64,000 nucleotides of DNA, from contig OY997651.1 of assembly GCA_963921795.1 (NCBI GenBank), forward strand, positions 56,550,142-56,614,141, read 5' to 3'. The first letter of the stretch is position 1. Every line of letters begins with the position of its first letter. Below the pieces are notes generated by a model, which searched no databases, was not told the origin of the DNA, and saw only the letters and a list, made by a program, of their open reading frames with translations. The stretch is from Nannobrachium achirus (taxonomy: Eukaryota > Chordata > Actinopteri > Myctophiformes > Myctophidae). Positions 1-64,000 of this stretch are shown one piece after another. The position numbers and the translations under genes were made by a program.

Positions 1-29
1 TGCTTAGTTCAGTGTGGTATCGAGCACCG

Positions 30-92
30 AAAATAGCCGACCTCCAAGCTCACAATGTGTCGCAGCGCGACGTGTTGTGAGCTTGGAGGCCT
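30..92. repeat. Core hairpin, E variant (CCTCCAAGC arm)
   Basis: Inverted repeat with arms GACCTCCAAGCTCACAA and TTGTGAGCTTGGAGG around a GTCGC/GCGAC tip. The usual TCTACAAGC arm is CCTCCAAGC here, and the partner arm carries the matching change. The left flank (TGCTTAGTTCAGTGTGGTAT) recurs at 43973 and, inverted, at 38605, so this is the internal part of an F-type hAT element. The right outer stem is lost. Confidence 0.75.
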
Positions 93-129
93 TGCCTTGT
101 CTCACACAAGTCACCACAGTCTCGTCTCA

Positions 130-375
130 TGTGTTGGGGTGAGCCTTAGCCACAACGGCCAATCAAAAAGACTGTACTACTGGCCAATCAGGGCGCGTCT
201 TTTCCGGCACTTGGCAAAACACATAACAGCATAACATCTGTTTAGCAGAGTGTGGTGGCTTGTGTGCGACAACCAAGGCATGGATGTGTGTCTGTGTGTA
301 ATGATAACTAACAGATTGATGCAAATAAATCACTTTTGACCACAACAAATAGTGTAAGTAGCCATATGCTTATAG
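130..375 (-). mobile_element. U-family fragment
   Basis: Closely resembles 1745-1980, including two CCAATCA boxes around an ACTGTACT core and the ATAGTGTAA-type arm. It is an incomplete copy without recognisable ends. Confidence 0.6.
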
Positions 376-422
376 CAGACCTGGGCATTGTGCGGTCCGG
401 CAGTGGCGTCAGTTCAGAAAAA

Positions 423-485
423 GCTAAGGTATGGCAACATGACTGGTGTCTTGTCAAGACACCAGTCATGTTGCCATACCTTAGC
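423..485. repeat. Perfect 63-bp palindrome
   Basis: Two 31-bp arms are exact reverse complements around a single T (arm begins GCTAAGGTATGGCAACATG). The left arm continues the repeat that at 33422 reads GCTAGGGTATGGCAAAGATG and is not palindromic there. The right arm therefore looks like a recent inverted copy of ordinary sequence. An assembly or library fold-back artefact is possible. Confidence 0.85.
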
Positions 486-960
486 AACAGGAACATTTAT
501 TTTAAAACTCATTCATTGCCTTTTCAAGATGGCCGCCAAGTACCAGGATGCCACGTTCCTAAATTTCTAGTGCACGGATCAATTTCTAGTGCACCATATG
601 TGTAGTACTTTTTCACAGCTTTCAAACAAAAAAATCCGCTTGGAAATCCGTTCAGGCATTCATGAGATAGAAGCCTTCAAAGTCAAACAAAACAAACAAA
701 CATGGCTGCCATTTTGAAAGATGTGTTTGGTATGGGGCTAAACATGCAATTTCGCGATTGCGATCATGCCTAATTCATTTTAGGCATTTTTGGATTTTTT
801 TTTTTTTTGAAAAAAAAAAAGATTTTGAAAAAAAAAAAATATATATATATTTTTTTTTTTATTTTTGTTAAAATTGCTGCCAACTCGGGAAACTCGGGCT
901 GTGGCAGTCTGGGGTTACTGAAATAACACGGGAAACTCGGGCCTGGCATTTAGTACATTC
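486..960. other. No gene seen
   Basis: AT-rich sequence with a direct repeat of TTTCTAGTGCAC (566-596) and an A/T low-complexity stretch at about 790-868. No coding potential or transposon end was recognised. Confidence 0.6.
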
Positions 961-1045
961 TATTCTTTCCCCCGTTTCTACGGTTTCTTGGGCTGGATAT
1001 GGCAGCCTGGAATGGTTGTTCAAGTGCAGCTACGCATTGGATGTT
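961..1045 (+). repeat. Fragment shared with 33605-33690
   Basis: Contains TTCTACGGTTTCTTGGGCTG and GGTTGTTCAAGTGCAGCTA, repeated almost exactly at 33617-33677. It is an interspersed repeat of unknown class. Confidence 0.6.
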
Positions 1046-1199
1046 GTCTCAATAATGCTGGGTTTTTTACACAAATTGGTCTGCTAAGTATTTATTTACT
1101 GAAGTCGGAAGTAAAGCTGTGTGTTTAGTTTGCAACTTATTTTTGCTATGTTTGATTTGTTCTTTTCTTATTTAAATAAAAAATGAAATCTTCCCCATA

Positions 1200-1271
1200 G
1201 GGGTGCTGGAACACCTGCAGCACCCCTAGTTCCCATGCTGTTCCCAAGCTCCTGCACAGTGGCCACTGTGC
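1200..1271. repeat. Short inverted repeats
   Basis: AGGGGTGCTG pairs with CAGCACCCCT around a 9-nt loop, and 1254-1271 is a perfect 18-bp palindrome (GCACAGTGG CCACTGTGC). The first resembles a hAT terminus but no partner end was found. Confidence 0.5.
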
Positions 1272-1577
1272 CAAAACATCACATTCACTTTCTCTTTCAG
1301 CGGTGTGGAGATGCGCAGAAGCAAAGAAAGTCACCACAGTTTGATTTGATCATTGCTTAGTCAATTATGAAGGGATTTTAAAAATTAAAACGTCTCCATA
1401 TTGCTTGGGAAGTCTGTGGCCTTTGCGATTCGCTAATCGCGTGATTTCGCATCGCGATTTCAGTTTGAAAACGATTAACCATGCAGCAGTAGTTCTTTTC
1501 TGCTGAGGAGGGGGCGGTGGGGGGCCTTTTTGGTCGGCGGGGCCCTACGCAGTCTGCGTAGTCTGCGTATACGGCCT
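1272..1577. other. No gene seen
   Basis: Mixed sequence with a tandem AGTCTGCGT (1550-1567). No feature was recognised. Confidence 0.5.
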
Positions 1578-2558
1578 GCCAGCGCTGTCTGTCATAGCAT
1601 AGAGTGGAGCCTATAAGCCTATAGCTTTTACACTATTTGTTGCAGTCAAAAGTGATTTATTTTTCATGAATGTGTTACTATTTGTCGTTACAAACAGATC
1701 CATGCCTTGGTTGTCCTACATAAGCCACCAAAAATCTCATAAATCATGTTTTGGGGTGAGCATTTGGTACAACTGCCAATCAAAGTGACTGTACTGGCCA
1801 ATCACAGGGCATCTTTTCAGGGACTTGGTAAAACACATAAAAGCATATCATCTGTTTAGTGTGATGGCTTTTGTGGGACAACAATGGCATGGACGTGTTT
1901 GTAATGACAACTAGTACCACATTCATGCAAAATAAAAACACTTTTGACCACAACAAATAGTGTAAAAAGCTTATAGGCTCCACTCTTTACTATGATAGAT
2001 TTTGGGTTCTGCTGGGGAAACTGAACAACAGGGGCATTTGTGCCTAATAGGGTATATATATGCACATACGCCATTTTGTTCTACTTCCGGGTGTCTTTGG
2101 ACTTCCTTCACAGGTGTTACCAATGATACTAATGAAGGGTCTGTTCCATTCTGCTCAAACAGAGTCACGGTGCTGCTATTGTGCATGTTGGCTCACTGGA
2201 AACACTCTGCTACACCAGTGGGTCTCAACGTGTCCTTAAGTGCGTTCCAAATGTCCCCATACAGGTGTGTAACTCTGAGAATGTACTAATGGAAGCAAAT
2301 TGACCCGCGAGGGTCCATTTGATTCCATTTGTACAGAGTTATGGGGGTCCTTGAAATTAAAGAACCACTGTACAATAAATCAAACAGAGCCTAATTAGTA
2401 TCATCAGTAACACCTGTGAAGGAAGTCGAAAGACACCCGGAAGTAGAACAAATTGACGTATGTGCATGTACCCTATAGACCCCATGGACAGTAATTTTGG
2501 ATCAATATACTGTATGTAGGGAAATGAGCCTAGAAGTGATTTAGGGCGGAGTTGTCCT
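1578..2558 (+). mobile_element. U element, TTAA type, left end lost
   Basis: The right terminus reads GGGCGGAGTTGTCCT followed by TTAA (2559-2562). The left terminus of the family is seen at 61356 (AGGACAACTCCGCCC after TTAA). Internal inverted arms at 1605-1680 and 1915-1985 (TTTACACTATTTGTTG) make most of it fold back. It carries the nested element at 2050-2474. Confidence 0.7.
2050..2474. mobile_element. Nested inverted-repeat element
   Basis: Arms of about 88 bp (2050-2137 and 2387-2474) share TTCTACTTCCGGGTGTCTTT and CTTCCTTCACAGGTGTTAC. The flanks CTAATA/TATAGACC rejoin to the uninterrupted U sequence at 61431-61437 and 29834-29842. The loop holds a further degraded hAT-like segment (CAGTGGGTCTCAA to GAACCACTG, 2216-2370). 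Confidence 0.65.
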
Positions 2559-2562
2559 TTAA

Positions 2563-2878
2563 GTGCAGCCAGCTATTAAAGAATCCACAACTTTCTTGCG
2601 AGGGCGGAAGTTTAATGCAACCATGGTCACGTTAACCTCTTTAGGGGGGAAACTATCTTTATACGCTCCTGACTTTCACACTCTTGGAGACTTTTAAATT
2701 AGCCAATTTCACGGCTGATCCCTCACCTCGAAACATGGTTTATTGAGACGAAGCCTAAATGGGCCTATGGTGTTGACAGTAGCCAGTGGTATGTTCCTTT
2801 AATGAGACCCTTCAGCCCACTGCTTCCCACAGGCCATTTAATGAGCCCTGGGGTGCCGTGGCTGAGAGTGAGAATGTG
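2563..2878. other. No gene seen
   Basis: Apparently single-copy within the window, with no long open frame or repeat. Confidence 0.5.
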
Positions 2879-3343
2879 CAGGGGTGTCGCACCAAATTCT
2901 AAGTTACATTTTTGCTGTAACTTGCTGGTAACTGAGTTACAATCATATTTATGTAACTCGTCAAGTAACTGAGATACATTTTTGTTACAAGAAGTTACAA
3001 GCAAAGTCATAATTTTACATTTAAGTTTTGTAAAGATTGATGATCAAAATGTTTAGCTCTATTTTAGGAACAGATAATTACTTGAGAAAATGTCAACCTT
3101 TTTGAAATAAAACAAAACTCAGTTGAGAGGCATCTTTCTGCTGGCATGTGACTTTTTTTGTAGAATATTATATTTTGTAACCATGTACACCAAATGTACA
3201 TGACAAAAGTAACTCAAGTTACGTTTTCTATGTACCGGTAACTTGAAACTTTCTAAGTTACATTTCTCATGGTGAGTTACTTGTAACTGTACAAGTTACC
3301 CTTTCAATGTAACCCAACACTGACTGCGGGCCCCCATGAATGT
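2879..3343 (+). mobile_element. I-family end invaded by GTAACT-rich repeat
   Basis: Begins with the I terminus CAGGGGTGTCGCACC and ends with its internal ACTGCGGGCCCCCATGAATG. In between is a roughly 410-bp AGTTAC/GTAACT-rich repeat (2901-3313) that replaces the expected GGGCCCTGGGTAC segment. Confidence 0.55.
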
Positions 3344-3700
3344 TGTGGTGGAATTCAGATCAAATCAATAATCGTGAGAAAATGAGGAGACAAGACAATT
3401 ATATTAGGTGGTGGTGGTGTTCAAGTTTATGTAACATGATATCATGGACAGAAGTACAGTTAACACTCAGGACACACAGGTCAGTGGTAAAGTAGTTCTG
3501 CCCAGAAGAATTGTCAGACACAAGAGTTATAATGTGTGGCTCCAAGGCCTCTGGGACGAGCTGTACCATAACAAGATAGGCTTTACCAAAACAAAAGCTA
3601 CTCAGTCCTAGACTCTTACAAGCTGTACAGTATCAATGATGTGTAATTAGGCTAGATATTAATATAATCAATGAACACACACATAATCAATCACCCCACA
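3344..3700 (+). mobile_element. Putative solo LTR, copy 1
   Basis: Starts TGTGGTGGAATTCAG and ends CCCCACA. It is about 90% similar by eye to 37810-38152. Flanking 4-mers are ATGT and ATCT (3 of 4 match). TG...CA ends in both copies suggest a solo LTR, but there is no internal region to confirm it. Confidence 0.45.
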
Positions 3701-3709
3701 ATCTGATCA

Positions 3710-3965
3710 AGATTCCATAGAGTTTCATTGTTTGACAGCACAATCATCAGTGTATTTTGGATTCATGTCAGTTTGTGTTTTCAGATATTTAACCACTTGA
3801 ATCGTCAATACGTAATAAACTTGGCCTTTCACTCTGTACTTAGTCTGCTCTTTTTTCCCCTCTACACCAAAGCTGTTTGCTAAAAATAGCTGATCTACAA
3901 GCTACAAGATTGTAGCTATTTTTGTCTAAAGTTCTCCGAATATGGACGCTAGGGTTCAAGTGGTT
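3710..3965 (-). mobile_element. G-family fragment with short core hairpin
   Basis: Resembles 13180-13310 and 19440-19620 on the opposite strand (TTCAAGTGGTTAA, TTGACAGCAC). The CH at 3882-3920 is reduced to AAAATAGCTGATCTACAAGC with a partner of TTGTAGCTATTTTT. Confidence 0.6.
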
Positions 3966-4019
3966 AATATAAAAAAGGGAAGAAAAAAAAACAGGTTTCT
4001 AAAGGCTATCTAAAAGAAC

Positions 4020-4270
4020 CAAGAGTGGCAGCCGACCTGGCATTTACCATTGTTCCCTATTGAGCTTGGCACATTTCCTGGGGCAAGCTGCCCAGATCAC
4101 TCATGTCACTCGTGTCTTCTTGTTTTTTGCTTGCCTCCTGTGAATTTTTTTTTTGTTTGTTTATTTTCTGTTTATTTTGTTGCTGAGTGAGGTCAGCAGA
4201 CAACGTGACGTGGGTGAGATGAAAAAAAAACCTGGGTGAAATGTGCCAATCTCAACAAGAAACAACGGTA
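4020..4270 (+). repeat. H-family interspersed repeat
   Basis: Shares GGCACATTTCCTGGGGCAA, TGCTTGCCTCCTGTGAATT and GTTGCTGAGTGAGGTCA with 21225-21500. The ends are inverted repeats of GAGATTGGCACATTT. It is probably a MITE of unassigned class. Confidence 0.5.
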
Positions 4271-4527
4271 TGTAAACATAATACAAACACTGAGGACAGT
4301 GTGCGGGGACGATCGAATGTGGTGCAATTTGGAAGCACACATGCACGTCTGTAGGCTATTTACTTTACTGCACGCAATCACGGGTACCCGCGATATATCC
4401 TCAAAAGTGTACTTGAATACAGTACTCGAATACATGTACTTAGTTACTTCACAGCTCCACACAGAAGAGCTGTAACTGCCAGTGGTGGAAAAAAGTATCA
4501 ATACTGCAACATAGAAATACTCTGTTA

Positions 4528-4687
4528 GGGTGCCCTCACACCAAAGTACCTATGAGAGTGGAATCAATGAGAGTGAAGCGGTTTCATGCCAGCAGAGTAT
4601 TTCTGCAAAAAAACGCTCCCTTCTCATTGAAATGCATTGGCGGAACGTGGATTCCACTCTCATAGGTATTTTGGTGTGAGGGCACCC
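4528..4687. mobile_element. Harbinger-like MITE, 160 bp
   Basis: Terminal inverted repeats of about 38 bp with one mismatch (GGGTGCCCTCACACCAAA). Flanked by TTA on both sides (4525-4527, 4688-4690), and the empty flanks rejoin as CTGTTACAAGTG. A 3-bp TWA duplication with GGG termini fits PIF/Harbinger. Confidence 0.85.
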
Positions 4688-4792
4688 TTACAAGTGAAAG
4701 TCCGGAATTCAAAATGTAGCCTACTCGAGCAAAAGTAAGAAAGTATTGGCATCAAAATGTACTTAAAGTACCAAAAGTAAAACTACAAAACG

Positions 4793-4871
4793 TTTGAAAA
4801 TAGCAGATCTACAGCCTCATAACGCGTCGTGATGCGACGTGTTGTGAGCTTGTAGATAAGCTATTTTCAAA
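4793..4871. repeat. Core hairpin in R element
   Basis: The outer stem TTTGAAAATAGC pairs with GCTATTTTCAAA. The tip is AACGCGTCG/GCGACGTGTT. The host R copy at 23507-26600 has a hairpin in the same flank (26380). Confidence 0.85.
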
Positions 4872-5091
4872 TAACAACAGTATAAAATAAGGCAAAATGG
4901 TTTATGTTATTTTATAATAATATAATTTATATCTTTAAAGTAACTAGTAACTACAGTTTTCAAATAATTGTAGTGGAGTAAAAGTACAATATTTGGATCA
5001 GAGATGGTGTAATAGAAGTAAAAGTATTGGAAATTGAAAATACTCATAAGTATACAAATACATCATAAGTGTACTTAAGTACAGTACTTAA

Positions 5092-5372
5092 AGGGGGCCT
5101 GTCACCTAAAGGGTTACTGTCACTTTAAGAATCATCTTAAAAAACAAGTTAATATTTGTATGATGTCATTGTGGGGATGTGCAATTATAATAAGCCGATC
5201 AAATTAATTGCCTGTGTAGCCTGACTGTATGACTACTTACTGTGCAGGTCAGCTGTTGTTGGGGGGCGAGGGGCAGATTACACTGTGACATGAGCTTCAG
5301 ACTGACCGTTCTCAGAGAAGCTCACGTCACAGTGTAATATGCCCCTCAACCCCTTTAGGTGACAGTACCCCT
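5092..5372. mobile_element. TTAA-type element, 281 bp
   Basis: TTAA lies on both sides (5088-5091, 5373-5376). Termini AGGGGGCCTGTCACCTAAA and its partner TTTAGGTGACAGTACCCCT pair with two mismatches. A second internal inverted repeat, ATTACACTGTGACATGAGC, lies at 5277-5338. piggyBac or Kolobok type. Confidence 0.8.
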
Positions 5373-5438
5373 TTAAGTAAATGTACTTGGTTACTTACAC
5401 CACTGGTAACTACACATGAAGACATTATTATGCTAGAG

Positions 5439-5988
5439 CAGGGGTGGGCAGCTTTGATGATGGTGAGGGCCACTATATTTCCACCTTCGCTCCAGAGGGC
5501 CACATTACATATTGCTACGTCCTACTTTGTCATTCTAGTATCTCATACAAAAGAGGCAAAAAAATAGCAGATCTACAAGCTCAAAACGCATCGCGCTGCG
5601 ATGCGTTTTGAGCTTGTAGATTGGCTATTTGTTGCTTCTTTTGAATTGGAATCCTGAATAATTTTTGTTATCTTTGAATTGGAATCCTGAAATGTAACAT
5701 TTTGATTAAATTTCAAACACATTTAATGATATACTCATGTTAACTTTATGAACTTGAATACAAATACATTGGACATTAAAAATATATATATATATATATA
5801 TAATAATACTACTATACTAGTCATTAAGCTACTAATATAGACTGAAGGAATTAAAGCAGGTCATGTTTGGAATTGCAACAGCTGAAATCAATAATACATC
5901 GATCAGTATTCCAGTATTAACCTGAGGGCCACATTAAGTGAAGGTGGGGGCCGCATGTGGCCCCCGGGCCGCCAGTTGCCCGTGTATG
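5439..5988 (+). mobile_element. C element, hAT type, 550 bp
   Basis: Begins CAGGGGTGGGCAGC and ends GCCCGTGTATG. Flanked by TGCTAGAG (5431-5438) and CGCTAGAG (5989-5996). An opposite-strand copy is at 60017-60446 and a fragment at 18885-19038. It contains a core hairpin and a (TA)n run at 5782-5802. Confidence 0.85.
5549..5641. repeat. Core hairpin, AAAACGCATCGC variant
   Basis: Arms CTCAAAACGCATCGC and GCGATGCGTTTTGAG pair perfectly, so both arms differ from the usual CTCACAACGC. The outer stem AAAAGAGGCAAA pairs imperfectly with TTGCTTCTTTT. Confidence 0.9.
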
Positions 5989-5996
5989 CGCTAGAG

Positions 5997-6288
5997 TCTC
6001 CAAACACTGCAGTCTTTGCTTTGAACTTGAAGCAATGATGCAGCACTGTTGTTCTCCCCTCAAGGGGAATTGCTTCCGTTTTGTCTCTTGTTGGAGTGGA
6101 GTGGATGATAATAATATGGCAAGAAACAGCACATTCATCCAGTGAATGGACTAGACTGACTTACGGGGATATCCAAGCAATGAGTCATACCCCTGCAAGG
6201 CAGTAAGCTGCACATTCAGAGCACAGACAGAGTGACTCACACTTTTACAAAGTGCCAGGGGGTCCCCAGCTAAATGACTTAAACCATT
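5997..6288. other. No gene seen
   Basis: Apparently unique sequence between two transposons. There are short open frames on both strands but no homology that I recognise. Confidence 0.5.
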
Positions 6289-6292
6289 TAGA

Positions 6293-6693
6293 CCGGGTAC
6301 GTTTTATTATTTTATGCGTTTAACTATTGAAAAATAGCGACCCGATTTTGACCCGATTCCTTTTGAATCCTTCAAAGGTTTTTTTTTGAAAACCATATGT
6401 TTCTATGTCAGTGGATCTCAAAGTTTTTCATGTGAAGGACCCCCAAAATGATATGTATTTGGCCACAGACCCCCCATCTCAAAATATTTAGTTCCAGGGA
6501 CCCCCAGAAGCAAAATTTGAGTTACAAACGTTCGCTTTAAAAATACTATTCAAAAGATTTGCACACATATTCACGACTTTTTCAAAAATACCAGATCTAC
6601 AAGCTCGCAGTGCGGCACTCGGTGCCGTGCTGTGAGCTTGTATATTGGCTATTTCAATAGTTAAAGCATTCAATAATTCTAGGCATAAACGAC
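6293..6693 (+). mobile_element. B element, degenerate copy
   Basis: TTAA lies on both sides (6289-6292, 6694-6697), with ends ACCATTTAGACCGGG and AGGCATAAACGAC. The interior has GTGAAGGACCCCCAAAATG and CTCAAAATATTTAGTTCC as in the other B and I copies. The left hairpin is reduced to AAAAATAGCGACCCG. Confidence 0.75.
6581..6657. repeat. Core hairpin, GCGGCAC variant
   Basis: Arms GCTCGCAGTGCGGCAC and GTGCCGTGCTGTGAGC form the B-type tip. The outer arms are TTCAAAAATA and TATTTCAA. Confidence 0.8.
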
Positions 6694-7307
6694 TTAATAT
6701 AGTGTCACAATAACCATTTTAACCATCTTTTATACTTTGACTGTTGGAAAAATAGCAGATATTTCAGCTGGATTCTACAGACAAACATGAAGCCTATTTT
6801 AGAGCGATTTCAAATCCGCCACCTTGTATATCCTGCCCAGAAATACAACTGGAAAACAAATCAAATGAATCCTATTGTCTGGAGGGCGGGCCTTCGCTCA
6901 GTAGAACCAGTAGAAAACCTTAGCCTCGCGTAGCCAGACGAATTTGCCATTGCAAAGAAAACTTGCCCTTGGCAGATTAGGTCTGGCCCTGAACAGTTCA
7001 TAAAGTGTAAAACAATATGGACAGTGGAAAGCCTATGCTTTCTATGCTGCGCAAATTAAGCTTTTTTGCCCATTTTATGGGTGCCGCCATCATTGTAGAA
7101 ATCAACGTTCATTGGTAGAAATGGTACCATCTCGAATGCTATTGGCTGCCAACGGTCACGTGCAACCGCAGGGATACATGGGACATTGTCATGAGCTTGG
7201 CGAAAATAAAGCACACGAAGAAGAATCATCACAAGCCTATGATCACAAGCCCCTCCTACAGCATACCCTGCTATAACATCAAATATAACATAAATTGGAC
7301 CATATTT

Positions 7308-7570
7308 TTGCAAAACGCATATCATGGTGATTGAAACGAGGCTTTAAACTAGCGACAGGAACCATAAAGTATTTATGACAATGTTTAATAAGGTAAGAAA
7401 AGCTAATGTAAAAGTTCGGGGGAAATGTATGGAATCCATATTTCCAAAAATGCATATCATGATGATTGAAATGAGGCTTTAAACTAGCGACAGGAACCAT
7501 AAAGTATCCATGACAATGTTTATTAAGGTAAGAAAAGCTAATGTAAAAGTTCGGGGGAAATGGATGGAAT
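7308..7570 (+). repeat. Tandem duplication, about 135-bp unit
   Basis: Two copies of a unit with GAGGCTTTAAACTAGCGACA and AAAGTTCGGGGGAAATG lie back to back. The K copy at 40175-40670 has a single unit, so the duplication arose after insertion. Confidence 0.8.
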
Positions 7571-7686
7571 CCTATTAGTCCATGGGCCAGACGAGATGTC
7601 GGTATCAAAAAGGTGGCAAAGGTTATCATGCATTTTATAAAAGCTCTATATCAGAAGATTATATTTTGGTATGATAACACTTTCTT

Positions 7687-8119
7687 AGACCCAGCTAAAT
7701 TGGTGTTATCAGACGCTAGAGTTGTTGTCCCATTAACTTTACATTACAGGAAAAAAAAGCTAAAAATGAATCTGCTTTAATTAGCATAAGAGGGGTCCAA
7801 CTAGGGGGTTTTCATGATGCTGAATCCATTGCAAGCATCTGTTTTGCACAAAAAACATTCATTGGGCTAAAAACTGTCCCACAAGACTATGGTTTAGTGA
7901 TGAGTCATCACTTTTCACACTGTTGTGGGGGGCGTTTTAGCCCCACGGATGTTTTTCGTGCAAAACAGATGCTTGCAATGGATTCAGCATCATGAAAACC
8001 CCCTAGTTGGACCCCTCTTATGCTAATTAAAGCAGATTCATTTTTAGCTTTTTTTCCCTGTAATGTAAAGTTAATGGGACAACAACTCTAGCGGCTGATA
8101 ACACCAATTTAGCTGGGTC

Positions 8120-8120
<1 letters not shown>
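7687..8120. mobile_element. Long foldback element
   Basis: Arms of about 185-200 bp (AGACCCAGCTAAATTGG ... AGATGCTTGCAATGG inverted) are nearly identical around a loop of about 50 bp (7888-7934). No ends with a clear target duplication were found. Confidence 0.8.
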
Positions 8121-8906
<786 letters not shown>

Positions 8907-9312
8907 CCGTTTGCCTCCGAGATGTACTACATTGTACGTCCACAAAACCAGCCCTATCAGGTCTAAGAAAGGGTTATCATACCAACATATAATCTACTGA
9001 TATAGAGCTTTTATAAAATGCATGATAACCTTTGCCACCTTTTTGATACCGACATCTCGTCTGGCCCATGGACTATATGGAGAACATGTTGCTTCTGGTG
9101 CCAGAACAGCGCAACTAACAGCGCCAATCATAGGAACTTTCAGTTCCGTGTTTGCTTCGTTTTAAATCGGGACAACTGCACCCCTGGTTCAAACCAAATG
9201 GTCCATGTGAACACGTGCACAAAACCACACACAAATTGCCTTACATACTGTACACATTGTACATACTGCAGCCACAGCACATAGTACGCTTAATCTAACA
9301 ACATAGAACATA

Positions 9313-9498
9313 GTCACTGTCGGGCAGAAACCTCGTATCTCCAAGTTTCAAATGTGTTCCTTGTGTGTTCCTTGTTTTTCCGGCGTTGTGTGCTTGTAGA
9401 TCGGCTGTTTTCACTAGTTAAAATCATTCTTAAAATCAAATGCTAAATGCAAAACGAACGGTTTTGGACATACAAGGTTTCCACCCGACAACGACAAT
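9313..9498 (-). mobile_element. A element, internally deleted
   Basis: Termini GTCACTGTCGGGCAGAAACC and GGTTTCCACCCGACAACGAC are the A-family inverted repeats. Only the right half of the hairpin is kept (GGCGTTGTGTGCTTGTAGAT, 9382-9401). Confidence 0.8.
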
Positions 9499-9539
9499 AT
9501 CCAGCAACACACCGTCTGTATGCCGAGGGTGTGTAACAC

Positions 9540-9541
<2 letters not shown>

Positions 9542-9620
<79 letters not shown>
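9542..9620. repeat. (CA)n microsatellite
   Basis: Uninterrupted CA. Confidence 0.99.
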
Positions 9621-9623
<3 letters not shown>

Positions 9624-9741
9624 TCTTCCAGACTAACGACCACTGCACGGTGACAGCTGGTGGGCGTCCATAGCCGGCACACGATATATAAATTACAACA
9701 CTTTTCAGACTAATTGGACCACGGAGAGAGGGAATACTCAC

Positions 9742-9849
9742 GTGATTTGCGACGGAGGTCAAGGACGCCGCGGAACGGGGCAGGAATCCTGCTGGTCTAG
9801 CGTCCGTACGCGTACGAGGTGGCAGGCGGGGCGAGGGGCGGCGAAGACG
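9742..9849 (-). other. Candidate internal exon, minus strand
   Basis: Read on the minus strand, CTCTAATTGACAG precedes and CAC|GTGAGTATT follows a 108-bp segment (36 codons). The segment is open in one frame (basic, Arg/Pro-rich) and richer in CpG than its surroundings. Acceptor and donor both fit consensus. I recognise no protein, and chance is quite possible. Confidence 0.15.
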
Positions 9850-9926
9850 CTGTCAATTAGAGGATGAAGACAGTGTGAGTGAGGCGTGTTAGAATGGACG
9901 TTGTCAGATCCAAAATTGCCATATCC

Positions 9927-10110
9927 AGGGTTCCCACGGTCATGACATTCCTGGAAATATTTTGAAATTAGAAAAATATTTTTTTCCAGTACTGGAAAAG
10001 TTTTGGAATTGATCAAGGGTCCTGGAAAGTCCTGGAAAAAATAGCTATGCATTGTTTTTGGTTATTGATTTTGTTAATACCTCAGAAATGACAAATTAAA
10101 CATTGGCGAA
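9927..10110 (+). mobile_element. hAT-like fragment
   Basis: Begins CAGGGTTCCCACGGTCATG, a familiar fish hAT-type terminus, followed by CCTGGAAA repeats. The other end was not found. Confidence 0.45.
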
Positions 10111-10129
10111 AATTTTCAAATATTAGAGG

Positions 10130-10172
10130 CAACGCCTCGCAACGCGAGGCGTTGTGAGCATGTTGATCGGCT
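10130..10172. repeat. Core hairpin relic
   Basis: AACGCCTCGC pairs with GCGAGGCGTT, followed by GTGAGCATGTTGATCGGCT, the L-type arm (CATG in place of CTTG). The left outer arm is gone. Confidence 0.6.
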
Positions 10173-10177
10173 CGAAC

Positions 10178-10500
10178 TATCAAACCGGAAACAGTTTTAA
10201 CCCAAAATAATTCCCCTGCGCTCAAGGATATACTTTTAGGGCCTTCCTGATAAACCCCTTGATGCGGCGTAGTTTTGCTTTTGGAAAATTAGTTTGGTAT
10301 ATGCATCTTTTAGTCCAACTCGTAGCGACTGGCAAGACTACACTTGGCTACTCGCATTTTAATAGGGATTGGGGAAACAAACGGGGGGAACCAAAACAAA
10401 GCGACGCCGCTTCTTCTGCTTGTGGTTTCCGCCTAGGACGGATAAACGGCCCGCTGTAAACGAATACCAGGCTTTCCCCAGAGAAAGCCTGGTGACGTGA
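10178..10500 (+). repeat. M-family repeat
   Basis: Opposite-strand counterpart at 54995-55300 (GGTTTCCGCCTAG; GGAAACAAACGGGG). One end is a short hairpin, ACCAGGCTTTC/GAAAGCCTGGT (10468-10495). Its class is unknown. Confidence 0.6.
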
Positions 10501-10804
10501 GGTTAGTCCTTGTCAAGTCATTGTTTGGTGTCACTGCATTTGTGGCTTCTGTTCTGGTCAAAATAGTGTTCATTAAAACACCCAACCAAGGGTTTTTGAA
10601 GCGGTGAAAGCCGCTTCCAAGGAGTGGCTTTGTCTGTCCCGTACATGCTTTTTTGAGGATTCCCATAGATTCCCAAGGAGTGGCTTTATGTGTCCCGTAC
10701 AAGTCCCGTACCTGTCCCGTGCAAGCAGAATTGAGGATTGGTCAAGCTTCACATGACAATTTGGCCCTCCAGACAAAATCATTCAGAATTCAGAATTCAT
10801 AAAA

Positions 10805-10912
10805 ATATAGAACTAAAGCACATTGAAAGTATAGATCTACATAGAAAGTATAGATCTAGAACACAGAATGTATAGATCTAGAACACAGATTTTATAGCTC
10901 TAGAACACATGA
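10805..10912 (+). repeat. Minisatellite, TATAGATCTAGAACACA-type unit
   Basis: About five imperfect units of 19-24 bp, each with TATAG-TCTA. Confidence 0.8.
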
Positions 10913-11149
10913 AAATAAAAATCACACCCAATGTGAATTGAGCGGTGGTCGTGCTTGCCTAACGTCTTCAGACTAGGATTTGAGTCTAGGATGTACAGGC
11001 TATGCTACACACACATGTTTTACTATGGCAAAACGCTGAGGAAAAAGGCTACAGACACACGCACAAAATTCACAGAGGTTTGATTTTTGATCACTACCTG
11101 CCTGGCTGTCCTGCTTTTGGGTCCTCACTACACCAGCACATGACAACAT

Positions 11150-11290
11150 GGATCTCCATATATGGGTACCAGGGGTCTCCATATATGGGTAACTGGTCCG
11201 ATATAGGCCTACATCACTGGCCAGATGGCCAAGGGCGAGGTCACTTGTCGCCCCGAGGCGTCTTACTAGTCATAATACCTGAAGATTATG
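11150..11290 (-). repeat. N-family fragment
   Basis: Contains CTCCATATATGGG twice and GCGTCTTACTAGT, matched at 44397-44420 and 58740-58930. Confidence 0.55.
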
Positions 11291-11336
11291 TTGTGGGGGG
11301 ATCACGGCACAATGTATTATTAAACTAGACCAGGTC

Positions 11337-11375
11337 AACCTGGTTGTGCCAGACCCCGGTTGGCACAACCAGGTA
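11337..11375. repeat. Hairpin
   Basis: AACCTGGTTGTGCCA pairs with TGGCACAACCAGGT around GACCCCGGT. Confidence 0.75.
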
Positions 11376-11970
11376 GGCCGACCCTCAGGGACCCCGGTTC
11401 TGCCAACCCCCTGTCTGTCATCATCATTTATGACATCATGCCTTTTGTAGGCATGTCATCATCATGTCATCATCATATATACCCTTTATATAGAAAACCC
11501 GGACAGACAGACCGACATTTGCTTATGTAGGCCTACCCATTTCATGGGTCTGGCAAAAAAAGAAGAAACAAGAAAAAGAATTTGAATATGGAGATGAGAG
11601 ATTTCTTCCTGTCATGGATGATATCATGGCTTATGAAACAACAACGCCAGAAATATAATAACCCCTCACAACGCCTGTTGCCATGGCAATAAGGGGAGAA
11701 AGAAGTGGAAAACAAAAGGTACATTTTCATGCATTTCATTTTCATCATTTTGCCGCCGTGCTTCAGTGCTCATCTAGCCATCCATATTAATTACTAATGT
11801 GATTTGCATTCTTGCCCCTGCGACACATTCGGGGAAAACACAATCTGACCTGTCCCCAACCTCTGTTCACATGGGACACACGCCAACAATTAGCTTAATG
11901 ACATTTTCCTCATGCCTAGAGGTTGAATGGATGGATGTCTTTCATGAACTGTGTGTGTGTGTGTGTGTAT

Positions 11971-12398
11971 TAGGGATGGGACAATATGAAAATTTCATAT
12001 CACGATTATTGTGACAAGAAATCGTGATTTACGATATTATCACGATAATCAAAATCCATTATCCTGGGGCGGAACATTTGCCAAAAAAATAGCAGATCTA
12101 CAAGCTCACAACGCGTCGCATTGCGACACGTTGTGAGCTTGTAGATCGGCTATTTTTTGGGCAAATACATTTGATAGAGAGTTGAACAAAACTATCAAGT
12201 ACCTATATTATAAGTACCTTTTACCAATTATAGAGGGTTTAAGTGTACCGGATATGCAGCTCGGCAAATAAAAGGTGAATTGATCGCAGTGCATGACGGA
12301 GGACGATATCACAATAAATTAAATCTCCACGATACGATTATCGTGAGTGTTTTTTATCACGATAAACGATAATATCGCGTATCGTCCCATCATCCCTA
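11971..12398 (+). mobile_element. D element, hAT type, 428 bp
   Basis: Termini TAGGGATGGGACAATATG and ATCGTCCCATCATCCCTA. It is inserted in a GT repeat with GTGTGTAT (11963-11970) and GTGTGTGT (12399-12406) as the probable duplication. Confidence 0.8.
12077..12165. repeat. Core hairpin in D element
   Basis: Full copy: outer stem TTTGCCAAAAAAATAGC / GCTATTTTTTGGGCAAA, tip ACGCGTCGC ATT GCGACACGT. The left arm has GCAGATC and the right arm pairs as GCCGATC, so one mismatch is conserved. Confidence 0.95.
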
Positions 12399-12399
12399 G

Positions 12400-12500
12400 T
12401 GTGTGTGTGTGCGTGCGTGCGTGCGTGTGCATTTCTTTCTCTGTATCTCTTTCTCTGTGTGTGTGCATGCATGCGCGGGTGCGTGTGTGTGTTTGACTGT
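12400..12500. repeat. Interrupted GT/GC-GT microsatellite
   Basis: GTGTGT with GCGTGC interruptions. It continues the GT tract into which the D element inserted. Confidence 0.8.
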
Positions 12501-12613
12501 ACGTGCGTGCTAGCCTTAGCATCTTTACACTCATTTACATGTATTCATTTATTAAAGGCTGTTTTAGCGGGGGCTTGTAGATATGAGAAGTTTAGGCATG
12601 ACTATCTGTATCT

Positions 12614-12717
<104 letters not shown>

Positions 12718-13106
12718 ACCCATTGTTTATCATTTTTAATAAACAGCTAATGGCTACAAATAGAACATTGCAACACACCGATACTCTGCTTGCACAAATG
12801 TCTATGCCTAATGGCTAAGCTGCTATGCTCGTGCACCTCATTTCTCTCTCTTTATGTTGATTTAGATTTTTAGTTTTAGTCTATTGAAAAAAATAAAATA
12901 TAGTCTCGGGAACCCAGGCATTTCATTCAAAAGAAAGACAAGCCTGTGTTAGCTCCGGTCCATAGCGTTACGTTATGTTCCTCTACCGCCATATCTCCTT
13001 GATAAAACCGGAAAACCCAGCTGTCTGGTCCGAAAATAAGAAAAAAACTGTTTCGCCCCCCACCAAACCAAAGGTATCAGTGGACAGTAGAAAGCTTGCT
13101 CTACTT

Positions 13107-13380
13107 AGTGACGTTGTGAGCTTGCAGACCGTCTATCTTTGGCAAAGAGCTTTGGTGAAGAGGGGAAAAAGAGCAGACTAAGAACAGAACTAAAGGTCAG
13201 TTAAGTATTGACAGTTCAAGTGGTTAAATATCTGAAAAAACAAATTGACATGAATCCAAAATACACTAATTGTGCTGTCAAACAATGAAACTATATGGAA
13301 TCTATGAACAGGTTGTGGGGGTCCCTGCTTCATCTCTTTCTCAACTAAGTCGTTGGCCTGAAAAACGTTGAAGACCCCTG
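13107..13380 (+). mobile_element. G-family right half
   Basis: Starts in the right hairpin arm (GTTGTGAGCTTGCAGACCG) and ends at the hAT terminus ACGTTGAAGACCCCTG. It matches 19500-19774. The left half is missing. Confidence 0.7.
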
Positions 13381-13667
13381 ATTTACACCACTGCTAGACA
13401 CAAAGATTAGTAGATTACTCACTGAGCAATTACCGCTGTAGTTAGTACAGTAGCTGTTATTGGCAATACCAATTCTGTAAGGCTCCATACACTCTGTGTA
13501 CAAAATACATGCTACTGTATATTTACATTTCAATGCAAAACTATATAATAAAAAAAAGATGTTTGCTTTTCCACCTAAAATGTTTATATTTTGTGTACAG
13601 TTTCCGCCCCACCCCTTCTTTTCAAAGCAACATAAAAGGGAAAAACACTATTCTTACCACTCAACAC

Positions 13668-13668
13668 T

Positions 13669-13699
<31 letters not shown>

Positions 13700-13703
13700 A
13701 CGC

Positions 13704-13774
<71 letters not shown>
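13668..13774. repeat. (CA)n with CGCA interruptions
   Basis: CA dinucleotides with CACACG blocks near the start. Confidence 0.97.
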
Positions 13775-14099
13775 AGTTAGTGTTTTGAATGCCATCGCTC
13801 CAAGTTATCACTGAGTATTATCTGCAGCGATAGCGGTAGCGTATATCGCTCTCCCATATAGGTACGGAAGCATCAACCTTTTACATTGACATTCCACAGC
13901 ATTAAGAGATGAAACGCTATGCTTTCCCTGGATCCGGCGCATGTATGAAAGTGCATGTATGATCAGATCACAGTTCACATGGAAACGATAAGGATATTGG
14001 TATAATGCCGAGATAGTTGTTCATCTGTGGTGAGAGATGTGGATGTATGCACGCACAGTCGCACACACACACACAAACACACACGCTATATATTTACAT

Positions 14100-14245
14100 C
14101 ACTTGTGGGGTCATTACATAGACTTCCATTCATTTTTATGCGAGTCCTGTGGTCTTACCCTAACCCTAACCGTTGTGGGGACCTACTATTTTGTCCCCAC
14201 ACTGTCAGAGGTCCCCTGCAGGTGACTGTGTGAACATGCGTTTAG
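14100..14245. repeat. Interspersed repeat with CCCTAACCCTAACC
   Basis: TTGTGGGGTCATTACATAGAC ... CCCTAACCCTAACC (14157-14170) ... GTTGTGGGGACC resembles a common fish repeat. The telomere-like motif is internal to it and does not mark a chromosome end. Confidence 0.45.
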
Positions 14246-14263
14246 TCCCCATAAGTATAGCTA

Positions 14264-14264
<1 letters not shown>

Positions 14265-14328
<64 letters not shown>

Positions 14329-14366
14329 ACACCCACACCCACACCCACACACACACACACACACAG
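14265..14366. repeat. (CA)n with CCCACA block
   Basis: CA repeat containing a short (CCCACA)n section at about 14325-14346. Confidence 0.97.
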
Positions 14367-14690
14367 ATAAGGACTATATACACAAACGTACCGTTACAAC
14401 TGAAGACGTTGATATGCATGAAAGCCCACACATATTTGAAAGAAAAATGTGTACAATCGGCAAAACCAAAAGTGACATTTTTAAACGAGATACACGAGTG
14501 CTCATTTCGCTGTAGCACACACATGGAATTTGCCATTCCCATGCTTGCTCCCGCTAGCAACAGATTGGGTCATGATCGTGATCCACAGACAAGAAGAGCG
14601 GTACACAGTGGACCGTGTGGCTCATACATGGGAAACTGTCCGATTGTAGATCAGCTATATTTTTTCTATTTTGACTATCTAATATCATAT

Positions 14691-14947
14691 CGTCGTTGTC
14701 GGGTGGAAACCTTGTATGTCCAAAACTGTTCGTTTGTATTTATCATTTTAAAAAAAAGTCTAAACTATAGTGAAAATAGCCGATCTACAAGCACACAACG
14801 CCTTGCGATGCGAGGCTGTGTGCTTATAGATCGGCCATTTTCACTAGTTTTGTGGGACACTCTTCCATGATGAAGCAGGGCTTTACCTTACAAAATAAAT
14901 TACAAATTTGAAACTTGGAGATACAAGGTTTCTGCCCGACAGTGACG
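14691..14947 (+). mobile_element. A element, 257 bp, full length
   Basis: Termini CGTCGTTGTCGGGTGGAAAC and TTCTGCCCGACAGTGACG. Flanking 4-mers are ATAT and ATTT. The core hairpin lies at its centre and the right half reads ATGATGAAGCAGGGCTTTAC as in the other copies. Confidence 0.85.
14765..14849. repeat. Core hairpin in A element
   Basis: Outer stem ATAGTGAAAATAGCC / GGCCATTTTCACTAG; arms GCACACAACGCCTTGCG and CGAGGCTGTGTGC with one base lost. This is the A-type arm (CACACA rather than CTCACA). Confidence 0.9.
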
Positions 14948-15009
14948 ATTTACTTTGTTTGTACTTTGCCCAGCCCCCAAAATGGAACGAAGGCCGACAT
15001 TTTATTTAT

Positions 15010-15113
15010 TTATTTATTTATATTCCTAATGGCCGGCCTGGACCGGCCGGGAATGAACCCCCGGCCGTTCTGGAGTTGTCCCGCTTTTCCCCAATGGCCA
15101 GCACGTCCCTTGA
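15010..15113 (-). mobile_element. S-family end fragment
   Basis: CTAATGGCCGGCCTGGACCG through CCAATGGCCAGCACGTCCCT, matching 24350-24430. It follows an A element, as in the complete S copies. Confidence 0.7.
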
Positions 15114-15248
15114 ATGAGTGTGAAAAGATAGTGGCCCTCTCCATCATCCAAGTTGCCCACCCCAGCAGATGACCTGCAGGACCTCCTCTCTCAGCAGATG
15201 CGGGGGGAAAAATACCAGATGCCAACTCAGCTCCGCCTTGGGTCTTAA

Positions 15249-15768
15249 CCCTGCAAGACCCGAATTAATTTCTACTGGCCAAAAAAAAAACAAAAAAAAA
15301 AAAAAAAACAGATGGTGTTGTAGGAAAATCACAGGAAAATGTAATGTTAAAAAATTAATAATGTTTTTGTAAGGTTTTATAGCCATAAGTCATAAATCAT
15401 ATCATGCTCTAATTTGCATTTTGGGGATATTTTTCACAATAATAACATATGTACATGTTCTAGACATTCTAATGATCATAAAAAAAAAATATTACAGGCA
15501 TTTTACTTGTGTTTTTGTGAGGAATAGCTTCAGTTAAAAAGTGAGATGTTGTCCAGACGCTGGAATTTCAACTTCTCTGGGAGGTGTGAATGTCAGCCCC
15601 TGTGGGGGGTATTTATATGCAAATATCGTGGCCAATGCATTGTAATACTAAACAATAGGGTTTAATGGTGATGTTAATGTGAAAAAAAGAACAGGAAAAC
15701 TAACTATAACGTTTTTTTTTAAATGATTTAAAAAATGTTGCCAAAAAGCAACGCTGGGCCTTGCAGGG
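15249..15768 (+). mobile_element. J element, TTAA type, 520 bp
   Basis: TTAA on both sides (15245-15248, 15769-15772) with CCCTGCAAGACCCG and GGGCCTTGCAGGG ends. CCC...GGG termini and TTAA fit piggyBac. A second copy lies inside an I element at 31541-32003. Confidence 0.85.
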
Positions 15769-16040
15769 TTAACCTCCACAGCGGGAAGTGCAGGGCCCTG
15801 AGAGTCAACGCTGCCAGCATAGCATCCATCATGCCGGGCGAGGCCATAAGCGCTGGAGGAGGAAGCCCACGAGTTCAGCCAACTTGGCAGCGGGTGTCGT
15901 CAACAAGCAGCGGGCGGTGCAGTTGCTTATGCCAGTGGTTCTCAACATGTCATTTCATTCCATGTATGTCTTTATTTCGAACATTTAACCCATTTAGAAC
16001 GGGTACACATATTGTGTATCATTATTTTATGCTTTAACGA

Positions 16041-16119
16041 TTGAAAAATAGCAGATATACAAGCTCACAGCGCGGCACCGAGTGCCGCGCTGCGAGCTTG
16101 TAGATCTGCTATTTTTGAA
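16041..16119. repeat. Core hairpin, left one of B
   Basis: Arms AGCTCACAGCGCGGCAC CGA GTGCCGCGCTGCGAGCT, outer stem TTGAAAAATAGC / GCTATTTTTGAA. Confidence 0.95.
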
Positions 16120-16446
16120 AAATCATGAAAATTAGAATTTTGACCCGATTCTATAAGTGTCTTTTGAATCCTTCTAAGATTTTTTGAAAACCCTAATAGT
16201 TTCTACAGTATGTCAGTAATCTGACCAGCCATCGTCAAAGAAAAGGTCCTTTTCACTTAACTGGAGTTCAGTTAGTCTGTTCTTGAGAGACTACTATGTC
16301 AGTGGTTCTCAAACCTTTTCATGTGAAGGAACCCAAAATGATATTTATTTGGCCACGGACCCGCATCTCAAAATATTTAGTTCCAGGGACCACTCTGCTT
16401 TGAAAATACATATATTCAAAGATTTGCACACATTTTCATGACTTTT

Positions 16447-16510
16447 TCAAAAATAGCAGATCTACAAGCTCGCAGTGTGGCAGCTGTGAGCTTGTATCTG
16501 CTATTTTTCA
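16447..16510. repeat. Core hairpin, right one of B, shortened tip
   Basis: CTCGCAGTGTGGCAGCTGTGAG has lost part of the tip. The outer stem is TCAAAAATAGC / GCTATTTTTCA. Confidence 0.85.
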
Positions 16511-16551
16511 CTGGTTAAAGCAGTCAATAATTCTAGGCCTAAATGGGTTAA

Positions 16552-16865
16552 AATGAGTATAAAAAGACAAAGGGAAATAAAAGGAAGATAAAATAAAATA
16601 AAAACTTATTATATTGAAAACATCCTTAAATTATAGTTTGTGTTCGAAAAAGGAGTAGGAAGAAGTTTGAAAAACAAGTCCTACCCCCATCATTATTTAC
16701 TTAAATAACAATCATCAGATACTTAAGGCTTCTGCCCCATTGTTATTCACCTTGTATCAAAAGAAAACAGTCAATCAAGCCTAGCATATACTCAAATGAT
16801 ATTCAGATCTTAACCAAATCTGCTGTATTATACAGCTATTCTACCCTATATCTATGTATTGTGTC
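16552..16865. other. No gene seen
   Basis: AT-rich sequence of low coding potential. No repeat was recognised. Confidence 0.5.
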
Positions 16866-16994
16866 CAGGGACGTGCTGGCCATTGGGAAAAGCGGGACTG
16901 CTCCCGAACGGCCGGTTCATTCCAGCCGGCCATTAGGAAAATCGAATGTCGGCATTCGTTCCATTTTGGGGGCTGGGCGGCCAACAAAGTAAAT

Positions 16995-17253
16995 CGTCAC
17001 TGTCGGGCAGAAACCTCGTATCTCCAAGTTTCAAATTTGTAAATGTTTTCGCAAAGCAAAGCCCTGCTTCATCATACATTACAAGGCCGTCGCACAAAAG
17101 TAGTGAAAACAGCAGATCTACAAGCACACAACGCCTCGCACCGTTTGTAGATCGGCTGTTTTCACTAGTTTAAATCATTTATTTTTTATTTTTTAAATGA
17201 TAAATACAAAACAAACGGTTTTGGACATACAAGGTTTCCACCCGACAACGACG
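16995..17253 (-). mobile_element. A element with perfect AAAT duplication
   Basis: AAAT (16991-16994, 17254-17257) flanks termini CGTCACTGTCGGGC and ACCCGACAACGACG. Together with 41027 (ATAT) this fixes a 4-bp target duplication for family A. Confidence 0.85.
17100..17169. repeat. Core hairpin in A, part of right arm lost
   Basis: GTAGTGAAAACAGCAGATC and GATCGGCTGTTTTCACTA pair. The inner right arm between CGCACCG and TTTGTAG is deleted. Confidence 0.9.
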
Positions 17254-17423
17254 AAATGTAACTCATGTAATTGGCCCACTGGCTTGTCACTTGTCGTGAT
17301 CTGAAATGGCAAATCTTTGAGTAGCAGCAGCGCTACAGAGAGATCTCTCTCTATAGCGCGCAATGAGGGCCTCTCCAACTCTTTTTCCTGGGCTGAATCA
17401 GGGGCCCAGCATGTCCCTGCTGC

Positions 17424-17560
17424 CAGTGGTTCTCAACATGTGGGTCACGACCCCCAGGGGGGTTGCCAAAAATTTCCGGGGGGTCGTCAGATTTCTTGGT
17501 AAAAGTAAAAATAAAAATAAAATAAAAAATCTAATAAAAAATCATAGCGAAAAATTTACA
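17424..17560 (+). mobile_element. hAT-like fragment (CAGTGGTTCTCAACATG)
   Basis: A CAGTGGTTCTCAACATGTGG terminus followed by CACGACCCCCAGGGG is a common fish hAT 5' end. The 3' end was not located. Confidence 0.5.
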
Positions 17561-17599
17561 AAGTGTGAGTGTGGAATGGATGTGTGTGAGACAGTGTGT

Positions 17600-18112
17600 G
17601 TCCTGGCTACCTCCGTGAAGTTGGCACCCCATATGTTGAAAATCGTGTAATTATTTAGTGCTGGATTTGTGCTGAATTGTGCCGTACATTTTATAATTTG
17701 TGCTGCTATCATTATTGAGATATTCTAAGTTATAGTTTTGCTGATTTTTTGGCTCCAAATCAGGAACAAATGGTCTCAATCTTTAGTGCTGGATGTGCTC
17801 TAATTTGTGCCAAATCATCATTGAAATCATCAATTGTGCTTTTATATATATTTATATATATATATATATAAATATGTATATGCTTATGAATTAGCAGATT
17901 TAGCAGCAGTATAGTGATTGCCCTACAGAGGGCGGGTGTAGAGCAGCAGTATTTCATTGTAGAAGAACAGTGGCATTGTGTAGAATATCTCAATAACGAT
18001 AGCAGCACAAATTATAAAATGTACGGCACAATTCAGCACAAATTCAGCACTAAAGAATGACACCAATTTTACATATGTTTTCATCATATGGGGTGCCAAC
18101 TTCACAGAGGTG
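17600..18112. mobile_element. Element with about 130-bp inverted arms
   Basis: 17600-17730 and 17985-18112 are inverted copies (GTGAAGTTGGCACCCCATATG; TGTGCCGTACATTTTATAA). The loop contains a TA-rich run. A long minus-strand frame across it is incidental. Confidence 0.75.
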
Positions 18113-18331
18113 TCCTGCCTCTGTGCATTGTGTGTAGCAGCATGTGATCCTCCTCCTCCCTTGCCCCGGAGGGAAATTGCTTGAGCTGCTCTGATGACAA
18201 CAACAACCGAGTCACAAACGTTTCTCTGCAGGGCAAACAGTCCAGTTATCCGTCCTCCCCATATGTCCATCTCTTTAACTACATGAAAGCAAGCATCCCT
18301 ATTCTGAGCGAAGCATTGGGAAACGTTCCCG
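18113..18331. other. No gene seen
   Basis: Apparently unique, moderately GC-rich sequence. No supported feature. Confidence 0.4.
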
Positions 18332-18392
18332 CGAAAATAGCAGATCAAAGCGCACAACGCAGCGTACTCTGAGCGTTTAGATTGGCTGTATT
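18332..18392. repeat. Core hairpin, decayed
   Basis: GCGAAAATAGCAGATCAAAGC and GCGTTTAGATTGGCTGTATTT flank a damaged tip. Confidence 0.6.
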
Positions 18393-18489
18393 TGGTGAAG
18401 AGAGAAGGGGCCCGAGTACAGAAGGCATGCCATGATTTGATTTGGCTTGTTTATCCTTTGATAGGGTTTCTTCTGCAAAAATAGCAGCA

Positions 18490-18660
18490 CTCATGTCATC
18501 AACATGGATCTGTCCCAAATAGCGCCACCATCAGGCAGATTTTTTCAAACAAATTTTTCGACACTGCTCCTACACATTTTGCCCTAAAATCACGCTGCGA
18601 CCCGACAGTCGCTTATCTCCCCATTAGGGAGTCTTACTGGTAATTCCTAAGTGTTTTTGT
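18490..18660 (+). repeat. O-family fragment
   Basis: CATGTCATCAACATGGATCTG, GCGCCACCATCAGGCAGATT and TAGGGAGTCTTACTGGT recur at 30065-30350 and 57498-57975. Confidence 0.6.
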
Positions 18661-18884
18661 ACGGGTTGTGTCATTGCCGTGTCAGGTGAAGTCCAGTAGT
18701 AGAGTAGAATATTATTTGGTGAGCCATAGGCTGGTAAACAGCGCTGTCCAGTGTCAAAACACAAAACTCTTCAAGCTCGTCACGTGGCAGAGAGAAACAT
18801 ATAAAACATATTTCCTTCCGAATAGATATTACCATCAAGATGAAGATGATCTGGCAAGCTTTATGTCATATTCCTGTAGAACAT

Positions 18885-19038
18885 TTATACTAGTCATTAA
18901 GCAAAACTAATATAGACTGAAGTAATTAAAGCGGGTCGTGTTTGCATGTTTGGAATTGTAACAGCTGAAATCAATGATATATCAGTATTCCGATATCAAC
19001 CTGCGGATTAAGTGAATATGGGTCACCAATTGCCCATG
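18885..19038 (+). mobile_element. C-family fragment
   Basis: Matches the right part of 5439-5988 (AACAGCTGAAATCAATGATA; GTATTCCGATATCAACCTG). Confidence 0.65.
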
Positions 19039-19329
19039 AAGTAGAGTGTTATATTTTTACGAAATGCACAACAAAGTTAGAAGATGGAGATAAGAGTTTT
19101 CTGCCCGACGCAGACGAGACGCTGTGCTCCTTGACGTCAACAAAAAGCACTTCAAAATAAAGTGGTGTATTATGAGGAAAGCTCCCCAGGTGTTTTATTG
19201 GACAGAGAGACATCTGAAGATGAATTTCTCTTCTCCTGCTTCAGTGGTCAAGGGTGCTTGCGTGCGTGCGTCGCGTGTGCACGTGTGTGTGTGCGTGCGT
19301 GCGTGTGTGTCCATGTACATTATCTAAAC

Positions 19330-19774
19330 CAGTGCTCTTTAACATGGGCTCCGGGACCCCTAGTCCTCAGAGTTACTACAGGGGGTCCTCCAAATCCTTG
19401 TGTGATAAGAACTTTATTTTTTTTCTACACTGACCACTTGAACCCTATATTCTGTGTGGAACATTAGCCAAGAATAGCCAATCTCTACAAGCTCACAACG
19501 CCTTGCGCTTGTAGATCGGCTATTCTTGGCAAAGAGGTTTGGTGTAGAGTGAAAAGAAAAGCAGACTAAGCATTGACAGTTCAAGTCCTTCATTGTCTAA
19601 AAACACACATTAAACCAACAACCTAAGATGATATTGCTGTCAAACAAGTCTAAGCTGTCTCAGAAATCTAGGAAAATGTTTAATCTGCAAGACAATGTTA
19701 TACGTAGTGGGGGTCCCTACTTTCTCTGTCTGTCAGATAAGGGGTCCTTGGCCTAAAAACGTTGAAGACCCCTG
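19330..19774 (+). mobile_element. G element, hAT type, 445 bp
   Basis: Ends CAGTGCTCTTTAACATG and AACGTTGAAGACCCCTG. Perfect 8-bp duplication ATCTAAAC (19322-19329, 19775-19782). Confidence 0.92.
19465..19531. repeat. Core hairpin in G
   Basis: Outer stem TAGCCAAGAATAGCC / GGCTATTCTTGGCA. The inner right arm is shortened (CCTTGCGCTTGTAGATC). Confidence 0.9.
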
Positions 19775-19811
19775 ATCTAAACTAGTTCAAGGCGCAGCTC
19801 ACCCATATAGT

Positions 19812-20149
19812 CAGGACTGTCACGATTCATTTTACCTGACGATTAAGTGTCACTCAAATAATTGCAGCGATTAACTATTTCATTGTGTGGAATATATGAA
19901 TAAAAATATATATTTCTGTTTGGCTTTTAGGAGTTTTAAGTTGCAAAGGGTAGATTACAAAATGACTACTGTAAATATACAAATAAATGACTGACATATT
20001 GAATAACTTTATTCAATACCATTACCATTAGTGGATCGTTTTTTCATGAGAATGTTTCAACATGAAAACGAGAATGACGATTATGCAAAATAATTGTGAT
20101 TATCTCACAATTGTGTTTGGGCGATTATGTAATACTTGTGACAAGCCTA
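19812..20149 (+). mobile_element. P element lacking the core hairpin
   Basis: Ends CAGGACTGTCACGATT and ACTTGTGACAAGCCTA, collinear with 49192-49613. Where the other copy has TAGTGGA-hairpin-TCCACTA this copy reads CATTAGTGGATCG (about 20027-20039) with no second TCCACTA. Confidence 0.75.
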
Positions 20150-20491
20150 CTACTGTACTACTACTACTGTATTTCCATACAGTAGGCGTGTAGATCCACG
20201 TGTGTGAAAATACTTTCACAAAAGCCTGAGTAGATGTTAAAATGGCCCCACGCATGCTTGAAAGTACAATATCCCTCTAAAGAGTCTGATTCTAGTCCAG
20301 TGCAATTCATATTGATATTTCATGATTGCATAAACCATCATCAAACGGTATGTTAGTGAGACCCCCATCACTTCACTTCATTATGCATAGACATGCATAA
20401 TGTTTGTTTGGCCGCGCGTATGGAGGAAATATCCTACTAATAAACGACCGAATGACTGTCTGTCTGTCCGATGTCTGTCTGATATACACGC

Positions 20492-20969
20492 TAGGGCATT
20501 AACGAAAAAGTCGACAAGTCGACTCATTCGACTTCATTACACAAGACGACTCCCACCAGAGAAAGTCGAAAGTCGAAGTAAAAAAATAAAAACATAAACT
20601 TTCTATTGTGAAAACAGCAGATCTACATGCTCACAACGCATCGCGATGCGAGGCGTTGTGAACATGTAGATCGTCTATTTTCACAATTTCTGCCTCTATA
20701 GATTAGACAATTTGGACCATTTTTAATCTGCCATTTTAGAGGTATTAAAAAGTCCTTAAATTGGCACTTTAGAAATGTGAAGATACCCTCTATACACTTA
20801 AACTTTATGTTGGTTGGTCACATTAAGTTAATCATCTGGGGACCCCCCAAAATAATTGGGGGGGTCGTGTGTGATGTGATGACGTCATCCAACGATAAAG
20901 TCGTCTTCAACTCAACTTTTTACTGAGTCGAGTCGACTTGCAAAAATTACACAAGTCGTTAATGCCCTA
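20492..20969 (+). mobile_element. L element, hAT type, 478 bp
   Basis: Ends TAGGGCATTAACGAAAAAGT and AAGTCGTTAATGCCCTA. Flanks ATACACGC and GTACACAC match 6 of 8. Rich in AGTCGAC repeats. Second copy at 56594. Confidence 0.85.
20605..20688. repeat. Core hairpin in L (ATGC arm)
   Basis: Outer stem ATTGTGAAAACAGC / GTCTATTTTCACAAT. Inner arm CTACATGCTCAC with partner GTGAACATGTAG, so the A-to-T change in CAAGC is mirrored in the other arm. Confidence 0.92.
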
Positions 20970-20979
20970 GTACACACTT

Positions 20980-21184
20980 GCTGCATCACTGGTACTAAAC
21001 AGTGCCCAAATTTGGAGATGATTGACATCACTGACACCGCTGCCATGGTAACAGTCGCATGCTGAAATGGTGCCCGATTTTGGAGATTTCGGAGCTGACT
21101 GATCACTGATCACCGATACGTCTGGGTTCTCCATTACTTCTGAGACTCCTACATTCAATCCCTTTACTGTGCACACCCCATAAC
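20980..21184. other. No gene seen
   Basis: Contains an imperfect direct repeat of GTGCCC-ATTTTGGAGAT (21002 and 21070). No gene. Confidence 0.4.
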
Positions 21185-21510
21185 CCAAATGGCACATAAT
21201 TCGGAGCACATCCCGTTGTTTTGGGTTGAGATTGGCACATTTCCTGGGGCAATCTGCCCAGATCATGCATGCCACACGTGTCTTCTTTTTTAGTTTTTTA
21301 CTCTCAAAAAAAGCATCTGCAATGTAGTGCATTTGAAACTACATTGCAGTGCACATCATGGGGTGATCACTGCTTGCCTCCTGTGAATTGTTTTATTTAT
21401 TTATTTATTTTTGTTTATTTTCATTTTCATTTTGTTGCTGAGTGAGGTCAACAGACAAAGTGACATGAGTGAGATGAAACAATCTGAGTGAAATGTGCCA
21501 ATGTGAACCA
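21185..21510 (+). repeat. H-family repeat with inner hairpin
   Basis: See 4020-4270. This copy carries an extra segment with TGCAATGTAGT/ACTACATTGCA hairpin at 21316-21347 that copy 1 lacks. Confidence 0.55.
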
Positions 21511-21699
21511 GATACATCGGTATGAACAGGCAAGTACTAGTGTAAGAATATTCAGATAAGGAGGGTTTCAACAGTGCCAGTGTAGCAAATGTGAGCATTT
21601 TTTTTTTTTTAAAAGAGAAAAAAAAGTGAGCAAGGGATGATTTACTTATAGGAGCTACACAGTGGATCAGCCTTGAAAACATTGTTCATTTTTGGTGGC

Positions 21700-22720
21700 T
21701 AAAACCATGACGAAAATTAAGTTCACTATATTTTTTCAGTGATGAAGACTAAATAAAAATGTAATAAAGACTAATCTATAATGGCTAGAACTATGACTAA
21801 CTATATTATAACAAACTAAAACTAAAACAAACTAAAATGTCATGGAGGGACTAGTGGAGAAGGGATCCATTAGAACTAAAAGATAAGTCAATGTATGTTT
21901 GGTTGCGATCTGAAAATAGACCATCTATACAGTAACATACATAAAAACAAGCGCTCCCCTATCCTTCCCTAGACTGCGACACGTTGTGTTTGTAGATTAG
22001 ATATTTTCACCATACAACCAAGATTAATGTCTGCAAGTCCCGACAGTCCCGAGAAAACCCCTATGTAGCTCACTGCCTTTCTTCTCTTACCTTTTAAATG
22101 TGGTCGCGAGAATATCCATCGTGCACGATCGGACCCCAACCATATGCATCGTGCGTGTTTATGTTGTCCACAGCTTCAAAGTGAATATTAAAAAAAAAAA
22201 ACTTTGAAAAGCGGACCATCCATTCAAAAACTAGCTCCTGTGTTGTATAAACAGTGAGTGAATGTTACCATCCCATGGCTCGGACGAAATCTGCTTCTGG
22301 TTGCCGGTTGCCATGGTAATAGTGCAGCGATTAAATGGGTCTGTGAAGAAACTGTTCCGAGAGGTTTAGTTCTGCTTTTTTAGTTCCGGTTTTCGATAAA
22401 AAAAAAAGGATTTTAATTAAAGCTTATTAAATTCTCGGGTTTATCAGGCCTGGCAGGGAAGCTACATAGACAGGTTTATTTTTGTCAGGGACTGTGTTAA
22501 AATGTGCCATTTCGATGCCATCATGGTCTGCCAAAATACATTTTAGTCAACAAAAATCAACTGTATAGAGTTAGTCGACTAAAATCTTATATTTAGTCGA
22601 CTAAGACTAGACTAAAACTCAAACATTTCAGATGAGTAAAATACGACTAAAACTAAATACAATCTTAATCAAAAGACTATGACAATTTTAATCTAAAATC
22701 AAAACTGCTTGAAACTGAAA
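21700..22720. repeat. GACTAAAACTAA-rich repeat, interrupted
   Basis: 21700-21850 and 22535-22720 are rich in ACTAAAACTAA and TAGTCGACTAAAAT, a pattern seen in dispersed fish repeats. Between them lie a split core hairpin (21910-21930 and 21973-22010) and sequence without recognised features. Confidence 0.45.
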
Positions 22721-22918
22721 ACGTTGAAGACCCCTGGTCTAGGGAAAGACAGGAGAGCGCTTGTTTTTATCTATGTTACTGTCATTTGTTTTGTATTGCA
22801 ATGTATTTTAACTAACTGTTGCTTGTGAGAAGATTACAATGGAAATAAGTCTATTGTGTTTATCCTCGAACTGCTGTAAATCCTGTGGTTTTATTGCATT
22901 TCAAATAAATCTAATCAA

Positions 22919-22920
<2 letters not shown>

Positions 22921-22982
<62 letters not shown>

Positions 22983-22990
22983 GTGCGTGT
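22921..22990. repeat. (GT)n microsatellite
   Basis: GT repeat followed by GTGCGT interruptions. Confidence 0.97.
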
Positions 22991-23250
22991 GTGTGTACAC
23001 ACACAGTACTCATGAGTGTCTGCGTGTGTACAAGCATGTATTGCCATAAGCTTGTTGAAGCCAAGATATTCCTCTCATTATTTATAATGTGTTACTTAAT
23101 TACGGTTATATTCATTATGGTAATTAGATTGTTTCAGGCTATAGTCTCTTTATGACATGGCATAAATTAGGACACTTTCTGGAACCGTTTCGTCGCCAGT
23201 TCGCTCGCTCGCTCGAGCTGGCAGTGAGGAAACTGTATATTTGCAGAATG

Positions 23251-23435
23251 GATCGGTGGTTCTCAAAGTGGGGTCCGGGGACCCCCAGGGGTCTTGACGG
23301 AGGGGTTACAGGGGTTCCCCAGCAAAATAGTTATCATCACATATACATATATATTAAAAAATACCAGATATAGCAAGCTCACAGCGGGTCACTTTGTGCA
23401 CCACTGCCAGCTTGTACAACTGCTATTTTACAAAA
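23251..23435 (+). mobile_element. hAT-like fragment with hairpin
   Basis: GGTGGTTCTCAAAGTGGGGTC is a hAT-like 5' end. A decayed core hairpin at 23355-23427 (ATACCAGATATAGCAAGCTC / CCAGCTTGTACAACTGCTAT) follows. Confidence 0.5.
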
Positions 23436-23983
23436 TAGTTGAGAAAAAAAAAAAAAAAAGACCGATGTATAATGGCCAGACCAATATTTTTTTATATATT
23501 GTATAAAAGTGTCAGTACTGCAGTGTAGAAATACTATGTTACAAGTCAAATGTACTTGAATTAAAGTACGAAAGTAATTCCATGAAAATGTACTTAAAGT
23601 TATACTATGTAACTTTTTTTATAAAACAAATCTTAAAATTGTCCTAACTATTAAATCACAAAAGTTATAGAAGATCCGCTCCGTGAATTTCAGCCTGTAA
23701 ATGTCATGACCACGGCCTCTACAGTAAGCCCATGGGACTGTTTGCCTATGAGTGTGCCTCTGCCCCTCCCTTGCTCTACTCCAGGAGTCTGATTGCCTTG
23801 AGTGCAGTCACCTGTGAGGACCAGCTGAGCCTGGTTTGGTGACAAGCTGCTGAGACTATAAAGACAGTGTTTCTGTGTGTGTTCAGTGCTGGGTCATAAG
23901 TGTATGTCAGGTCCTCTGTTCAGTGTCTAGTTATGAGTTCAGTTATTGTGAGTGTTTCTGTGAGTTGTATTATCAATGTCTTC

Positions 23984-24432
23984 AGGGACGTGCTGGGCCC
24001 CTGATTCAGCCCGGGAAAACGAGTTGGAGAGGCCCTCATTGCGTGCTATAGAGAGAGATCTCTCTCTGTAGCGCTGCTGCTACTCAAAGATTTGTGACAA
24101 AGTGACAAGCCAGTGGGCCAACTACATGAGTTATATTTCATCGTTGTCGGGTGGAAACCTTGTATGTCCAAAACCGTTTGTTAAGTATTTATCATTTTAA
24201 AAATGTTTAAACTAGTGAAAACAGCCGATCTACAAGCACACAACGCCTCGCGGTGCGAGGCGTTGTGTGCTTGTAGATCTGCTGTTTTCACTACTTTTGT
24301 GCAAACAGTTTAATTTTTACTTTTGTGCAAACAGTTTACTTTTTTCCTAATGGCCGGCCTGGACCGGCCCGAGAATGAACCGGCCGTTCGGGAGTTGTCC
24401 CGCTTTTCCCAATGGCCAGCACTTCCCTGAAA
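23984..24432 (-). mobile_element. S element with nested A
   Basis: CAGGGACGTGCTGGGCC to GGCCAGCACTTCCCTG, inverted relative to 16866-17419. A starts at CGTTGTCGGGTGG (24133) and is cut short after the hairpin. Confidence 0.75.
24211..24293. repeat. Core hairpin in A, near perfect
   Basis: ACTAGTGAAAACAGCC / GCTGTTTTCACTA outer stem; AACGCCTCGC GGT GCGAGGCGTT tip. One of the best-preserved A-type copies. Confidence 0.95.
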
Positions 24433-25239
24433 TGAAGCGTCAGCGTTAGTTTATGCAGGACATGGGAGTCAAGTTGCTGCTCGGAGGTAGTCAGTTGTCA
24501 GTCAGCTCTGTTCTCATACCTCATTAACATATCTGCGGGTCATTATGTCACATGACTGCCATACTCCAATCAAAGCTCTCATCAGTAGGGGAGGCTCCTT
24601 TAAATAGAGCTTGCTTCTCTACCAATGCTTGGTTCCGGAGCTTCGGAATCATTTGCTGCTTGCCTCCACCACCCCAGCCTCCACCTTTGCACGATCAGTC
24701 TGGCTAAATACTTGTGATTGTCTGATTAAGTTACATGTCAATGTAAAGTACTGTGATCTTGAGTTTCGTGTCAATGTTGTTAAACTCAATACTGTGATTT
24801 TGACTAAGTTCATGTCAATGTTATTAAGCTCAATACTGTGATAAGTTCATGTCATGTTAAGCTCAAGACTGTGATCTGATTATGTTACATGTCATGGTTA
24901 TTGCTTTTGCTATTCTATCCCTATGGGGGGGATTGTTATGCGTTCCCTGATTTTGCTAAGCATGCTCAGAAAAGCCTGCACAAAATTCAGGGAGCATCTC
25001 CGAACACGATGCCCTTCAAACGCCAAAATTAACTGCATTCCATTTATGCAATAAATGGTTAAATCTACTTGACCTGTATTCAGTTTATGCAATAAATGGT
25101 TAAATCTTCTTGACGTGAATGTTCGTGCCTAAATGTCTTTTATTAGTAAACTTAAGTTTGTGACCTTCAACTGTTGCCTTGTCTGAGTTCCTGCACATGG
25201 GTCCTACAACACCACCAGTTCCTGACAGTAAAGCCTTCT

Positions 25240-25449
25240 CTATATATGTAAACTGCGATCCTTACCGGGGACCGGATCTCGCGCCAAAATGACGTCATCT
25301 GCATCTGAATCCGTATCCGCCTTGTCCCGGATCATACTTCTGGCCAATCACAGCGCGTGTTCTCCGGAAGTAACTAGAGGCTTTGCAAATAACATCAGCC
25401 ATTACGTTAGCACAGGCTGGCCTGGTTGTAGTTATTCTGGAGCTGAACT
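25240..25449 (+). promoter_or_regulatory. CpG-rich promoter-like segment of the TTAA element
   Basis: A CRE-like TGACGTCA (25290-25297), an inverted CCAAT box (GGCCAATCACAGCGC) and CCGGAAGT ETS-like site lie within 170 bp upstream of the ATG at 25450. The motifs are real; function is inferred. Confidence 0.35.
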
Positions 25450-25658
25450 ATGGAGAAGCAAAAGCCGAAAAAACCTGCGCTCCCTGGAACTAATCCTCCA
25501 CCCACGAAAAGGAAAAAAACACAGGACTATATTCAAAAACAAAAAGAATATGACCAGCTACGGCAGAAATCACGGATTTATCTGCTTCATATACAAAAGT
25601 TGAGGAAAGAAAAAAACTTCCCCACTGATTGGAAACTGGCTCTTTTTCTTTTGAACTG
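25450..25658 (+). CDS. Candidate 5' exon within transposon
   Basis: ATG frame of about 70 codons, Lys-rich at the start (MEKQKPKKPALPG) and ending LALFLLN before CTG|GTAAGT, a consensus splice donor at 25659. The basic start, coiled-coil-like QKQKEYDQLRQ stretch and the end before a donor fit a first exon. I recognise no confirmed family; the context points to a transposon-encoded or captured exon. The downstream frame at 25835-26059 could be another exon but has no clear acceptor. Confidence 0.3.
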
Positions 25659-26379
25659 GTAAGTTTGTAAAAAATAAACATACTTACTCTTTGTCATTGT
25701 TGTACTTTTAGTGCAAGTGCATACCATACGTTGGTATAGAATTTAGTCAATGTATACGATGGATAGCAACGCTGGTCAAAGGATGTTGTAGCAGTAGCCC
25801 TCTGACGACCGTCCTGTTTATTCAGCAGCCCTTTGTGTGTGTGTTCATTCACAAGTATTTGAATTTGAATACATCCGAATCTCCTAAAGACATTGTTATT
25901 GACTCTGGGCTACTCAAACATTTGCAATCATATTGTGTTCTCAATACTGCGGCGATGCACCATTCCCACAAACTTTCAATGTTTATGAATGGTAGCTTAG
26001 CTTGTAGCTATCCCCCCGCCGAAAGTCGGGGGGACGAATATTTACTATTCTGTCCATAACGGCACATAACTCGGTAACGGCGCTGAGTTAGCCTGGGGCC
26101 AGCCTATATACTATGCAGCTAACTAGTAACTGCGTATGGATCCCCTCCATGTTTTAACCATAGGTTTTAACATGTGTGGGGATGAAGTCTAGCTCCAGCT
26201 AGGCTTATCCTCCCCCATAATTATTTTCCCTTTTTTGAATTTGCTTTGTTTGTTTTACAAATGCTAGCTGCAATACCGCTAGTGACCACTACCACTACTT
26301 GGGAAAGTTACATGGTATGCCTTTAAAGTAACACAGGTAAAGTACTCATAATGCAGAATGTCCCATTTTGTAAAGAAAT

Positions 26380-26440
26380 CTCTGAAAATAGCAGATCTAC
26401 AAGCTCACAATGTGTCGCATCGTGACGCATTGTGAGATTG
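26380..26440. repeat. Core hairpin in R
   Basis: GAAAATAGCAGATCTACAAG with partner ATTGTGAGATTGT; tip TGTGTCGC ATC GTGACGCA. The right outer arm is lost. Confidence 0.8.
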
Positions 26441-26627
26441 TCGCCAAAATGTATATAGGATGTATATAGGATAGGATTGAAGTGGGTATGATGTATGTAT
26501 GATTTGTGATAATAATCCAGACATCTACAAAGTAATAAGTAACTCAATATAACTCAAATAATTGTAGTGGAGTACAATATTTAAATATAAATTATATATA
26601 TACAATAATTATAAAAGCACAATCTTT

Positions 26628-26718
26628 GGCTCTGAACAAGTAAAAGTACGGTACTCATTATGCAGAATCTCCCAATAAAGAAATCTCTGAAAATAGCAGA
26701 TCTACAAGCTCACAAAGC
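26628..26718. repeat. Repeated R flank with half core hairpin
   Basis: Duplicates 26335-26410 (TACTCATTATGCAGAATCTCC; AAGAAATCTCTGAAAATAGC) and stops inside the left arm at CTCACAAAGCCC. Confidence 0.7.
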
Positions 26719-27078
26719 CCATATATCGGTCGGGCTCTAGTGCCCTCCGGACCGTCGGACTATAGATAGCGATCGTGCGATGGCTTTGATAGGGTGGTAA
26801 TGCTTTCCCACTTCCCAGCGGGGGGGTGGAAGAAATTCAACAGGCCTCGACACCTCAAGGTGTTCAAATTTAATTGGCACAGGTGTTCTGGGCTCTGTGG
26901 CACTGACAGTTGTGAAGGCATGTCATCGAGAGACCTGCCAAGGCCATCAAGCAGCGGTAGGTAGGCACACCCGTCACCGTTTGACTAGGAGAGAGAGTGT
27001 GGCACCTGTATGGAGTCTGCAAAAAAACTCCTCCAAACACAAATGTGCAATCTGTCCCCTTCGTAATGTGTGCTTGCT
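26719..27078. other. No gene seen
   Basis: 26752-26960 resembles parts of 33335-33370 and 36120-36240 (GGCTTTGA-AGGGTGGTA; CAGGTGTT), an old dispersed repeat. A short frame at 26897-27088 has no support. Confidence 0.4.
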
Positions 27079-27205
27079 AGGGGTGTAGCGATATGGTAAC
27101 TGAATCGAAAAATCGATTTTAATTTGCAATGATCTACTATATCGTCTGCAAAAGCAAAACATCGTACCGCTTTGGCTTTGTATCGTATCGTTTTAAAATG
27201 CGTTA
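27079..27205 (+). mobile_element. hAT fragment (GGGGTGTAGCGATA)
   Basis: The terminus GGGGTGTAGCGATATGG resembles that at 61577. It is truncated where an A right half begins. Confidence 0.55.
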
Positions 27206-27207
27206 AT

Positions 27208-27330
27208 CGTTGTGTGCTTGTAGATCGGCTGTTTTCACTATCTTTGTGCGACGGCCTTGTCTGATGAAGCAGGGCTTTGCGAAAAAACGTACAAATTTGT
27301 AACTTGGAGATACGAGGTTTCTGCCCGACG
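27208..27330 (+). mobile_element. A element, right half
   Basis: From the right hairpin arm (GTTGTGTGCTTGTAGATCGG) to TTTCTGCCCGACGGTGACG. The breakpoint lies near the hairpin tip. Confidence 0.75.
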
Positions 27331-27387
27331 GTGACGATTTGCTACGGAGTGACACTTGATTGGCTCGGATTGCATCAACAACTGTGA

Positions 27388-27427
27388 GGCACGCACGCAC
27401 GCACACGCACACGTGCACGCGCGCGCG

Positions 27428-27510
<83 letters not shown>
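27388..27510. repeat. (GCAC)n-(CA)n microsatellite
   Basis: GCAC and GCGC blocks lead into about 80 bp of CA. Confidence 0.97.
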
Positions 27511-27590
27511 TTCCCTTTAGTAAAGTTATGCCGTTATGCACCTCTCCTCCCCATCTGTTCGTCTCATTAGTGTTTGCCTTTCAAATTGCT

Positions 27591-27591
<1 letters not shown>

Positions 27592-27648
<57 letters not shown>
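27592..27648. repeat. (CT)n microsatellite
   Basis: About 56 bp of CT. Confidence 0.98.
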
Positions 27649-27859
27649 ATCTTTTGTTTGTTTACGGTATGTGATTACCTTGTTCATCCTTCTCTCCACC
27701 CCTCCTACATCATTCCCCTCTCCTCTCCTTCCTCATCGTCATCTTCATCATCATACTACTCTCACCCACAACCACCTGTGTCTCTCTCCCTCAGGCACTG
27801 ATGGGCGGTCACGTGATATCAACACTAGACTAGTGATCAACCGTGAACACTAGTCTAGC

Positions 27860-27935
27860 CAGTGTTTCTCAACCACTGTGCCTGGGGACCTTTGGTGTGC
27901 CCCTGAGAAGGCTCAAGCGTGCCCATTGAAACTGC
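27860..27935 (+). mobile_element. T-family end fragment
   Basis: CAGTGTTTCTCAACCACTG with CCTGGGGACCTTTGGTG, as at 39620. Confidence 0.65.
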
Positions 27936-27974
27936 TTGAACGCAATCACAATAAACGGTAACGTCGCTCATCGT

Positions 27975-28260
27975 CCCATCCCTACTCCTGCGTGCCTCAC
28001 TTTTCTTTCGACGGCATTTTTCTCTTGTGTTGTCTCCTCCGGGGTCCGCTCACTATCCCGACGGGCCGCTGTTCCAACTAGCGTCGGCAGGTTAGTTACT
28101 GAGGTACGGTTACTGAGGTTAAGTTTAGGGTTAGGGGTAGAGTTAGGGTTAGTTTTAGTGTCGGAATACCGGCCCGTCGGCACACTGCCCGTCTCCTCCA
28201 CTCAAGTGGAACTCTGTTTGTCTGTCTCTGTCTCGGCCTCTCTCTCTCCTTGAAAATCAT
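27975..28260. repeat. GGTTAG-containing repeat with inverted ends
   Basis: CTCTTGTGTTGTCTCCTCC ... GGGTTAGGGGTAGAGTTAGGG ... GGCCCGTCGGCACAC. AGCGTCGGCAG and GAGGTTA elements are shared with 38770-38820. Confidence 0.4.
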
Positions 28261-28700
28261 ATTTCTGGCATTTTGTCAGGATAAAAAAATAATTAAATAC
28301 CTAGGGGACACGTCGATGTCGAGCCCCCCAGTCACAAAGTGTCACATACCTATTCCAGGCTGGGTTGAAATGTCCCATAAAACTCCCCTCGGGCGCTGCC
28401 CTAATAGCACCGAATGCTGCCAGTAAGTAGGATGGGTAAATGCAAGTCATGTTTCACTCACTGTAAGTGCAAATGTACAAATACCCCAACAACTACTGAA
28501 ACAACAGATTAAAATCAGTCACATAATTAAAACAGGATTACAAGTGTACAGAAAACATACACAGTGCATTGAGAAATAAAACAAACATGATTTATATAGA
28601 TTATGCAAAAATAAAAGCAAGTTTTAAGAAGGGATTAAGAGAAGTCACTGAGCACCACAGGCAGTTCAAAAGCCTTCTGGAAAATAGAATCCCTCCCACT
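28261..28700. other. No gene seen
   Basis: AT-rich sequence without recognised repeat or coding signal. Confidence 0.5.
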
Positions 28701-29893
28701 TTTCCTACTTGTATTGATCCCAAATGACTTGACATGGAGTCTATGTAGCAGAAATGCCCCTGTCATCCAGTTTCCTTAGCAGACCCCAGCAGCCCTCATA
28801 TCTGGTGGAGCCCATACGCATATTGCTACTTACAATATTTGTTGCGGTCAAAAGTGTGTGTAGGTGTGTTTTATTTTCATGAATCTGTTATTAATGACTC
28901 CACCAAACAGACGACAAGAGACTATTTCCAACTTGGCAGTCTGTGGCATTTAGTTGGCACAGATCGAGTCTATTATAAGTGACTTTGGGCTTGTTTTCCT
29001 GTAAAGTAGCTTTTAAACATTCATAGTTGCAGGTAACTTTAGTTTGGGCTTGTTTTGGGGGCATTATCCGAGATCCATTGGGATGTGTTTGTATTGACAA
29101 CTAATAATAGCCTGGTTCAGACCCTGAATCAATAGCCACATCCCTTTAAAATGTTGTTTCGGCAATTCAGGGAGTCGGGTGTAGCTCTCATTGAAGAGGT
29201 TTTCCTCAGTTGGAAATCCATCCGGCTAATCAGCGTCGTGAATCAGCGTCTTGTGAGCAGCGTGGGTGGGGTTTTCCAAGAACTCATGTGTGATGATTCC
29301 ATGTAACCCAGCGCCGCCACCGGACCGGACCGCACATTCCCAAACATAAACATTGCGTCGCCCGTCGCGGTAATATGCGATCGCACGATCTCGCTATGAT
29401 ACAACAGTAGCAGACATGCTATGTTATGTTTGATTAGGCCTACTAGTCCGTAGCGCTCCTATTCTGCCTGTTTCTTTGGTTAGCAAGTAGCACTAGCAAG
29501 CAACAGGCTAGCCAGCCACATAACAACACTAGGCCTACGTCATATGCTTTGCTACTGTTGTGATGGTCAGACGGTGAACCAATAGCAGAAGTCTGCCTCT
29601 TTGGCAACGCCCATCCCAGAAATTGCCTTGGATGAAAGCAAGTTCAGACTGAATAATGGACTGAAACGAAATGCAATTCAGGCTGAGTGTCAGGCTAAAC
29701 TAATAACACATTCATAAAAAATAAAAAATAAACTGAAAAAAAATGACCACAATAAGAAGCAATATGCTTATGGGCTCCACTGAGGGCTCTTGGGATCTGC
29801 TGAGGAAACTGGACGACAGGGGCAATTCTGCTAAATAGACCCCATGGCAAGTCATTTTGAATCAATATAAGTATAGTAAAATGAGCCTATATG
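28701..29893 (+). mobile_element. U element, split
   Basis: The left part resembles 61393-61575 and the right part resembles 1920-2050 plus 2475-2530. The termini are eroded. It is interrupted by the hAT at 29108-29698. Confidence 0.65.
29108..29698. mobile_element. hAT-type element with perfect ACTAATAA duplication
   Basis: Ends TAGCCTGGTTCAGACC and GAGTGTCAGGCTAA. ACTAATAA flanks both sides (29100-29107, 29699-29706), and the rejoined host GACAACTAATAACACATTC fits the U sequence. 591 bp, CpG-rich middle, no coding signal. Confidence 0.8.
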
Positions 29894-29895
29894 TT

Positions 29896-30350
29896 ATTTG
29901 CGACCGTCAAGTCGCAGTTACTATCAAAACCTCCCACCGGTTGTCAGTCAGTCTGTCCGTCACATCACACTTTTGCCCTACTCATATCTCCGCCAAACTT
30001 TGCACACACACTCCTTGGCTGCCAAACCACAACCTCCACCCCTCATTTCTCACATGGCCCTCTTCTAGCACCACCATGAGGCAGATTCTTTCAGAACATA
30101 GTTTTGGACACTGCTCCATATTTTGGCCTAAAATCACGCAACTTGGATTGCAAATCTCAACCTCCACCCCTGATTTCTCACATGCCCCTCTTTTGGCGCC
30201 AACATCAGGCCGATTTTAGCAAAAAAAAAAATTAACACTGCTCCTACACATATCTCTAAAGTCATGTCATCAACATGGATCCCATATTCCCTCCTGATTG
30301 CCTACCATTGCCTTCTAAAGTTTGTGTATCTCCCGATTAGGGAGTCTTAC
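29896..30350 (+). repeat. O-family repeat with internal dimer
   Basis: Two imperfect copies of an AACCTCCACCCCTCATTTCTC ... GGCAGATT-CAGAACA ... ACACTGCTCC unit lie at about 30030-30120 and 30155-30245, ending at TAGGGAGTCTTACTGGT. Fragments at 18490 and 57486. Confidence 0.6.
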
Positions 30351-30539
30351 TGGTTTATTCTGTGGTTGTCCTTTAAGCACTGCAGCCGCCAAAGCCCCAT
30401 TTTGTGTTACATTCTGCAATTATTGAGATTGATGGATTTTATTCCCCTCATAATTATAGCAGGCTGTAGCTGTAGCAAATTGACAGAGAGTTCCTGACTT
30501 AACCCATTCAGGCATAGAGTTATTGAACGCTTTAACCAG

Positions 30540-30620
30540 TGAAAAATAGCAGATCTACAAGCTCACAGCGCGGAACCGAGTGCCGCGCTGCGAGCTTGTA
30601 GATCTGCTATTTTTGAAAAA
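30540..30620. repeat. Core hairpin in B
   Basis: GCTCACAGCGCGGAAC CGA GTGCCGCGCTGCGAGC; outer stem TGAAAAATAGC / GCTATTTTTGA. Confidence 0.95.
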
Positions 30621-30966
30621 GTCGTGAAAATGTGTGCAAATCTTTGAATATATGTATTTTCAAAGCGAACGTTTGTAACTCAAATGTTGCTTCTGGGTGG
30701 TCCCTGGAACTAAATATTTTGAGATGGGGGGTCCGTGGCCAAATACATATCATTTTGGGGGTCCTTCTCATGAAAAGGTTTGAGAACCACTGACATGGCA
30801 GTCTCTCAAGAACAGACTAACTGAGCTCCAGTTAAGTGAAAAGGACCTTTTCTTTGACGATGGCTGGCCAGATTGCTGACATAGAAACATAGGGTTTTCA
30901 AAAAATCTTAGAAGGATTCAAAAGACACTTATAGAATCGGGTCATAATTCAAATTTCCAAGATTTT

Positions 30967-31044
30967 TCAAAAATAGCAGATCTACAAGCGCGCAGCGCGG
31001 CACTCGGTGCCGTGCTGCGAGCTTGTATATCTGCTGTTTTTCAA
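30967..31044. repeat. Core hairpin in B, second
   Basis: CGCAGCGCGGCAC TCG GTGCCGTGCTGCG, tip loop TCG where the partner hairpin has CGA, so the two hairpins are inverted copies. Confidence 0.95.
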
Positions 31045-31300
31045 TAGTTAATGCATAAAGTAATGATACACAATATAGTGTACCCGTTCTGAATTACTTA
31101 ATAAATGAAAGACAGTGCACACTGCTGCCAGGCTTTATGAAGACCAAACGCCATGTCAAGCTGTTCGTTGAGTCACAGGAGCCAACATGGTGGTGGCGAA
31201 TAAATAAACACACAAGCTCTGCTTCACACAGTCAGCCAAGCCACCAGAGGGATGTCAACAGGGGAGTCGCACCAAATGCTGGGCCCTGGGTACTCTAACT

Positions 31301-31357
31301 ATTGAAAAATAGCAGATAAACAAGCTGCGAGCTTGCAGATCTGCTATTTTTGAAAAA
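31301..31357. repeat. Core hairpin, short-armed
   Basis: ATTGAAAAATAGCAGATAAACAAGC paired with GCTTGCAGATCTGCTATTTTTGA around a minimal TG tip. The GC-rich inner stem is absent. Confidence 0.85.
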
Positions 31358-31385
31358 TCGAGAAAATGTGTGCGAGTCTTTGAAG

Positions 31386-31416
<31 letters not shown>

Positions 31417-31540
31417 GTTTCTATGTCAGTGGTGCTCAAACCTTTTCATGTGAAGGACCCCCAAGATTATATGTATTTGGCCGCGGACCCCCATCTCAAA
31501 ATATTTAGTTCCAGGGACCCCCCCGAAGCAAAATTTGAGT

Positions 31541-32003
31541 GTTATAATTAGTTTTCCTTTTCTTTTTTTCACATTAACATCACCATTAAATCCTATTGTT
31601 TAGTATTACAATGTCATTGGCCACGATATTTGCATATAAATACCCCCCACAGGGGCTGACATTCACACCTCCCAGAGAAGTTGAAATTCCAGCGTCTGGA
31701 CGAACAACATCTCACTTTTTAACTGAAGCTATTCCTCACTAAAACATAAGTAAAATGCCTGTAATTTTTTCGTGATCACTAGAATGTCTAGAACACGTGC
31801 ATATGTTAATATTGTGAAAAATATCCCCAAAATCCAAATTAGAGCATGATTTATGATTTATGATTTATGGCTATAAAACCTTACAAAAACATTATTATTT
31901 TTTTAACATTACATTTTCCTGTGATTAGGACTGCTACAACACCATCTGATTTTTTTTTTTTTTTTTTTTTTGGCCAGTAGAAATTAATTCGGGTCTTGCA
32001 GGG
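31541..32003 (-). mobile_element. J element, left end deleted
   Basis: Inverted copy of 15249-15768 ending GTCTTGCAGGG before TTAA (32004-32007). The other end is missing about 60 bp plus host sequence. Confidence 0.8.
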
Positions 32004-32172
32004 TTAAAGAATACTTATATTCAAAGATTTGCACACATTTTCACGACTTTTCAAAAATAGCAGATATACAAGCTCACAGCGCTCATAGCTAAAGTATAAA
32101 ATAATTCCAGGCCCCTCAACCTTGGGCTCTAGTGACACTCCCCTGGACTCCCCTGACGCCCCTGGATATCAA

Positions 32173-32560
32173 TAGAGAGTATTTAGTAAGGGAAAGTTAG
32201 CCGAGTGCTGGACCAATCTGGGAACTAAATCATTACCAATAGCGTTCTTCACAAATGTGTTCATAAAAGGTGTCTACTATCACCTCTGAACTTTTTTCAA
32301 TCACAACTCCCTTCAGAAACTTTGTGGGAGCCAATCAAAGTTGGAGGTATCCCGAGGGCCTGGGATTAAATATGAGCGTATGAGGTGTGTAATTAGGGTA
32401 ATTTTGGGCTGCTGAATCCATTCCAACAATTAGTTTTCAGTTAAAATGATTCCTTGGCCATAAAACAGGCCTAATTGGCTAAGGCTTAGCCAAGCATGTC
32501 ATTCGAGTTCACCTGTGTCCGGTTAGTCCCTATGTTTTAAACCCTGTTTAAAACAGAACT
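32173..32560. other. No gene seen
   Basis: Apparently unique sequence. A TTTAAACCCTGTTTAAA inverted repeat lies at 32536-32552. Confidence 0.5.
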
Positions 32561-32770
32561 TCTGTTGCCAAGAAGTACCAGCGCCCGTGAATCTTTTTAC
32601 TATAAGCTAATTTTTCCTCTCTTTCATGTTGACAGGAAAGTGGTAGAATTATACTTTAGTCGTTATTTTTGTCTTGGATCTGTTGAAATAGCGAGGGCCA
32701 CAGCACTGCCCATATTGACAATAAATACATCTGCTTGGAGGTCTGACTACAAAATGATGTCACGGCTTAA
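32561..32770 (+). repeat. V1 repeat, possible exon-like copy
   Basis: A stretch of about 140 bp with GGAAAGTGGTAGAATTATAC is repeated at 47325-47455. A pyrimidine-rich TTTCATGTTGACAG precedes it, and the frame KVVELYFSRYF stays open in both copies. It could be an exon of an old element. No protein was recognised. Confidence 0.4.
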
Positions 32771-33235
32771 AGGACAAATTAATTTTTTTACAACAAGGGT
32801 TCATATTTTAGATTGTAATTAAAGAATATAAAAGATGAGTGTTAAATTGATTTTATTTACTTCTTTCTATCGTTTTAGAGATTCTTATTTCAGTGGTTGG
32901 GGGCATGTGTACAAGTGGCTAAATATGTAATTTTACTCAGAATAAGCCCATTCCCAAGATACAACGCAACCTTTCATGGTTGGATGTAACTTATGGGGGC
33001 TAGAAGTGTTACTGTAAATAGCAATAAAGAAACTGCTGGCTTATTGTGTCTAAAAAGACATATTTAGCCACTTGTACGCATGCCCCCATGCGTACGCATG
33101 CCCCACATTTTAGCACAGTAAACACGATAAAACAATAGAACGAAGCAAATGAAAACATTTTAACAATCACTTTTTCTTTTCTCTAATTACAATCTAAAAT
33201 GTGAACCCTTGTTGTAAAAAAACTAAAGTAGTCCT
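32771..33235. mobile_element. V2 element, TTAA type, near-palindromic
   Basis: TTAA (32767-32770, 33236-33239). Ends AGGACAAATTAATTT and AACTAAAGTAGTCCT; most of the 465 bp pairs with itself. The empty site is visible at 47442-47456 (GTCACGGCTTAAAAGCCCC). Confidence 0.9.
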
Positions 33236-33394
33236 TTAAGAAGCCCATAGGAGGTTTTGCGTTTTGGCCATCGACGTGCAAAACCAGTTTGCTCACTCGA
33301 AGGCCGTCAGTCACCGACCGATGTTAGAAGACAAGGTAGTAACTGATGGCTTTGACAGGGTGGTAGTGCTCTCCCCAGGGGGAGAAGAACTTTC

Positions 33395-33690
33395 TGTCTT
33401 AGCAGACCTCAGTGGCGTCAGTTCAGCAAAAGCTAGGGTATGGCAAAGATGGGAGTCCTCATGGAAAAGACGCGTTACATTTTGTATAACACGGTTCTAT
33501 TGTGAAAATAGCAGATCTACATGCTCACAACGCCTCACGCTGCGAGGCGTTGTGAGCATGTAGATCGGCTATTTTCACAATGTCTGAAAAAAAATAGTAT
33601 TTTCAGTTTTTTACCCAGGTTTCTACGGTTTCTTGGGCTGGATATGGCAGCCTGGAACGGTTGTTCAAGTGCAGCTAAACTTAGCATGTT
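33395..33690 (+). repeat. W repeat with core hairpin
   Basis: CAGTGGCGTCAGTTCAG recurs at 403-418 and the right part recurs at 968-1040. The hairpin sits between them, whereas copy 1 has the 63-bp palindrome and other sequence. Confidence 0.6.
33499..33581. repeat. Core hairpin (ATGC arm), near perfect
   Basis: ATTGTGAAAATAGC / GCTATTTTCACAAT outer stem; CATGCTCACAACGCCTC with GAGGCGTTGTGAGCATG. Same type as in L elements although the host is different. Confidence 0.95.
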
Positions 33691-34013
33691 AGTAAACATG
33701 CCACAATTAACAATAATGCATTGCACCTGTGCAGCTGAGCTGCGGAACCTGGGAATATACCATTCTGTCAAGCTGGGAAGAATACAAGTGTGGAGAATAA
33801 TATTATGATTATATTATAATCATAATACCTTGTTAAAGGACCTACACCATGAATTTTCACTTTTTCTATTTTGAAACCTTTTTTTGGGGTCCCACTGGCA
33901 CCTTCTATCCTCACAAAGTCCTATTTCTGACCATTGTGTCTTTCTCTGGTTTTGGGAAGACATAGATGAAAAGCTTTCCACGGGTTCTCAGAACAGTGCT
34001 GTTCTGAGAGTTG

Positions 34014-34035
34014 ATCCGTGTGACGTCACACGGAT
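34014..34035. repeat. Perfect 22-bp palindrome with CRE core
   Basis: ATCCGTGTGAC GTCACACGGAT, centred on TGACGTCA. Confidence 0.9.
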
Positions 34036-34294
34036 TCCCGTTTTTTTTTTTTTTTTTTCATTTTTTTTTTTTTCAAAAAACTTTTTTTTTTCAAAAACTT
34101 TTTTTCAAAAAACTTTTCTTTTTTTTCAAAAAACTTTTCCTTTTTTTCTCAAACATTTTTTTACTTTTTTTTTATACATAAATACAATGCAGGTGGGGTT
34201 GATTGTCTAATGTAGATTAACTTTCTGTAATGTCTGGTCTAGCAACGGTCGCCCTGTGTCATTTGACAGTAGGCCTATAACATACAACATAGGC

Positions 34295-34453
34295 CAGGGG
34301 TCCTCAATAGGCGGACCGCGGTCCATGTCCGGACCGCGAGGCACCGCCGACCGGACCCAGGACGAATTATAGTAAAAAAAAAAAAAAAAAAAAAAACGGA
34401 AAATATCTCCTCGTTTCCACTTCTCGTTCACTTCATTGCATGCGCTCTGAGAC

Positions 34454-34484
<31 letters not shown>

Positions 34485-35630
34485 GTGTGAGAGAGACAAC
34501 GACGCGCTGATTGGCTGATGCCGGGTTACATAGTATTATGGGCTGTCATCTCTATGACAACGACGCGCTGACAGGCTGTTACCACAGACCGTGCGTGCAC
34601 AGGCAGCTAGCAGCTAGCTCTAGCTGCAGACTGCAACAGTGCAACTAGTTATAAATCTGTGGGTTTCATTCACGCACATCAACATCAACGTGAATACGTT
34701 TGCAGGATTGTAATCTTCTCTCAGGAGAGTTTGTCGCGACGCGCCACGGCCCGTGACGGCCGCCTCTCTTTCTGCATGGCGAGCTGCACGCAGTACTCGG
34801 TACAGTACAGGAGTGAGCCACGAGCCGTTTCGTCAATCATCACCGACGCGCAACAACTTGTTTTCAGATCGATATTCACGTTGCGACACAAGCATAAATT
34901 ATTCGAAGATTATCCCAGTTTGTTAAAAGAAACCAGAGCAACTAACACTAGTGCAAAATAGCTCTGCTCCACATTGATTTACTACTGTTTTCCTTTCAAT
35001 GGGTTGTTGTTGTTCTTTAGTCAAGTGAAGTGAGGTCCCCAAATGATTTTGGAGGACTCAGAGTCCCCAGGCCAGGCCAGATGACAGTGAAGTTATAATT
35101 TAAAGACCCTTATTATCTTATATGAGATACTTAAAGTGTGGTTCCTGTGGAAATAAGCCTCGGCTTTCTAGGATCTCCTTTTAGTTGACCTTGTACCAGT
35201 GATTTGTACTGTCATGAAACTGTACTTTTTTCTATTGCAAACTTCTAATAAATTCTTCAATCAATCAATCAATAATAAAGAAAGAAACGGAAAAAGACCA
35301 TTACTGCATCAACAAACTACTAAAAAAACTAACATTAGCAAATGTGAAATAATATAAGAAAGGTATCCCTAATGTAAGATTATGAGTGCAAGTGGCCATG
35401 ACCTGAGGGCAAGTAGAACATGACCTGTACTTGCCAGACGGGCAAGTGCCTCTGAGACCATAGTGTCAACCCCTGGTTGTCACTTTTTTGTATCTTTGCC
35501 TACTATATAAGATTGACCGACATAAAAATAAGCGGATATATATGTTTATTATTTTATTTTTTTCCCCGGACCCAGACCGGTTTCAAAAAAATATTTGTGG
35601 ACCTTCAAGATTTGTATTTGAGGACCCCTG
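34295..35630 (+). mobile_element. hAT-type element, 1336 bp, perfect duplication
   Basis: CAGGGGTCCTCAATAGG to TATTTGAGGACCCCTG. ACATAGGC flanks both sides (34287-34294, 35631-35638). It contains two related ACGACGCGCTGA-GGCTG segments (34498, 34559) and a plus-strand open frame of 100 codons at 34659-34961 without a recognised domain. It also holds a CAAT-repeat tail (35253-35273) that may be a retroelement 3' end. Confidence 0.9.
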
Positions 35631-36000
35631 ACATAGGCCTATTAGACTATAATCAGAGCTGCAACATTATCCTATTTTTGTATTGGCCCAATATTAACAT
35701 TATTTGTTGTCAACGTGGGGTCCGGGGAGGAGTGAAGAGGAGGGGAGGGGGGAGGGGTGGAAAAACCCCACTAGATGCGCCCCTGAGCAAACAGAGGCCG
35801 TTTTGGTATTGCAGCTGGAGAGCCTCATTATAGTAGAGCTAGAACAAACAAAAAGAATGGTCAGAGTGTTTGTTGAGGGTTAAAACCTGTCTAAGACTCA
35901 ATTTTGAGCATATATTTATACAAAAAATATAGTTTTAAAAGCATGGTGTAGGCCCTTTAAAGGGACCATTTTGTTGAATTTTACTGTAATTTAACAACAT

Positions 36001-36480
36001 AATAACCAGCGCAGATAGACAAAGAGACATTCATGGATTTATATTTAAAAGTAACTTTTATTTTCCTCCCTGGACCCAGGGTATGGCAGCTGCATACCCC
36101 TGCCATACCCAATTGACTCCCCTGGCAGACCTGAACACCTCAGGTGTTCAAATCAAGTTGACACAGGTGTTACAGGCTCTGTCAGTGGCAAGGAGATGAC
36201 TGGGGAGACTGGAGTCAATTTGAAGTGACCTGCCTGTCAAGGCTCTATCAAGGGGCGCATATCTGTCATGGTTTGAGAATAATGAGAAATCGTGGCTATT
36301 TTGGAGACGTGTTCGATCAAACAAGAGGGGCATGACTCAGAGGGACAGACACACACAAGAGACTCAATGTCCTATGCAGCTGACGTTCGCCGTATTTTTA
36401 ACCACTTTCGACCTGGTGTGCCTATACTTTGGCATGTTATACGCCGTTTTTCTTTTCTTCGAAAAGTAAAACATAAACAA
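36001..36480. other. No gene seen
   Basis: 36069-36240 shares GGTATGGCA and CAGGTGTT segments with the W and 26830 repeats. The rest is unique. Confidence 0.4.
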
Positions 36481-36487
36481 GGCTTAA

Positions 36488-36833
36488 AGAGTCATGAAAC
36501 CCAAAATCACCTTTTCTATAAATATATATTATATCAATGAGTCACTTGTGATAGGGGTTCAATTTGCCCATAGGCTTGAGGATTCAGAGCTTTCTGCTGT
36601 CTCTGTAGCTATTTCTGTGTACTTCCAGTTTCTGGGTAGAAAAACAATATTTGGCGCTACTCATTACATATTTGCTCTTGGTGTACCATTAGTTTCGCGT
36701 GAGGTGGCTTATACAACTGCAGATACCCACTCCTACATTATAGAAACCACTCCTACATTTTAGATTTCTTTTCATATTCTGAATTCTGATAAAACAAATA
36801 AAGAGGCGGGGTTTCTCGCTCCTTTAAAGGACA
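36488..36833. mobile_element. TTAA-type element, 346 bp
   Basis: TTAA (36484-36487, 36834-36837), ends AGAGTCATGAAACCC and GGGTTTCTCGCTCCT. It directly adjoins V2 at a shared TTAA. Confidence 0.8.
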
Positions 36834-36837
36834 ACTT

Positions 36838-37285
36838 TGGTTTTTTACAACAAGGGTTCATATTTTAGATTAGAGAAAAGAAAAAGTGAGTGTTAAAATG
36901 TTTTCATTTGCTTTGTTCTATTGTTTTATTGTGTTTACCGTGCTAAAATGTGGGGCATGCGTACGCATGGGGGCATGCGTACAAGTGGCTAAATATGTCT
37001 TTTTAGACACAATAAGCCAGCAGTTTCTTTATTGCTATTTACAGTAACACTTCTAGCCCCCATAAGTCACATCCAACCATGAAAGGTTGTGTAGTATCTT
37101 GGGAATGAGCTTATTCTGTGTAAAATGACATAATAAGCCACTTGTATGCATGCCCCCAACCACTGAAATAAGAATCTCTAAAACAATAGAAAGAAGTAAA
37201 TGAAATAATTTTAACACTCATCTTTTATATTCTTTAATTACAATCTAAAATATGAACCCTTGTTATAAAAAACTAAAGTTGTCCT
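36838..37285. mobile_element. V2 element, second copy
   Basis: AGGACAACTTTGG to CTAAAGTTGTCCT; the left TTAA is shared with the previous element, the right one has decayed to TTAC. The inverted arms match 32771-33235. Confidence 0.85.
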
Positions 37286-37289
37286 TACT

Positions 37290-37732
37290 AAAGTTCATGC
37301 TCATGCGTTGGCTTGCACTGCTATTTTCGCAGGACGTTCGCCTGTTTTCACTGCATCATGAAATGCCCAGAATAGATACGTTAAGATTCATGTAGGCCGA
37401 GTTAACAGTAAAACCCTTAATTAAAAATATCAATTCCCAAGGGCTCGATACTAAGCCCCCTTCTGTTTTCGCAGTACACAACATAATTATCTTGCTGAAA
37501 ATAGCCTACAATCTACAAGCACACAATGCACCAAATAGGGAGGCTAGGGTAGGGTAAGGCGCTCAAGTGGCATAGTGTCCCTCTCATCTTTACATAATTG
37601 CTCTCACAGTGTATTGTAATGACATTACATTCACCTCATTTGGTTTGTCAGGCACCTGGAGAATGGTCCATGATATCACAACCATGACAGTGTGAGGTTA
37701 TATCTGACTCAAGGAAGGGAAACGGCAACAAC
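37290..37732. other. No gene; half core hairpin
   Basis: The left CH arm GAAAATAGCCTACAATCTACAAGCACACAA appears at 37500-37529 with no partner. A fish-like AGGGTAGGGTAAGG follows. The rest has no feature. Confidence 0.5.
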
Positions 37733-37809
37733 ATGGACGTGCAGAGAATGTTAGAGAGGCAGGGGCTGACATTTCTAAAAGGATTGTTTTGGTGAAAATA
37801 GCAGACCTA

Positions 37810-38152
37810 TGTGGTGGAATTCAGATCAATCCATAATCGATGAGAAAATGAGGAGACAAGACAATGTGTTAGGTGGTGGTGGTGTTCAAGTTTATGTAAC
37901 ATGATATCATGGACAGAAGTACTGGGCAGTGGTAAAGTAGTTCTGCCCAGAAGAATGGTTAGACACTAGAGTTATACCGTACATGTGGCTCCAAGGCCTC
38001 TGGGACAAGCTGTACCATAACAAGATAGGCTTTACCAAAACAATAGTTACTCAGTCCTAGTGAGACATCTAGATTCTTACAAGCTGTACAGTATCAATGA
38101 TGTGTCATTAGGCTAGATATTAATAGAATCAATGAACACAAGATATACTACA
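37810..38152 (+). mobile_element. Putative solo LTR, copy 2
   Basis: TGTGGTGGAATTCAG to TATACTACA, flanked by CCTA and CCTC. It interrupts the hairpin arm GACCTCCAAG of the F element. Matches 3344-3700. Confidence 0.5.
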
Positions 38153-38198
38153 CCTCCAAGACTGCAACGCGTTGTGAGCTTGGAGGTCGGCTATTTTT

Positions 38199-38591
38199 AA
38201 ATATTTGTTGTTTGGGCTTTATGCCTTTATTGATAGGACAGTAGACTGCCAGGAAATGGGGGGAGAGATGGGGAGTGACACACGGCAAAGATCGTCCAGA
38301 TCGGGAATCGAACCGGCGACGCCGCCAGGCATGCATGCCTATGTGACAATGCCCAGAGCCGTATAATGGAGAGTTGCGTCACTCCCGTTCACTTCATGGG
38401 GCCAGGTCTTCTACTCACACATCTATTGGCGTATAGTGACAAACGGCGAACCGGAAGTTTACAAAATGCATTGAAGTCTATAAGGTGTAAAGTGACAATG
38501 AACCACGTGACCAGCGCTGTTTCTGACCCCGCAGTGGCAGGACTCTCTGATTAGACGGCTCTGACAATGCCTAAGTGGCATGCACCTGGAC
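38199..38591 (-). mobile_element. tRNA-derived SINE, minus strand, interrupted
   Basis: Read on the minus strand it has a box B-like GGTTCGATTCC (38307-38317) and ends AATAAAGGCATAAAGCCC before an A-rich tail. Target duplication GGCTATTTTT (38189-38198) / CGCTATTTTT (38592-38601) lies in the hairpin's outer arm. About 175 bp without the nested hAT. Box A was not recognised. Confidence 0.6.
38354..38563. mobile_element. hAT MITE, 210 bp, perfect ACAATGCC duplication
   Basis: CAGAGCCGTATAATGG to TTAGACGGCTCTG; ACAATGCC on both sides (38346-38353, 38564-38571). Confidence 0.92.
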
Positions 38592-38661
38592 CGCTATTTT
38601 TGGTGCTTGATACCACACTGAACTAAGCATAATCAAGTCAATGTTGGAAATGTGGCGTGAC

Positions 38662-38953
38662 GGGGGAGTATTTTTTGCAGGTCGTTCAGTCCGAGTGTAT
38701 CAAAAAAGCAACTGGGTTAAGCACCGTTGTTCCAGTTTAACATTCACCTGGTTAGCATTCACCAGCGTCGGCAGATTAGCATTCACCAGCGTTAGTTTTA
38801 CTGAGGTTAGGGTTAAGGTTAGGTTTAGGTGTATCTCTGTCCCCCTGACTTTTGCCACCTCCACGCAGCCAATCACAAAGCTTCCGCTGCCTTAACACAG
38901 TTGCTTTTTTGATACACTCAGACTGAACAACCTGCAAAAAAACCCTCTCCCAT
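38662..38953. mobile_element. Inverted-repeat element with GGTTAG core
   Basis: Ends pair over about 50 bp (TGCAGGTCGTTCAGTCCGAG). Flanks GGCGTGAC and GGTGTAAC match 6 of 8. Three AGCATTCACC(AGCGT) units lie inside. Confidence 0.75.
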
Positions 38954-39215
38954 GGTGTAACGGCATGGATTTCTACACAGAGAAGGCAATTCTTTCAACA
39001 TAAGATGCTGCATTCAAGTTCAGGAGAGTTTGGACAAGGCAATTCTCTTGAATGCTGCCTTCAGGTATGGCATGAAAAGATGGCGTTTGCAATTCTTTCA
39101 CCATAGTAAAAACTGATGCATTCATGGTCTGGAGAGGGCACTTTTTACAGACAGATAAAAGGGCAGGGGCTCAAGCCCCCTTTGATGTATACGTGTGCAC
39201 GTGCTTGGGCAACGA

Positions 39216-39588
39216 CGACAATTGAGCCTGCATGGTGCAGTTCATTGATAAATGAATTGAAACAATTAATCCACATAATCCACTGGAGTATGACCTTTGT
39301 TAGATGTTATTCATGTGGTTCGAATGGTTAAGAGAATATGGCGTTGTGATGAATTGACTCATTAATAAATCATTAAGTAGCACTCCACACTATAACCTTG
39401 AAAAGATTAGTTGCTCTGTCACACTGTCACAGAAGATAATTACTTATGCATGTTCTAGTCTGGTGACTAGGAACAGGCATAATAAACCCTGCAGACAAAC
39501 CATGATCTAATAAAAACAGAGCACGCCACATGCTGTCTCCACTAAATATCCTGCTATATGCGGTTAGGCCGCATTCAATACTCGATAC
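39216..39588. other. No gene seen
   Basis: AT-rich unique sequence. A relic of the hairpin (GAAAATAGCCAATGTACAAA) follows at 39589. Confidence 0.5.
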
Positions 39589-39619
39589 ATGAAAATAGCC
39601 AATGTACAAACCTGTAGAT

Positions 39620-39968
39620 CAGTGTTTCTCAACCACTGTGCCTGGGGACCTTTGGTGTGCCCCTGAGAAGGGTCAAGTGTGCCCCTTGAAACTGCTCGAA
39701 AGCCAGTATTGTATTTATCATTTTGAAAATGATTTAAACTAGTGAAAACAGCCGATCTACAAGCACACAACGCCTGTAGATCGGCTGTTTTCACTACTGT
39801 TGTGCGACAGCCTTTTATGATGAAGCAGGGCTTTACTTTGTGAAGAAACGTACAAATCTGAAACTTGGAGATACAAGGTTTCTTCCCGACAGTGATGATA
39901 TTTACACCCCCGTATTATGTTGGTGTGCCCATGGATTCTTGGGACATGAAAAGTGTGCCCATGCAGAA
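39620..39968 (+). mobile_element. T element with A interior
   Basis: CAGTGTTTCTCAACCACTG terminus, then the A interior including the hairpin and right terminus, then GTGTGCCCATGGATTCTTGGG. An inverted copy lies at 57582-57937. The right boundary is uncertain. Confidence 0.65.
39738..39797. repeat. Core hairpin in A, tip deleted
   Basis: ACTAGTGAAAACAGCCGATC and GTAGATCGGCTGTTTTCACTA meet at AACGCCTGTAG. Confidence 0.9.
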
Positions 39969-40103
39969 AAGAGCTTGTCACTTATGTTTACCTGTCTTCG
40001 AACCTTCCAAACATAGATACGCCAGGTTGAACGTGGTTATTTCAATTTAATCTCAATACCTTGAGAAATTCTATACAATCTGTACAATCTATACAAGCTA
40101 CAC

Positions 40104-40139
<36 letters not shown>

Positions 40140-40160
40140 CACACGCACACACACACACAA
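40104..40160. repeat. (CGCA)n-(CA)n microsatellite
   Basis: About nine CGCA units then CA. Confidence 0.97.
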
Positions 40161-40174
40161 TTTGTAATCAATCA

Positions 40175-40670
40175 AACACATGTATGCAACACGGAACTGA
40201 AAGTTCCTATGATTGGCCGCTAGTTGCGCTGTTCTGGTACCAGAAGCAACATGTTCTCCATAGGATTCCATTCATTTCCTCAGAACTTTTACATTAGATT
40301 TTCTTACCATTAAGTACTTTATGGTTCCTGACGCTAGTTTAAAGCCTCGTTTCAATCACCACGATATGCGTTTTGTGAAAATAAGGTCCAATTTATGTTA
40401 TATTTGATGTTATAGCAGGGTATGTGTGCTTGTGATGGTTCTTTTTCGTGTGCTTTATTTTCGGGCAAGCTACAGACAATGTCCCATGTATCCCTGCGGT
40501 TGCATGTGACCATTGGCAGCAAATAGCATTCGAGATGGTACCATTTCTACCAATGAACGTTGATTTCTACAATGATGGCGGCACCCGTACAAGGGACAAA
40601 AAAATCGTCATTTCCGCAGCATAGAAACCTCTGGCTTAACACTGTCCATATATTTTTTTACAGTCTATGG
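40175..40670 (-). repeat. K-family repeat, uninterrupted copy
   Basis: Opposite-strand copy of 7005-7575 plus 9076-9170, giving the empty site for the 1.5-kb element. The palindromic ends were not resolved. Confidence 0.65.
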
Positions 40671-40825
40671 CTCAAATGCAAAAATGCAGAGAAACACACA
40701 TGCATATATTCATAAGCGAGGCAATATATATATATGCATGTACACGTCCCACACATGATGAAATGATCAACAATGATAAACACCAGGGGACTGTGTGTGG
40801 GCACTGCAAATCACCCCGGAGGTAC

Positions 40826-40943
<118 letters not shown>

Positions 40944-41026
40944 GAGTGAGTGTTGCACTGATGATTCATTCATGTTAAGTATGCATGCGGCCCAGTAGAT
41001 CAGTCAAAACCGAGCGTTGTGCATAT

Positions 41027-41283
41027 TGTCGTTGTCGGGTGAAAACCTTGTGTGTCCAAAACCGTCTGTTTTGCATTTATCATTTAAAAAAAGAACTAAA
41101 CTAGTGAAAACAGCCGATCTACAAGCACACAACGCCTCGCACCGCGAGGCGTTGTGTGCTTGTAGATCTGCTGTTTTCACTACTTTTGTTAGACGGCCTT
41201 GCATGATGAAGCAGGGCTTTGCTTTGGGAAGAACGTACGAATTTGAAACTTGGGAGATACAAGGTTTCCAGACGACAACGACG
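41027..41283 (+). mobile_element. A element, 257 bp, perfect ATAT duplication
   Basis: TGTCGTTGTCGGGTG to CAGACGACAACGACG with ATAT on both sides (41023-41026, 41284-41287). Stand-alone copy, not within S or T. Confidence 0.9.
41099..41183. repeat. Core hairpin in A
   Basis: AACGCCTCGC ACC GCGAGGCGTT tip; outer stem ACTAGTGAAAACAGC / GCTGTTTTCACTA. Confidence 0.95.
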
Positions 41284-41476
41284 ATATGTGAGCCCATAAC
41301 AGAGCCTGGACTGTTTTTCCTTTTTTTTTTTTCATTTGCATTAAGCATGTTTGATAAAGCAAATCTACATGCTCACATATGCGTGGTGACACATGCATAA
41401 GGCTTTGTTACAGTAGATGTACAAACAAATGTCCCTTTCATGTTAAAGTAGAGTTCTCAACAGGCCTGAAAATTAA

Positions 41477-41700
41477 AGGACATGTACCTCACCTCTGGGA
41501 CAACCAGATCTTATGTTATTGTTGTTTGGGACACGCATGCAACAACTGGTCATATGATGGCATCATATGACCAGTCGTAGCATGCAGAAATACTAAAATA
41601 TCTAAAGACACAGATTGAACACAAACAATAACTCTTGTGTTGATCGTGTCCCAAACAACAATAAAATAAGATCTGGTTGTCCCAGAGGTGAGGTGGTCCT
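41477..41700. mobile_element. TTAA-type element, 224 bp
   Basis: TTAA (41473-41476, 41701-41704), ends AGGACATGTACCTCACC and GGTGAGGTGGTCCT. Central palindrome ACTGGTCATATGATG / CATCATATGACCAGT. Confidence 0.88.
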
Positions 41701-41847
41701 TTAAGGCCCGGCCCTAATTGGGCCCTAACTGGGCCGGCCCGACTAGTTAGCATACATTTCAGGCCCTACCCGGCCTGAAAACGTCGGGTCGGGTATGGTC
41801 GGGTTTGGAAAGAATTGGAGAACTCCAACACAAAGTAATAGTAATAA

Positions 41848-41851
<4 letters not shown>

Positions 41852-41896
<45 letters not shown>

Positions 41897-41907
41897 TATA
41901 TATATAT
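41852..41907. repeat. (TA)n microsatellite
   Basis: TA dinucleotides with one CACA interruption, between GGGTCGGGT repeats of an unclassified element. Confidence 0.95.
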
Positions 41908-42155
41908 GTTAGGGCATTTTAGGCCCTACCCTACCCTAAATGTCGGGTCGGGTTCACTTGAAAACTCTATGTTAAAGGTAGGGTATAAGTGATTTAATTT
42001 AATTCAAATAATAACACAATGGGTCCATGTTCTGAGGAGGGGAAAAAACTGTTTCAGTTTTGGTGGAGGAGACAGGCTTTCCTCCAATCAGGATAGAGTG
42101 GGGGCTTAGTTTCATTCATCGTACTGAAATATATCGTTGTGCATGGGTACAAATC

Positions 42156-42158
<3 letters not shown>

Positions 42159-42226
<68 letters not shown>
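42159..42226. repeat. (GA)n microsatellite
   Basis: About 66 bp of GA. Confidence 0.98.
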
Positions 42227-42228
<2 letters not shown>

Positions 42229-42409
42229 CAGGAGTTAAGAAAGAATCATTGACACGGTAGGAGGCAAGAAAATCGAAATTGTGAACTGTTAAAGTGAAAC
42301 AATAGAAATATAGACTTGCAAGAGCGAGAAAAACACAGAGCAGAGAGAGAGAGAGACACAAGTGAAACGGGCATTCATATAGAAAAAGACAGAGATGAAG
42401 AAAGACGGA

Positions 42410-42567
<158 letters not shown>

Positions 42568-42599
42568 GTGGACGGGTACTCCAGGTGACTTCACGCCTG

Positions 42600-43070
42600 G
42601 CCGGTCAAGGAGAAATAAATAAATACACGCGTCCAGGGCTGTATTAACTGATTGTATTAACAGCCAGCGCACTACCCTGGCCGAGAGTGAGGGAAAAGAC
42701 TCAGTTTCCCATGATGCCTCGAGAAATACACATCCGGCGACTTCCGGGCCCGGCCATTGAATTGTATTCATCCTGGCTGCAGGAACAATATATATATCTC
42801 TGCTTTTTTTGCCCATATTGCGCGTTTGCTCAAAACTGCCTGTTTTCTATGGACCATAACTTACACACGGATCATCGCGGTTGTATTTTTTCTTCTCCGT
42901 GTGAAAGAAAAGACGTTCATCGGCTGTCACCGGGACCTCGCATGAACATAATGGACACATGCTGTGCACAAGGAGCCCTAAAAAGCCTTGGCAGTAATCT
43001 ACATTAGTTATGGCAAAATGATGGTAGTCAAATTACTGCGTGCATTATTGCATATTATTCTTTTATGCTT
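42600..43070 (+). promoter_or_regulatory. Promoter-like CpG-richer segment
   Basis: Contains TTTCCCATGATGC (similar to the ZNF143/THAP11-type site), CATCCGGCG and ACTTCCGGG (ETS-like, 42731-42750) and CpGs above the local background. No following coding exon was found, so this could be a distal first exon or chance. Confidence 0.2.
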
Positions 43071-43075
43071 TAGCT

Positions 43076-43121
43076 ATTGAAAAATAGCAGATATACAAGT
43101 TCACAGCGCGGCACCGAGTGG
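43076..43121. repeat. Core hairpin, left half of B type
   Basis: ATTGAAAAATAGCAGATATAC ... GCGCGGCACCGAGTG, then broken. The rest of the B element is missing. Confidence 0.75.
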
Positions 43122-43129
43122 CTGGAAGA

Positions 43130-43562
43130 GACACTGGGAAGACCAAACAAAAACAAGAAAAAAATGAAAAATGTGAAATTCAAGGTGGGACCCCTTTAAC
43201 GAAACATTGAGCTGCAAATGAAGGATGCGTCTGAAGTGTGGGGAAAACAAGAGATTTATTTAAATTGACAGGCCCAAGCCTAATCTATCCAATGTGTCAT
43301 TCATTGTTCAAAGCATCTTCCTCCCTCCATTGCGTGTGACATATCTTTCATCTTTGTTGTGTTGTTTTTTTCCCCGACAGAACGCTCGTCTCTCCTTCAT
43401 CCCAATCATCTTCGTTGTTTTTCCCCTCTGCTTTATTTTTTTCAAGCAACAATCTCACTCTGTATGTCTGTGTTCTGTTCAACGACCACAATTGAAATAA
43501 TGAGCTCTCTCCAGCGTCTTTGTGTCATCCTTTTGACAGATTATGTATATTTGTGTATATCA
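43130..43562. other. No gene; acceptor-like site
   Basis: TTGTTTTTTTCCCCGACAG|AACGC at 43379 is a good splice-acceptor match, but no exon or protein was recognised downstream. Confidence 0.3.
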
Positions 43563-43732
43563 TTGCTGTCCAGGCACGTGCAGACATAGACATCAAAGGG
43601 GGCTTGAGCCCCTGCCCTTTTATCCGTCTGTTAAAAGTGCCCTCTCCAGACCATGAATGCAGTTTTTACTATGGTGAAAGAAATGCAAATGCCCCTCTTT
43701 CCATGCCATACCTGAAGGCAGCATTCAAGTTG

Positions 43733-43852
43733 TGGACAGGTGGACAGGTGATGAGAATTAGCATGTGTGCTAATCACTTGTATCAATGCATCTGGTTTGT
43801 CCAATGTAATTGTGATGTCCATGACAAATAAATAAAACATAACATAACATAA
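43733..43852 (+). mobile_element. Possible truncated LINE 3' end
   Basis: Insertion of about 120 bp relative to 39030-39070, ending AAATAAATAAAACATAACATA, a short repeated tail typical of retroposed DNA. No coding part. Confidence 0.45.
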
Positions 43853-44001
43853 GAGAATTGCCTTGTCCAAACTCTCCCGAACTTGAATGCAGCATCTTAT
43901 ATTGAAAGAATTGCCCTCTCTGTGTGGAAGTCCATGCTGTTACGCCACATCTCCAGTATTGGCTTCATTATGCTTAGTTCACTGTGGTATTAAGTACTGA
44001 A

Positions 44002-44052
44002 AATAGCCGACCTCCAAGCTCACAATTGGAGCGTGGAGGTCTGCTATAATTC
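44002..44052. repeat. Core hairpin, E variant, tip deleted
   Basis: GAAAATAGCCGACCTCCAAGCTC paired with GGAGGTCTGCTATAAT. Confidence 0.8.
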
Positions 44053-44179
44053 AATGTTTTCAACAAAGCACCTTTTAGAAATGTCATCCCCTGCCTCTCT
44101 AATGTTCTCTGCACGTCCCTGTTGCTGTCGGGCAGAAACCTCTTATCTCCATAATGTAACTTTGTGTCAGGGATCTCCA

Positions 44180-44582
44180 TATCTCCATATATGGGCATAC
44201 AAGGGATTTGTTCCCCCTGGCATCACAGGGATCTCTCTAACAGGGAATCATTAATATTGATGACATCAGGGAACTACATATATGGGCATAAAAGGGATTC
44301 TGTTAGTGTGACATCACAGTGAAGCCAGAGCGGCAAACCCATTCTGGTAGAGTGGTTCCCCTGAGGGCGAGGTCGCGCCACAGTGATGTGGACATCAGGG
44401 ATCTCCATATATGGGCGTAAAAGGGATTTGTTCCCCCTGGCATCACAGGGATCTCTCTAACAGGGCATCATTAATATTAATGTAGGGTACTCCATATATG
44501 GGCATAAAAGGGATTCTGTTAGTGTGACATCACAGTGAAGCCAGAGCGGCAAACCCATTCTGGTAGAGTGGTTCCCCTGACA
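44180..44582 (+). repeat. N-family tandem duplication, about 222-bp unit
   Basis: Two units with CTCCATATATGGGC, GACATCACAGTGAAGCCAGA and TGGTAGAGTGGTTCCCCTGA. Related sequence at 11150 and 58740. Confidence 0.8.
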
Positions 44583-44627
44583 TCACAGTGACATCAGAGC
44601 ATGTTGACATCATGATGACACATTTTT

Positions 44628-44680
44628 ACGGTCTATGGGTTTGCCCATAGACCGTCTAGTACACGTCTACATGTAGACGT
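44628..44680. repeat. Hairpin plus 18-bp palindrome
   Basis: ACGGTCTATGGG TTTG CCCATAGACCGT (44628-44655), then ACGTCTACA TGTAGACGT (44663-44680). Confidence 0.9.
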
Positions 44681-44699
44681 CCTAAATCTAGCTGTGACG

Positions 44700-45067
44700 T
44701 TTCTCATGGTTAACCTTCCTTTTTTCTTCTTCTTTTATTGCTGAAATCATAAACTCAAGCCCAACAAACAGCAAATGATTCTCTTCAAACCCCGTCGTGC
44801 ACATTCACTTCACACTCCTTTCATCTCTCAGTCTTGTCTCCTCTCCTCCTCCTCTCCTATAGTCAGTGTCTCCTCTCCTGATCTCCCCCCGCCCCTGCCA
44901 CCTCCTTTCGTCGGTTCCCTGCTCATTTATTTGCGCGACTGTGAGGAAGGAGTGAGCGGAACGGCGGGACGGCGGAAAGCGAGCAAGGAATAAACCGCTC
45001 TCTTGAGGAAGAGGAGGGGGGATTCAAGGGTGCAGGGGCGAGAACGAGAGAAGACGTCTAGACATTC
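44700..45067. other. Pyrimidine- then GC-rich segment, no gene
   Basis: A CT-rich stretch (44800-44910) precedes a purine/CpG-rich stretch (44950-45060). It resembles a 5' UTR region in composition only. The apparent splice donor at 45078 is the end of a hAT element. Confidence 0.3.
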
Positions 45068-45075
45068 CACATCGT

Positions 45076-45552
45076 CAGGTGCGTCACAAGGGGGGGAGGG
45101 GAAGGGGGGGAAGTGGGACTGAGTTACTAGGGCCCAAGGTGGAGTCTAGCTGTTGAAAAATAGCAGATGAAAATGGGTGCAAATCTTTGAATATATGTAT
45201 TTTTTAAGCGAACATTTGTAACTCAAATTTTGCTTCTCGGGGGGGGGGTCCCTGGAACTAAATATTTTGAGATGGGGGTCCGTGGCCAAATACGTATCAT
45301 TCTGGGGGTCCTTCACATGAAAAGGTTTGAGCACCACTGACATAGAAACGTAGGTTTTTCAAAAAAACCTTAGAAGGATTTGAAATATTCACTCCGCACA
45401 AATGTTCAGGAAAAATAGCCGATATGCAAGCTCGCAGCGCGGCACTCGGTGCCGCGCTGTGAGCTTGTATATCTGCTATTTTTCAATAGCTAAAGCACAA
45501 CATGTGAGTGAATCCTTGTACCCAGGGCACATAATTTGTTGTGACACCCCTG
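45076..45552 (-). mobile_element. I element, hAT type, perfect CACATCGT duplication
   Basis: CAGGTGCGTCACAAGG to GTTGTGACACCCCTG; CACATCGT at 45068-45075 and 45553-45560. Its interior (AAATATTTTGAGATGGGGG) is shared with B elements. Confidence 0.92.
45409..45484. repeat. Core hairpin in I
   Basis: GCTCGCAGCGCGGCAC TCG GTGCCGCGCTGTGAGC, outer AAAAATAGCC / GCTATTTTT. Confidence 0.95.
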
Positions 45553-45974
45553 CACATCGTCCTCACCCCGCTAGGCCTCTCTGTGCTCCACGGTTTAGCC
45601 CCCGCCCCCGGTTTGCTTATTTCTCTCTTCACTTCATCCCCCCATCTGTATTCACCTCCTTCTCTCTCTTTTCTCTCCGTGTCAATATCGCACGTCCTCC
45701 GTCCCCCTCCTCCTCCGCGCCTTTCAACCCCTTTGTTCCTGGATTTCAAACTTTAAGAAAAGTCTGAGGCACACCTCAAAGGCTGGTTACCAAAAAATGA
45801 CAAAAAAAAGGACAAAAATGCATGTATCAAAAAGTTAATCTTTGCCAAAAGTCACTTCATTAGAAGTGACTTCCATGTCAAGAAAATCCCAAATGAAGAT
45901 GAATTTTGTTCACATACGAAATCCAGAAACATTGTCTGTTCTGATGAAGGTCGAAATGACCGAAGCGACCGAAG

Positions 45975-46100
<126 letters not shown>

Positions 46101-46170
46101 ATTTCACCAAGCAGTTAATGTTGATTACATGTTTCTGGTCGCAGTTCTGTGTCGAAGCAGTCACTGGCAC

Positions 46171-46370
46171 NNNNNNNNNNNNNNNNNNNNNNNNNNNNNN
46201 NNNNNNNNNNNNNNNNNNNNNNNNNNNNNNNNNNNNNNNNNNNNNNNNNNNNNNNNNNNNNNNNNNNNNNNNNNNNNNNNNNNNNNNNNNNNNNNNNNNN
46301 NNNNNNNNNNNNNNNNNNNNNNNNNNNNNNNNNNNNNNNNNNNNNNNNNNNNNNNNNNNNNNNNNNNNNN
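46171..46370. other. Assembly gap (200 N)
   Basis: Exactly 200 N; the true size is unknown. Confidence 1.
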
Positions 46371-46634
46371 TCCTTTTCGGGGTCACGGAGGATACAGGAA
46401 TGAACCGTCTGCAAAACAAGGAAATGTACTCCGGTGAATGAGAGCGCCAGTGAGCCATGTCTCTTTGTCTATCCAACATACACACACAGATCCATGTTTT
46501 GAAGACGCATTACGCAGTTCTATGAGTCATTTCATTTCATGACTCCCCGACTGAAATTATCCCCGTCGTTTCACAGTCCATTGACAGCAAGACAGCCTGA
46601 TGTGTGTGGGCCTCGTTGTGTTCCTCATTGCAAC
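46371..46634. other. No gene seen
   Basis: Unique sequence after the gap with no supported feature. Confidence 0.4.
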
Positions 46635-46642
46635 CAGATGAC

Positions 46643-47170
46643 CAGGGGTGTCGCACCAAATTCTGGGCCCTGGGTACGAGGATTCACTGCGGGCCCCCCA
46701 TGAACTGGGAACGCATTATTACGCATTATTTGGTGCTTTTAACTATTGAAAAATAGCATATATACAAGCTTGAATATTTCAAATCCTTCTAAGGATCTTT
46801 ATTTTTATTTTATTTTTATTTTTTTTAATAAAATAAAGAACATCCTTAGAAGGATTTGAATCATCTATGTCAATGGTGCTCAAACCTTTTCATATGAAGG
46901 ACACCCCAAAATGATATGTATTTGGCCTCGGTCCCCCATCTCAAAATATTTAGTTCCAGGGACCACCGGACGCAAAATTTGAGTTACAACTGTTCACTTA
47001 AAAAATACACGTTCAAAGATTTGCACACACTTTTCAAAAATAGCAGATCTACAAGATTGCAGCGTGACACTCGGTGCAGCGCTGTGATCTTGTATATCTG
47101 CTATTTTTCCAATAGCTAAAGTATAAAATAATTAAGGCCCCTCCACCTTTGGGCCCTAGTAACTCAGTCC
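46643..47170 (+). mobile_element. I element, right end lost
   Basis: CAGGGGTGTCGCACC to GGGCCCTAGTAACTCAG. An extra IR (CTTCTAAGGATC / ACATCCTTAGAAGG, about 46783-46852) surrounds an A/T tract. The left hairpin is a stub at 46743. Confidence 0.75.
47031..47112. repeat. Core hairpin in I, decayed tip
   Basis: TCTACAAGATTGCAGCGTG and CAGCGCTGTGATCTTGTA pair; AAGATT replaces AAGCTC with the mirrored change GATCTT. Confidence 0.85.
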
Positions 47171-47261
47171 CACTCTCAATCAAACTGCTTGAAAACCGAG
47201 GCACTGTCTCTGTCCCTGTTAAGTCTGACATCATTTTGTAGGCAGAGGAGAACTTTTGCCC

Positions 47262-47455
47262 CCCAAAAAAGCGAATCTTTTTACTATTTTTACTATTTAC
47301 TAATTCTTCTTCTCTTTGTTGTTGAAAGGAAAGTGGTAGAATTATACTTTAGTCGTTATTTTTGTCTCGGATCTGTTGAAATAGCGAGGGACATATATTG
47401 ACAATAAATCTGCTTGGAGGTCTGACTACAAAATGATGTCACGGCTTAAAAGCCC
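47262..47455 (+). repeat. V1 repeat, second copy
   Basis: GGAAAGTGGTAGAATTATAC to GTCACGGCTTAAAAG. It gives the empty target site for V2. Confidence 0.7.
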
Positions 47456-47459
47456 CATA

Positions 47460-47556
47460 TGGAATCTATGAACAGGTTGTGGGGGTCCCTGCTTCATCTC
47501 TCTCTCAACTAAGGGTTCCTTGGCCTGAAAACTTTGAAGACCGCTGCTCTATAGCC
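47460..47556 (+). mobile_element. G-family end fragment
   Basis: TGGAATCTATGAACAGGTTG to ACTTTGAAGACCGCTG, as at 13295-13380. Confidence 0.65.
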
Positions 47557-47732
47557 CAGAGGTTAGCGAGGGGCGGACTGATTTGAGTGCTTTATAGCCA
47601 GATGGTACGACATGACAGCTGTCTGGCACAATACAACCAACACAATCAGCCAGTGTTTGTACCTGCTTGTCACACCACCTGTCTGCCTCCTCACCTCTGA
47701 TTGAACATTCATAGCCAACTAGATGTGTCGCG
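47557..47732. other. No gene seen
   Basis: Unique sequence leading into a CA-type microsatellite at 47733. Confidence 0.4.
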
Positions 47733-47905
47733 CACACACGCACACGCACACACGCACACGCACACGCACACACTAGGGATGGGACGACGATACGCGATAT
47801 TATCGTTTATCGCGAAAAAAAAAAACGCTCACGATAATCGTATCGTGGAGATTTAATTCATCGTGATATCGTCCTCCGTCATGCACTGGGATCAATACCA
47901 CTTAA

Positions 47906-48197
47906 AGGAGTAGTTCACCCCCAAAATGACTTTTTTTCTATTGATTACTCATGCCATGGAAAGTAGAGTTCAATAATATTTTTAGTTTTTTGTCACATTC
48001 CTAAGACAAAAATTTGATTCGAGTAAATTTACCCCCATTGTTTCGAAACGGGTCCCCATCCGGAACGAATGGGGGTAAATTTATTGTTATCACATTTTTG
48101 TCTTAGGAATGCGACAAAAAACTACAAATATTATTGAACTCTAGTCTCCATGGTGTGACTAATTGGTGTGACAACATTTTGGGGGTGAACTACTCCT
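47906..48197. mobile_element. TTAA-type near-palindromic element, 292 bp
   Basis: TTAA (47902-47905, 48198-48201), ends AGGAGTAGTTCACCCCC and GGGGGTGAACTACTCCT. Arms of about 130 bp. The empty site ACCACTTAAACCC is seen in D copies at 48927 and 63491. Confidence 0.93.
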
Positions 48198-48278
48198 TTA
48201 AACCCTCTATAATTGGTGAAAGGTACTTGTAATATACGTCCTTGATATACAGTCTTTTTTCACTCTCTATCAAATGTC

Positions 48279-48366
48279 TTTGCCAAAGAAATAGCAGATC
48301 TACAAGCTCACAACGCGTCGCGTTGCGGCGCGTTGTGAGCTTGTAGATCGGCTATTTTTTGGCGAA
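48279..48366. repeat. Core hairpin in D
   Basis: Outer TTTGCCAAAGAAATAGC / GCTATTTTTTGGCGAA; tip AACGCGTCGC GTT GCGGCGCGTT. Confidence 0.95.
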
Positions 48367-48475
48367 TGTTCCACCTCTGGATAATGGATTTTGATTATCG
48401 CGATAATAGCGTAAATCGCGATTTCTTTTGTCACAAAAATCGTGATATGAAATTTTCATATCGTCCCATCCCTAG

Positions 48476-48480
48476 CACAC

Positions 48481-48527
<47 letters not shown>

Positions 48528-48530
48528 CGC

Positions 48531-48576
<46 letters not shown>
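48476..48576. repeat. (CA)n microsatellite
   Basis: CA with GCAC and AAAC interruptions; right part of the tract interrupted by the D element. Confidence 0.97.
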
Positions 48577-48578
<2 letters not shown>

Positions 48579-48589
48579 CCCACTCTATC

Positions 48590-48815
48590 AGATGCATGCT
48601 ATCCCCAGAAGCAATATGCAATTACCACTATCCAAACCCATGGCAATCATTGCTATGGGCTTTTCCTGCAACTTTAAAGGCAGCGGGGGGGGGGGGGGGA
48701 TTAGGAGACATAAGCCTAAAGGCCCATTCCCACTGGGCCAGATAAACAGATACACCATTTCTGTCTCCATTGAAGTGGACGGTAAGATACAGATAAAACA
48801 TATATGTGACAGATG
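48590..48815 (+). repeat. Z repeat, copy with G tract
   Basis: AGAAGCAATATGCAATTACC ... CATGGCAATCATTGCT recurs at 52362-52410. Holds a run of about 14 G (48685-48698). Confidence 0.65.
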
Positions 48816-48829
48816 TTTTCACCATAAAC

Positions 48830-49029
48830 GATAATTGTATCGTGGAGATTTAATTTATCGCGATATCGTCCTCCGTCATGCACTGGAATCAATTCACCTT
48901 TTATTTGCCGAGCTGCATATCCGGTACCACTTAAACCCTCTAGAATTGGTAAAAGGTACTTGATACAGTCTTTCTTTCACTCTCTATCAAATGGCTTTGA
49001 CCAAAAATAGCTCGAGCTTGTAGATCGAA
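48830..49029 (-). mobile_element. D fragment joined to G-like end
   Basis: ATTGTATCGTGGAGATTT to CTATCAAATGGCTTTG is D; a minimal hairpin AAAAATAGCTCGAGCTTGTAG follows, then GGTTCGAGTGGTTAAA of G type. Confidence 0.65.
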
Positions 49030-49191
49030 TAGGAATGCAGGGTTCGAGTGGTTAAACGTCAAACATAAGTTATTTTCAGTCAGTTCTGATGGAAACGGAT
49101 ATTTCTCTGTCTCTCAGGTGGAAAGATTTACATATATTTACTCATACTTCGGATAATAGGATGTAAGATTCTAAAAATTAACAGTTGTAAT

Positions 49192-49613
49192 TAGGGCTGT
49201 CACGATTATGTCATTTTACATGACGATTAATTGTCACTCAAATAATAGCGATTAACGATTTCATTTTGTTTTTTGTGGTTGACAATTATATTACCGTTTG
49301 GCTTTTAGGCTTTGAAGTTGCACACGGCAGATATGACACGTAACCTAAATATACAAAGAAATTAATGACTGACATATTTGACAACGTTGTACTTAAAAAA
49401 AAGAACATTGATAGTGGAAATAGCCGATCTACAAGCTCGCAACGTGTCACAAATTGTGAGCTTGTAGATCGGCTACTTCCACTATATTTGAAATGTTTTC
49501 AACATGTAAACTATTATGACGATTATGACAAAATAATTGCGATTATGTCAAATAATTGCGATTATGTCAAATAATTGCGATTAGACGATTATGTAATAAT
49601 TGTGACAGCCCTA
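49192..49613 (+). mobile_element. P element, hAT type, perfect GTTGTAAT duplication
   Basis: TAGGGCTGTCACGATTA to AATTGTGACAGCCCTA; GTTGTAAT at 49184-49191 and 49614-49621. 422 bp with the core hairpin. Confidence 0.93.
49411..49485. repeat. Core hairpin in P
   Basis: Outer ATAGTGGAAATAGCC / GGCTACTTCCACTAT; tip reduced (AACGTGTCACAAATTGTGAG). Confidence 0.92.
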
Positions 49614-49621
49614 GTTGTAAT

Positions 49622-50020
49622 TCAGGGGTGCCGTGGATGAAAAAGGTGCCCCGAGTCAAACTACGTTTCAAAACCCCCGGTGTACGCCATGGCTGCCCGA
49701 TGTCAGCTCCGATCGTGCAAAGAGATTCAAGTGCAGCAGAGAGAACTCACTAGCGATGTCCCCAGACTGCTAATACGGTACATTAGCATTATCTTGTACA
49801 TGGTTTTAACACTAAGGCGAATTGATGTCAGTGGCTAGCAAGAAAAAACCCTAACAAGATGTGGTTCGCTCAGGTTCACTGAATGTTCAATGTCATGAAG
49901 ATGGCTCAGATTACACAACCAGCAAGCTACAGCCTTGCCATTCCTTTTAAATAAATGGTAAATGGTGCATTTATGGTGTCATAGTTTTGTACTTTTTCTG
50001 GTTTTCATGTTTCTAGGACA
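49622..50020. other. No gene seen
   Basis: Short frame 49556-49753 starts inside the P element and has no recognised domain. CATGTTTCTAG at 50006-50016 is only a weak acceptor. Confidence 0.4.
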
Positions 50021-50022
50021 GG

Positions 50023-50240
50023 GGTTCCCAAACCTTTTTTGGCTCAGGGCACCCCTATATATATTCATAATTTTCAAACCCAGCACCTCATATTTATAGC
50101 ATATTTTAGTGATTATGTTGCGAGGAAAATGTTGAGATAATAGCCATTTTGGCTAGAACTGACTGAAAATAACGTTTTAGTTCAAATAGTTTAGTTTAGT
50201 TTTAGTTCAATATTGTGTCCAAATAAATAAAAATAAGACC
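50023..50240 (+). mobile_element. AA element, left half without A
   Basis: CAGGGGTTCCCAAACC then CCCAGCACCTCATATTTATAG; collinear with 62337-62847 inverted but lacking the A insertion. Confidence 0.65.
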
Positions 50241-50690
50241 CCCTGGTGTGGTTGTTATGAGCAATTTTGTATTCCCTTTGTATTTGGGGTTTCTTCCTGG
50301 AGGCTGACACCTTGTGGGTCAAAAGTGCCGATCCAAAAACACAGATAAAATGACATCATAAATTATAATCACCCCCTCCCCTTTCCCCATTCACCCAACA
50401 CTGTGGGTGTGGCTAACTTCAACTGGGTCACCACCCACCATGACAACCAGGCATACTTAATGAACTAGTGGGAGTGGCCACATAAAAACATCATTTTAAT
50501 TCTTTATGTACACTTTTTTGAAAAAGTTTGCCTCCTTTTTGGGCATACCAAGTGGTTGAAACCTTCAAACAAACAGCCTGTGAGTATATGTCCTAGGCTG
50601 CCAAATATAAAGACATTTGTCTTTATATTTGGTATATATCTCTGAGATGGTACCAGCTCTGAGATGGTATTTAGCAGTGATTGGTATTGG
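50241..50690. other. No gene seen
   Basis: Unique sequence. TAAAGACA TTTG TCTTTA-type hairpin at 50607-50624. Confidence 0.4.
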
Positions 50691-50692
50691 TG

Positions 50693-50713
50693 CACGCACG
50701 CACGCACGGCACG

Positions 50714-50771
<58 letters not shown>
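50693..50771. repeat. (GCAC)n microsatellite
   Basis: About 19 tetranucleotide units. Confidence 0.98.
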
Positions 50772-50772
<1 letters not shown>

Positions 50773-50956
50773 GCTTTGAAAAAACAATCCCACATGCACA
50801 TTTTCATCCTCCATTGCCATTTTCTCCAGCTTTCAGTACTAGTAGGCATGTCACAATTATTACATAATCGTCTAATCGCAATTATTTGACATGATCGCTA
50901 TTAGAGATGGGCCGATTGCAAAATTCTTGGCCGATACCGATCCACCGGTTTTATGA

Positions 50957-51694
50957 AGGTCTACCTCAACCAAAAACCAATATATCATTAGGTTCTCAGA
51001 CGACACTGTCCTGTTAGCCCTGATGACCAGGGACAATGACAACGACATTCCATCCTATGTGGACCGTGTCAACAGTCTGGTGAAGCGGTGCGATGAGAAC
51101 TCTTTGGCACTAAATGTGTCAAAGACAGAGGAGATCATCTTTGACCCCAGGTCAATTGCGGACAGGAAATCCCTTCAGATTCACAACATACCTGTGAAAC
51201 AGGTGGAATCCTACAAATACCTGGGTGTGTGGGTAGACCACACCCTGGGCTGGTCCATCCAGGTGGATCACGTCTGTGCCAAAGTGCAGCAACGCATGTA
51301 CTTTTTGAGGAGACTGAGGGCCCACGGGGCTAGCCCGGAAATACTACACCTCTTCTACCGTTCCACCATACAGAGTATCATCCAATACTGCGGCACTGTG
51401 TGGTACAACAGTCTAACGGTACAAGTTAAAAACAGGGTGGTTGGACTGATCAAAATGGCCTCGAAAATCATCGGTCGGCCCATTAATCAAGGCTTCCTTG
51501 AAAGCCAGAATGCTGCAGTAGTGCGTCTGGCCCAAGAAATGGCGGACAGTCCCTCCCACCCCCTCCACGAGGAGTTTGAGCTTCTCCCATCGGGGAGGCG
51601 GCTCAGAGCCGCGAGGTGCAAGTTGCAAAGGACCAAGAAATCTTTTGTGCCCCATGCCATCACCCTCCTAAACAAGAAGAAGGGGGGTAGATAG
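50957..51694 (+). pseudogene. LINE reverse transcriptase, C-terminal part
   Basis: The frame opens upstream of the ATG at 51023, with RFSDDTVLLALM carrying the catalytic (F/Y)xDD motif (FSDD at 50993-51004; consensus YADD/FADD). Then follow NVSKTEEIIFD, YKYLGVWVDHTLGW (the conserved KYLG segment), the thumb-like FLRRLRAHG and IIQYCGTVWY, and a C-terminus HEEFELLPSGRRLRA. This order is that of fish CR1/L2-group reverse transcriptases. Endonuclease, fingers and most of the palm are missing, so it cannot be active. The frame itself has no stop for about 235 codons, which suggests a young insertion. The stop is at 51692-51694. Confidence 0.9.
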
Positions 51695-51869
51695 GTGAAT
51701 GAACTTTTAGAATTTTGGAATTGGACAATTTCCTGGTGGATTTGTTTTATTGCTGGTCTTGTGTTGTAGTCTGTATGTGTCTGTGTTTTTATTGTGGTGT
51801 ATTTGTTTTTAGTAGGCGCTGTATGCACATTACAACAAATTACTGACTTGAACTTGAACTTGAACTTGA
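50957..51869 (+). mobile_element. 5'-truncated LINE, CR1/L2 type
   Basis: Begins inside the reverse transcriptase gene and ends in a (CTTGAA)n tail at 51846-51869, as expected for target-primed insertion. It interrupts a GGGCCGAT/ACCGAT-type repeat (50904-50950, 51872-51900). Confidence 0.85.
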
Positions 51870-51899
51870 CCTGCCAAAACCGATTTTTCCAATACCGAT

Positions 51900-52215
51900 T
51901 TCTTTAGCTAAGAACTAGAAATAGGGTTGCTCCAATACCCTTTTTTTCAGGCCAAGTAGGCCTACAAGACATACTTCAATTTGAGTACCAATAAGCTAGA
52001 AGAACACTAATGCCAAATCAATCACAATAGTACAATATCCAAAATCACAGACAATATCCAGTCTAGTATGACCGTCTGGACTAGGCAGGAGGAAAGCAGG
52101 TGACACATGCTTTTTGGAGACAACATTGACACAGGATTATGGAATATATCCTTACATTGTAAAGGTAATCAGCACCATCTGTATTCTGTAGGCTGCCACT
52201 AAGTCGACTGGCTGC
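51900..52215. other. No gene seen
   Basis: Low-copy sequence; GGTTGCTCCAATACCC may be a hAT-like end. No partner. Confidence 0.35.
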
Positions 52216-52329
52216 TACTTGCTAATGTTTACTTTAGTCACAGGACCAGAGCATTATGTCGTGCAGTGCCATAGACACAATTGGCATAAAACCGGTATTT
52301 ATGTCAGTGACCTGCCAGTCATCGATTTG

Positions 52330-52620
<291 letters not shown>

Positions 52621-52636
52621 TCAAACAAAACAAAAA

Positions 52637-52906
52637 AGTGGAAATAGCCAATCTACAAGCTCACAAGCTTTGATCTTTTAGATAGGCTATTTCCACAATC
52701 AATGTTCTTTTCTAAGTATAAAGTCAAATAGTAATTTCTTTGTATAATAGGTTATGTGCCATATCTGCCATGTGCAACTTCAGAGCCTACAAGCCAAACA
52801 GTAATGTAAATGTCAACGACAAAAAACACAATTAAATCTTTAATCACAATTATTTGAGTGACAATTAATCGTCATTTAAAATGTCATAATAATCGTGACA
52901 GCCCTA
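52637..52906 (-). mobile_element. P element, truncated at hairpin
   Basis: Hairpin AGTGGAAATAGCCAATC / GATAGGCTATTTCCACA (52637-52697), then P sequence to ATCGTGACAGCCCTA. The other half is missing beyond the hairpin. Confidence 0.8.
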
Positions 52907-53010
52907 ATCAGTACCGTCTTGTGGAGAGAATGCAGAGTAATCTCAGTGCTGCATATGAATGACGTCCCCCTACCATGCTCTATGTGACATGAAATGACAG
53001 TGAGGAGTAA

Positions 53011-53433
<423 letters not shown>

Positions 53434-53656
53434 GTATCTGTGAAACAGTCAAACTAAATGTAAAGCCCGAACTCCTACTATTCAAAGTGCAAGCTCGTCA
53501 GTGGTGTATATAGTAGTCTGAAACGGCTCTTGAAAGGGGGGCACGCCCAAGATCCTTACTGCATCTTCGGTGAACACAGAGAAGAGAATTATCCTCCCCC
53601 AGAGGCCAGTAAATGCTCCAATTCCTTTCTATAGATACCTATTTATGTTCTATTTT

Positions 53657-54167
53657 ACCAATTTAGGCCTAGAATTATTGAATGCTTTAACCAGTGAAAA
53701 ATAGCAGATATACAAGCTCACAGCGCGGCACCGAGTGCCGCGCTGCGAGCTTGTAGATCTGCTATTTTTGGAAAACGTTGTGAAAATGTGTGCAAATCTT
53801 TGAATATATCTATTTTCAAAGCGAACGTTTGTAACTCAAATTTTGCTTCTGGGTGGTCCCTGGAACTAAATATTTTGAAATGGGGGTCCGTGGGCCAAAT
53901 AAATATCATTTTGGGGGTCCTTCACATGAAAAGGTTTGAGAACCACTGACATAGTAGTCTCCCAAGAACAGACTAACTGAGCTCCAGTTAAGTGAAAAGG
54001 ACCTTTTCTTTGACGATGGCTGGCCAGATTGCTGACATAATAACATAGGTTTTTCAAAAAACCTTAGAAGGATTCAAAAGACACTTATAGAATCGGGTAA
54101 AAATTCTAATTTTCACGATTTAAAAAAAATAGCAGATCTACAAGCTCGCAGCGCGGCACTCGGTGCC
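53657..54167 (-). mobile_element. B element, truncated and fused to I
   Basis: Runs like 30503-31097 from AGGCCTAGAATTATTGAATG to the second hairpin, breaking at CGGTGCC (54161-54167). Confidence 0.85.
53694..53772. repeat. Core hairpin in B
   Basis: CTCACAGCGCGGCAC CGA GTGCCGCGCTGCGAG, complete. Confidence 0.95.
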
Positions 54168-54642
54168 GGGGGAAGTGGGACTGAGTTACTAGGGCCCAAG
54201 GTGGAGGTGCCTTGATTATTTTATACTTTAGCTATTGAAAAATAGCAGATCTACAAGCTTGTAGAAAAGTCGTGAAAATGTGTGCACATCTTTGAATAGA
54301 TGTATTTTTTAAGAGAACATTTGTAAATCAAATGTTGCTTCTTGGGAGTCCCTGGAACTAAATATTTTGAGATGGGGGTCCGTGGCCACAAACATCTCAT
54401 TTTGGGGGTCCTTCACATGAAGAAGTTTGAGCACCACTGACATAGAAACATGTTTTTTTCAAAAAAACCTTAGAAGGATTTGAAATATACAAAGACATAT
54501 ATAGCACAATAGCACATCTACAAGCTTGCAGCTTTTTTCAATCGATAAAGCACAAAATAATGCGTAATAATGCGTTCCCAGTTCATGGGGTCCCGCAGTG
54601 AATCCTTGTACCCAGGGCCCAGAATTTGGTGTGACGCCCCTG
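54168..54642 (-). mobile_element. I element joined to B at the hairpin tip
   Basis: GGGGAAGTGGGACTGAG to GGTGTGACGCCCCTG. Hairpins are minimal (54235-54268: ATTGAAAAATAGCAGATC then TACAAGCTTGTAG) or damaged (54504-54545). Confidence 0.85.
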
Positions 54643-54772
54643 AATGTCTCAGTGGACTTGGAGAGACAGCCGAACAACCTCAGTGCTGCATATGAATGAC
54701 CCCCCCCCACCCCCCAACACCATCATGCTCTGCGTGAAAGTGAAATGACACACCGCGTGCACGCGCACACGC

Positions 54773-54891
<119 letters not shown>

Positions 54892-54994
54892 AAAGGAAAG
54901 CTATAGCTGCTGAAAGACCTCCCTAGGGAAGCCTTAAAGGGATAAGCTAATCTCTCTCTCTCTGCAGGGTTCCTGAGATCCTATCGGACATTCT

Positions 54995-55300
54995 CTCCCA
55001 ACTCAACTAAATGAGGGGTAACCTCGCCTACCAGGCTTTCTGGGGGAAAGCCTGGTGTTCGTTCACAACAGGCCGCTTGGTTTCCGCCTAGAGCGCGGAA
55101 ACCACTAGAAGAAGCGGCGTCGCTTTGGTTCCCCCCGTTTGTTTCCCCAATCCCTATATGCTCGAGTAGCCTGTGTAGTCTTGCCAGTTTCAAAAGCAAA
55201 ACTACTCCGCATCAAGGAGTTTATTAGGTAGGCCCTAAAAGTGTGTCCTTGAACGCAGGGGAATATTTTGGGTTAAAACGGTTTGATCTTTCCGGCAAAT
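54995..55300 (-). repeat. M-family repeat, second copy
   Basis: Opposite-strand match of 10178-10500 with terminal ACCAGGCTTTC/GAAAGCCTGGT hairpin (55030-55056). Confidence 0.65.
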
Positions 55301-55317
55301 TGTAGTCCTTTGAGGTA

Positions 55318-55780
55318 CTACAACATGACGTGTCGTGGTTTCCGCTCCAAACCGGTTACAGACCAGAAAAGTGAAGTGATCCTAGACTAAATGAGGGTAG
55401 GGATGGGACGATATGAAAAAAAAAAAAACACATGCGTCAAATGTTACACGCAATTCTTTTACTTTCTCTCAACTTAGAAAAATGAACTTCTTACAAGTTT
55501 ATTTTTCAAGTAAAGTAATTAGTTTAGTTTTGTTAATTGTAAGGAATTATTTTATTCAAGTAAATATATTTGCTTTGTAGAAAGGTGTTTTATTTAAGTT
55601 GAGAGAAAGTAATACAATTGCGTGTAACAAATTTACACATTTTTTTTACTTTGATTCAAAGTGTAATTTTTTTCAGTGTACTACAACATGACGTTTTGTG
55701 GTTTCCGCTCCAAACCGGTTACAAACTCGAAAAGTGAAGTGATCCCAGACTAAATGAGGGTAGGGATGGGACGATATATA
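55318..55780 (+). repeat. Tandem duplication, about 362-bp spacing
   Basis: GTGGTTTCCGCTCCAAACCG ... AATGAGGGTAGGGATGGGAC occurs at 55333-55410 and 55695-55772. Between them is an inverted-repeat element (TTACACGCAATTCTTTTAC at 55443, partner at 55605-55628). Confidence 0.8.
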
Positions 55781-55799
55781 TAAAAAAAAGAAAAAAAAG

Positions 55800-56390
55800 A
55801 AGTAGTGCTCTTCCGAGCACAGGTCTCCACCAGGCCAGGTGTCCTGTTATAGCGCCCCCATGAGGCTGATTTGAAAAGTTTGAAGTGGCATTTCTTCCTC
55901 TGCCTAGTGGGAATGTGCGTGCACAATTTCACAAAAATTGCACGCTGTGTTCGTGATTTGAGGCATTTTGTTCAAAACGGACCAATCTTACAAACTTTGA
56001 AAGCCAATCTCAGCCAATCAGGATGGAATATGGACAATCAGACAGATCCATGTCGATCACATGACTGTAGAGATAATGTCTACCGATTTGCGTGATTTTT
56101 GGACAAAATCTGTAGGAGTACTGGCCAAAAGGTAGTTTTGCACAAATTGGCCTCCTGGTGGCGCTAGAACAGGCCCATGTGAAAAATGTGGGGCAGAGGT
56201 TCTGAATTGGCATCCAGGGAGTGTGTGTGCTCAGTTTGGCAGCGACAAGGCCAACGGCGCCAGAGATTAGCAGGTAACAAACTGGAGGACAGACGGACGC
56301 ACACACGCACGGACGGACGGACGGACGGACGGACGGACGGACAGGGGCGAAAACATACTCTCCCCCAAGCCTTCGGCTGGTGGAAATAAT
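55800..56390. repeat. Unclassified rep. with GCGCC motif and (GGAC)n
   Basis: TATAGCGCCCCCATGAGGCTG, TGGTGGCGCTAGAAC and AGTTTGGCAGCGACAAGG, then (GGAC)n at 56308-56342 and TTCGGCTGGTGGAAATAAT resemble a dispersed fish repeat. Class not assigned. Confidence 0.5.
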
Positions 56391-56462
56391 CATTTCACGA
56401 TTATTGTCACAAACAAAATCATTGTTTCATGGTATTATCGCGATAATCAAAATCCATTATAT

Positions 56463-56526
56463 TGCCAACAAATAGCAGCTCACAACACCACATTGTGAGC
56501 TTGTACATCTGCTATTTTTTTTTTGG
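56463..56526. repeat. Core hairpin in D, decayed
   Basis: GCCAACAAATAGCAGCTCACAACA and TTGTGAGCTTGTACATCTGC pair partly. Confidence 0.75.
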
Positions 56527-56593
56527 CCAAGGCATTTGATAAAAAAAAAAGAAAAAAAGACTGTATCAAGTACGTATATTATAGGCTAAGCAC

Positions 56594-57076
56594 TAGGGCA
56601 TAACGAAAAAGTCGACAAGTCGACTCAGTCGACTTCATTACACAAGTCAACTCCCACCAGAGAAAGTCGATGTTGAAAGAAATAATAACAATACTTTCAA
56701 TTGTGAAATTTGCAAATTTTGCCTTGCGATGCGAGGCGTTGTGAGCATGTAGTTCGGCTATTTTCACAATTTCTGCCTCTATATATTTGACAATTTGGAC
56801 AATGTTTAATTTGCCATTTTAGAGGTATTAATAAGTCTTTAAATTGGCACTTTAGAAATGTGAAGATACCTTCTATACGCTTAAACTGTATGTCGATTTG
56901 TTTACAGTTGAGTGAGAAAACAATGTTTCACATTAAGTTAATCATCTGGGGAGCCCCCAAAATAATTGGGGGATCGTGTGTGATGTGATGACGCCATCAA
57001 ACGATAAAGTCGACTTCAACTCAACTTTTTACTGAGTCGAGTAGACTTGCAAAAATCATAAGTCGTTAATGCCCTA
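56594..57076 (+). mobile_element. L element, hAT type, 483 bp
   Basis: TAGGGCATAACGAAAAAGTC to AGTCGTTAATGCCCTA; CTAAGCAC (56586-56593) and CTAAGTAC (57077-57084). Confidence 0.9.
56699..56774. repeat. Core hairpin in L, left arm eroded
   Basis: ATTGTGAAAT / ATTTTCACAAT outer arms; right arm GAGGCGTTGTGAGCATGTAG intact. Confidence 0.8.
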
Positions 57077-57283
57077 CTAAGTACCTTTTACCAATTGGGT
57101 TTAAGTGGTACCGGATATGCAGCTCGGCAAATAAGAGGTGAATTGTTTCCAGTTCATGACGGAGGACGATAAATTCAATCTCCACGATACGATTATTGTG
57201 AGTGTTTTTTTATCACGATAAACGATAATATCGCTTATTGTCCCATCCCTAGTCCCTGCCTGAACGGAAAAACATTTTTTAAA

Positions 57284-57412
57284 TCATTTTGAAATGAGAA
57301 TCGATTGTTGAATTGAGAATCGCTTTGAATCGAAAATAAAATAAAATAATAATAATAATAATCGAATCGTGACCCCAAGAATCGGAATGGAATCGTGAGA
57401 TGATTCACAGCC
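57284..57412 (+). mobile_element. Fragment with hAT-like end
   Basis: Ends GAGATGATTCACAGCCCA and is rich in GAATCG, with an AAT run at 57350-57361. Confidence 0.4.
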
Positions 57413-57581
57413 CAAGTCATTATATTATATAGGATTACATTTCCAGGGCTGTTAATCCGGATTATAGAATTTTGCACACAAATTGGTACACAGTATCTCT
57501 AAAGTCATGTCATCAACATGGATCTGTCCCATTTCCCATATTCCCTCCTGATTGGCTACCATTGCCTTCTAAAGTTTGTTT

Positions 57582-57937
57582 CATGGGCACCCAAGAATCC
57601 ACGGGCACACCAACATACTACGGGGGTGTAAATATCCTCACTGTCGGGAAGAAACCTTGTATCTCCAAGTTTCAAAAATGTGTATGTTTCTTGGCAAAGT
57701 AAAGCCCTGCTTCATCATACAAGGCTGTCGCACAACAGTAGTGAAAACAGCCGATCTACAAGCACACAACGTCTCGCGGTGCGAGGCGTTGTGTGCTTGT
57801 AGATCTGCAGGTAAATCATTTTTAAAATGATAAATACAATACTGGCTTTCAAGCAGTTTTAAGGGGCACACGCCGCACACTTGACCCTTCTCAGGGTCAG
57901 ACCAAAGGTCCCCAGGCACAGTGGTTGAGAAACACTC
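57582..57937 (-). mobile_element. T element with A interior
   Basis: TGGGCACCCAAGAATCC to GTGGTTGAGAAACACT, inverted copy of 39620-39968. Confidence 0.7.
57740..57808. repeat. Core hairpin in A, right outer arm lost
   Basis: TAGTGAAAACAGCCGATC, AACGTCTCGC GGT GCGAGGCGTT, then GTAGATCTGCAGG. Confidence 0.9.
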
Positions 57938-58009
57938 AGGTCGCTTATCCCCCAATAAGGGAGTCTTACTGGTACCTTTACTTAAAATAAATGTGAGTAC
58001 TTTTTCCAC

Positions 58010-58380
58010 CACTGCTTGTCGCACACTTTCACTTGAGCCAATGGATTCACAGTTTGTGGCGTTATCCACACAGCCAGTCTGGATGCCCATGGATTCAATT
58101 CTAAAACGGATTATCATATGACATCATCATAATATTGCATTCATGATGATTTAACGAGCGCTCTCGGGTCATTGGCCGGTTGATTCTAAAGGGGTCAGGG
58201 ATCGCCCAATAAGCAGAGACACCAGTGGTGGGGATTAACGCTTCCATGTCCGACAATAGTGCTGGGATTATGCAGGATTACATCTGCCCTCCAAGACCTT
58301 TCGATATTAATTGCCAAATTGAGGGACTACACATTTTTCATTAACAAGCGCATTATTTCCATACAAGGCATATCTCATTA
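58010..58380. other. No gene seen
   Basis: Unique sequence. ATGACATCATCAT-type repeats at 58117-58150. Confidence 0.4.
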
Positions 58381-58382
58381 TG

Positions 58383-58606
58383 GTCGTTGTCGGGTGGAAA
58401 CCTTGTATGTCCAAGACCGTTCGTTTTGTATTCATCATTAGCACTAGCAGCTCTACAAGCAAACACCGCGAGGCGTTGTGTGCTTGTAGATCGGCTGTTT
58501 TCACTACTTGTGTGCAACGGTTTTGTATGATGACGCAGGGCTTTACTTTGGGAAAGAACATACACATTTTAAACTTGGAGATACAAGGTTTCTGCCAGAC
58601 AGTGAC
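58383..58606 (+). mobile_element. A element, hairpin left arm damaged
   Basis: GTCGTTGTCGGGTGG to CTGCCAGACAGTGAC. A second A left terminus (GTCACTGTCGGGTGG, 58613) follows at once. Confidence 0.8.
58445..58508. repeat. Core hairpin in A
   Basis: AGCAGCTCTACAAGCAAACACC with GCGAGGCGTTGTGTGCTTGTAG. Confidence 0.75.
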
Positions 58607-58734
58607 AATATGGTCACTGTCGGGTGGAAACCCTGTAGGTCCAAAATACTTTTCAGGAAATGTAAAAAAAAAAAAAATAGAGTAGTTATTAGGCGCACAT
58701 CATTTTTAATACAGTCTGTCAAATAGTTAAAGAT

Positions 58735-59045
58735 TTACTAGTAAGACGCCTCAGGGCGACATGCGAACTCGGTGAGGTCGCTCGCGCCAATTCTTAGCCA
58801 TCTGGCCAATGATGTATATCGGACTCCTGGAGACCCCTGCATGATAGTCAAAAATGTGATGTTAGAACATGCCCATATATGGGCATTACCAAACATGGGC
58901 ATTCCCTGATATGCGCTTAATGTTGATGACATCGGGACAGGGATCTCCATATATGGGCATAAAACGGACAAGGACATAATTAATATTAAAGTGTGACTCG
59001 TGATGACATCAGCGACATCCATATATGGGCATAAAAGGGACATCA
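58735..59045 (-). repeat. N-family repeat
   Basis: CTAGTAAGACGCCTC and three CCATATATGGGCATAAAA-type units; see 11150 and 44180. Confidence 0.65.
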
Positions 59046-59079
59046 AGCCATGAGTGTGATGTCATTGAACCAAGTGGGG

Positions 59080-59640
59080 TAATAAATGCATATAATTCCC
59101 TCTGTTCCATTCTCTTTCATACTTTCCACCCCTCTACTGGAGTTTCAGTCAAAAGGGGTTTAAGTCAAAACATCTGGTACCATTGCAGCTTTGACAAATG
59201 GTCATGTCAACAACTGTTAACAATTATATGTTAACCTATAGTGGTGTTTCCATAAAGCCACTTAATGCACATTAAGGCTTATTCCCATTATTTTTTTTAT
59301 GGAAACACTTCAAAATTCGAATAAACTTTCATTATCCGCAAAACCTTGTATCCGCTTGGAGGAGGTGGATTTTGAGCCTTTATCGAATAAACTAAATGCG
59401 CATTTGTGAATGGAAACGGGTCAGACAATGAATGCGAATAAATTATGACGTTCTGGGTCCATATCGTCCTCCAACTTAACACTTTCCCCTGCCGCTTAAC
59501 GTCCATTGTATAGCGTTTATAGCCCACAAAACAAACCGGTTGTTTGTTACACACGGAGTGACACGGACTGTGTGTACATTCCTCCCGTTTTCACCTTCTG
59601 GAGTCAAGCCATCCGTGGCTAACCCTTCCTCATCACAAGG
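59080..59640. other. No gene seen
   Basis: GTGTTTCCATAAAGCCACTT and TTTATGGAAACACTT (59244-59309) form an inverted repeat. Otherwise unassigned. Confidence 0.4.
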
Positions 59641-59645
59641 TGTTG

Positions 59646-59732
59646 CTTGCCAAAAGTGGCCGATCTACAAGCTCACAGCAACTCGCATCCGCGTCTCTGC
59701 GCCGCGTTGTGAACTTGCAGATCGGCCACCTT
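59646..59732. repeat. Core hairpin in a distinct flank
   Basis: GTGGCCGATCTACAAGCTCACAG with GTTGTGAACTTGCAGATCGGCCAC. The flank matches no other copy in the window. Confidence 0.85.
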
Positions 59733-59734
59733 GC

Positions 59735-60008
59735 AGGATGAGTGTGCAGTCTGTGCACTGTGCAGCAATCGAGTCACAGCAGTCAGATGTGCAGTGCTCA
59801 CGTCTCGCCCCGATAGCAGGCGATCCTTACACAGATATAAAAAGCTAGATACCTCATCCGCCGCTGCAGTTCATTGGCGCGACTGGGCCCCCTGCAGTGG
59901 GAAAGAGGGAGTCCTGCATCTGATTGATCTACCGAGCATCCCATTCTGTGACGCACAAGGAAACGTCCTTCAGAATTCCAGAAGCTTGCCAGTCATCTTT
60001 TACCAACG
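59735..60008. other. No gene seen
   Basis: Moderately GC-rich unique sequence. A plus-strand open frame (59731-60093) runs into the C element and is not supported. Confidence 0.35.
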
Positions 60009-60016
60009 CCCCAGAT

Positions 60017-60446
60017 CATACATGGGCAACTGGCGGCCCGGGTGCCACATGCGGCCCCCGCCTTTGCTTAATGTGGCCCGCAGGTTAACATGACCTGCTT
60101 TAATTCCGTCAGCTTAATGACTAGTAGTATTAAAATGTATTATTTTTTATGTCCAATGTATTTGTATTTAAGTTCATAAAGTTAACATGTGAATATAACT
60201 ATAATGCGTTTGAAATTAAATCAAAGTGTTACATTTCAGGATTCCAATTCAAAAGAAACAAAAATAGCCGGCCTACAATCTCAAAACGCATCGCAGCGCG
60301 ATGCGTTTTGAGCTTGTAGATCTGCTATTTTTGCTTCTTTTGTATGAGATACTAGAATGACAAAGGACACAGCAATATGCAATTTGGCCCTCTGGAGTGA
60401 AGGTGGATAGTGGCCCTCGCCATCATCAAAGTTTCCCACCCCTCCT
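60017..60446 (-). mobile_element. C element, opposite strand
   Basis: CATACATGGGCAACTGG to TTTCCCACCCCTCCTG; flanks match only 5 of 8. Confidence 0.8.
60251..60341. repeat. Core hairpin, AAAACGCATCGC variant
   Basis: AAAAGAAACAAAAATAGCC / GCTATTTTTGCTTCTTTT outer; CAAAACGCATCGC AGC GCGATGCGTTTTG. Confidence 0.95.
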
Positions 60447-60769
60447 GTAGATGTTTAGAACTTAGGAGTCAACCTTGCCACTAAAATCACTCTAATATCT
60501 TGCTGTATTATATAGGTACATTATTACTGACACCATTCCTAAGGAAAACACATTTCTGCCTGTAAACAAGATGTAACAATAAAGACGTCTTGAAACCATT
60601 TCAATTCATGCTGCCAACTTGAATTCAAGTATATCCAAGTTTTACTGCATCTTGAGAGGTGCATTGTGACCTCCTGAAGGCAAACTGTTTTAATGCAGTT
60701 CTAAAGACAGAAGCCTTCAAGATGCTACAACGATACAAGGCCATACTGTATAGGAGTATAACGTCGTAT

Positions 60770-60896
60770 GTCGGGTGGAAACCTTGTATGTCCAAAACCG
60801 TTTGTTTTGTATTTATCATTGTTAAAATGATTTAAACTAGTGAAAACAGCCGATCTACAAGCACACAATGCCTCGCACCGCGAGGCGTTGTGTGCT
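60770..60896 (+). mobile_element. A element cut by LINE
   Basis: CGTATGTCGGGTGGAAACC to the hairpin right arm GAGGCGTTGTGTGC. The last bases of A (CAGTGACGAT) reappear at 61247 after the LINE. Confidence 0.75.
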
Positions 60897-61250
60897 AACT
60901 CGCTGGCCTCCTTTAAAACGGCCCTGAAAATTCATCTTTCAGGAGGTCAGAGGCGTAGGTAGCCTACATTTTTTCCCTGAAGACAGGAAAAAAGTGTATT
61001 TTTTTTGCCTCCTGCCCCGAACATATATGTGAATTATTTATATTTATCAAATGCAACGAACATTGCCATGTTCTGTAAATTGAGTGCCAAGGACTTCCAA
61101 TGGAATCAAGACTGTAAAAGGACTTATTGGGATGTTCCTATTGGACAGAATGCTTTTAGCCCTACCAGTGCTGTGCTACATGTTTTAAATGTGTCCACTG
61201 TACATGTGTGTAAATTCATTGTGCAAATAAAAAAATAATCAAAAACAGTG
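60897..61250 (+). pseudogene. LINE 3' end, C-terminal scrap
   Basis: Opens with a frame reading NSLASFKTALKIHLS, typical of the extreme C-terminus of fish LINE reverse transcriptase proteins (SFKxxLKTHLF). About 300 bp of 3' UTR and an AAATAAAAAAATAATC tail follow. Strongly 5'-truncated, inserted in the hairpin arm of an A element. Confidence 0.6.
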
Positions 61251-61253
61251 ACG

Positions 61254-61355
61254 ATAAGCTTTCAGAAGGTGCCGCCTCCGTAAAACACCGATTGCTGTCA
61301 TCAATGGCATGACATCTTACTGCTGTGTGTGACTGTGATATTGAAAATGTTTTAA
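61254..61355 (+). repeat. Direct repeat, left copy
   Basis: CAGAAGGTGCCGCCTCCGTA ... TGCTGTCATCAATGGCATGA is repeated at 62150-62246. Confidence 0.85.
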
Positions 61356-61574
61356 AGGACAACTCCGCCCTAAATCACTTCTAGGATAATTTTCCTGCTT
61401 TTATTGATCCAAAAGTACTGTCCATGGGGTCTATTAGGCACAAATGCCCCTGTTGTCCAGTTTCCCCAGCAGAACCCAGCAGCTCTCATAGCATAGAGTG
61501 GAGCCCATAAGCCTATCACGTTTACACTATTTGTTGCGGTCAAAAGTGATTTCTTTTTTCATGAATGTGTTATT
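61356..61574 (+). mobile_element. U element, left part
   Basis: AGGACAACTCCGCCC after TTAA (61352-61355); shows the true left end of U. Cut off at 61574. Confidence 0.8.
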
Positions 61575-61576
61575 AT

Positions 61577-62138
61577 TAGGGGTGTAACGATGCATTTTAA
61601 TAGCGATTCGATACATATCACAATACATGGTTGACGATACGATTCATGGACGATATTGGTTCATTCAAGGCGATACGATACGATTCGATTCAATGATTTA
61701 AAATCGATATAGTAACTATTTAGCAAATAAATTAAATCTGTGTGAAAGGTGTGGATAGTGCAGGTTTTAAGGGAAACATGTATTATTATGGATATAAATA
61801 AGTAAACACAGTGATTATCTGCCAAATACATGGTCATTGCATATTGACAAACCTGCACCTTGACATGAACACAGAGATTACACACATTTATCGATAGACC
61901 AGTGTAGCTATAAGGAAAAGTAATTAAACCCCTACTTTTACATTGTTCTTCTTAAATATGCTAAATACAATGCACAAGTAGGTAGTATCGATACAATCGA
62001 TTCTTTGCACTGCCGATTCGATACGATACCCAAAATAAAACGATGCAATTTGATTTTAGCTGTTTTCATTTTGATATACTTCGATTTCTTTCGTTAAAAA
62101 CGATATTTCGATACAGCTACTATATCGTTACACCCCTA
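61577..62138 (+). mobile_element. hAT-type element (GGGGTGTAACG), 562 bp
   Basis: TAGGGGTGTAACGATGC to ATATCGTTACACCCCTA. Flanks do not match, so one junction was probably deleted. Confidence 0.8.
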
Positions 62139-62149
62139 GAGTAGGCCTA

Positions 62150-62246
62150 TAAGCGTTCAGAAGGTGCCGCCTCCGTAGAACACAGAGTGCTGTCATCAAT
62201 GGCATGACATTTTACTGGTGTGACTGTGACATTGAAAATGTGTTAA
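62150..62246 (+). repeat. Direct repeat, right copy
   Basis: Pairs with 61254-61355; differs at about a dozen positions. Confidence 0.85.
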
Positions 62247-62249
62247 GTG

Positions 62250-62330
62250 TGTGTCCGGGTGGCGCGTTGGTAAAGTGCCTTGACCTCGACCGCGGAGGCG
62301 CATGCAGCTTCGTCAAGTGGCTACACCAGG
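62250..62330 (+). mobile_element. tRNA-derived SINE head, fragment
   Basis: GGGTGGCGCGTTGGTAAAGTG resembles a pol III box A-like tRNA head (TGGCNNAGTNGG). The remainder is replaced by the AA element. Confidence 0.45.
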
Positions 62331-62336
62331 GGTTTT

Positions 62337-62847
62337 CAAAGTGGGTGACGGGGCACCCGGGGATGCCGCAACGGCAGTCCAGGGGTGCAGCCAGATAATT
62401 TGATAATATTTGGAATTCATTTGGACATTTGAAAAAATATTTAGTATGATTTTAAACTTAAAGTACAAAGTTATTTTCAGTCAGTTCTAACCAAAATGGC
62501 TGTTATCTCAACGTTTTCCTCGCAACATAATCATTGAAATATCGTCACTGCCGGTCATTTGGTAAAGCAAGGCCCTGTTTCATCATACAAGACTGTCGCA
62601 CAAAACTAGTGAAAACAGCCTATCTACAAGATGCGAGGCGTTGTGTGCTTGTAGATCTGCTGTTTTCACTAGTTTAGTACATTTTATAGATGATAATTAC
62701 AAAACGAACGGTTTTGGACATACAAGGTTTCCACCCGACAACGACCTTATGCTAGGTGCTGGGAGTGAGAATTATAGTGTAGGGGAGCCTCGGATTAAAA
62801 CAAATATTTATGGGGTGCCCTGAGACAAAAAAGTTTGGGAGCCCCTG
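62337..62847 (-). mobile_element. AA element, hAT type, containing A
   Basis: CAGGGGTTTTCAAAGTG to GTTTGGGAGCCCCTG; GGCTACAC and ATCTACAC flanks match 6 of 8. A lies at 62543-62745. Confidence 0.8.
62604..62675. repeat. Core hairpin in A, left inner arm lost
   Basis: ACTAGTGAAAACAGCC / GCTGTTTTCACTAGT outer arms with TATCTACAAGATGCGAGG between. Confidence 0.9.
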
Positions 62848-62855
62848 ATCTACAC

Positions 62856-62945
62856 CAGTGGTTTGCAACCTCTTTTCACATCAAGGTCCATTATTTATTT
62901 GGCATTCGAGCCACGGACCACCCGATGACATTTAGCCTCTCAGAC
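62856..62945 (+). mobile_element. hAT-like end (CAGTGGTTTGCAACC)
   Basis: Begins exactly after the 8 bp ATCTACAC that flanks AA. The other end was not found. Confidence 0.55.
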
Positions 62946-63104
62946 CGAAAACGTATAAATGTTGTTATCGTCGGCTACGATTTTGTCCACAACTCCGTGC
63001 TGTATTGACGTGGAATCAAAGGAGAGACAACAGGCCCACATTGATCCAAATATCAATTCCTCTACATTCAATTGTGTAGACTTCTTGTAAATTAAGTAAT
63101 ATGA

Positions 63105-63175
63105 AGAACATTCATGGGGGGCCCGCAGTGAATCCTTGTACCCAGGGCCCAGAATTTGGTGCGACAGCCCTGCGT
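63105..63175 (-). mobile_element. I-family end fragment
   Basis: TCATGGGGGGCCCGCAGTG to GGTGCGACAGCCCTG. Confidence 0.75.
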
Positions 63176-63339
63176 GCGTGAACAATGCCTTGGCAGCATT
63201 CCACTCCCACTCTGCCTCTCTCCACTGAATGATTTGAATAAATCACATTCTGTCCTCCTGTCAGACGGAGGAGAGGCTCAAGGTAAATTGAAGAGTCGAC
63301 TCGACTTCTCCATCTCAGGCATCGCATACGCATGCCGGG

Positions 63340-63556
63340 TAGGGATGGGACGATAAGTGATAGTATAGTTTATCGTGATAAAAAAAACACTCGCGATAAA
63401 CGTATTGTGAAGATTTTATTTATCGTGATATAGTCCTCCGTCATGCACTGGGATCAATTCACCTTTTATTTATCCGAGCTGCATATCCAGTACCACTTAA
63501 ACCCTCTAGAATTGGTAAAAGGTAATAATAATGTACGTACTTGATAGTGTTTTTTT
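63340..63556 (+). mobile_element. D element, left half
   Basis: TAGGGATGGGACGATAAG to ACGTACTTGATAGTG, collinear with 47774 onwards. Shows the intact CCACTTAAACCC site. Confidence 0.8.
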
Positions 63557-63913
63557 TAGGGCTGGGACTTTAACTGATTAATTGTGATTAATTAATTGCA
63601 GAAAATGTATGCGATAAAAAAATGATTACGCATTTTAAATCGCACTTTGTTTTTGCAACACAGAACCTTCAGTTTCGGGCATACCGATCATAGCGATGCA
63701 CCAACCAAGAAGAGACAACAAACGCAAAGGGAGAAGTAGCCGATCAGAGTGCTTTGCTTGGCCCAGTGGGTGCGAAATTTAGATTTAAAAAACTCACTTA
63801 TTGATTCACTCATACAACAAAATGTGTTTTACTTGAAAAATAAAATGCTTCTCGGGTCAAATGTTAATATGCGATTAAAATGTGATTAATTGCGATTCAT
63901 TAATTACAAAGCC
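63557..63913 (+). mobile_element. hAT-like element (AGGGCTGGGAC)
   Basis: AGGGCTGGGACTTTAACTG and TGTGATTAATTGCGATTCAT with a decayed AAGCCTG end. Rich in GATTAATT. Confidence 0.5.
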
Positions 63914-64000
63914 TGTAATGAATTCATTTTCTTTTCTTTACATATCTACTGCATAGTACTGTGTTCTATTCGTCTGTCATTCAATGTTATATGAGATACT

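Follow-up and report, generated by a model that had tools for sequence, protein, structure and literature searches.

Rickettsia palindromic elements place one hairpin in unrelated hosts, the hosts being bacterial genes. MITEs of the hAT and TTAA (piggyBac-like) types and the Angel elements of teleosts are miniature and often palindromic, and MITE families are usually regarded as independent lineages, each descended from an autonomous parent of its own. The hairpin described here (CH) has hAT and TTAA MITEs as its hosts; rather than forming a family with its own ends, it is a module that several of them contain. A module common to many MITE families with at least two end types would imply that the interiors of these families are built from interchangeable pieces. 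Spread could then act on a unit smaller than the transposon, namely the hairpin, and CH would offer a natural many-copy system for measuring arm-onto-arm copying by hairpin repair in an animal genome.

The GC clusters of yeast mitochondria (GC42) are short multi-copy palindromes that merge and shuffle with other hairpins, and their mobility was inferred from their distribution (PMC4478555). The relevant passages of that paper describe them as mitochondrial and mostly intergenic and mention no transposon hosts, whereas CH lies inside transposons. In sponge mitochondria, repetitive hairpin-forming elements have spread within the genome, as CH has within its own, and larger blocks can accompany the hairpin; hairpins of Allomyces are cited in the same paper as lacking flanking duplications (PMC2800124). 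Both are organelle elements, for which the passages concerned name no transposon hosts. CH differs from these and from the GC clusters in not being confined to organelle DNA, since it lies on a 65.4-Mb contig and was detected on 18 of the 20 contigs (60–90 Mb) that were sampled. Bacterial REP and REPIN sequences are described as short palindromic units with many copies and an association with mobile elements, and the RAYT tyrosine transposase has been proposed as the mover of REPINs (PMC3116915, PMC3733652, PMC1525189). A single template-switch mutation (PMC8794818) would account both for compensated arms and for new inverted flanks; as presented there, template switching is a mutation process and not an element, and does not include spread between loci.

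Structure and abundance of CH

CH is a palindrome of about 71 bp, AAAATAGC...GCTATTTT, with 34 base pairs. The reference copy is a 71-bp unit, AAAA-TAGC...GCTA-TTTT, inside a hAT-like element of family N3.

12086..12156, no strand assigned: reference CH in N3; the family collar ATTTGCC/GGCAAAT lies outside the 71-bp unit

The predicted fold of this copy has an energy of -44.8 kcal/mol (z -16.6), and six CH copies folded as single-stranded DNA gave z values of -11 to -18. The whole unit is an inverted repeat and in this respect has the terminal inverted repeats of a MITE.

The window (the whole stretch of 64,000 nucleotides that was analysed, including 200 N) contains 75 matches to the arm TAGCMGATCTACAAGCTC with up to three mismatches, against 0.06 expected (mean of 100 shuffles; largest 1). 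At up to five mismatches, 87 arms were found in 59 units, both arms being present in 28 units. An arm with at most three mismatches occurs in 51 of the 59; seven of the other eight are single-arm and may be chance matches. A covariance-model scan, proposed as a check in the initial annotation, was performed with a model built from 19 of the window sites. It placed CH at 38 sites in the window (best-strand E ≤ 0.0034 each; counted by hand from 76 strand matches at an E cutoff of 0.1) and at 71 further sites in 22 of 26 other stretches of 10 kb, chosen by coordinate from 20 contigs of 60–90 Mb. Arm density is lower elsewhere, with 34 per 64 kb in this sample against 75 in the window. The whole genome (1.66 Gb) holds 198,175 exact arms, and the reversed-sequence control gave 0. 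Together with the hosts described below, the arm, covariance and genome counts bear out the initial claim of a short hairpin that recurs in many transposon families.

CH is present in about ten flank families; of the window's 47 repeat components, 22 lack any copy adjoining it. Some of these 22 components are outlying pieces of CH hosts, e.g. of N2 and N5.

Searches of Rfam with the window gave no match at the gathering score; one match below this score lies away from any CH. The matches of one CH copy to Rfam were all below gathering, the best being miRNA-precursor hairpins (49.9 bits against 98). The same type of query (one CH copy) gave no match in phages and plasmids. The hairpin pattern was found 0 times in viral_contigs and genome_contigs, and four exact-arm matches in viral_contigs are near chance by a rough estimate. 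The CH module was not reported in the titles and abstract openings of the open-licence papers searched and may be catalogued elsewhere, for example in a repeat library. Literature text matches to CH sequence strings were unrelated by title.

Host elements and their flanks

Six hAT-like families host CH; for one of them the ends were observed outside the window only. N1, N2, N4 and N5 have hAT-like ends and 8-bp duplications agreeing at 6/8 to 8/8 positions, and N8 likewise has the inverted ends and 8-bp duplication of a hAT MITE; these superfamily labels, and those below, rest on ends and duplications. The copies concerned are as follows.

5439..5988, + strand: N2; hAT-like ends CAGGGGTGGGC; duplication TGCTAGAG/CGCTAGAG; CH at 5565-5627
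60017-60442, - strand: N2, other copy
11971..12398, + strand: N3; hAT-like ends TAGGGATGGGAC; flank a GT repeat, duplication uninformative
48198-48474, - strand: N3, other copy
20492..20970, + strand: N1; hAT-like ends TAGGGCATTAACG; CH at 20615-20677; segment in common with N8
56594..57076, + strand: N1, second copy, within an N3 copy; duplication CTAAGCAC/CTAAGTAC
49192..49613, + strand: N4; hAT ends TAGGGCTGTCACGATT; duplication GTTGTAAT (8/8); CH at 49421-49475
52623-52906, - strand: N4, other CH-bearing copy
19812..20150, + strand: N4 without CH; left collar AGTGGA alone retained
43571..44121, + strand: N5; hAT ends CAGGCACGTGCAG; duplication TTGCTGTC (8/8)
33509..33571, + strand: CH in a truncated N8-type copy; one side common to L020, L026 and 53319-53372

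In the nested pair at 56594..57076, CH occurs in both N1 (arm at 56743) and N3 (arm at 56497). The CH of N5 (44004-44046) is a subtype, its arms changed yet paired.

Two host families, A and N6, are of the TTAA type, with TTAA and inverted ends at both ends as in piggyBac-like MITEs. Family P (11 copies or part-copies aligned) has clear inverted ends and an ambiguous duplication.

15985..16551, + strand: A; TTAA-type ends TTAACCCATTTAG; CH within both ends, at 16049-16111 and 16454-16503
3789..3967, + strand: N6; TTAA-type ends TTAACCACTTGAA; CH remnant at 3887
near 13118 and near 19505: N6, other copies
14685..14953, + strand: P; about 260 bp; inverted ends GTCGTTGTCGGGTGGAAACC; central CH at 14777-14837
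4801..4863, + strand: CH in N7; second N7 copy at L007:7723
26389..26451, + strand: CH with its left flank repeated at 26694
59657..59728, + strand: 72-bp CH, both flanks unique within the window

The interior of A is found again with different ends. The position of CH differs by host: it is central in P, off-centre in N5 and near both ends of A. The family names used here do not correspond letter for letter to those of the initial annotation; hAT-like and TTAA hosts were found here, and a family that it listed with a non-TTAA 4-bp duplication was not confirmed.

Nine flank families (36 pairs) were compared outside CH. The alignment score was below the shuffle maximum in 34 pairs, tied with it in one and exceeded it by 1 in one. 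Among 11 representatives, identity between families was 0.74–0.91 at bases 1–4 outside TAGC...GCTA, 0.43 at base 5 and 0.21–0.36 from base 6 to base 40. The boundary is sharp on both sides of CH and falls at the same place in representatives of 11 flank groups; arms are conserved between families and flanks are not. Within families the flanks are about 75–95% identical. Kinship of the N3 and N6 flanks beyond the collar was considered and rejected: the best score was reached by 8 and 16% of shuffles after removal of the first 8 and 16 bases, respectively, and by 0 of 300 with the collar included, so that the collar alone is common to the two. Because 34 of the 36 pairs do not align and similarity is lost by the sixth base, a single parent element for all CH hosts appears unlikely from these comparisons. 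The initial annotation had likewise held that the hairpin is not part of one family's history, a view that alignment of all CH-bearing families outside the hairpin would contradict; the ends point to at least two superfamilies, and the exception to the lack of alignment is the one-sided sharing between N1 and N8.

Shared segments, arm pairing and CH-less places

N1 and the N8 copies (two in L020, and L026) have CH or a remnant in common together with 150–190 aligned columns at 75–76%; on the other side of CH they share the collar CACAATAGAA alone and then diverge. As judged from these alignments, the hAT element N1 carries CH along with about 150–190 bp of N8, the break lying at the hairpin edge. 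Chimeras of N6, CH and N3 occur twice, at window position 48969 and at L028:3958.

48828..49055, - strand: chimera N6/CH/N3; junction within CH between about 30 bp from an N6 end (TTAACCACTCGAACCC) and the N3 right side

The N6 part of this chimera was recognized by eye. A 2.8-kb duplication in L028 (98%) has one end in CH, and its other end is not what a simple exchange between two copies of CH would leave.

The arms re-pair between families yet decay within families. Between the consensus hairpins of the multi-copy families N2, A, N3 and P, eight differences are one-sided and 22 compensated, against 25 one-sided and two compensated of 477 pairs within these families (Fisher p = 4e-7, the pairs being non-independent). 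The replicate from the sample is weaker, with 84 one-sided, 28 compensated and 16 unpaired differences between families versus 70, 6 and 9 within (p = 0.003); minus the two-copy families N1 and Z, a post hoc choice, it gave 10, 19 and 0. The covariation measure 'further pair types' (54 versus 51.6) was not above its shuffles. N1, N2, N3, P and N8 all retain an A-G mismatch in the stem, which argues that arm copying is not frequent.

Several families lengthen the CH stem by a palindrome of their own. Strictly complementary collar runs of 4–9 bases beyond the A/T run are present in P, N1, the N8-type copy at 33509, N7 and one of two N4 copies (chance 0.0045 for at least four bases and 0.0009 for at least five). 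A collar appears in N2 and N3 solely if a shift or gap is allowed, and none was found in A, N5 and the units at 18338 and 59657.

The edges of 23 CH units carry no consistent direct repeat that could be a MITE-type target-site duplication of CH itself. Eight CH-less places yielded no proven pre-insertion site: five retain a piece of an arm and hence look like deletions, two retain the collar alone and L005 could not be interpreted. The CH-less P copy at L025:8377 reads CTAGTGA|ACTAC, a near-palindromic target. The N4 copy without CH was rejected as an empty site; with one collar kept and similarities of 84 and 80% to the CH copies versus 90% between those, gain and loss are both unproven. CH was also rejected as a hotspot of truncation or breakage (16 breaks in 540 bp of CH zone versus 51 in 2,017 bp elsewhere, ratio 1.17; six families). 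In a tree of CH copies most families are separated by short branches, the inner branches are poorly supported and A lies on a long branch. It had initially been proposed that CH 'spreads, or is exchanged, independently' of its hosts. Independent spread is partly supported at most, and self-insertion is not. Exchange fits better because there is no consistent duplication and no proven empty site, and because N1 and N8 share a co-transfer of about 150 bp or more.

Possible origins of the CH distribution

We tentatively prefer an explanation by capture, in which the founders of miniature transposon families would repeatedly have taken up CH by template switching or templated repair, and host transposases would have multiplied it. 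Templated repair of hairpins is well established as a mutational process (PMC8794818), and the source would be older CH-bearing elements. CH resides in hosts that, for most pairs, are unrelated outside it. A CH-bearing segment can pass between host families with a break at the hairpin edge, as seen in N1 and N8, where the direction of transfer is our reading. A polymerase or repair strand would fold back at the hairpin and use one arm, with some host flank, as the template for the other; the arms would be re-matched and a host-specific palindromic collar made, in keeping with the observed pairing and collars. Once a copy has inserted, its two arms decay separately, and the genome-wide copy number would come from host transposition. 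The sharp edges of CH and the two N6/CH/N3 chimeras also speak for capture. Most families share CH without a co-transferred flank, a pattern not expected from capture at random breakpoints. The absence of a breakage hotspot at CH, the families that show no collar or need a shift or gap for one, the weaker replicate, the covariation measure that is not above its shuffles and the persistent A-G mismatch weigh against capture as well. Capture leaves the frequency of CH in successful families unexplained, and a benefit of CH to its host element is possible.

CH might instead be a non-autonomous mobile hairpin, a nuclear counterpart of the mitochondrial GC clusters, inserted by a putative enzyme that prefers palindromic sites in elements. 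The two-sided sharp boundary in 11 flank groups, the absence of a common flank in most pairs, the short branches between most families, the very high copy number and the near-palindromic CH-less P copy are consistent with such insertion. The 23 unit edges without a consistent direct repeat, the five deletion-like places and the N8 flank that accompanies CH in N1 are not, and we regard this explanation as conceivable although unlikely. We know of no RAYT-like dedicated transposase for CH. A self-spreading nuclear hairpin parasite of transposons appears doubtful; this would be a 71-bp module transferred between unrelated MITE families as a folded single strand, rebuilt arm on arm at each transfer and amplified by host transposases to about 200,000 exact arms in one genome.

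A cis-acting function of CH, for example as an aid to transposition, replication or escape from silencing or as a source of small RNA, is also rather improbable; on this view elements would have acquired or retained CH through the better amplification of its carriers. Its presence in about ten flank families, with arms and not flanks conserved, and pairing that is kept between family founders and lost in inserted copies would agree with a function, but the 22 components without adjoining CH indicate that it is not required, its position in the host varies and the Rfam matches of one copy all fall below gathering. Descent of all CH families as subfamilies of one parent, diverged everywhere except in the hairpin, is very unlikely. 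It would fit the hAT-like ends beginning TAGGG or CAGG in several hosts, the presence of the interior of A with other ends and the side that N1 and N8 have in common. Two kinds of ends (TTAA in some hosts, 8-bp duplications in others) and the 34 pairs without above-shuffle alignment contradict it, and flanks about 75–95% identical within families mean that these are too recent to have lost all other similarity. An assembly or counting artefact, to which the 200 N in the window might point, is hardly credible, as CH recurs in 22 of 26 stretches and on 18 of 20 contigs and the reversed control is 0.

CH in the window and the genome

The arm of CH, a palindromic hairpin module of about 71 bp (two arms with a TAGC...GCTA core and an A/T run outside), was found 75 times in the window at three or fewer mismatches, compared with 0.06 times in shuffled sequence, which bears out the initial annotation's claim that one hairpin recurs here. 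Pairing of the arms gave 59 CH units, 28 with both arms present and 51 with at least one arm at three or fewer mismatches. The TAGC-to-GCTA length of the 28 two-arm hairpins was exactly 63 bp in 17, shorter in 10 and longer in one. A covariance model trained on 19 copies, the kind of model that the same annotation had suggested as a check, located 38 CH sites in the window (counted manually from 76 strand matches).

The window belongs to a 65-Mb contig of a genome totalling 1,658,514,493 bases, in which the exact CH arm has 99,136 + 99,039 occurrences; the reversed arm pattern, used as a control over the whole genome, had none. A sample of 26 stretches of 10 kb was chosen by coordinate; because every stretch lies at 1 or 5 Mb on its contig, a genome total extrapolated from the sample would be rough. 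The covariance model matched 71 sites in the sample, in 22 of the 26 stretches and on 18 of the 20 contigs (manual count). The sample held 138 arms, or 34 per 64 kb, which makes the window roughly twice as dense in arms.

Host families and the edges of the shared unit

Host ends and duplications were read directly, and the labels hAT-like and piggyBac-like rest on the ends only. L numbers denote the sampled stretches.

Families holding CH, with their ends and duplications
N4: ends TAGGGCTGTCACG; duplication GTTGTAAT on both sides
N5: ends CAGGCACGTGCAG; duplication TTGCTGTC on both sides
N2: CAGGGGTGGGC; duplication match 7/8
N1: TAGGGCATTAACG; duplication 7/8 in the copy inserted into N3, 6/8 in the other copy
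N3: TAGGGATGGGAC; embedded in a GT repeat
A: TTAACCCATTTAG; TTAA at both ends
N6: TTAACCACTTGAA; TTAA at both ends
N8: L026:7082-7451; CAGTGGTTCTCAACC; duplication match 7/8
P: inverted ends; 11 copies or part-copies
N7 (2 copies) and Z (L027, L029): additional flank families

All 36 pairs of nine families were compared after masking CH together with 6 bases to its left and right, using 40 shuffled comparisons as a yardstick. The hosts had been described as at least ten unrelated transposon families, and outside CH unrelatedness held for most pairs: the best local score lay below the highest shuffle in 34 pairs, equalled it for A-N6 and exceeded it by one (26 versus 25) for N4-N5. Because the truncated N8 copy used here (X) is missing the side that N1 and N8 have in common, the X-N1 pair shows nothing there. 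Among 11 representatives, one per flank group, between-family identity was 0.74-0.91 over the four bases flanking TAGC...GCTA, 0.43 at the fifth base outside and 0.21-0.36 for bases 6-40; this drop delimits a common unit of about 71 bp with both edges sharp. Common descent of the CH hosts is unlikely.

Other features observed in the window and the sample
423-485: 63-bp inverted repeat, 98% identical to its own reverse complement and distinct from CH; Rfam mir-3923 match of 48 bits, below the gathering score of 94
17609-18111: long palindromic element with arms about 85% alike, ends ACCTCYGTGAAGTTGG and near-duplication GTCCTGGCT/GTCCTGCCT; no convincing CH within it
15245-15710 and 31541-32007: repeat pair in inverted orientation, about 90-95% identity, without robust CH, adjoining A copies at both places
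50957-51694, plus strand: ORF interpreted as a LINE tail; sole Pfam match ALKBH8_N (PF09004, E 1.4e-10), a model that we take to match teleost LINE ORFs
8305-8421, 12616-12715, 45976-46098 and 53013-53318, among many others: long near-perfect CA/GT and related short repeats
L028:1254-7072: tandem duplication (2.8 kb, 98% identity) with right ends inside a CH hairpin, followed by tandem arrays at 7910-8423 and 9143-10000

Flanks, collars and pairing of the arms

Flanks were sorted for 80 two-arm hairpins (27 from the window and 53 from the sample). The flank partner was constant in N2 (4), N3 (5), N6 (5), N4 (3), N7 (2) and Z (2); P hairpins had both flanks in the P cluster in 10 cases and one flank in 4. 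Six outer sides were joined to the inner side of A (22 hairpins), and in 4 further hairpins this inner side met a unique flank. Both flanks were unique in 11 of the 80 hairpins and one flank in five (N1, N8 and N6 once each, N4 twice). Two hairpins, the L020 copies, combined an N1 right flank with an N8 left flank, a pairing seen again in L026 around a CH remnant. N6 was joined to N3 across CH in one hairpin (L028:3958), and a second such chimera lies at window position 48969, where about 30 bp of the N6 end were identified by eye.

On one side N1 and the N8 copies of L020 and L026 align over 150 to 190 columns at 75-76% identity; on the opposite side CACAATAGAA alone is in common, followed by divergence. 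Since the ends of N1 differ from those of N8, these are two hAT-like families that share a segment bordered by CH. The outer sides of A compared in the window are alike for about 25-30 bp and then different, so the side changes of A lie away from the hairpin. At L020:6945 and L020:9516 lie two N8 copies that resemble each other, oppositely oriented and separated by 2.5 kb; both adjoin a long GACA/GTCT repeat, and the pair may be an inverted duplication.

Several families prolong the stem outside the shared unit with sequence of their own (the collar). Strict complementarity beyond the A/T run extended for 5-9 bases in six P copies, for 6 in both N1 and the N8-type copy at 33509, and for 4 in N7. 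Of two N4 copies, one has a run of 4; the second (ATAGTGG/CCACTAT), like N3 (ATTTGCC/GGCAAAT) and N2 (CAAAAGAA), has a collar only with a shift or gap. None was seen in five A copies, N5 and the copies at 18338 and 59657. The chance of a run is 0.0045 for at least four bases and 0.0009 for at least five. Runs of at least four occurred in 7 of 39 usable sample hairpins, 14 of the 53 being excluded with an A or T run under two. N3 and N6 have a common collar, beyond which they showed no significant likeness.

Covariation was measured in 18 of the 28 full hairpins (61-63 bp, plus 16 bp on each side). Changes on both sides occurred at 24 pairs, compared with 18.8 in shuffled data. The covariation score was 0.258 versus 0.128, and further pair types (54 versus 51.6) were not unusual. 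Among N2, A, N3 and P, the consensus hairpins differed by 8 one-sided and 22 compensated changes; inclusion of N7, N1 and X, each represented by one copy, brought the totals to 79 one-sided, 51 compensated and 6 unpaired. When copies were compared with their own family consensus, 25 changes were one-sided and 2 compensated over 477 pairs (8/22 versus 25/2, Fisher p 4e-7, the pairs being non-independent). In the sample alone, one-sided, compensated and unpaired differences were 84/28/16 between families and 70/6/9 within (p 0.003); the between-family count was 10/19/0 without N1 and Z, two-copy families set aside post hoc with the result already seen. By these counts, the arms of family founders mostly matched and copies lost the match after insertion. 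Two processes would each produce this pattern, selection on live elements and the copying of one arm onto the other; for the latter, template switching is an established mechanism (PMC8794818). One A-G stem mismatch retained across N1, N2, N3, P and N8 counts against frequent arm copying.

Routes of spread

Hairpin-bearing segments may have been captured via template switching or repair. We place this route ahead of self-insertion of the hairpin because intermediates were observed, the N1/N8 segment and the chimeras being direct cases, and because it would explain the collars and the re-matched arms. The remaining route, in which CH inserts by itself into hosts, is favoured by the sharp edges on both sides. 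No consistent direct repeat was found at the CH edges of 23 units: the longest were ACATTTG (one N3 copy) and ACTAGT (one P copy), TTGAA was found in two A copies, and most units had repeats of 3-5 bases, the chance level. An arm piece is retained in five of eight CH-less places (L013, L021, L026, window 6340 with TAGC only, and window 45150), so CH-less copies mostly look like deletions; two retain the collar alone (P in L025, N4 at window 20025), and the eighth place is L005. CH was not a preferred host breakpoint, with 16 breaks in 540 bp of the CH zone versus 51 in 2,017 bp. Capture nevertheless leaves the same module in about ten flank families of one window unaccounted for; copy number alone and a benefit to the carrier are candidate explanations.
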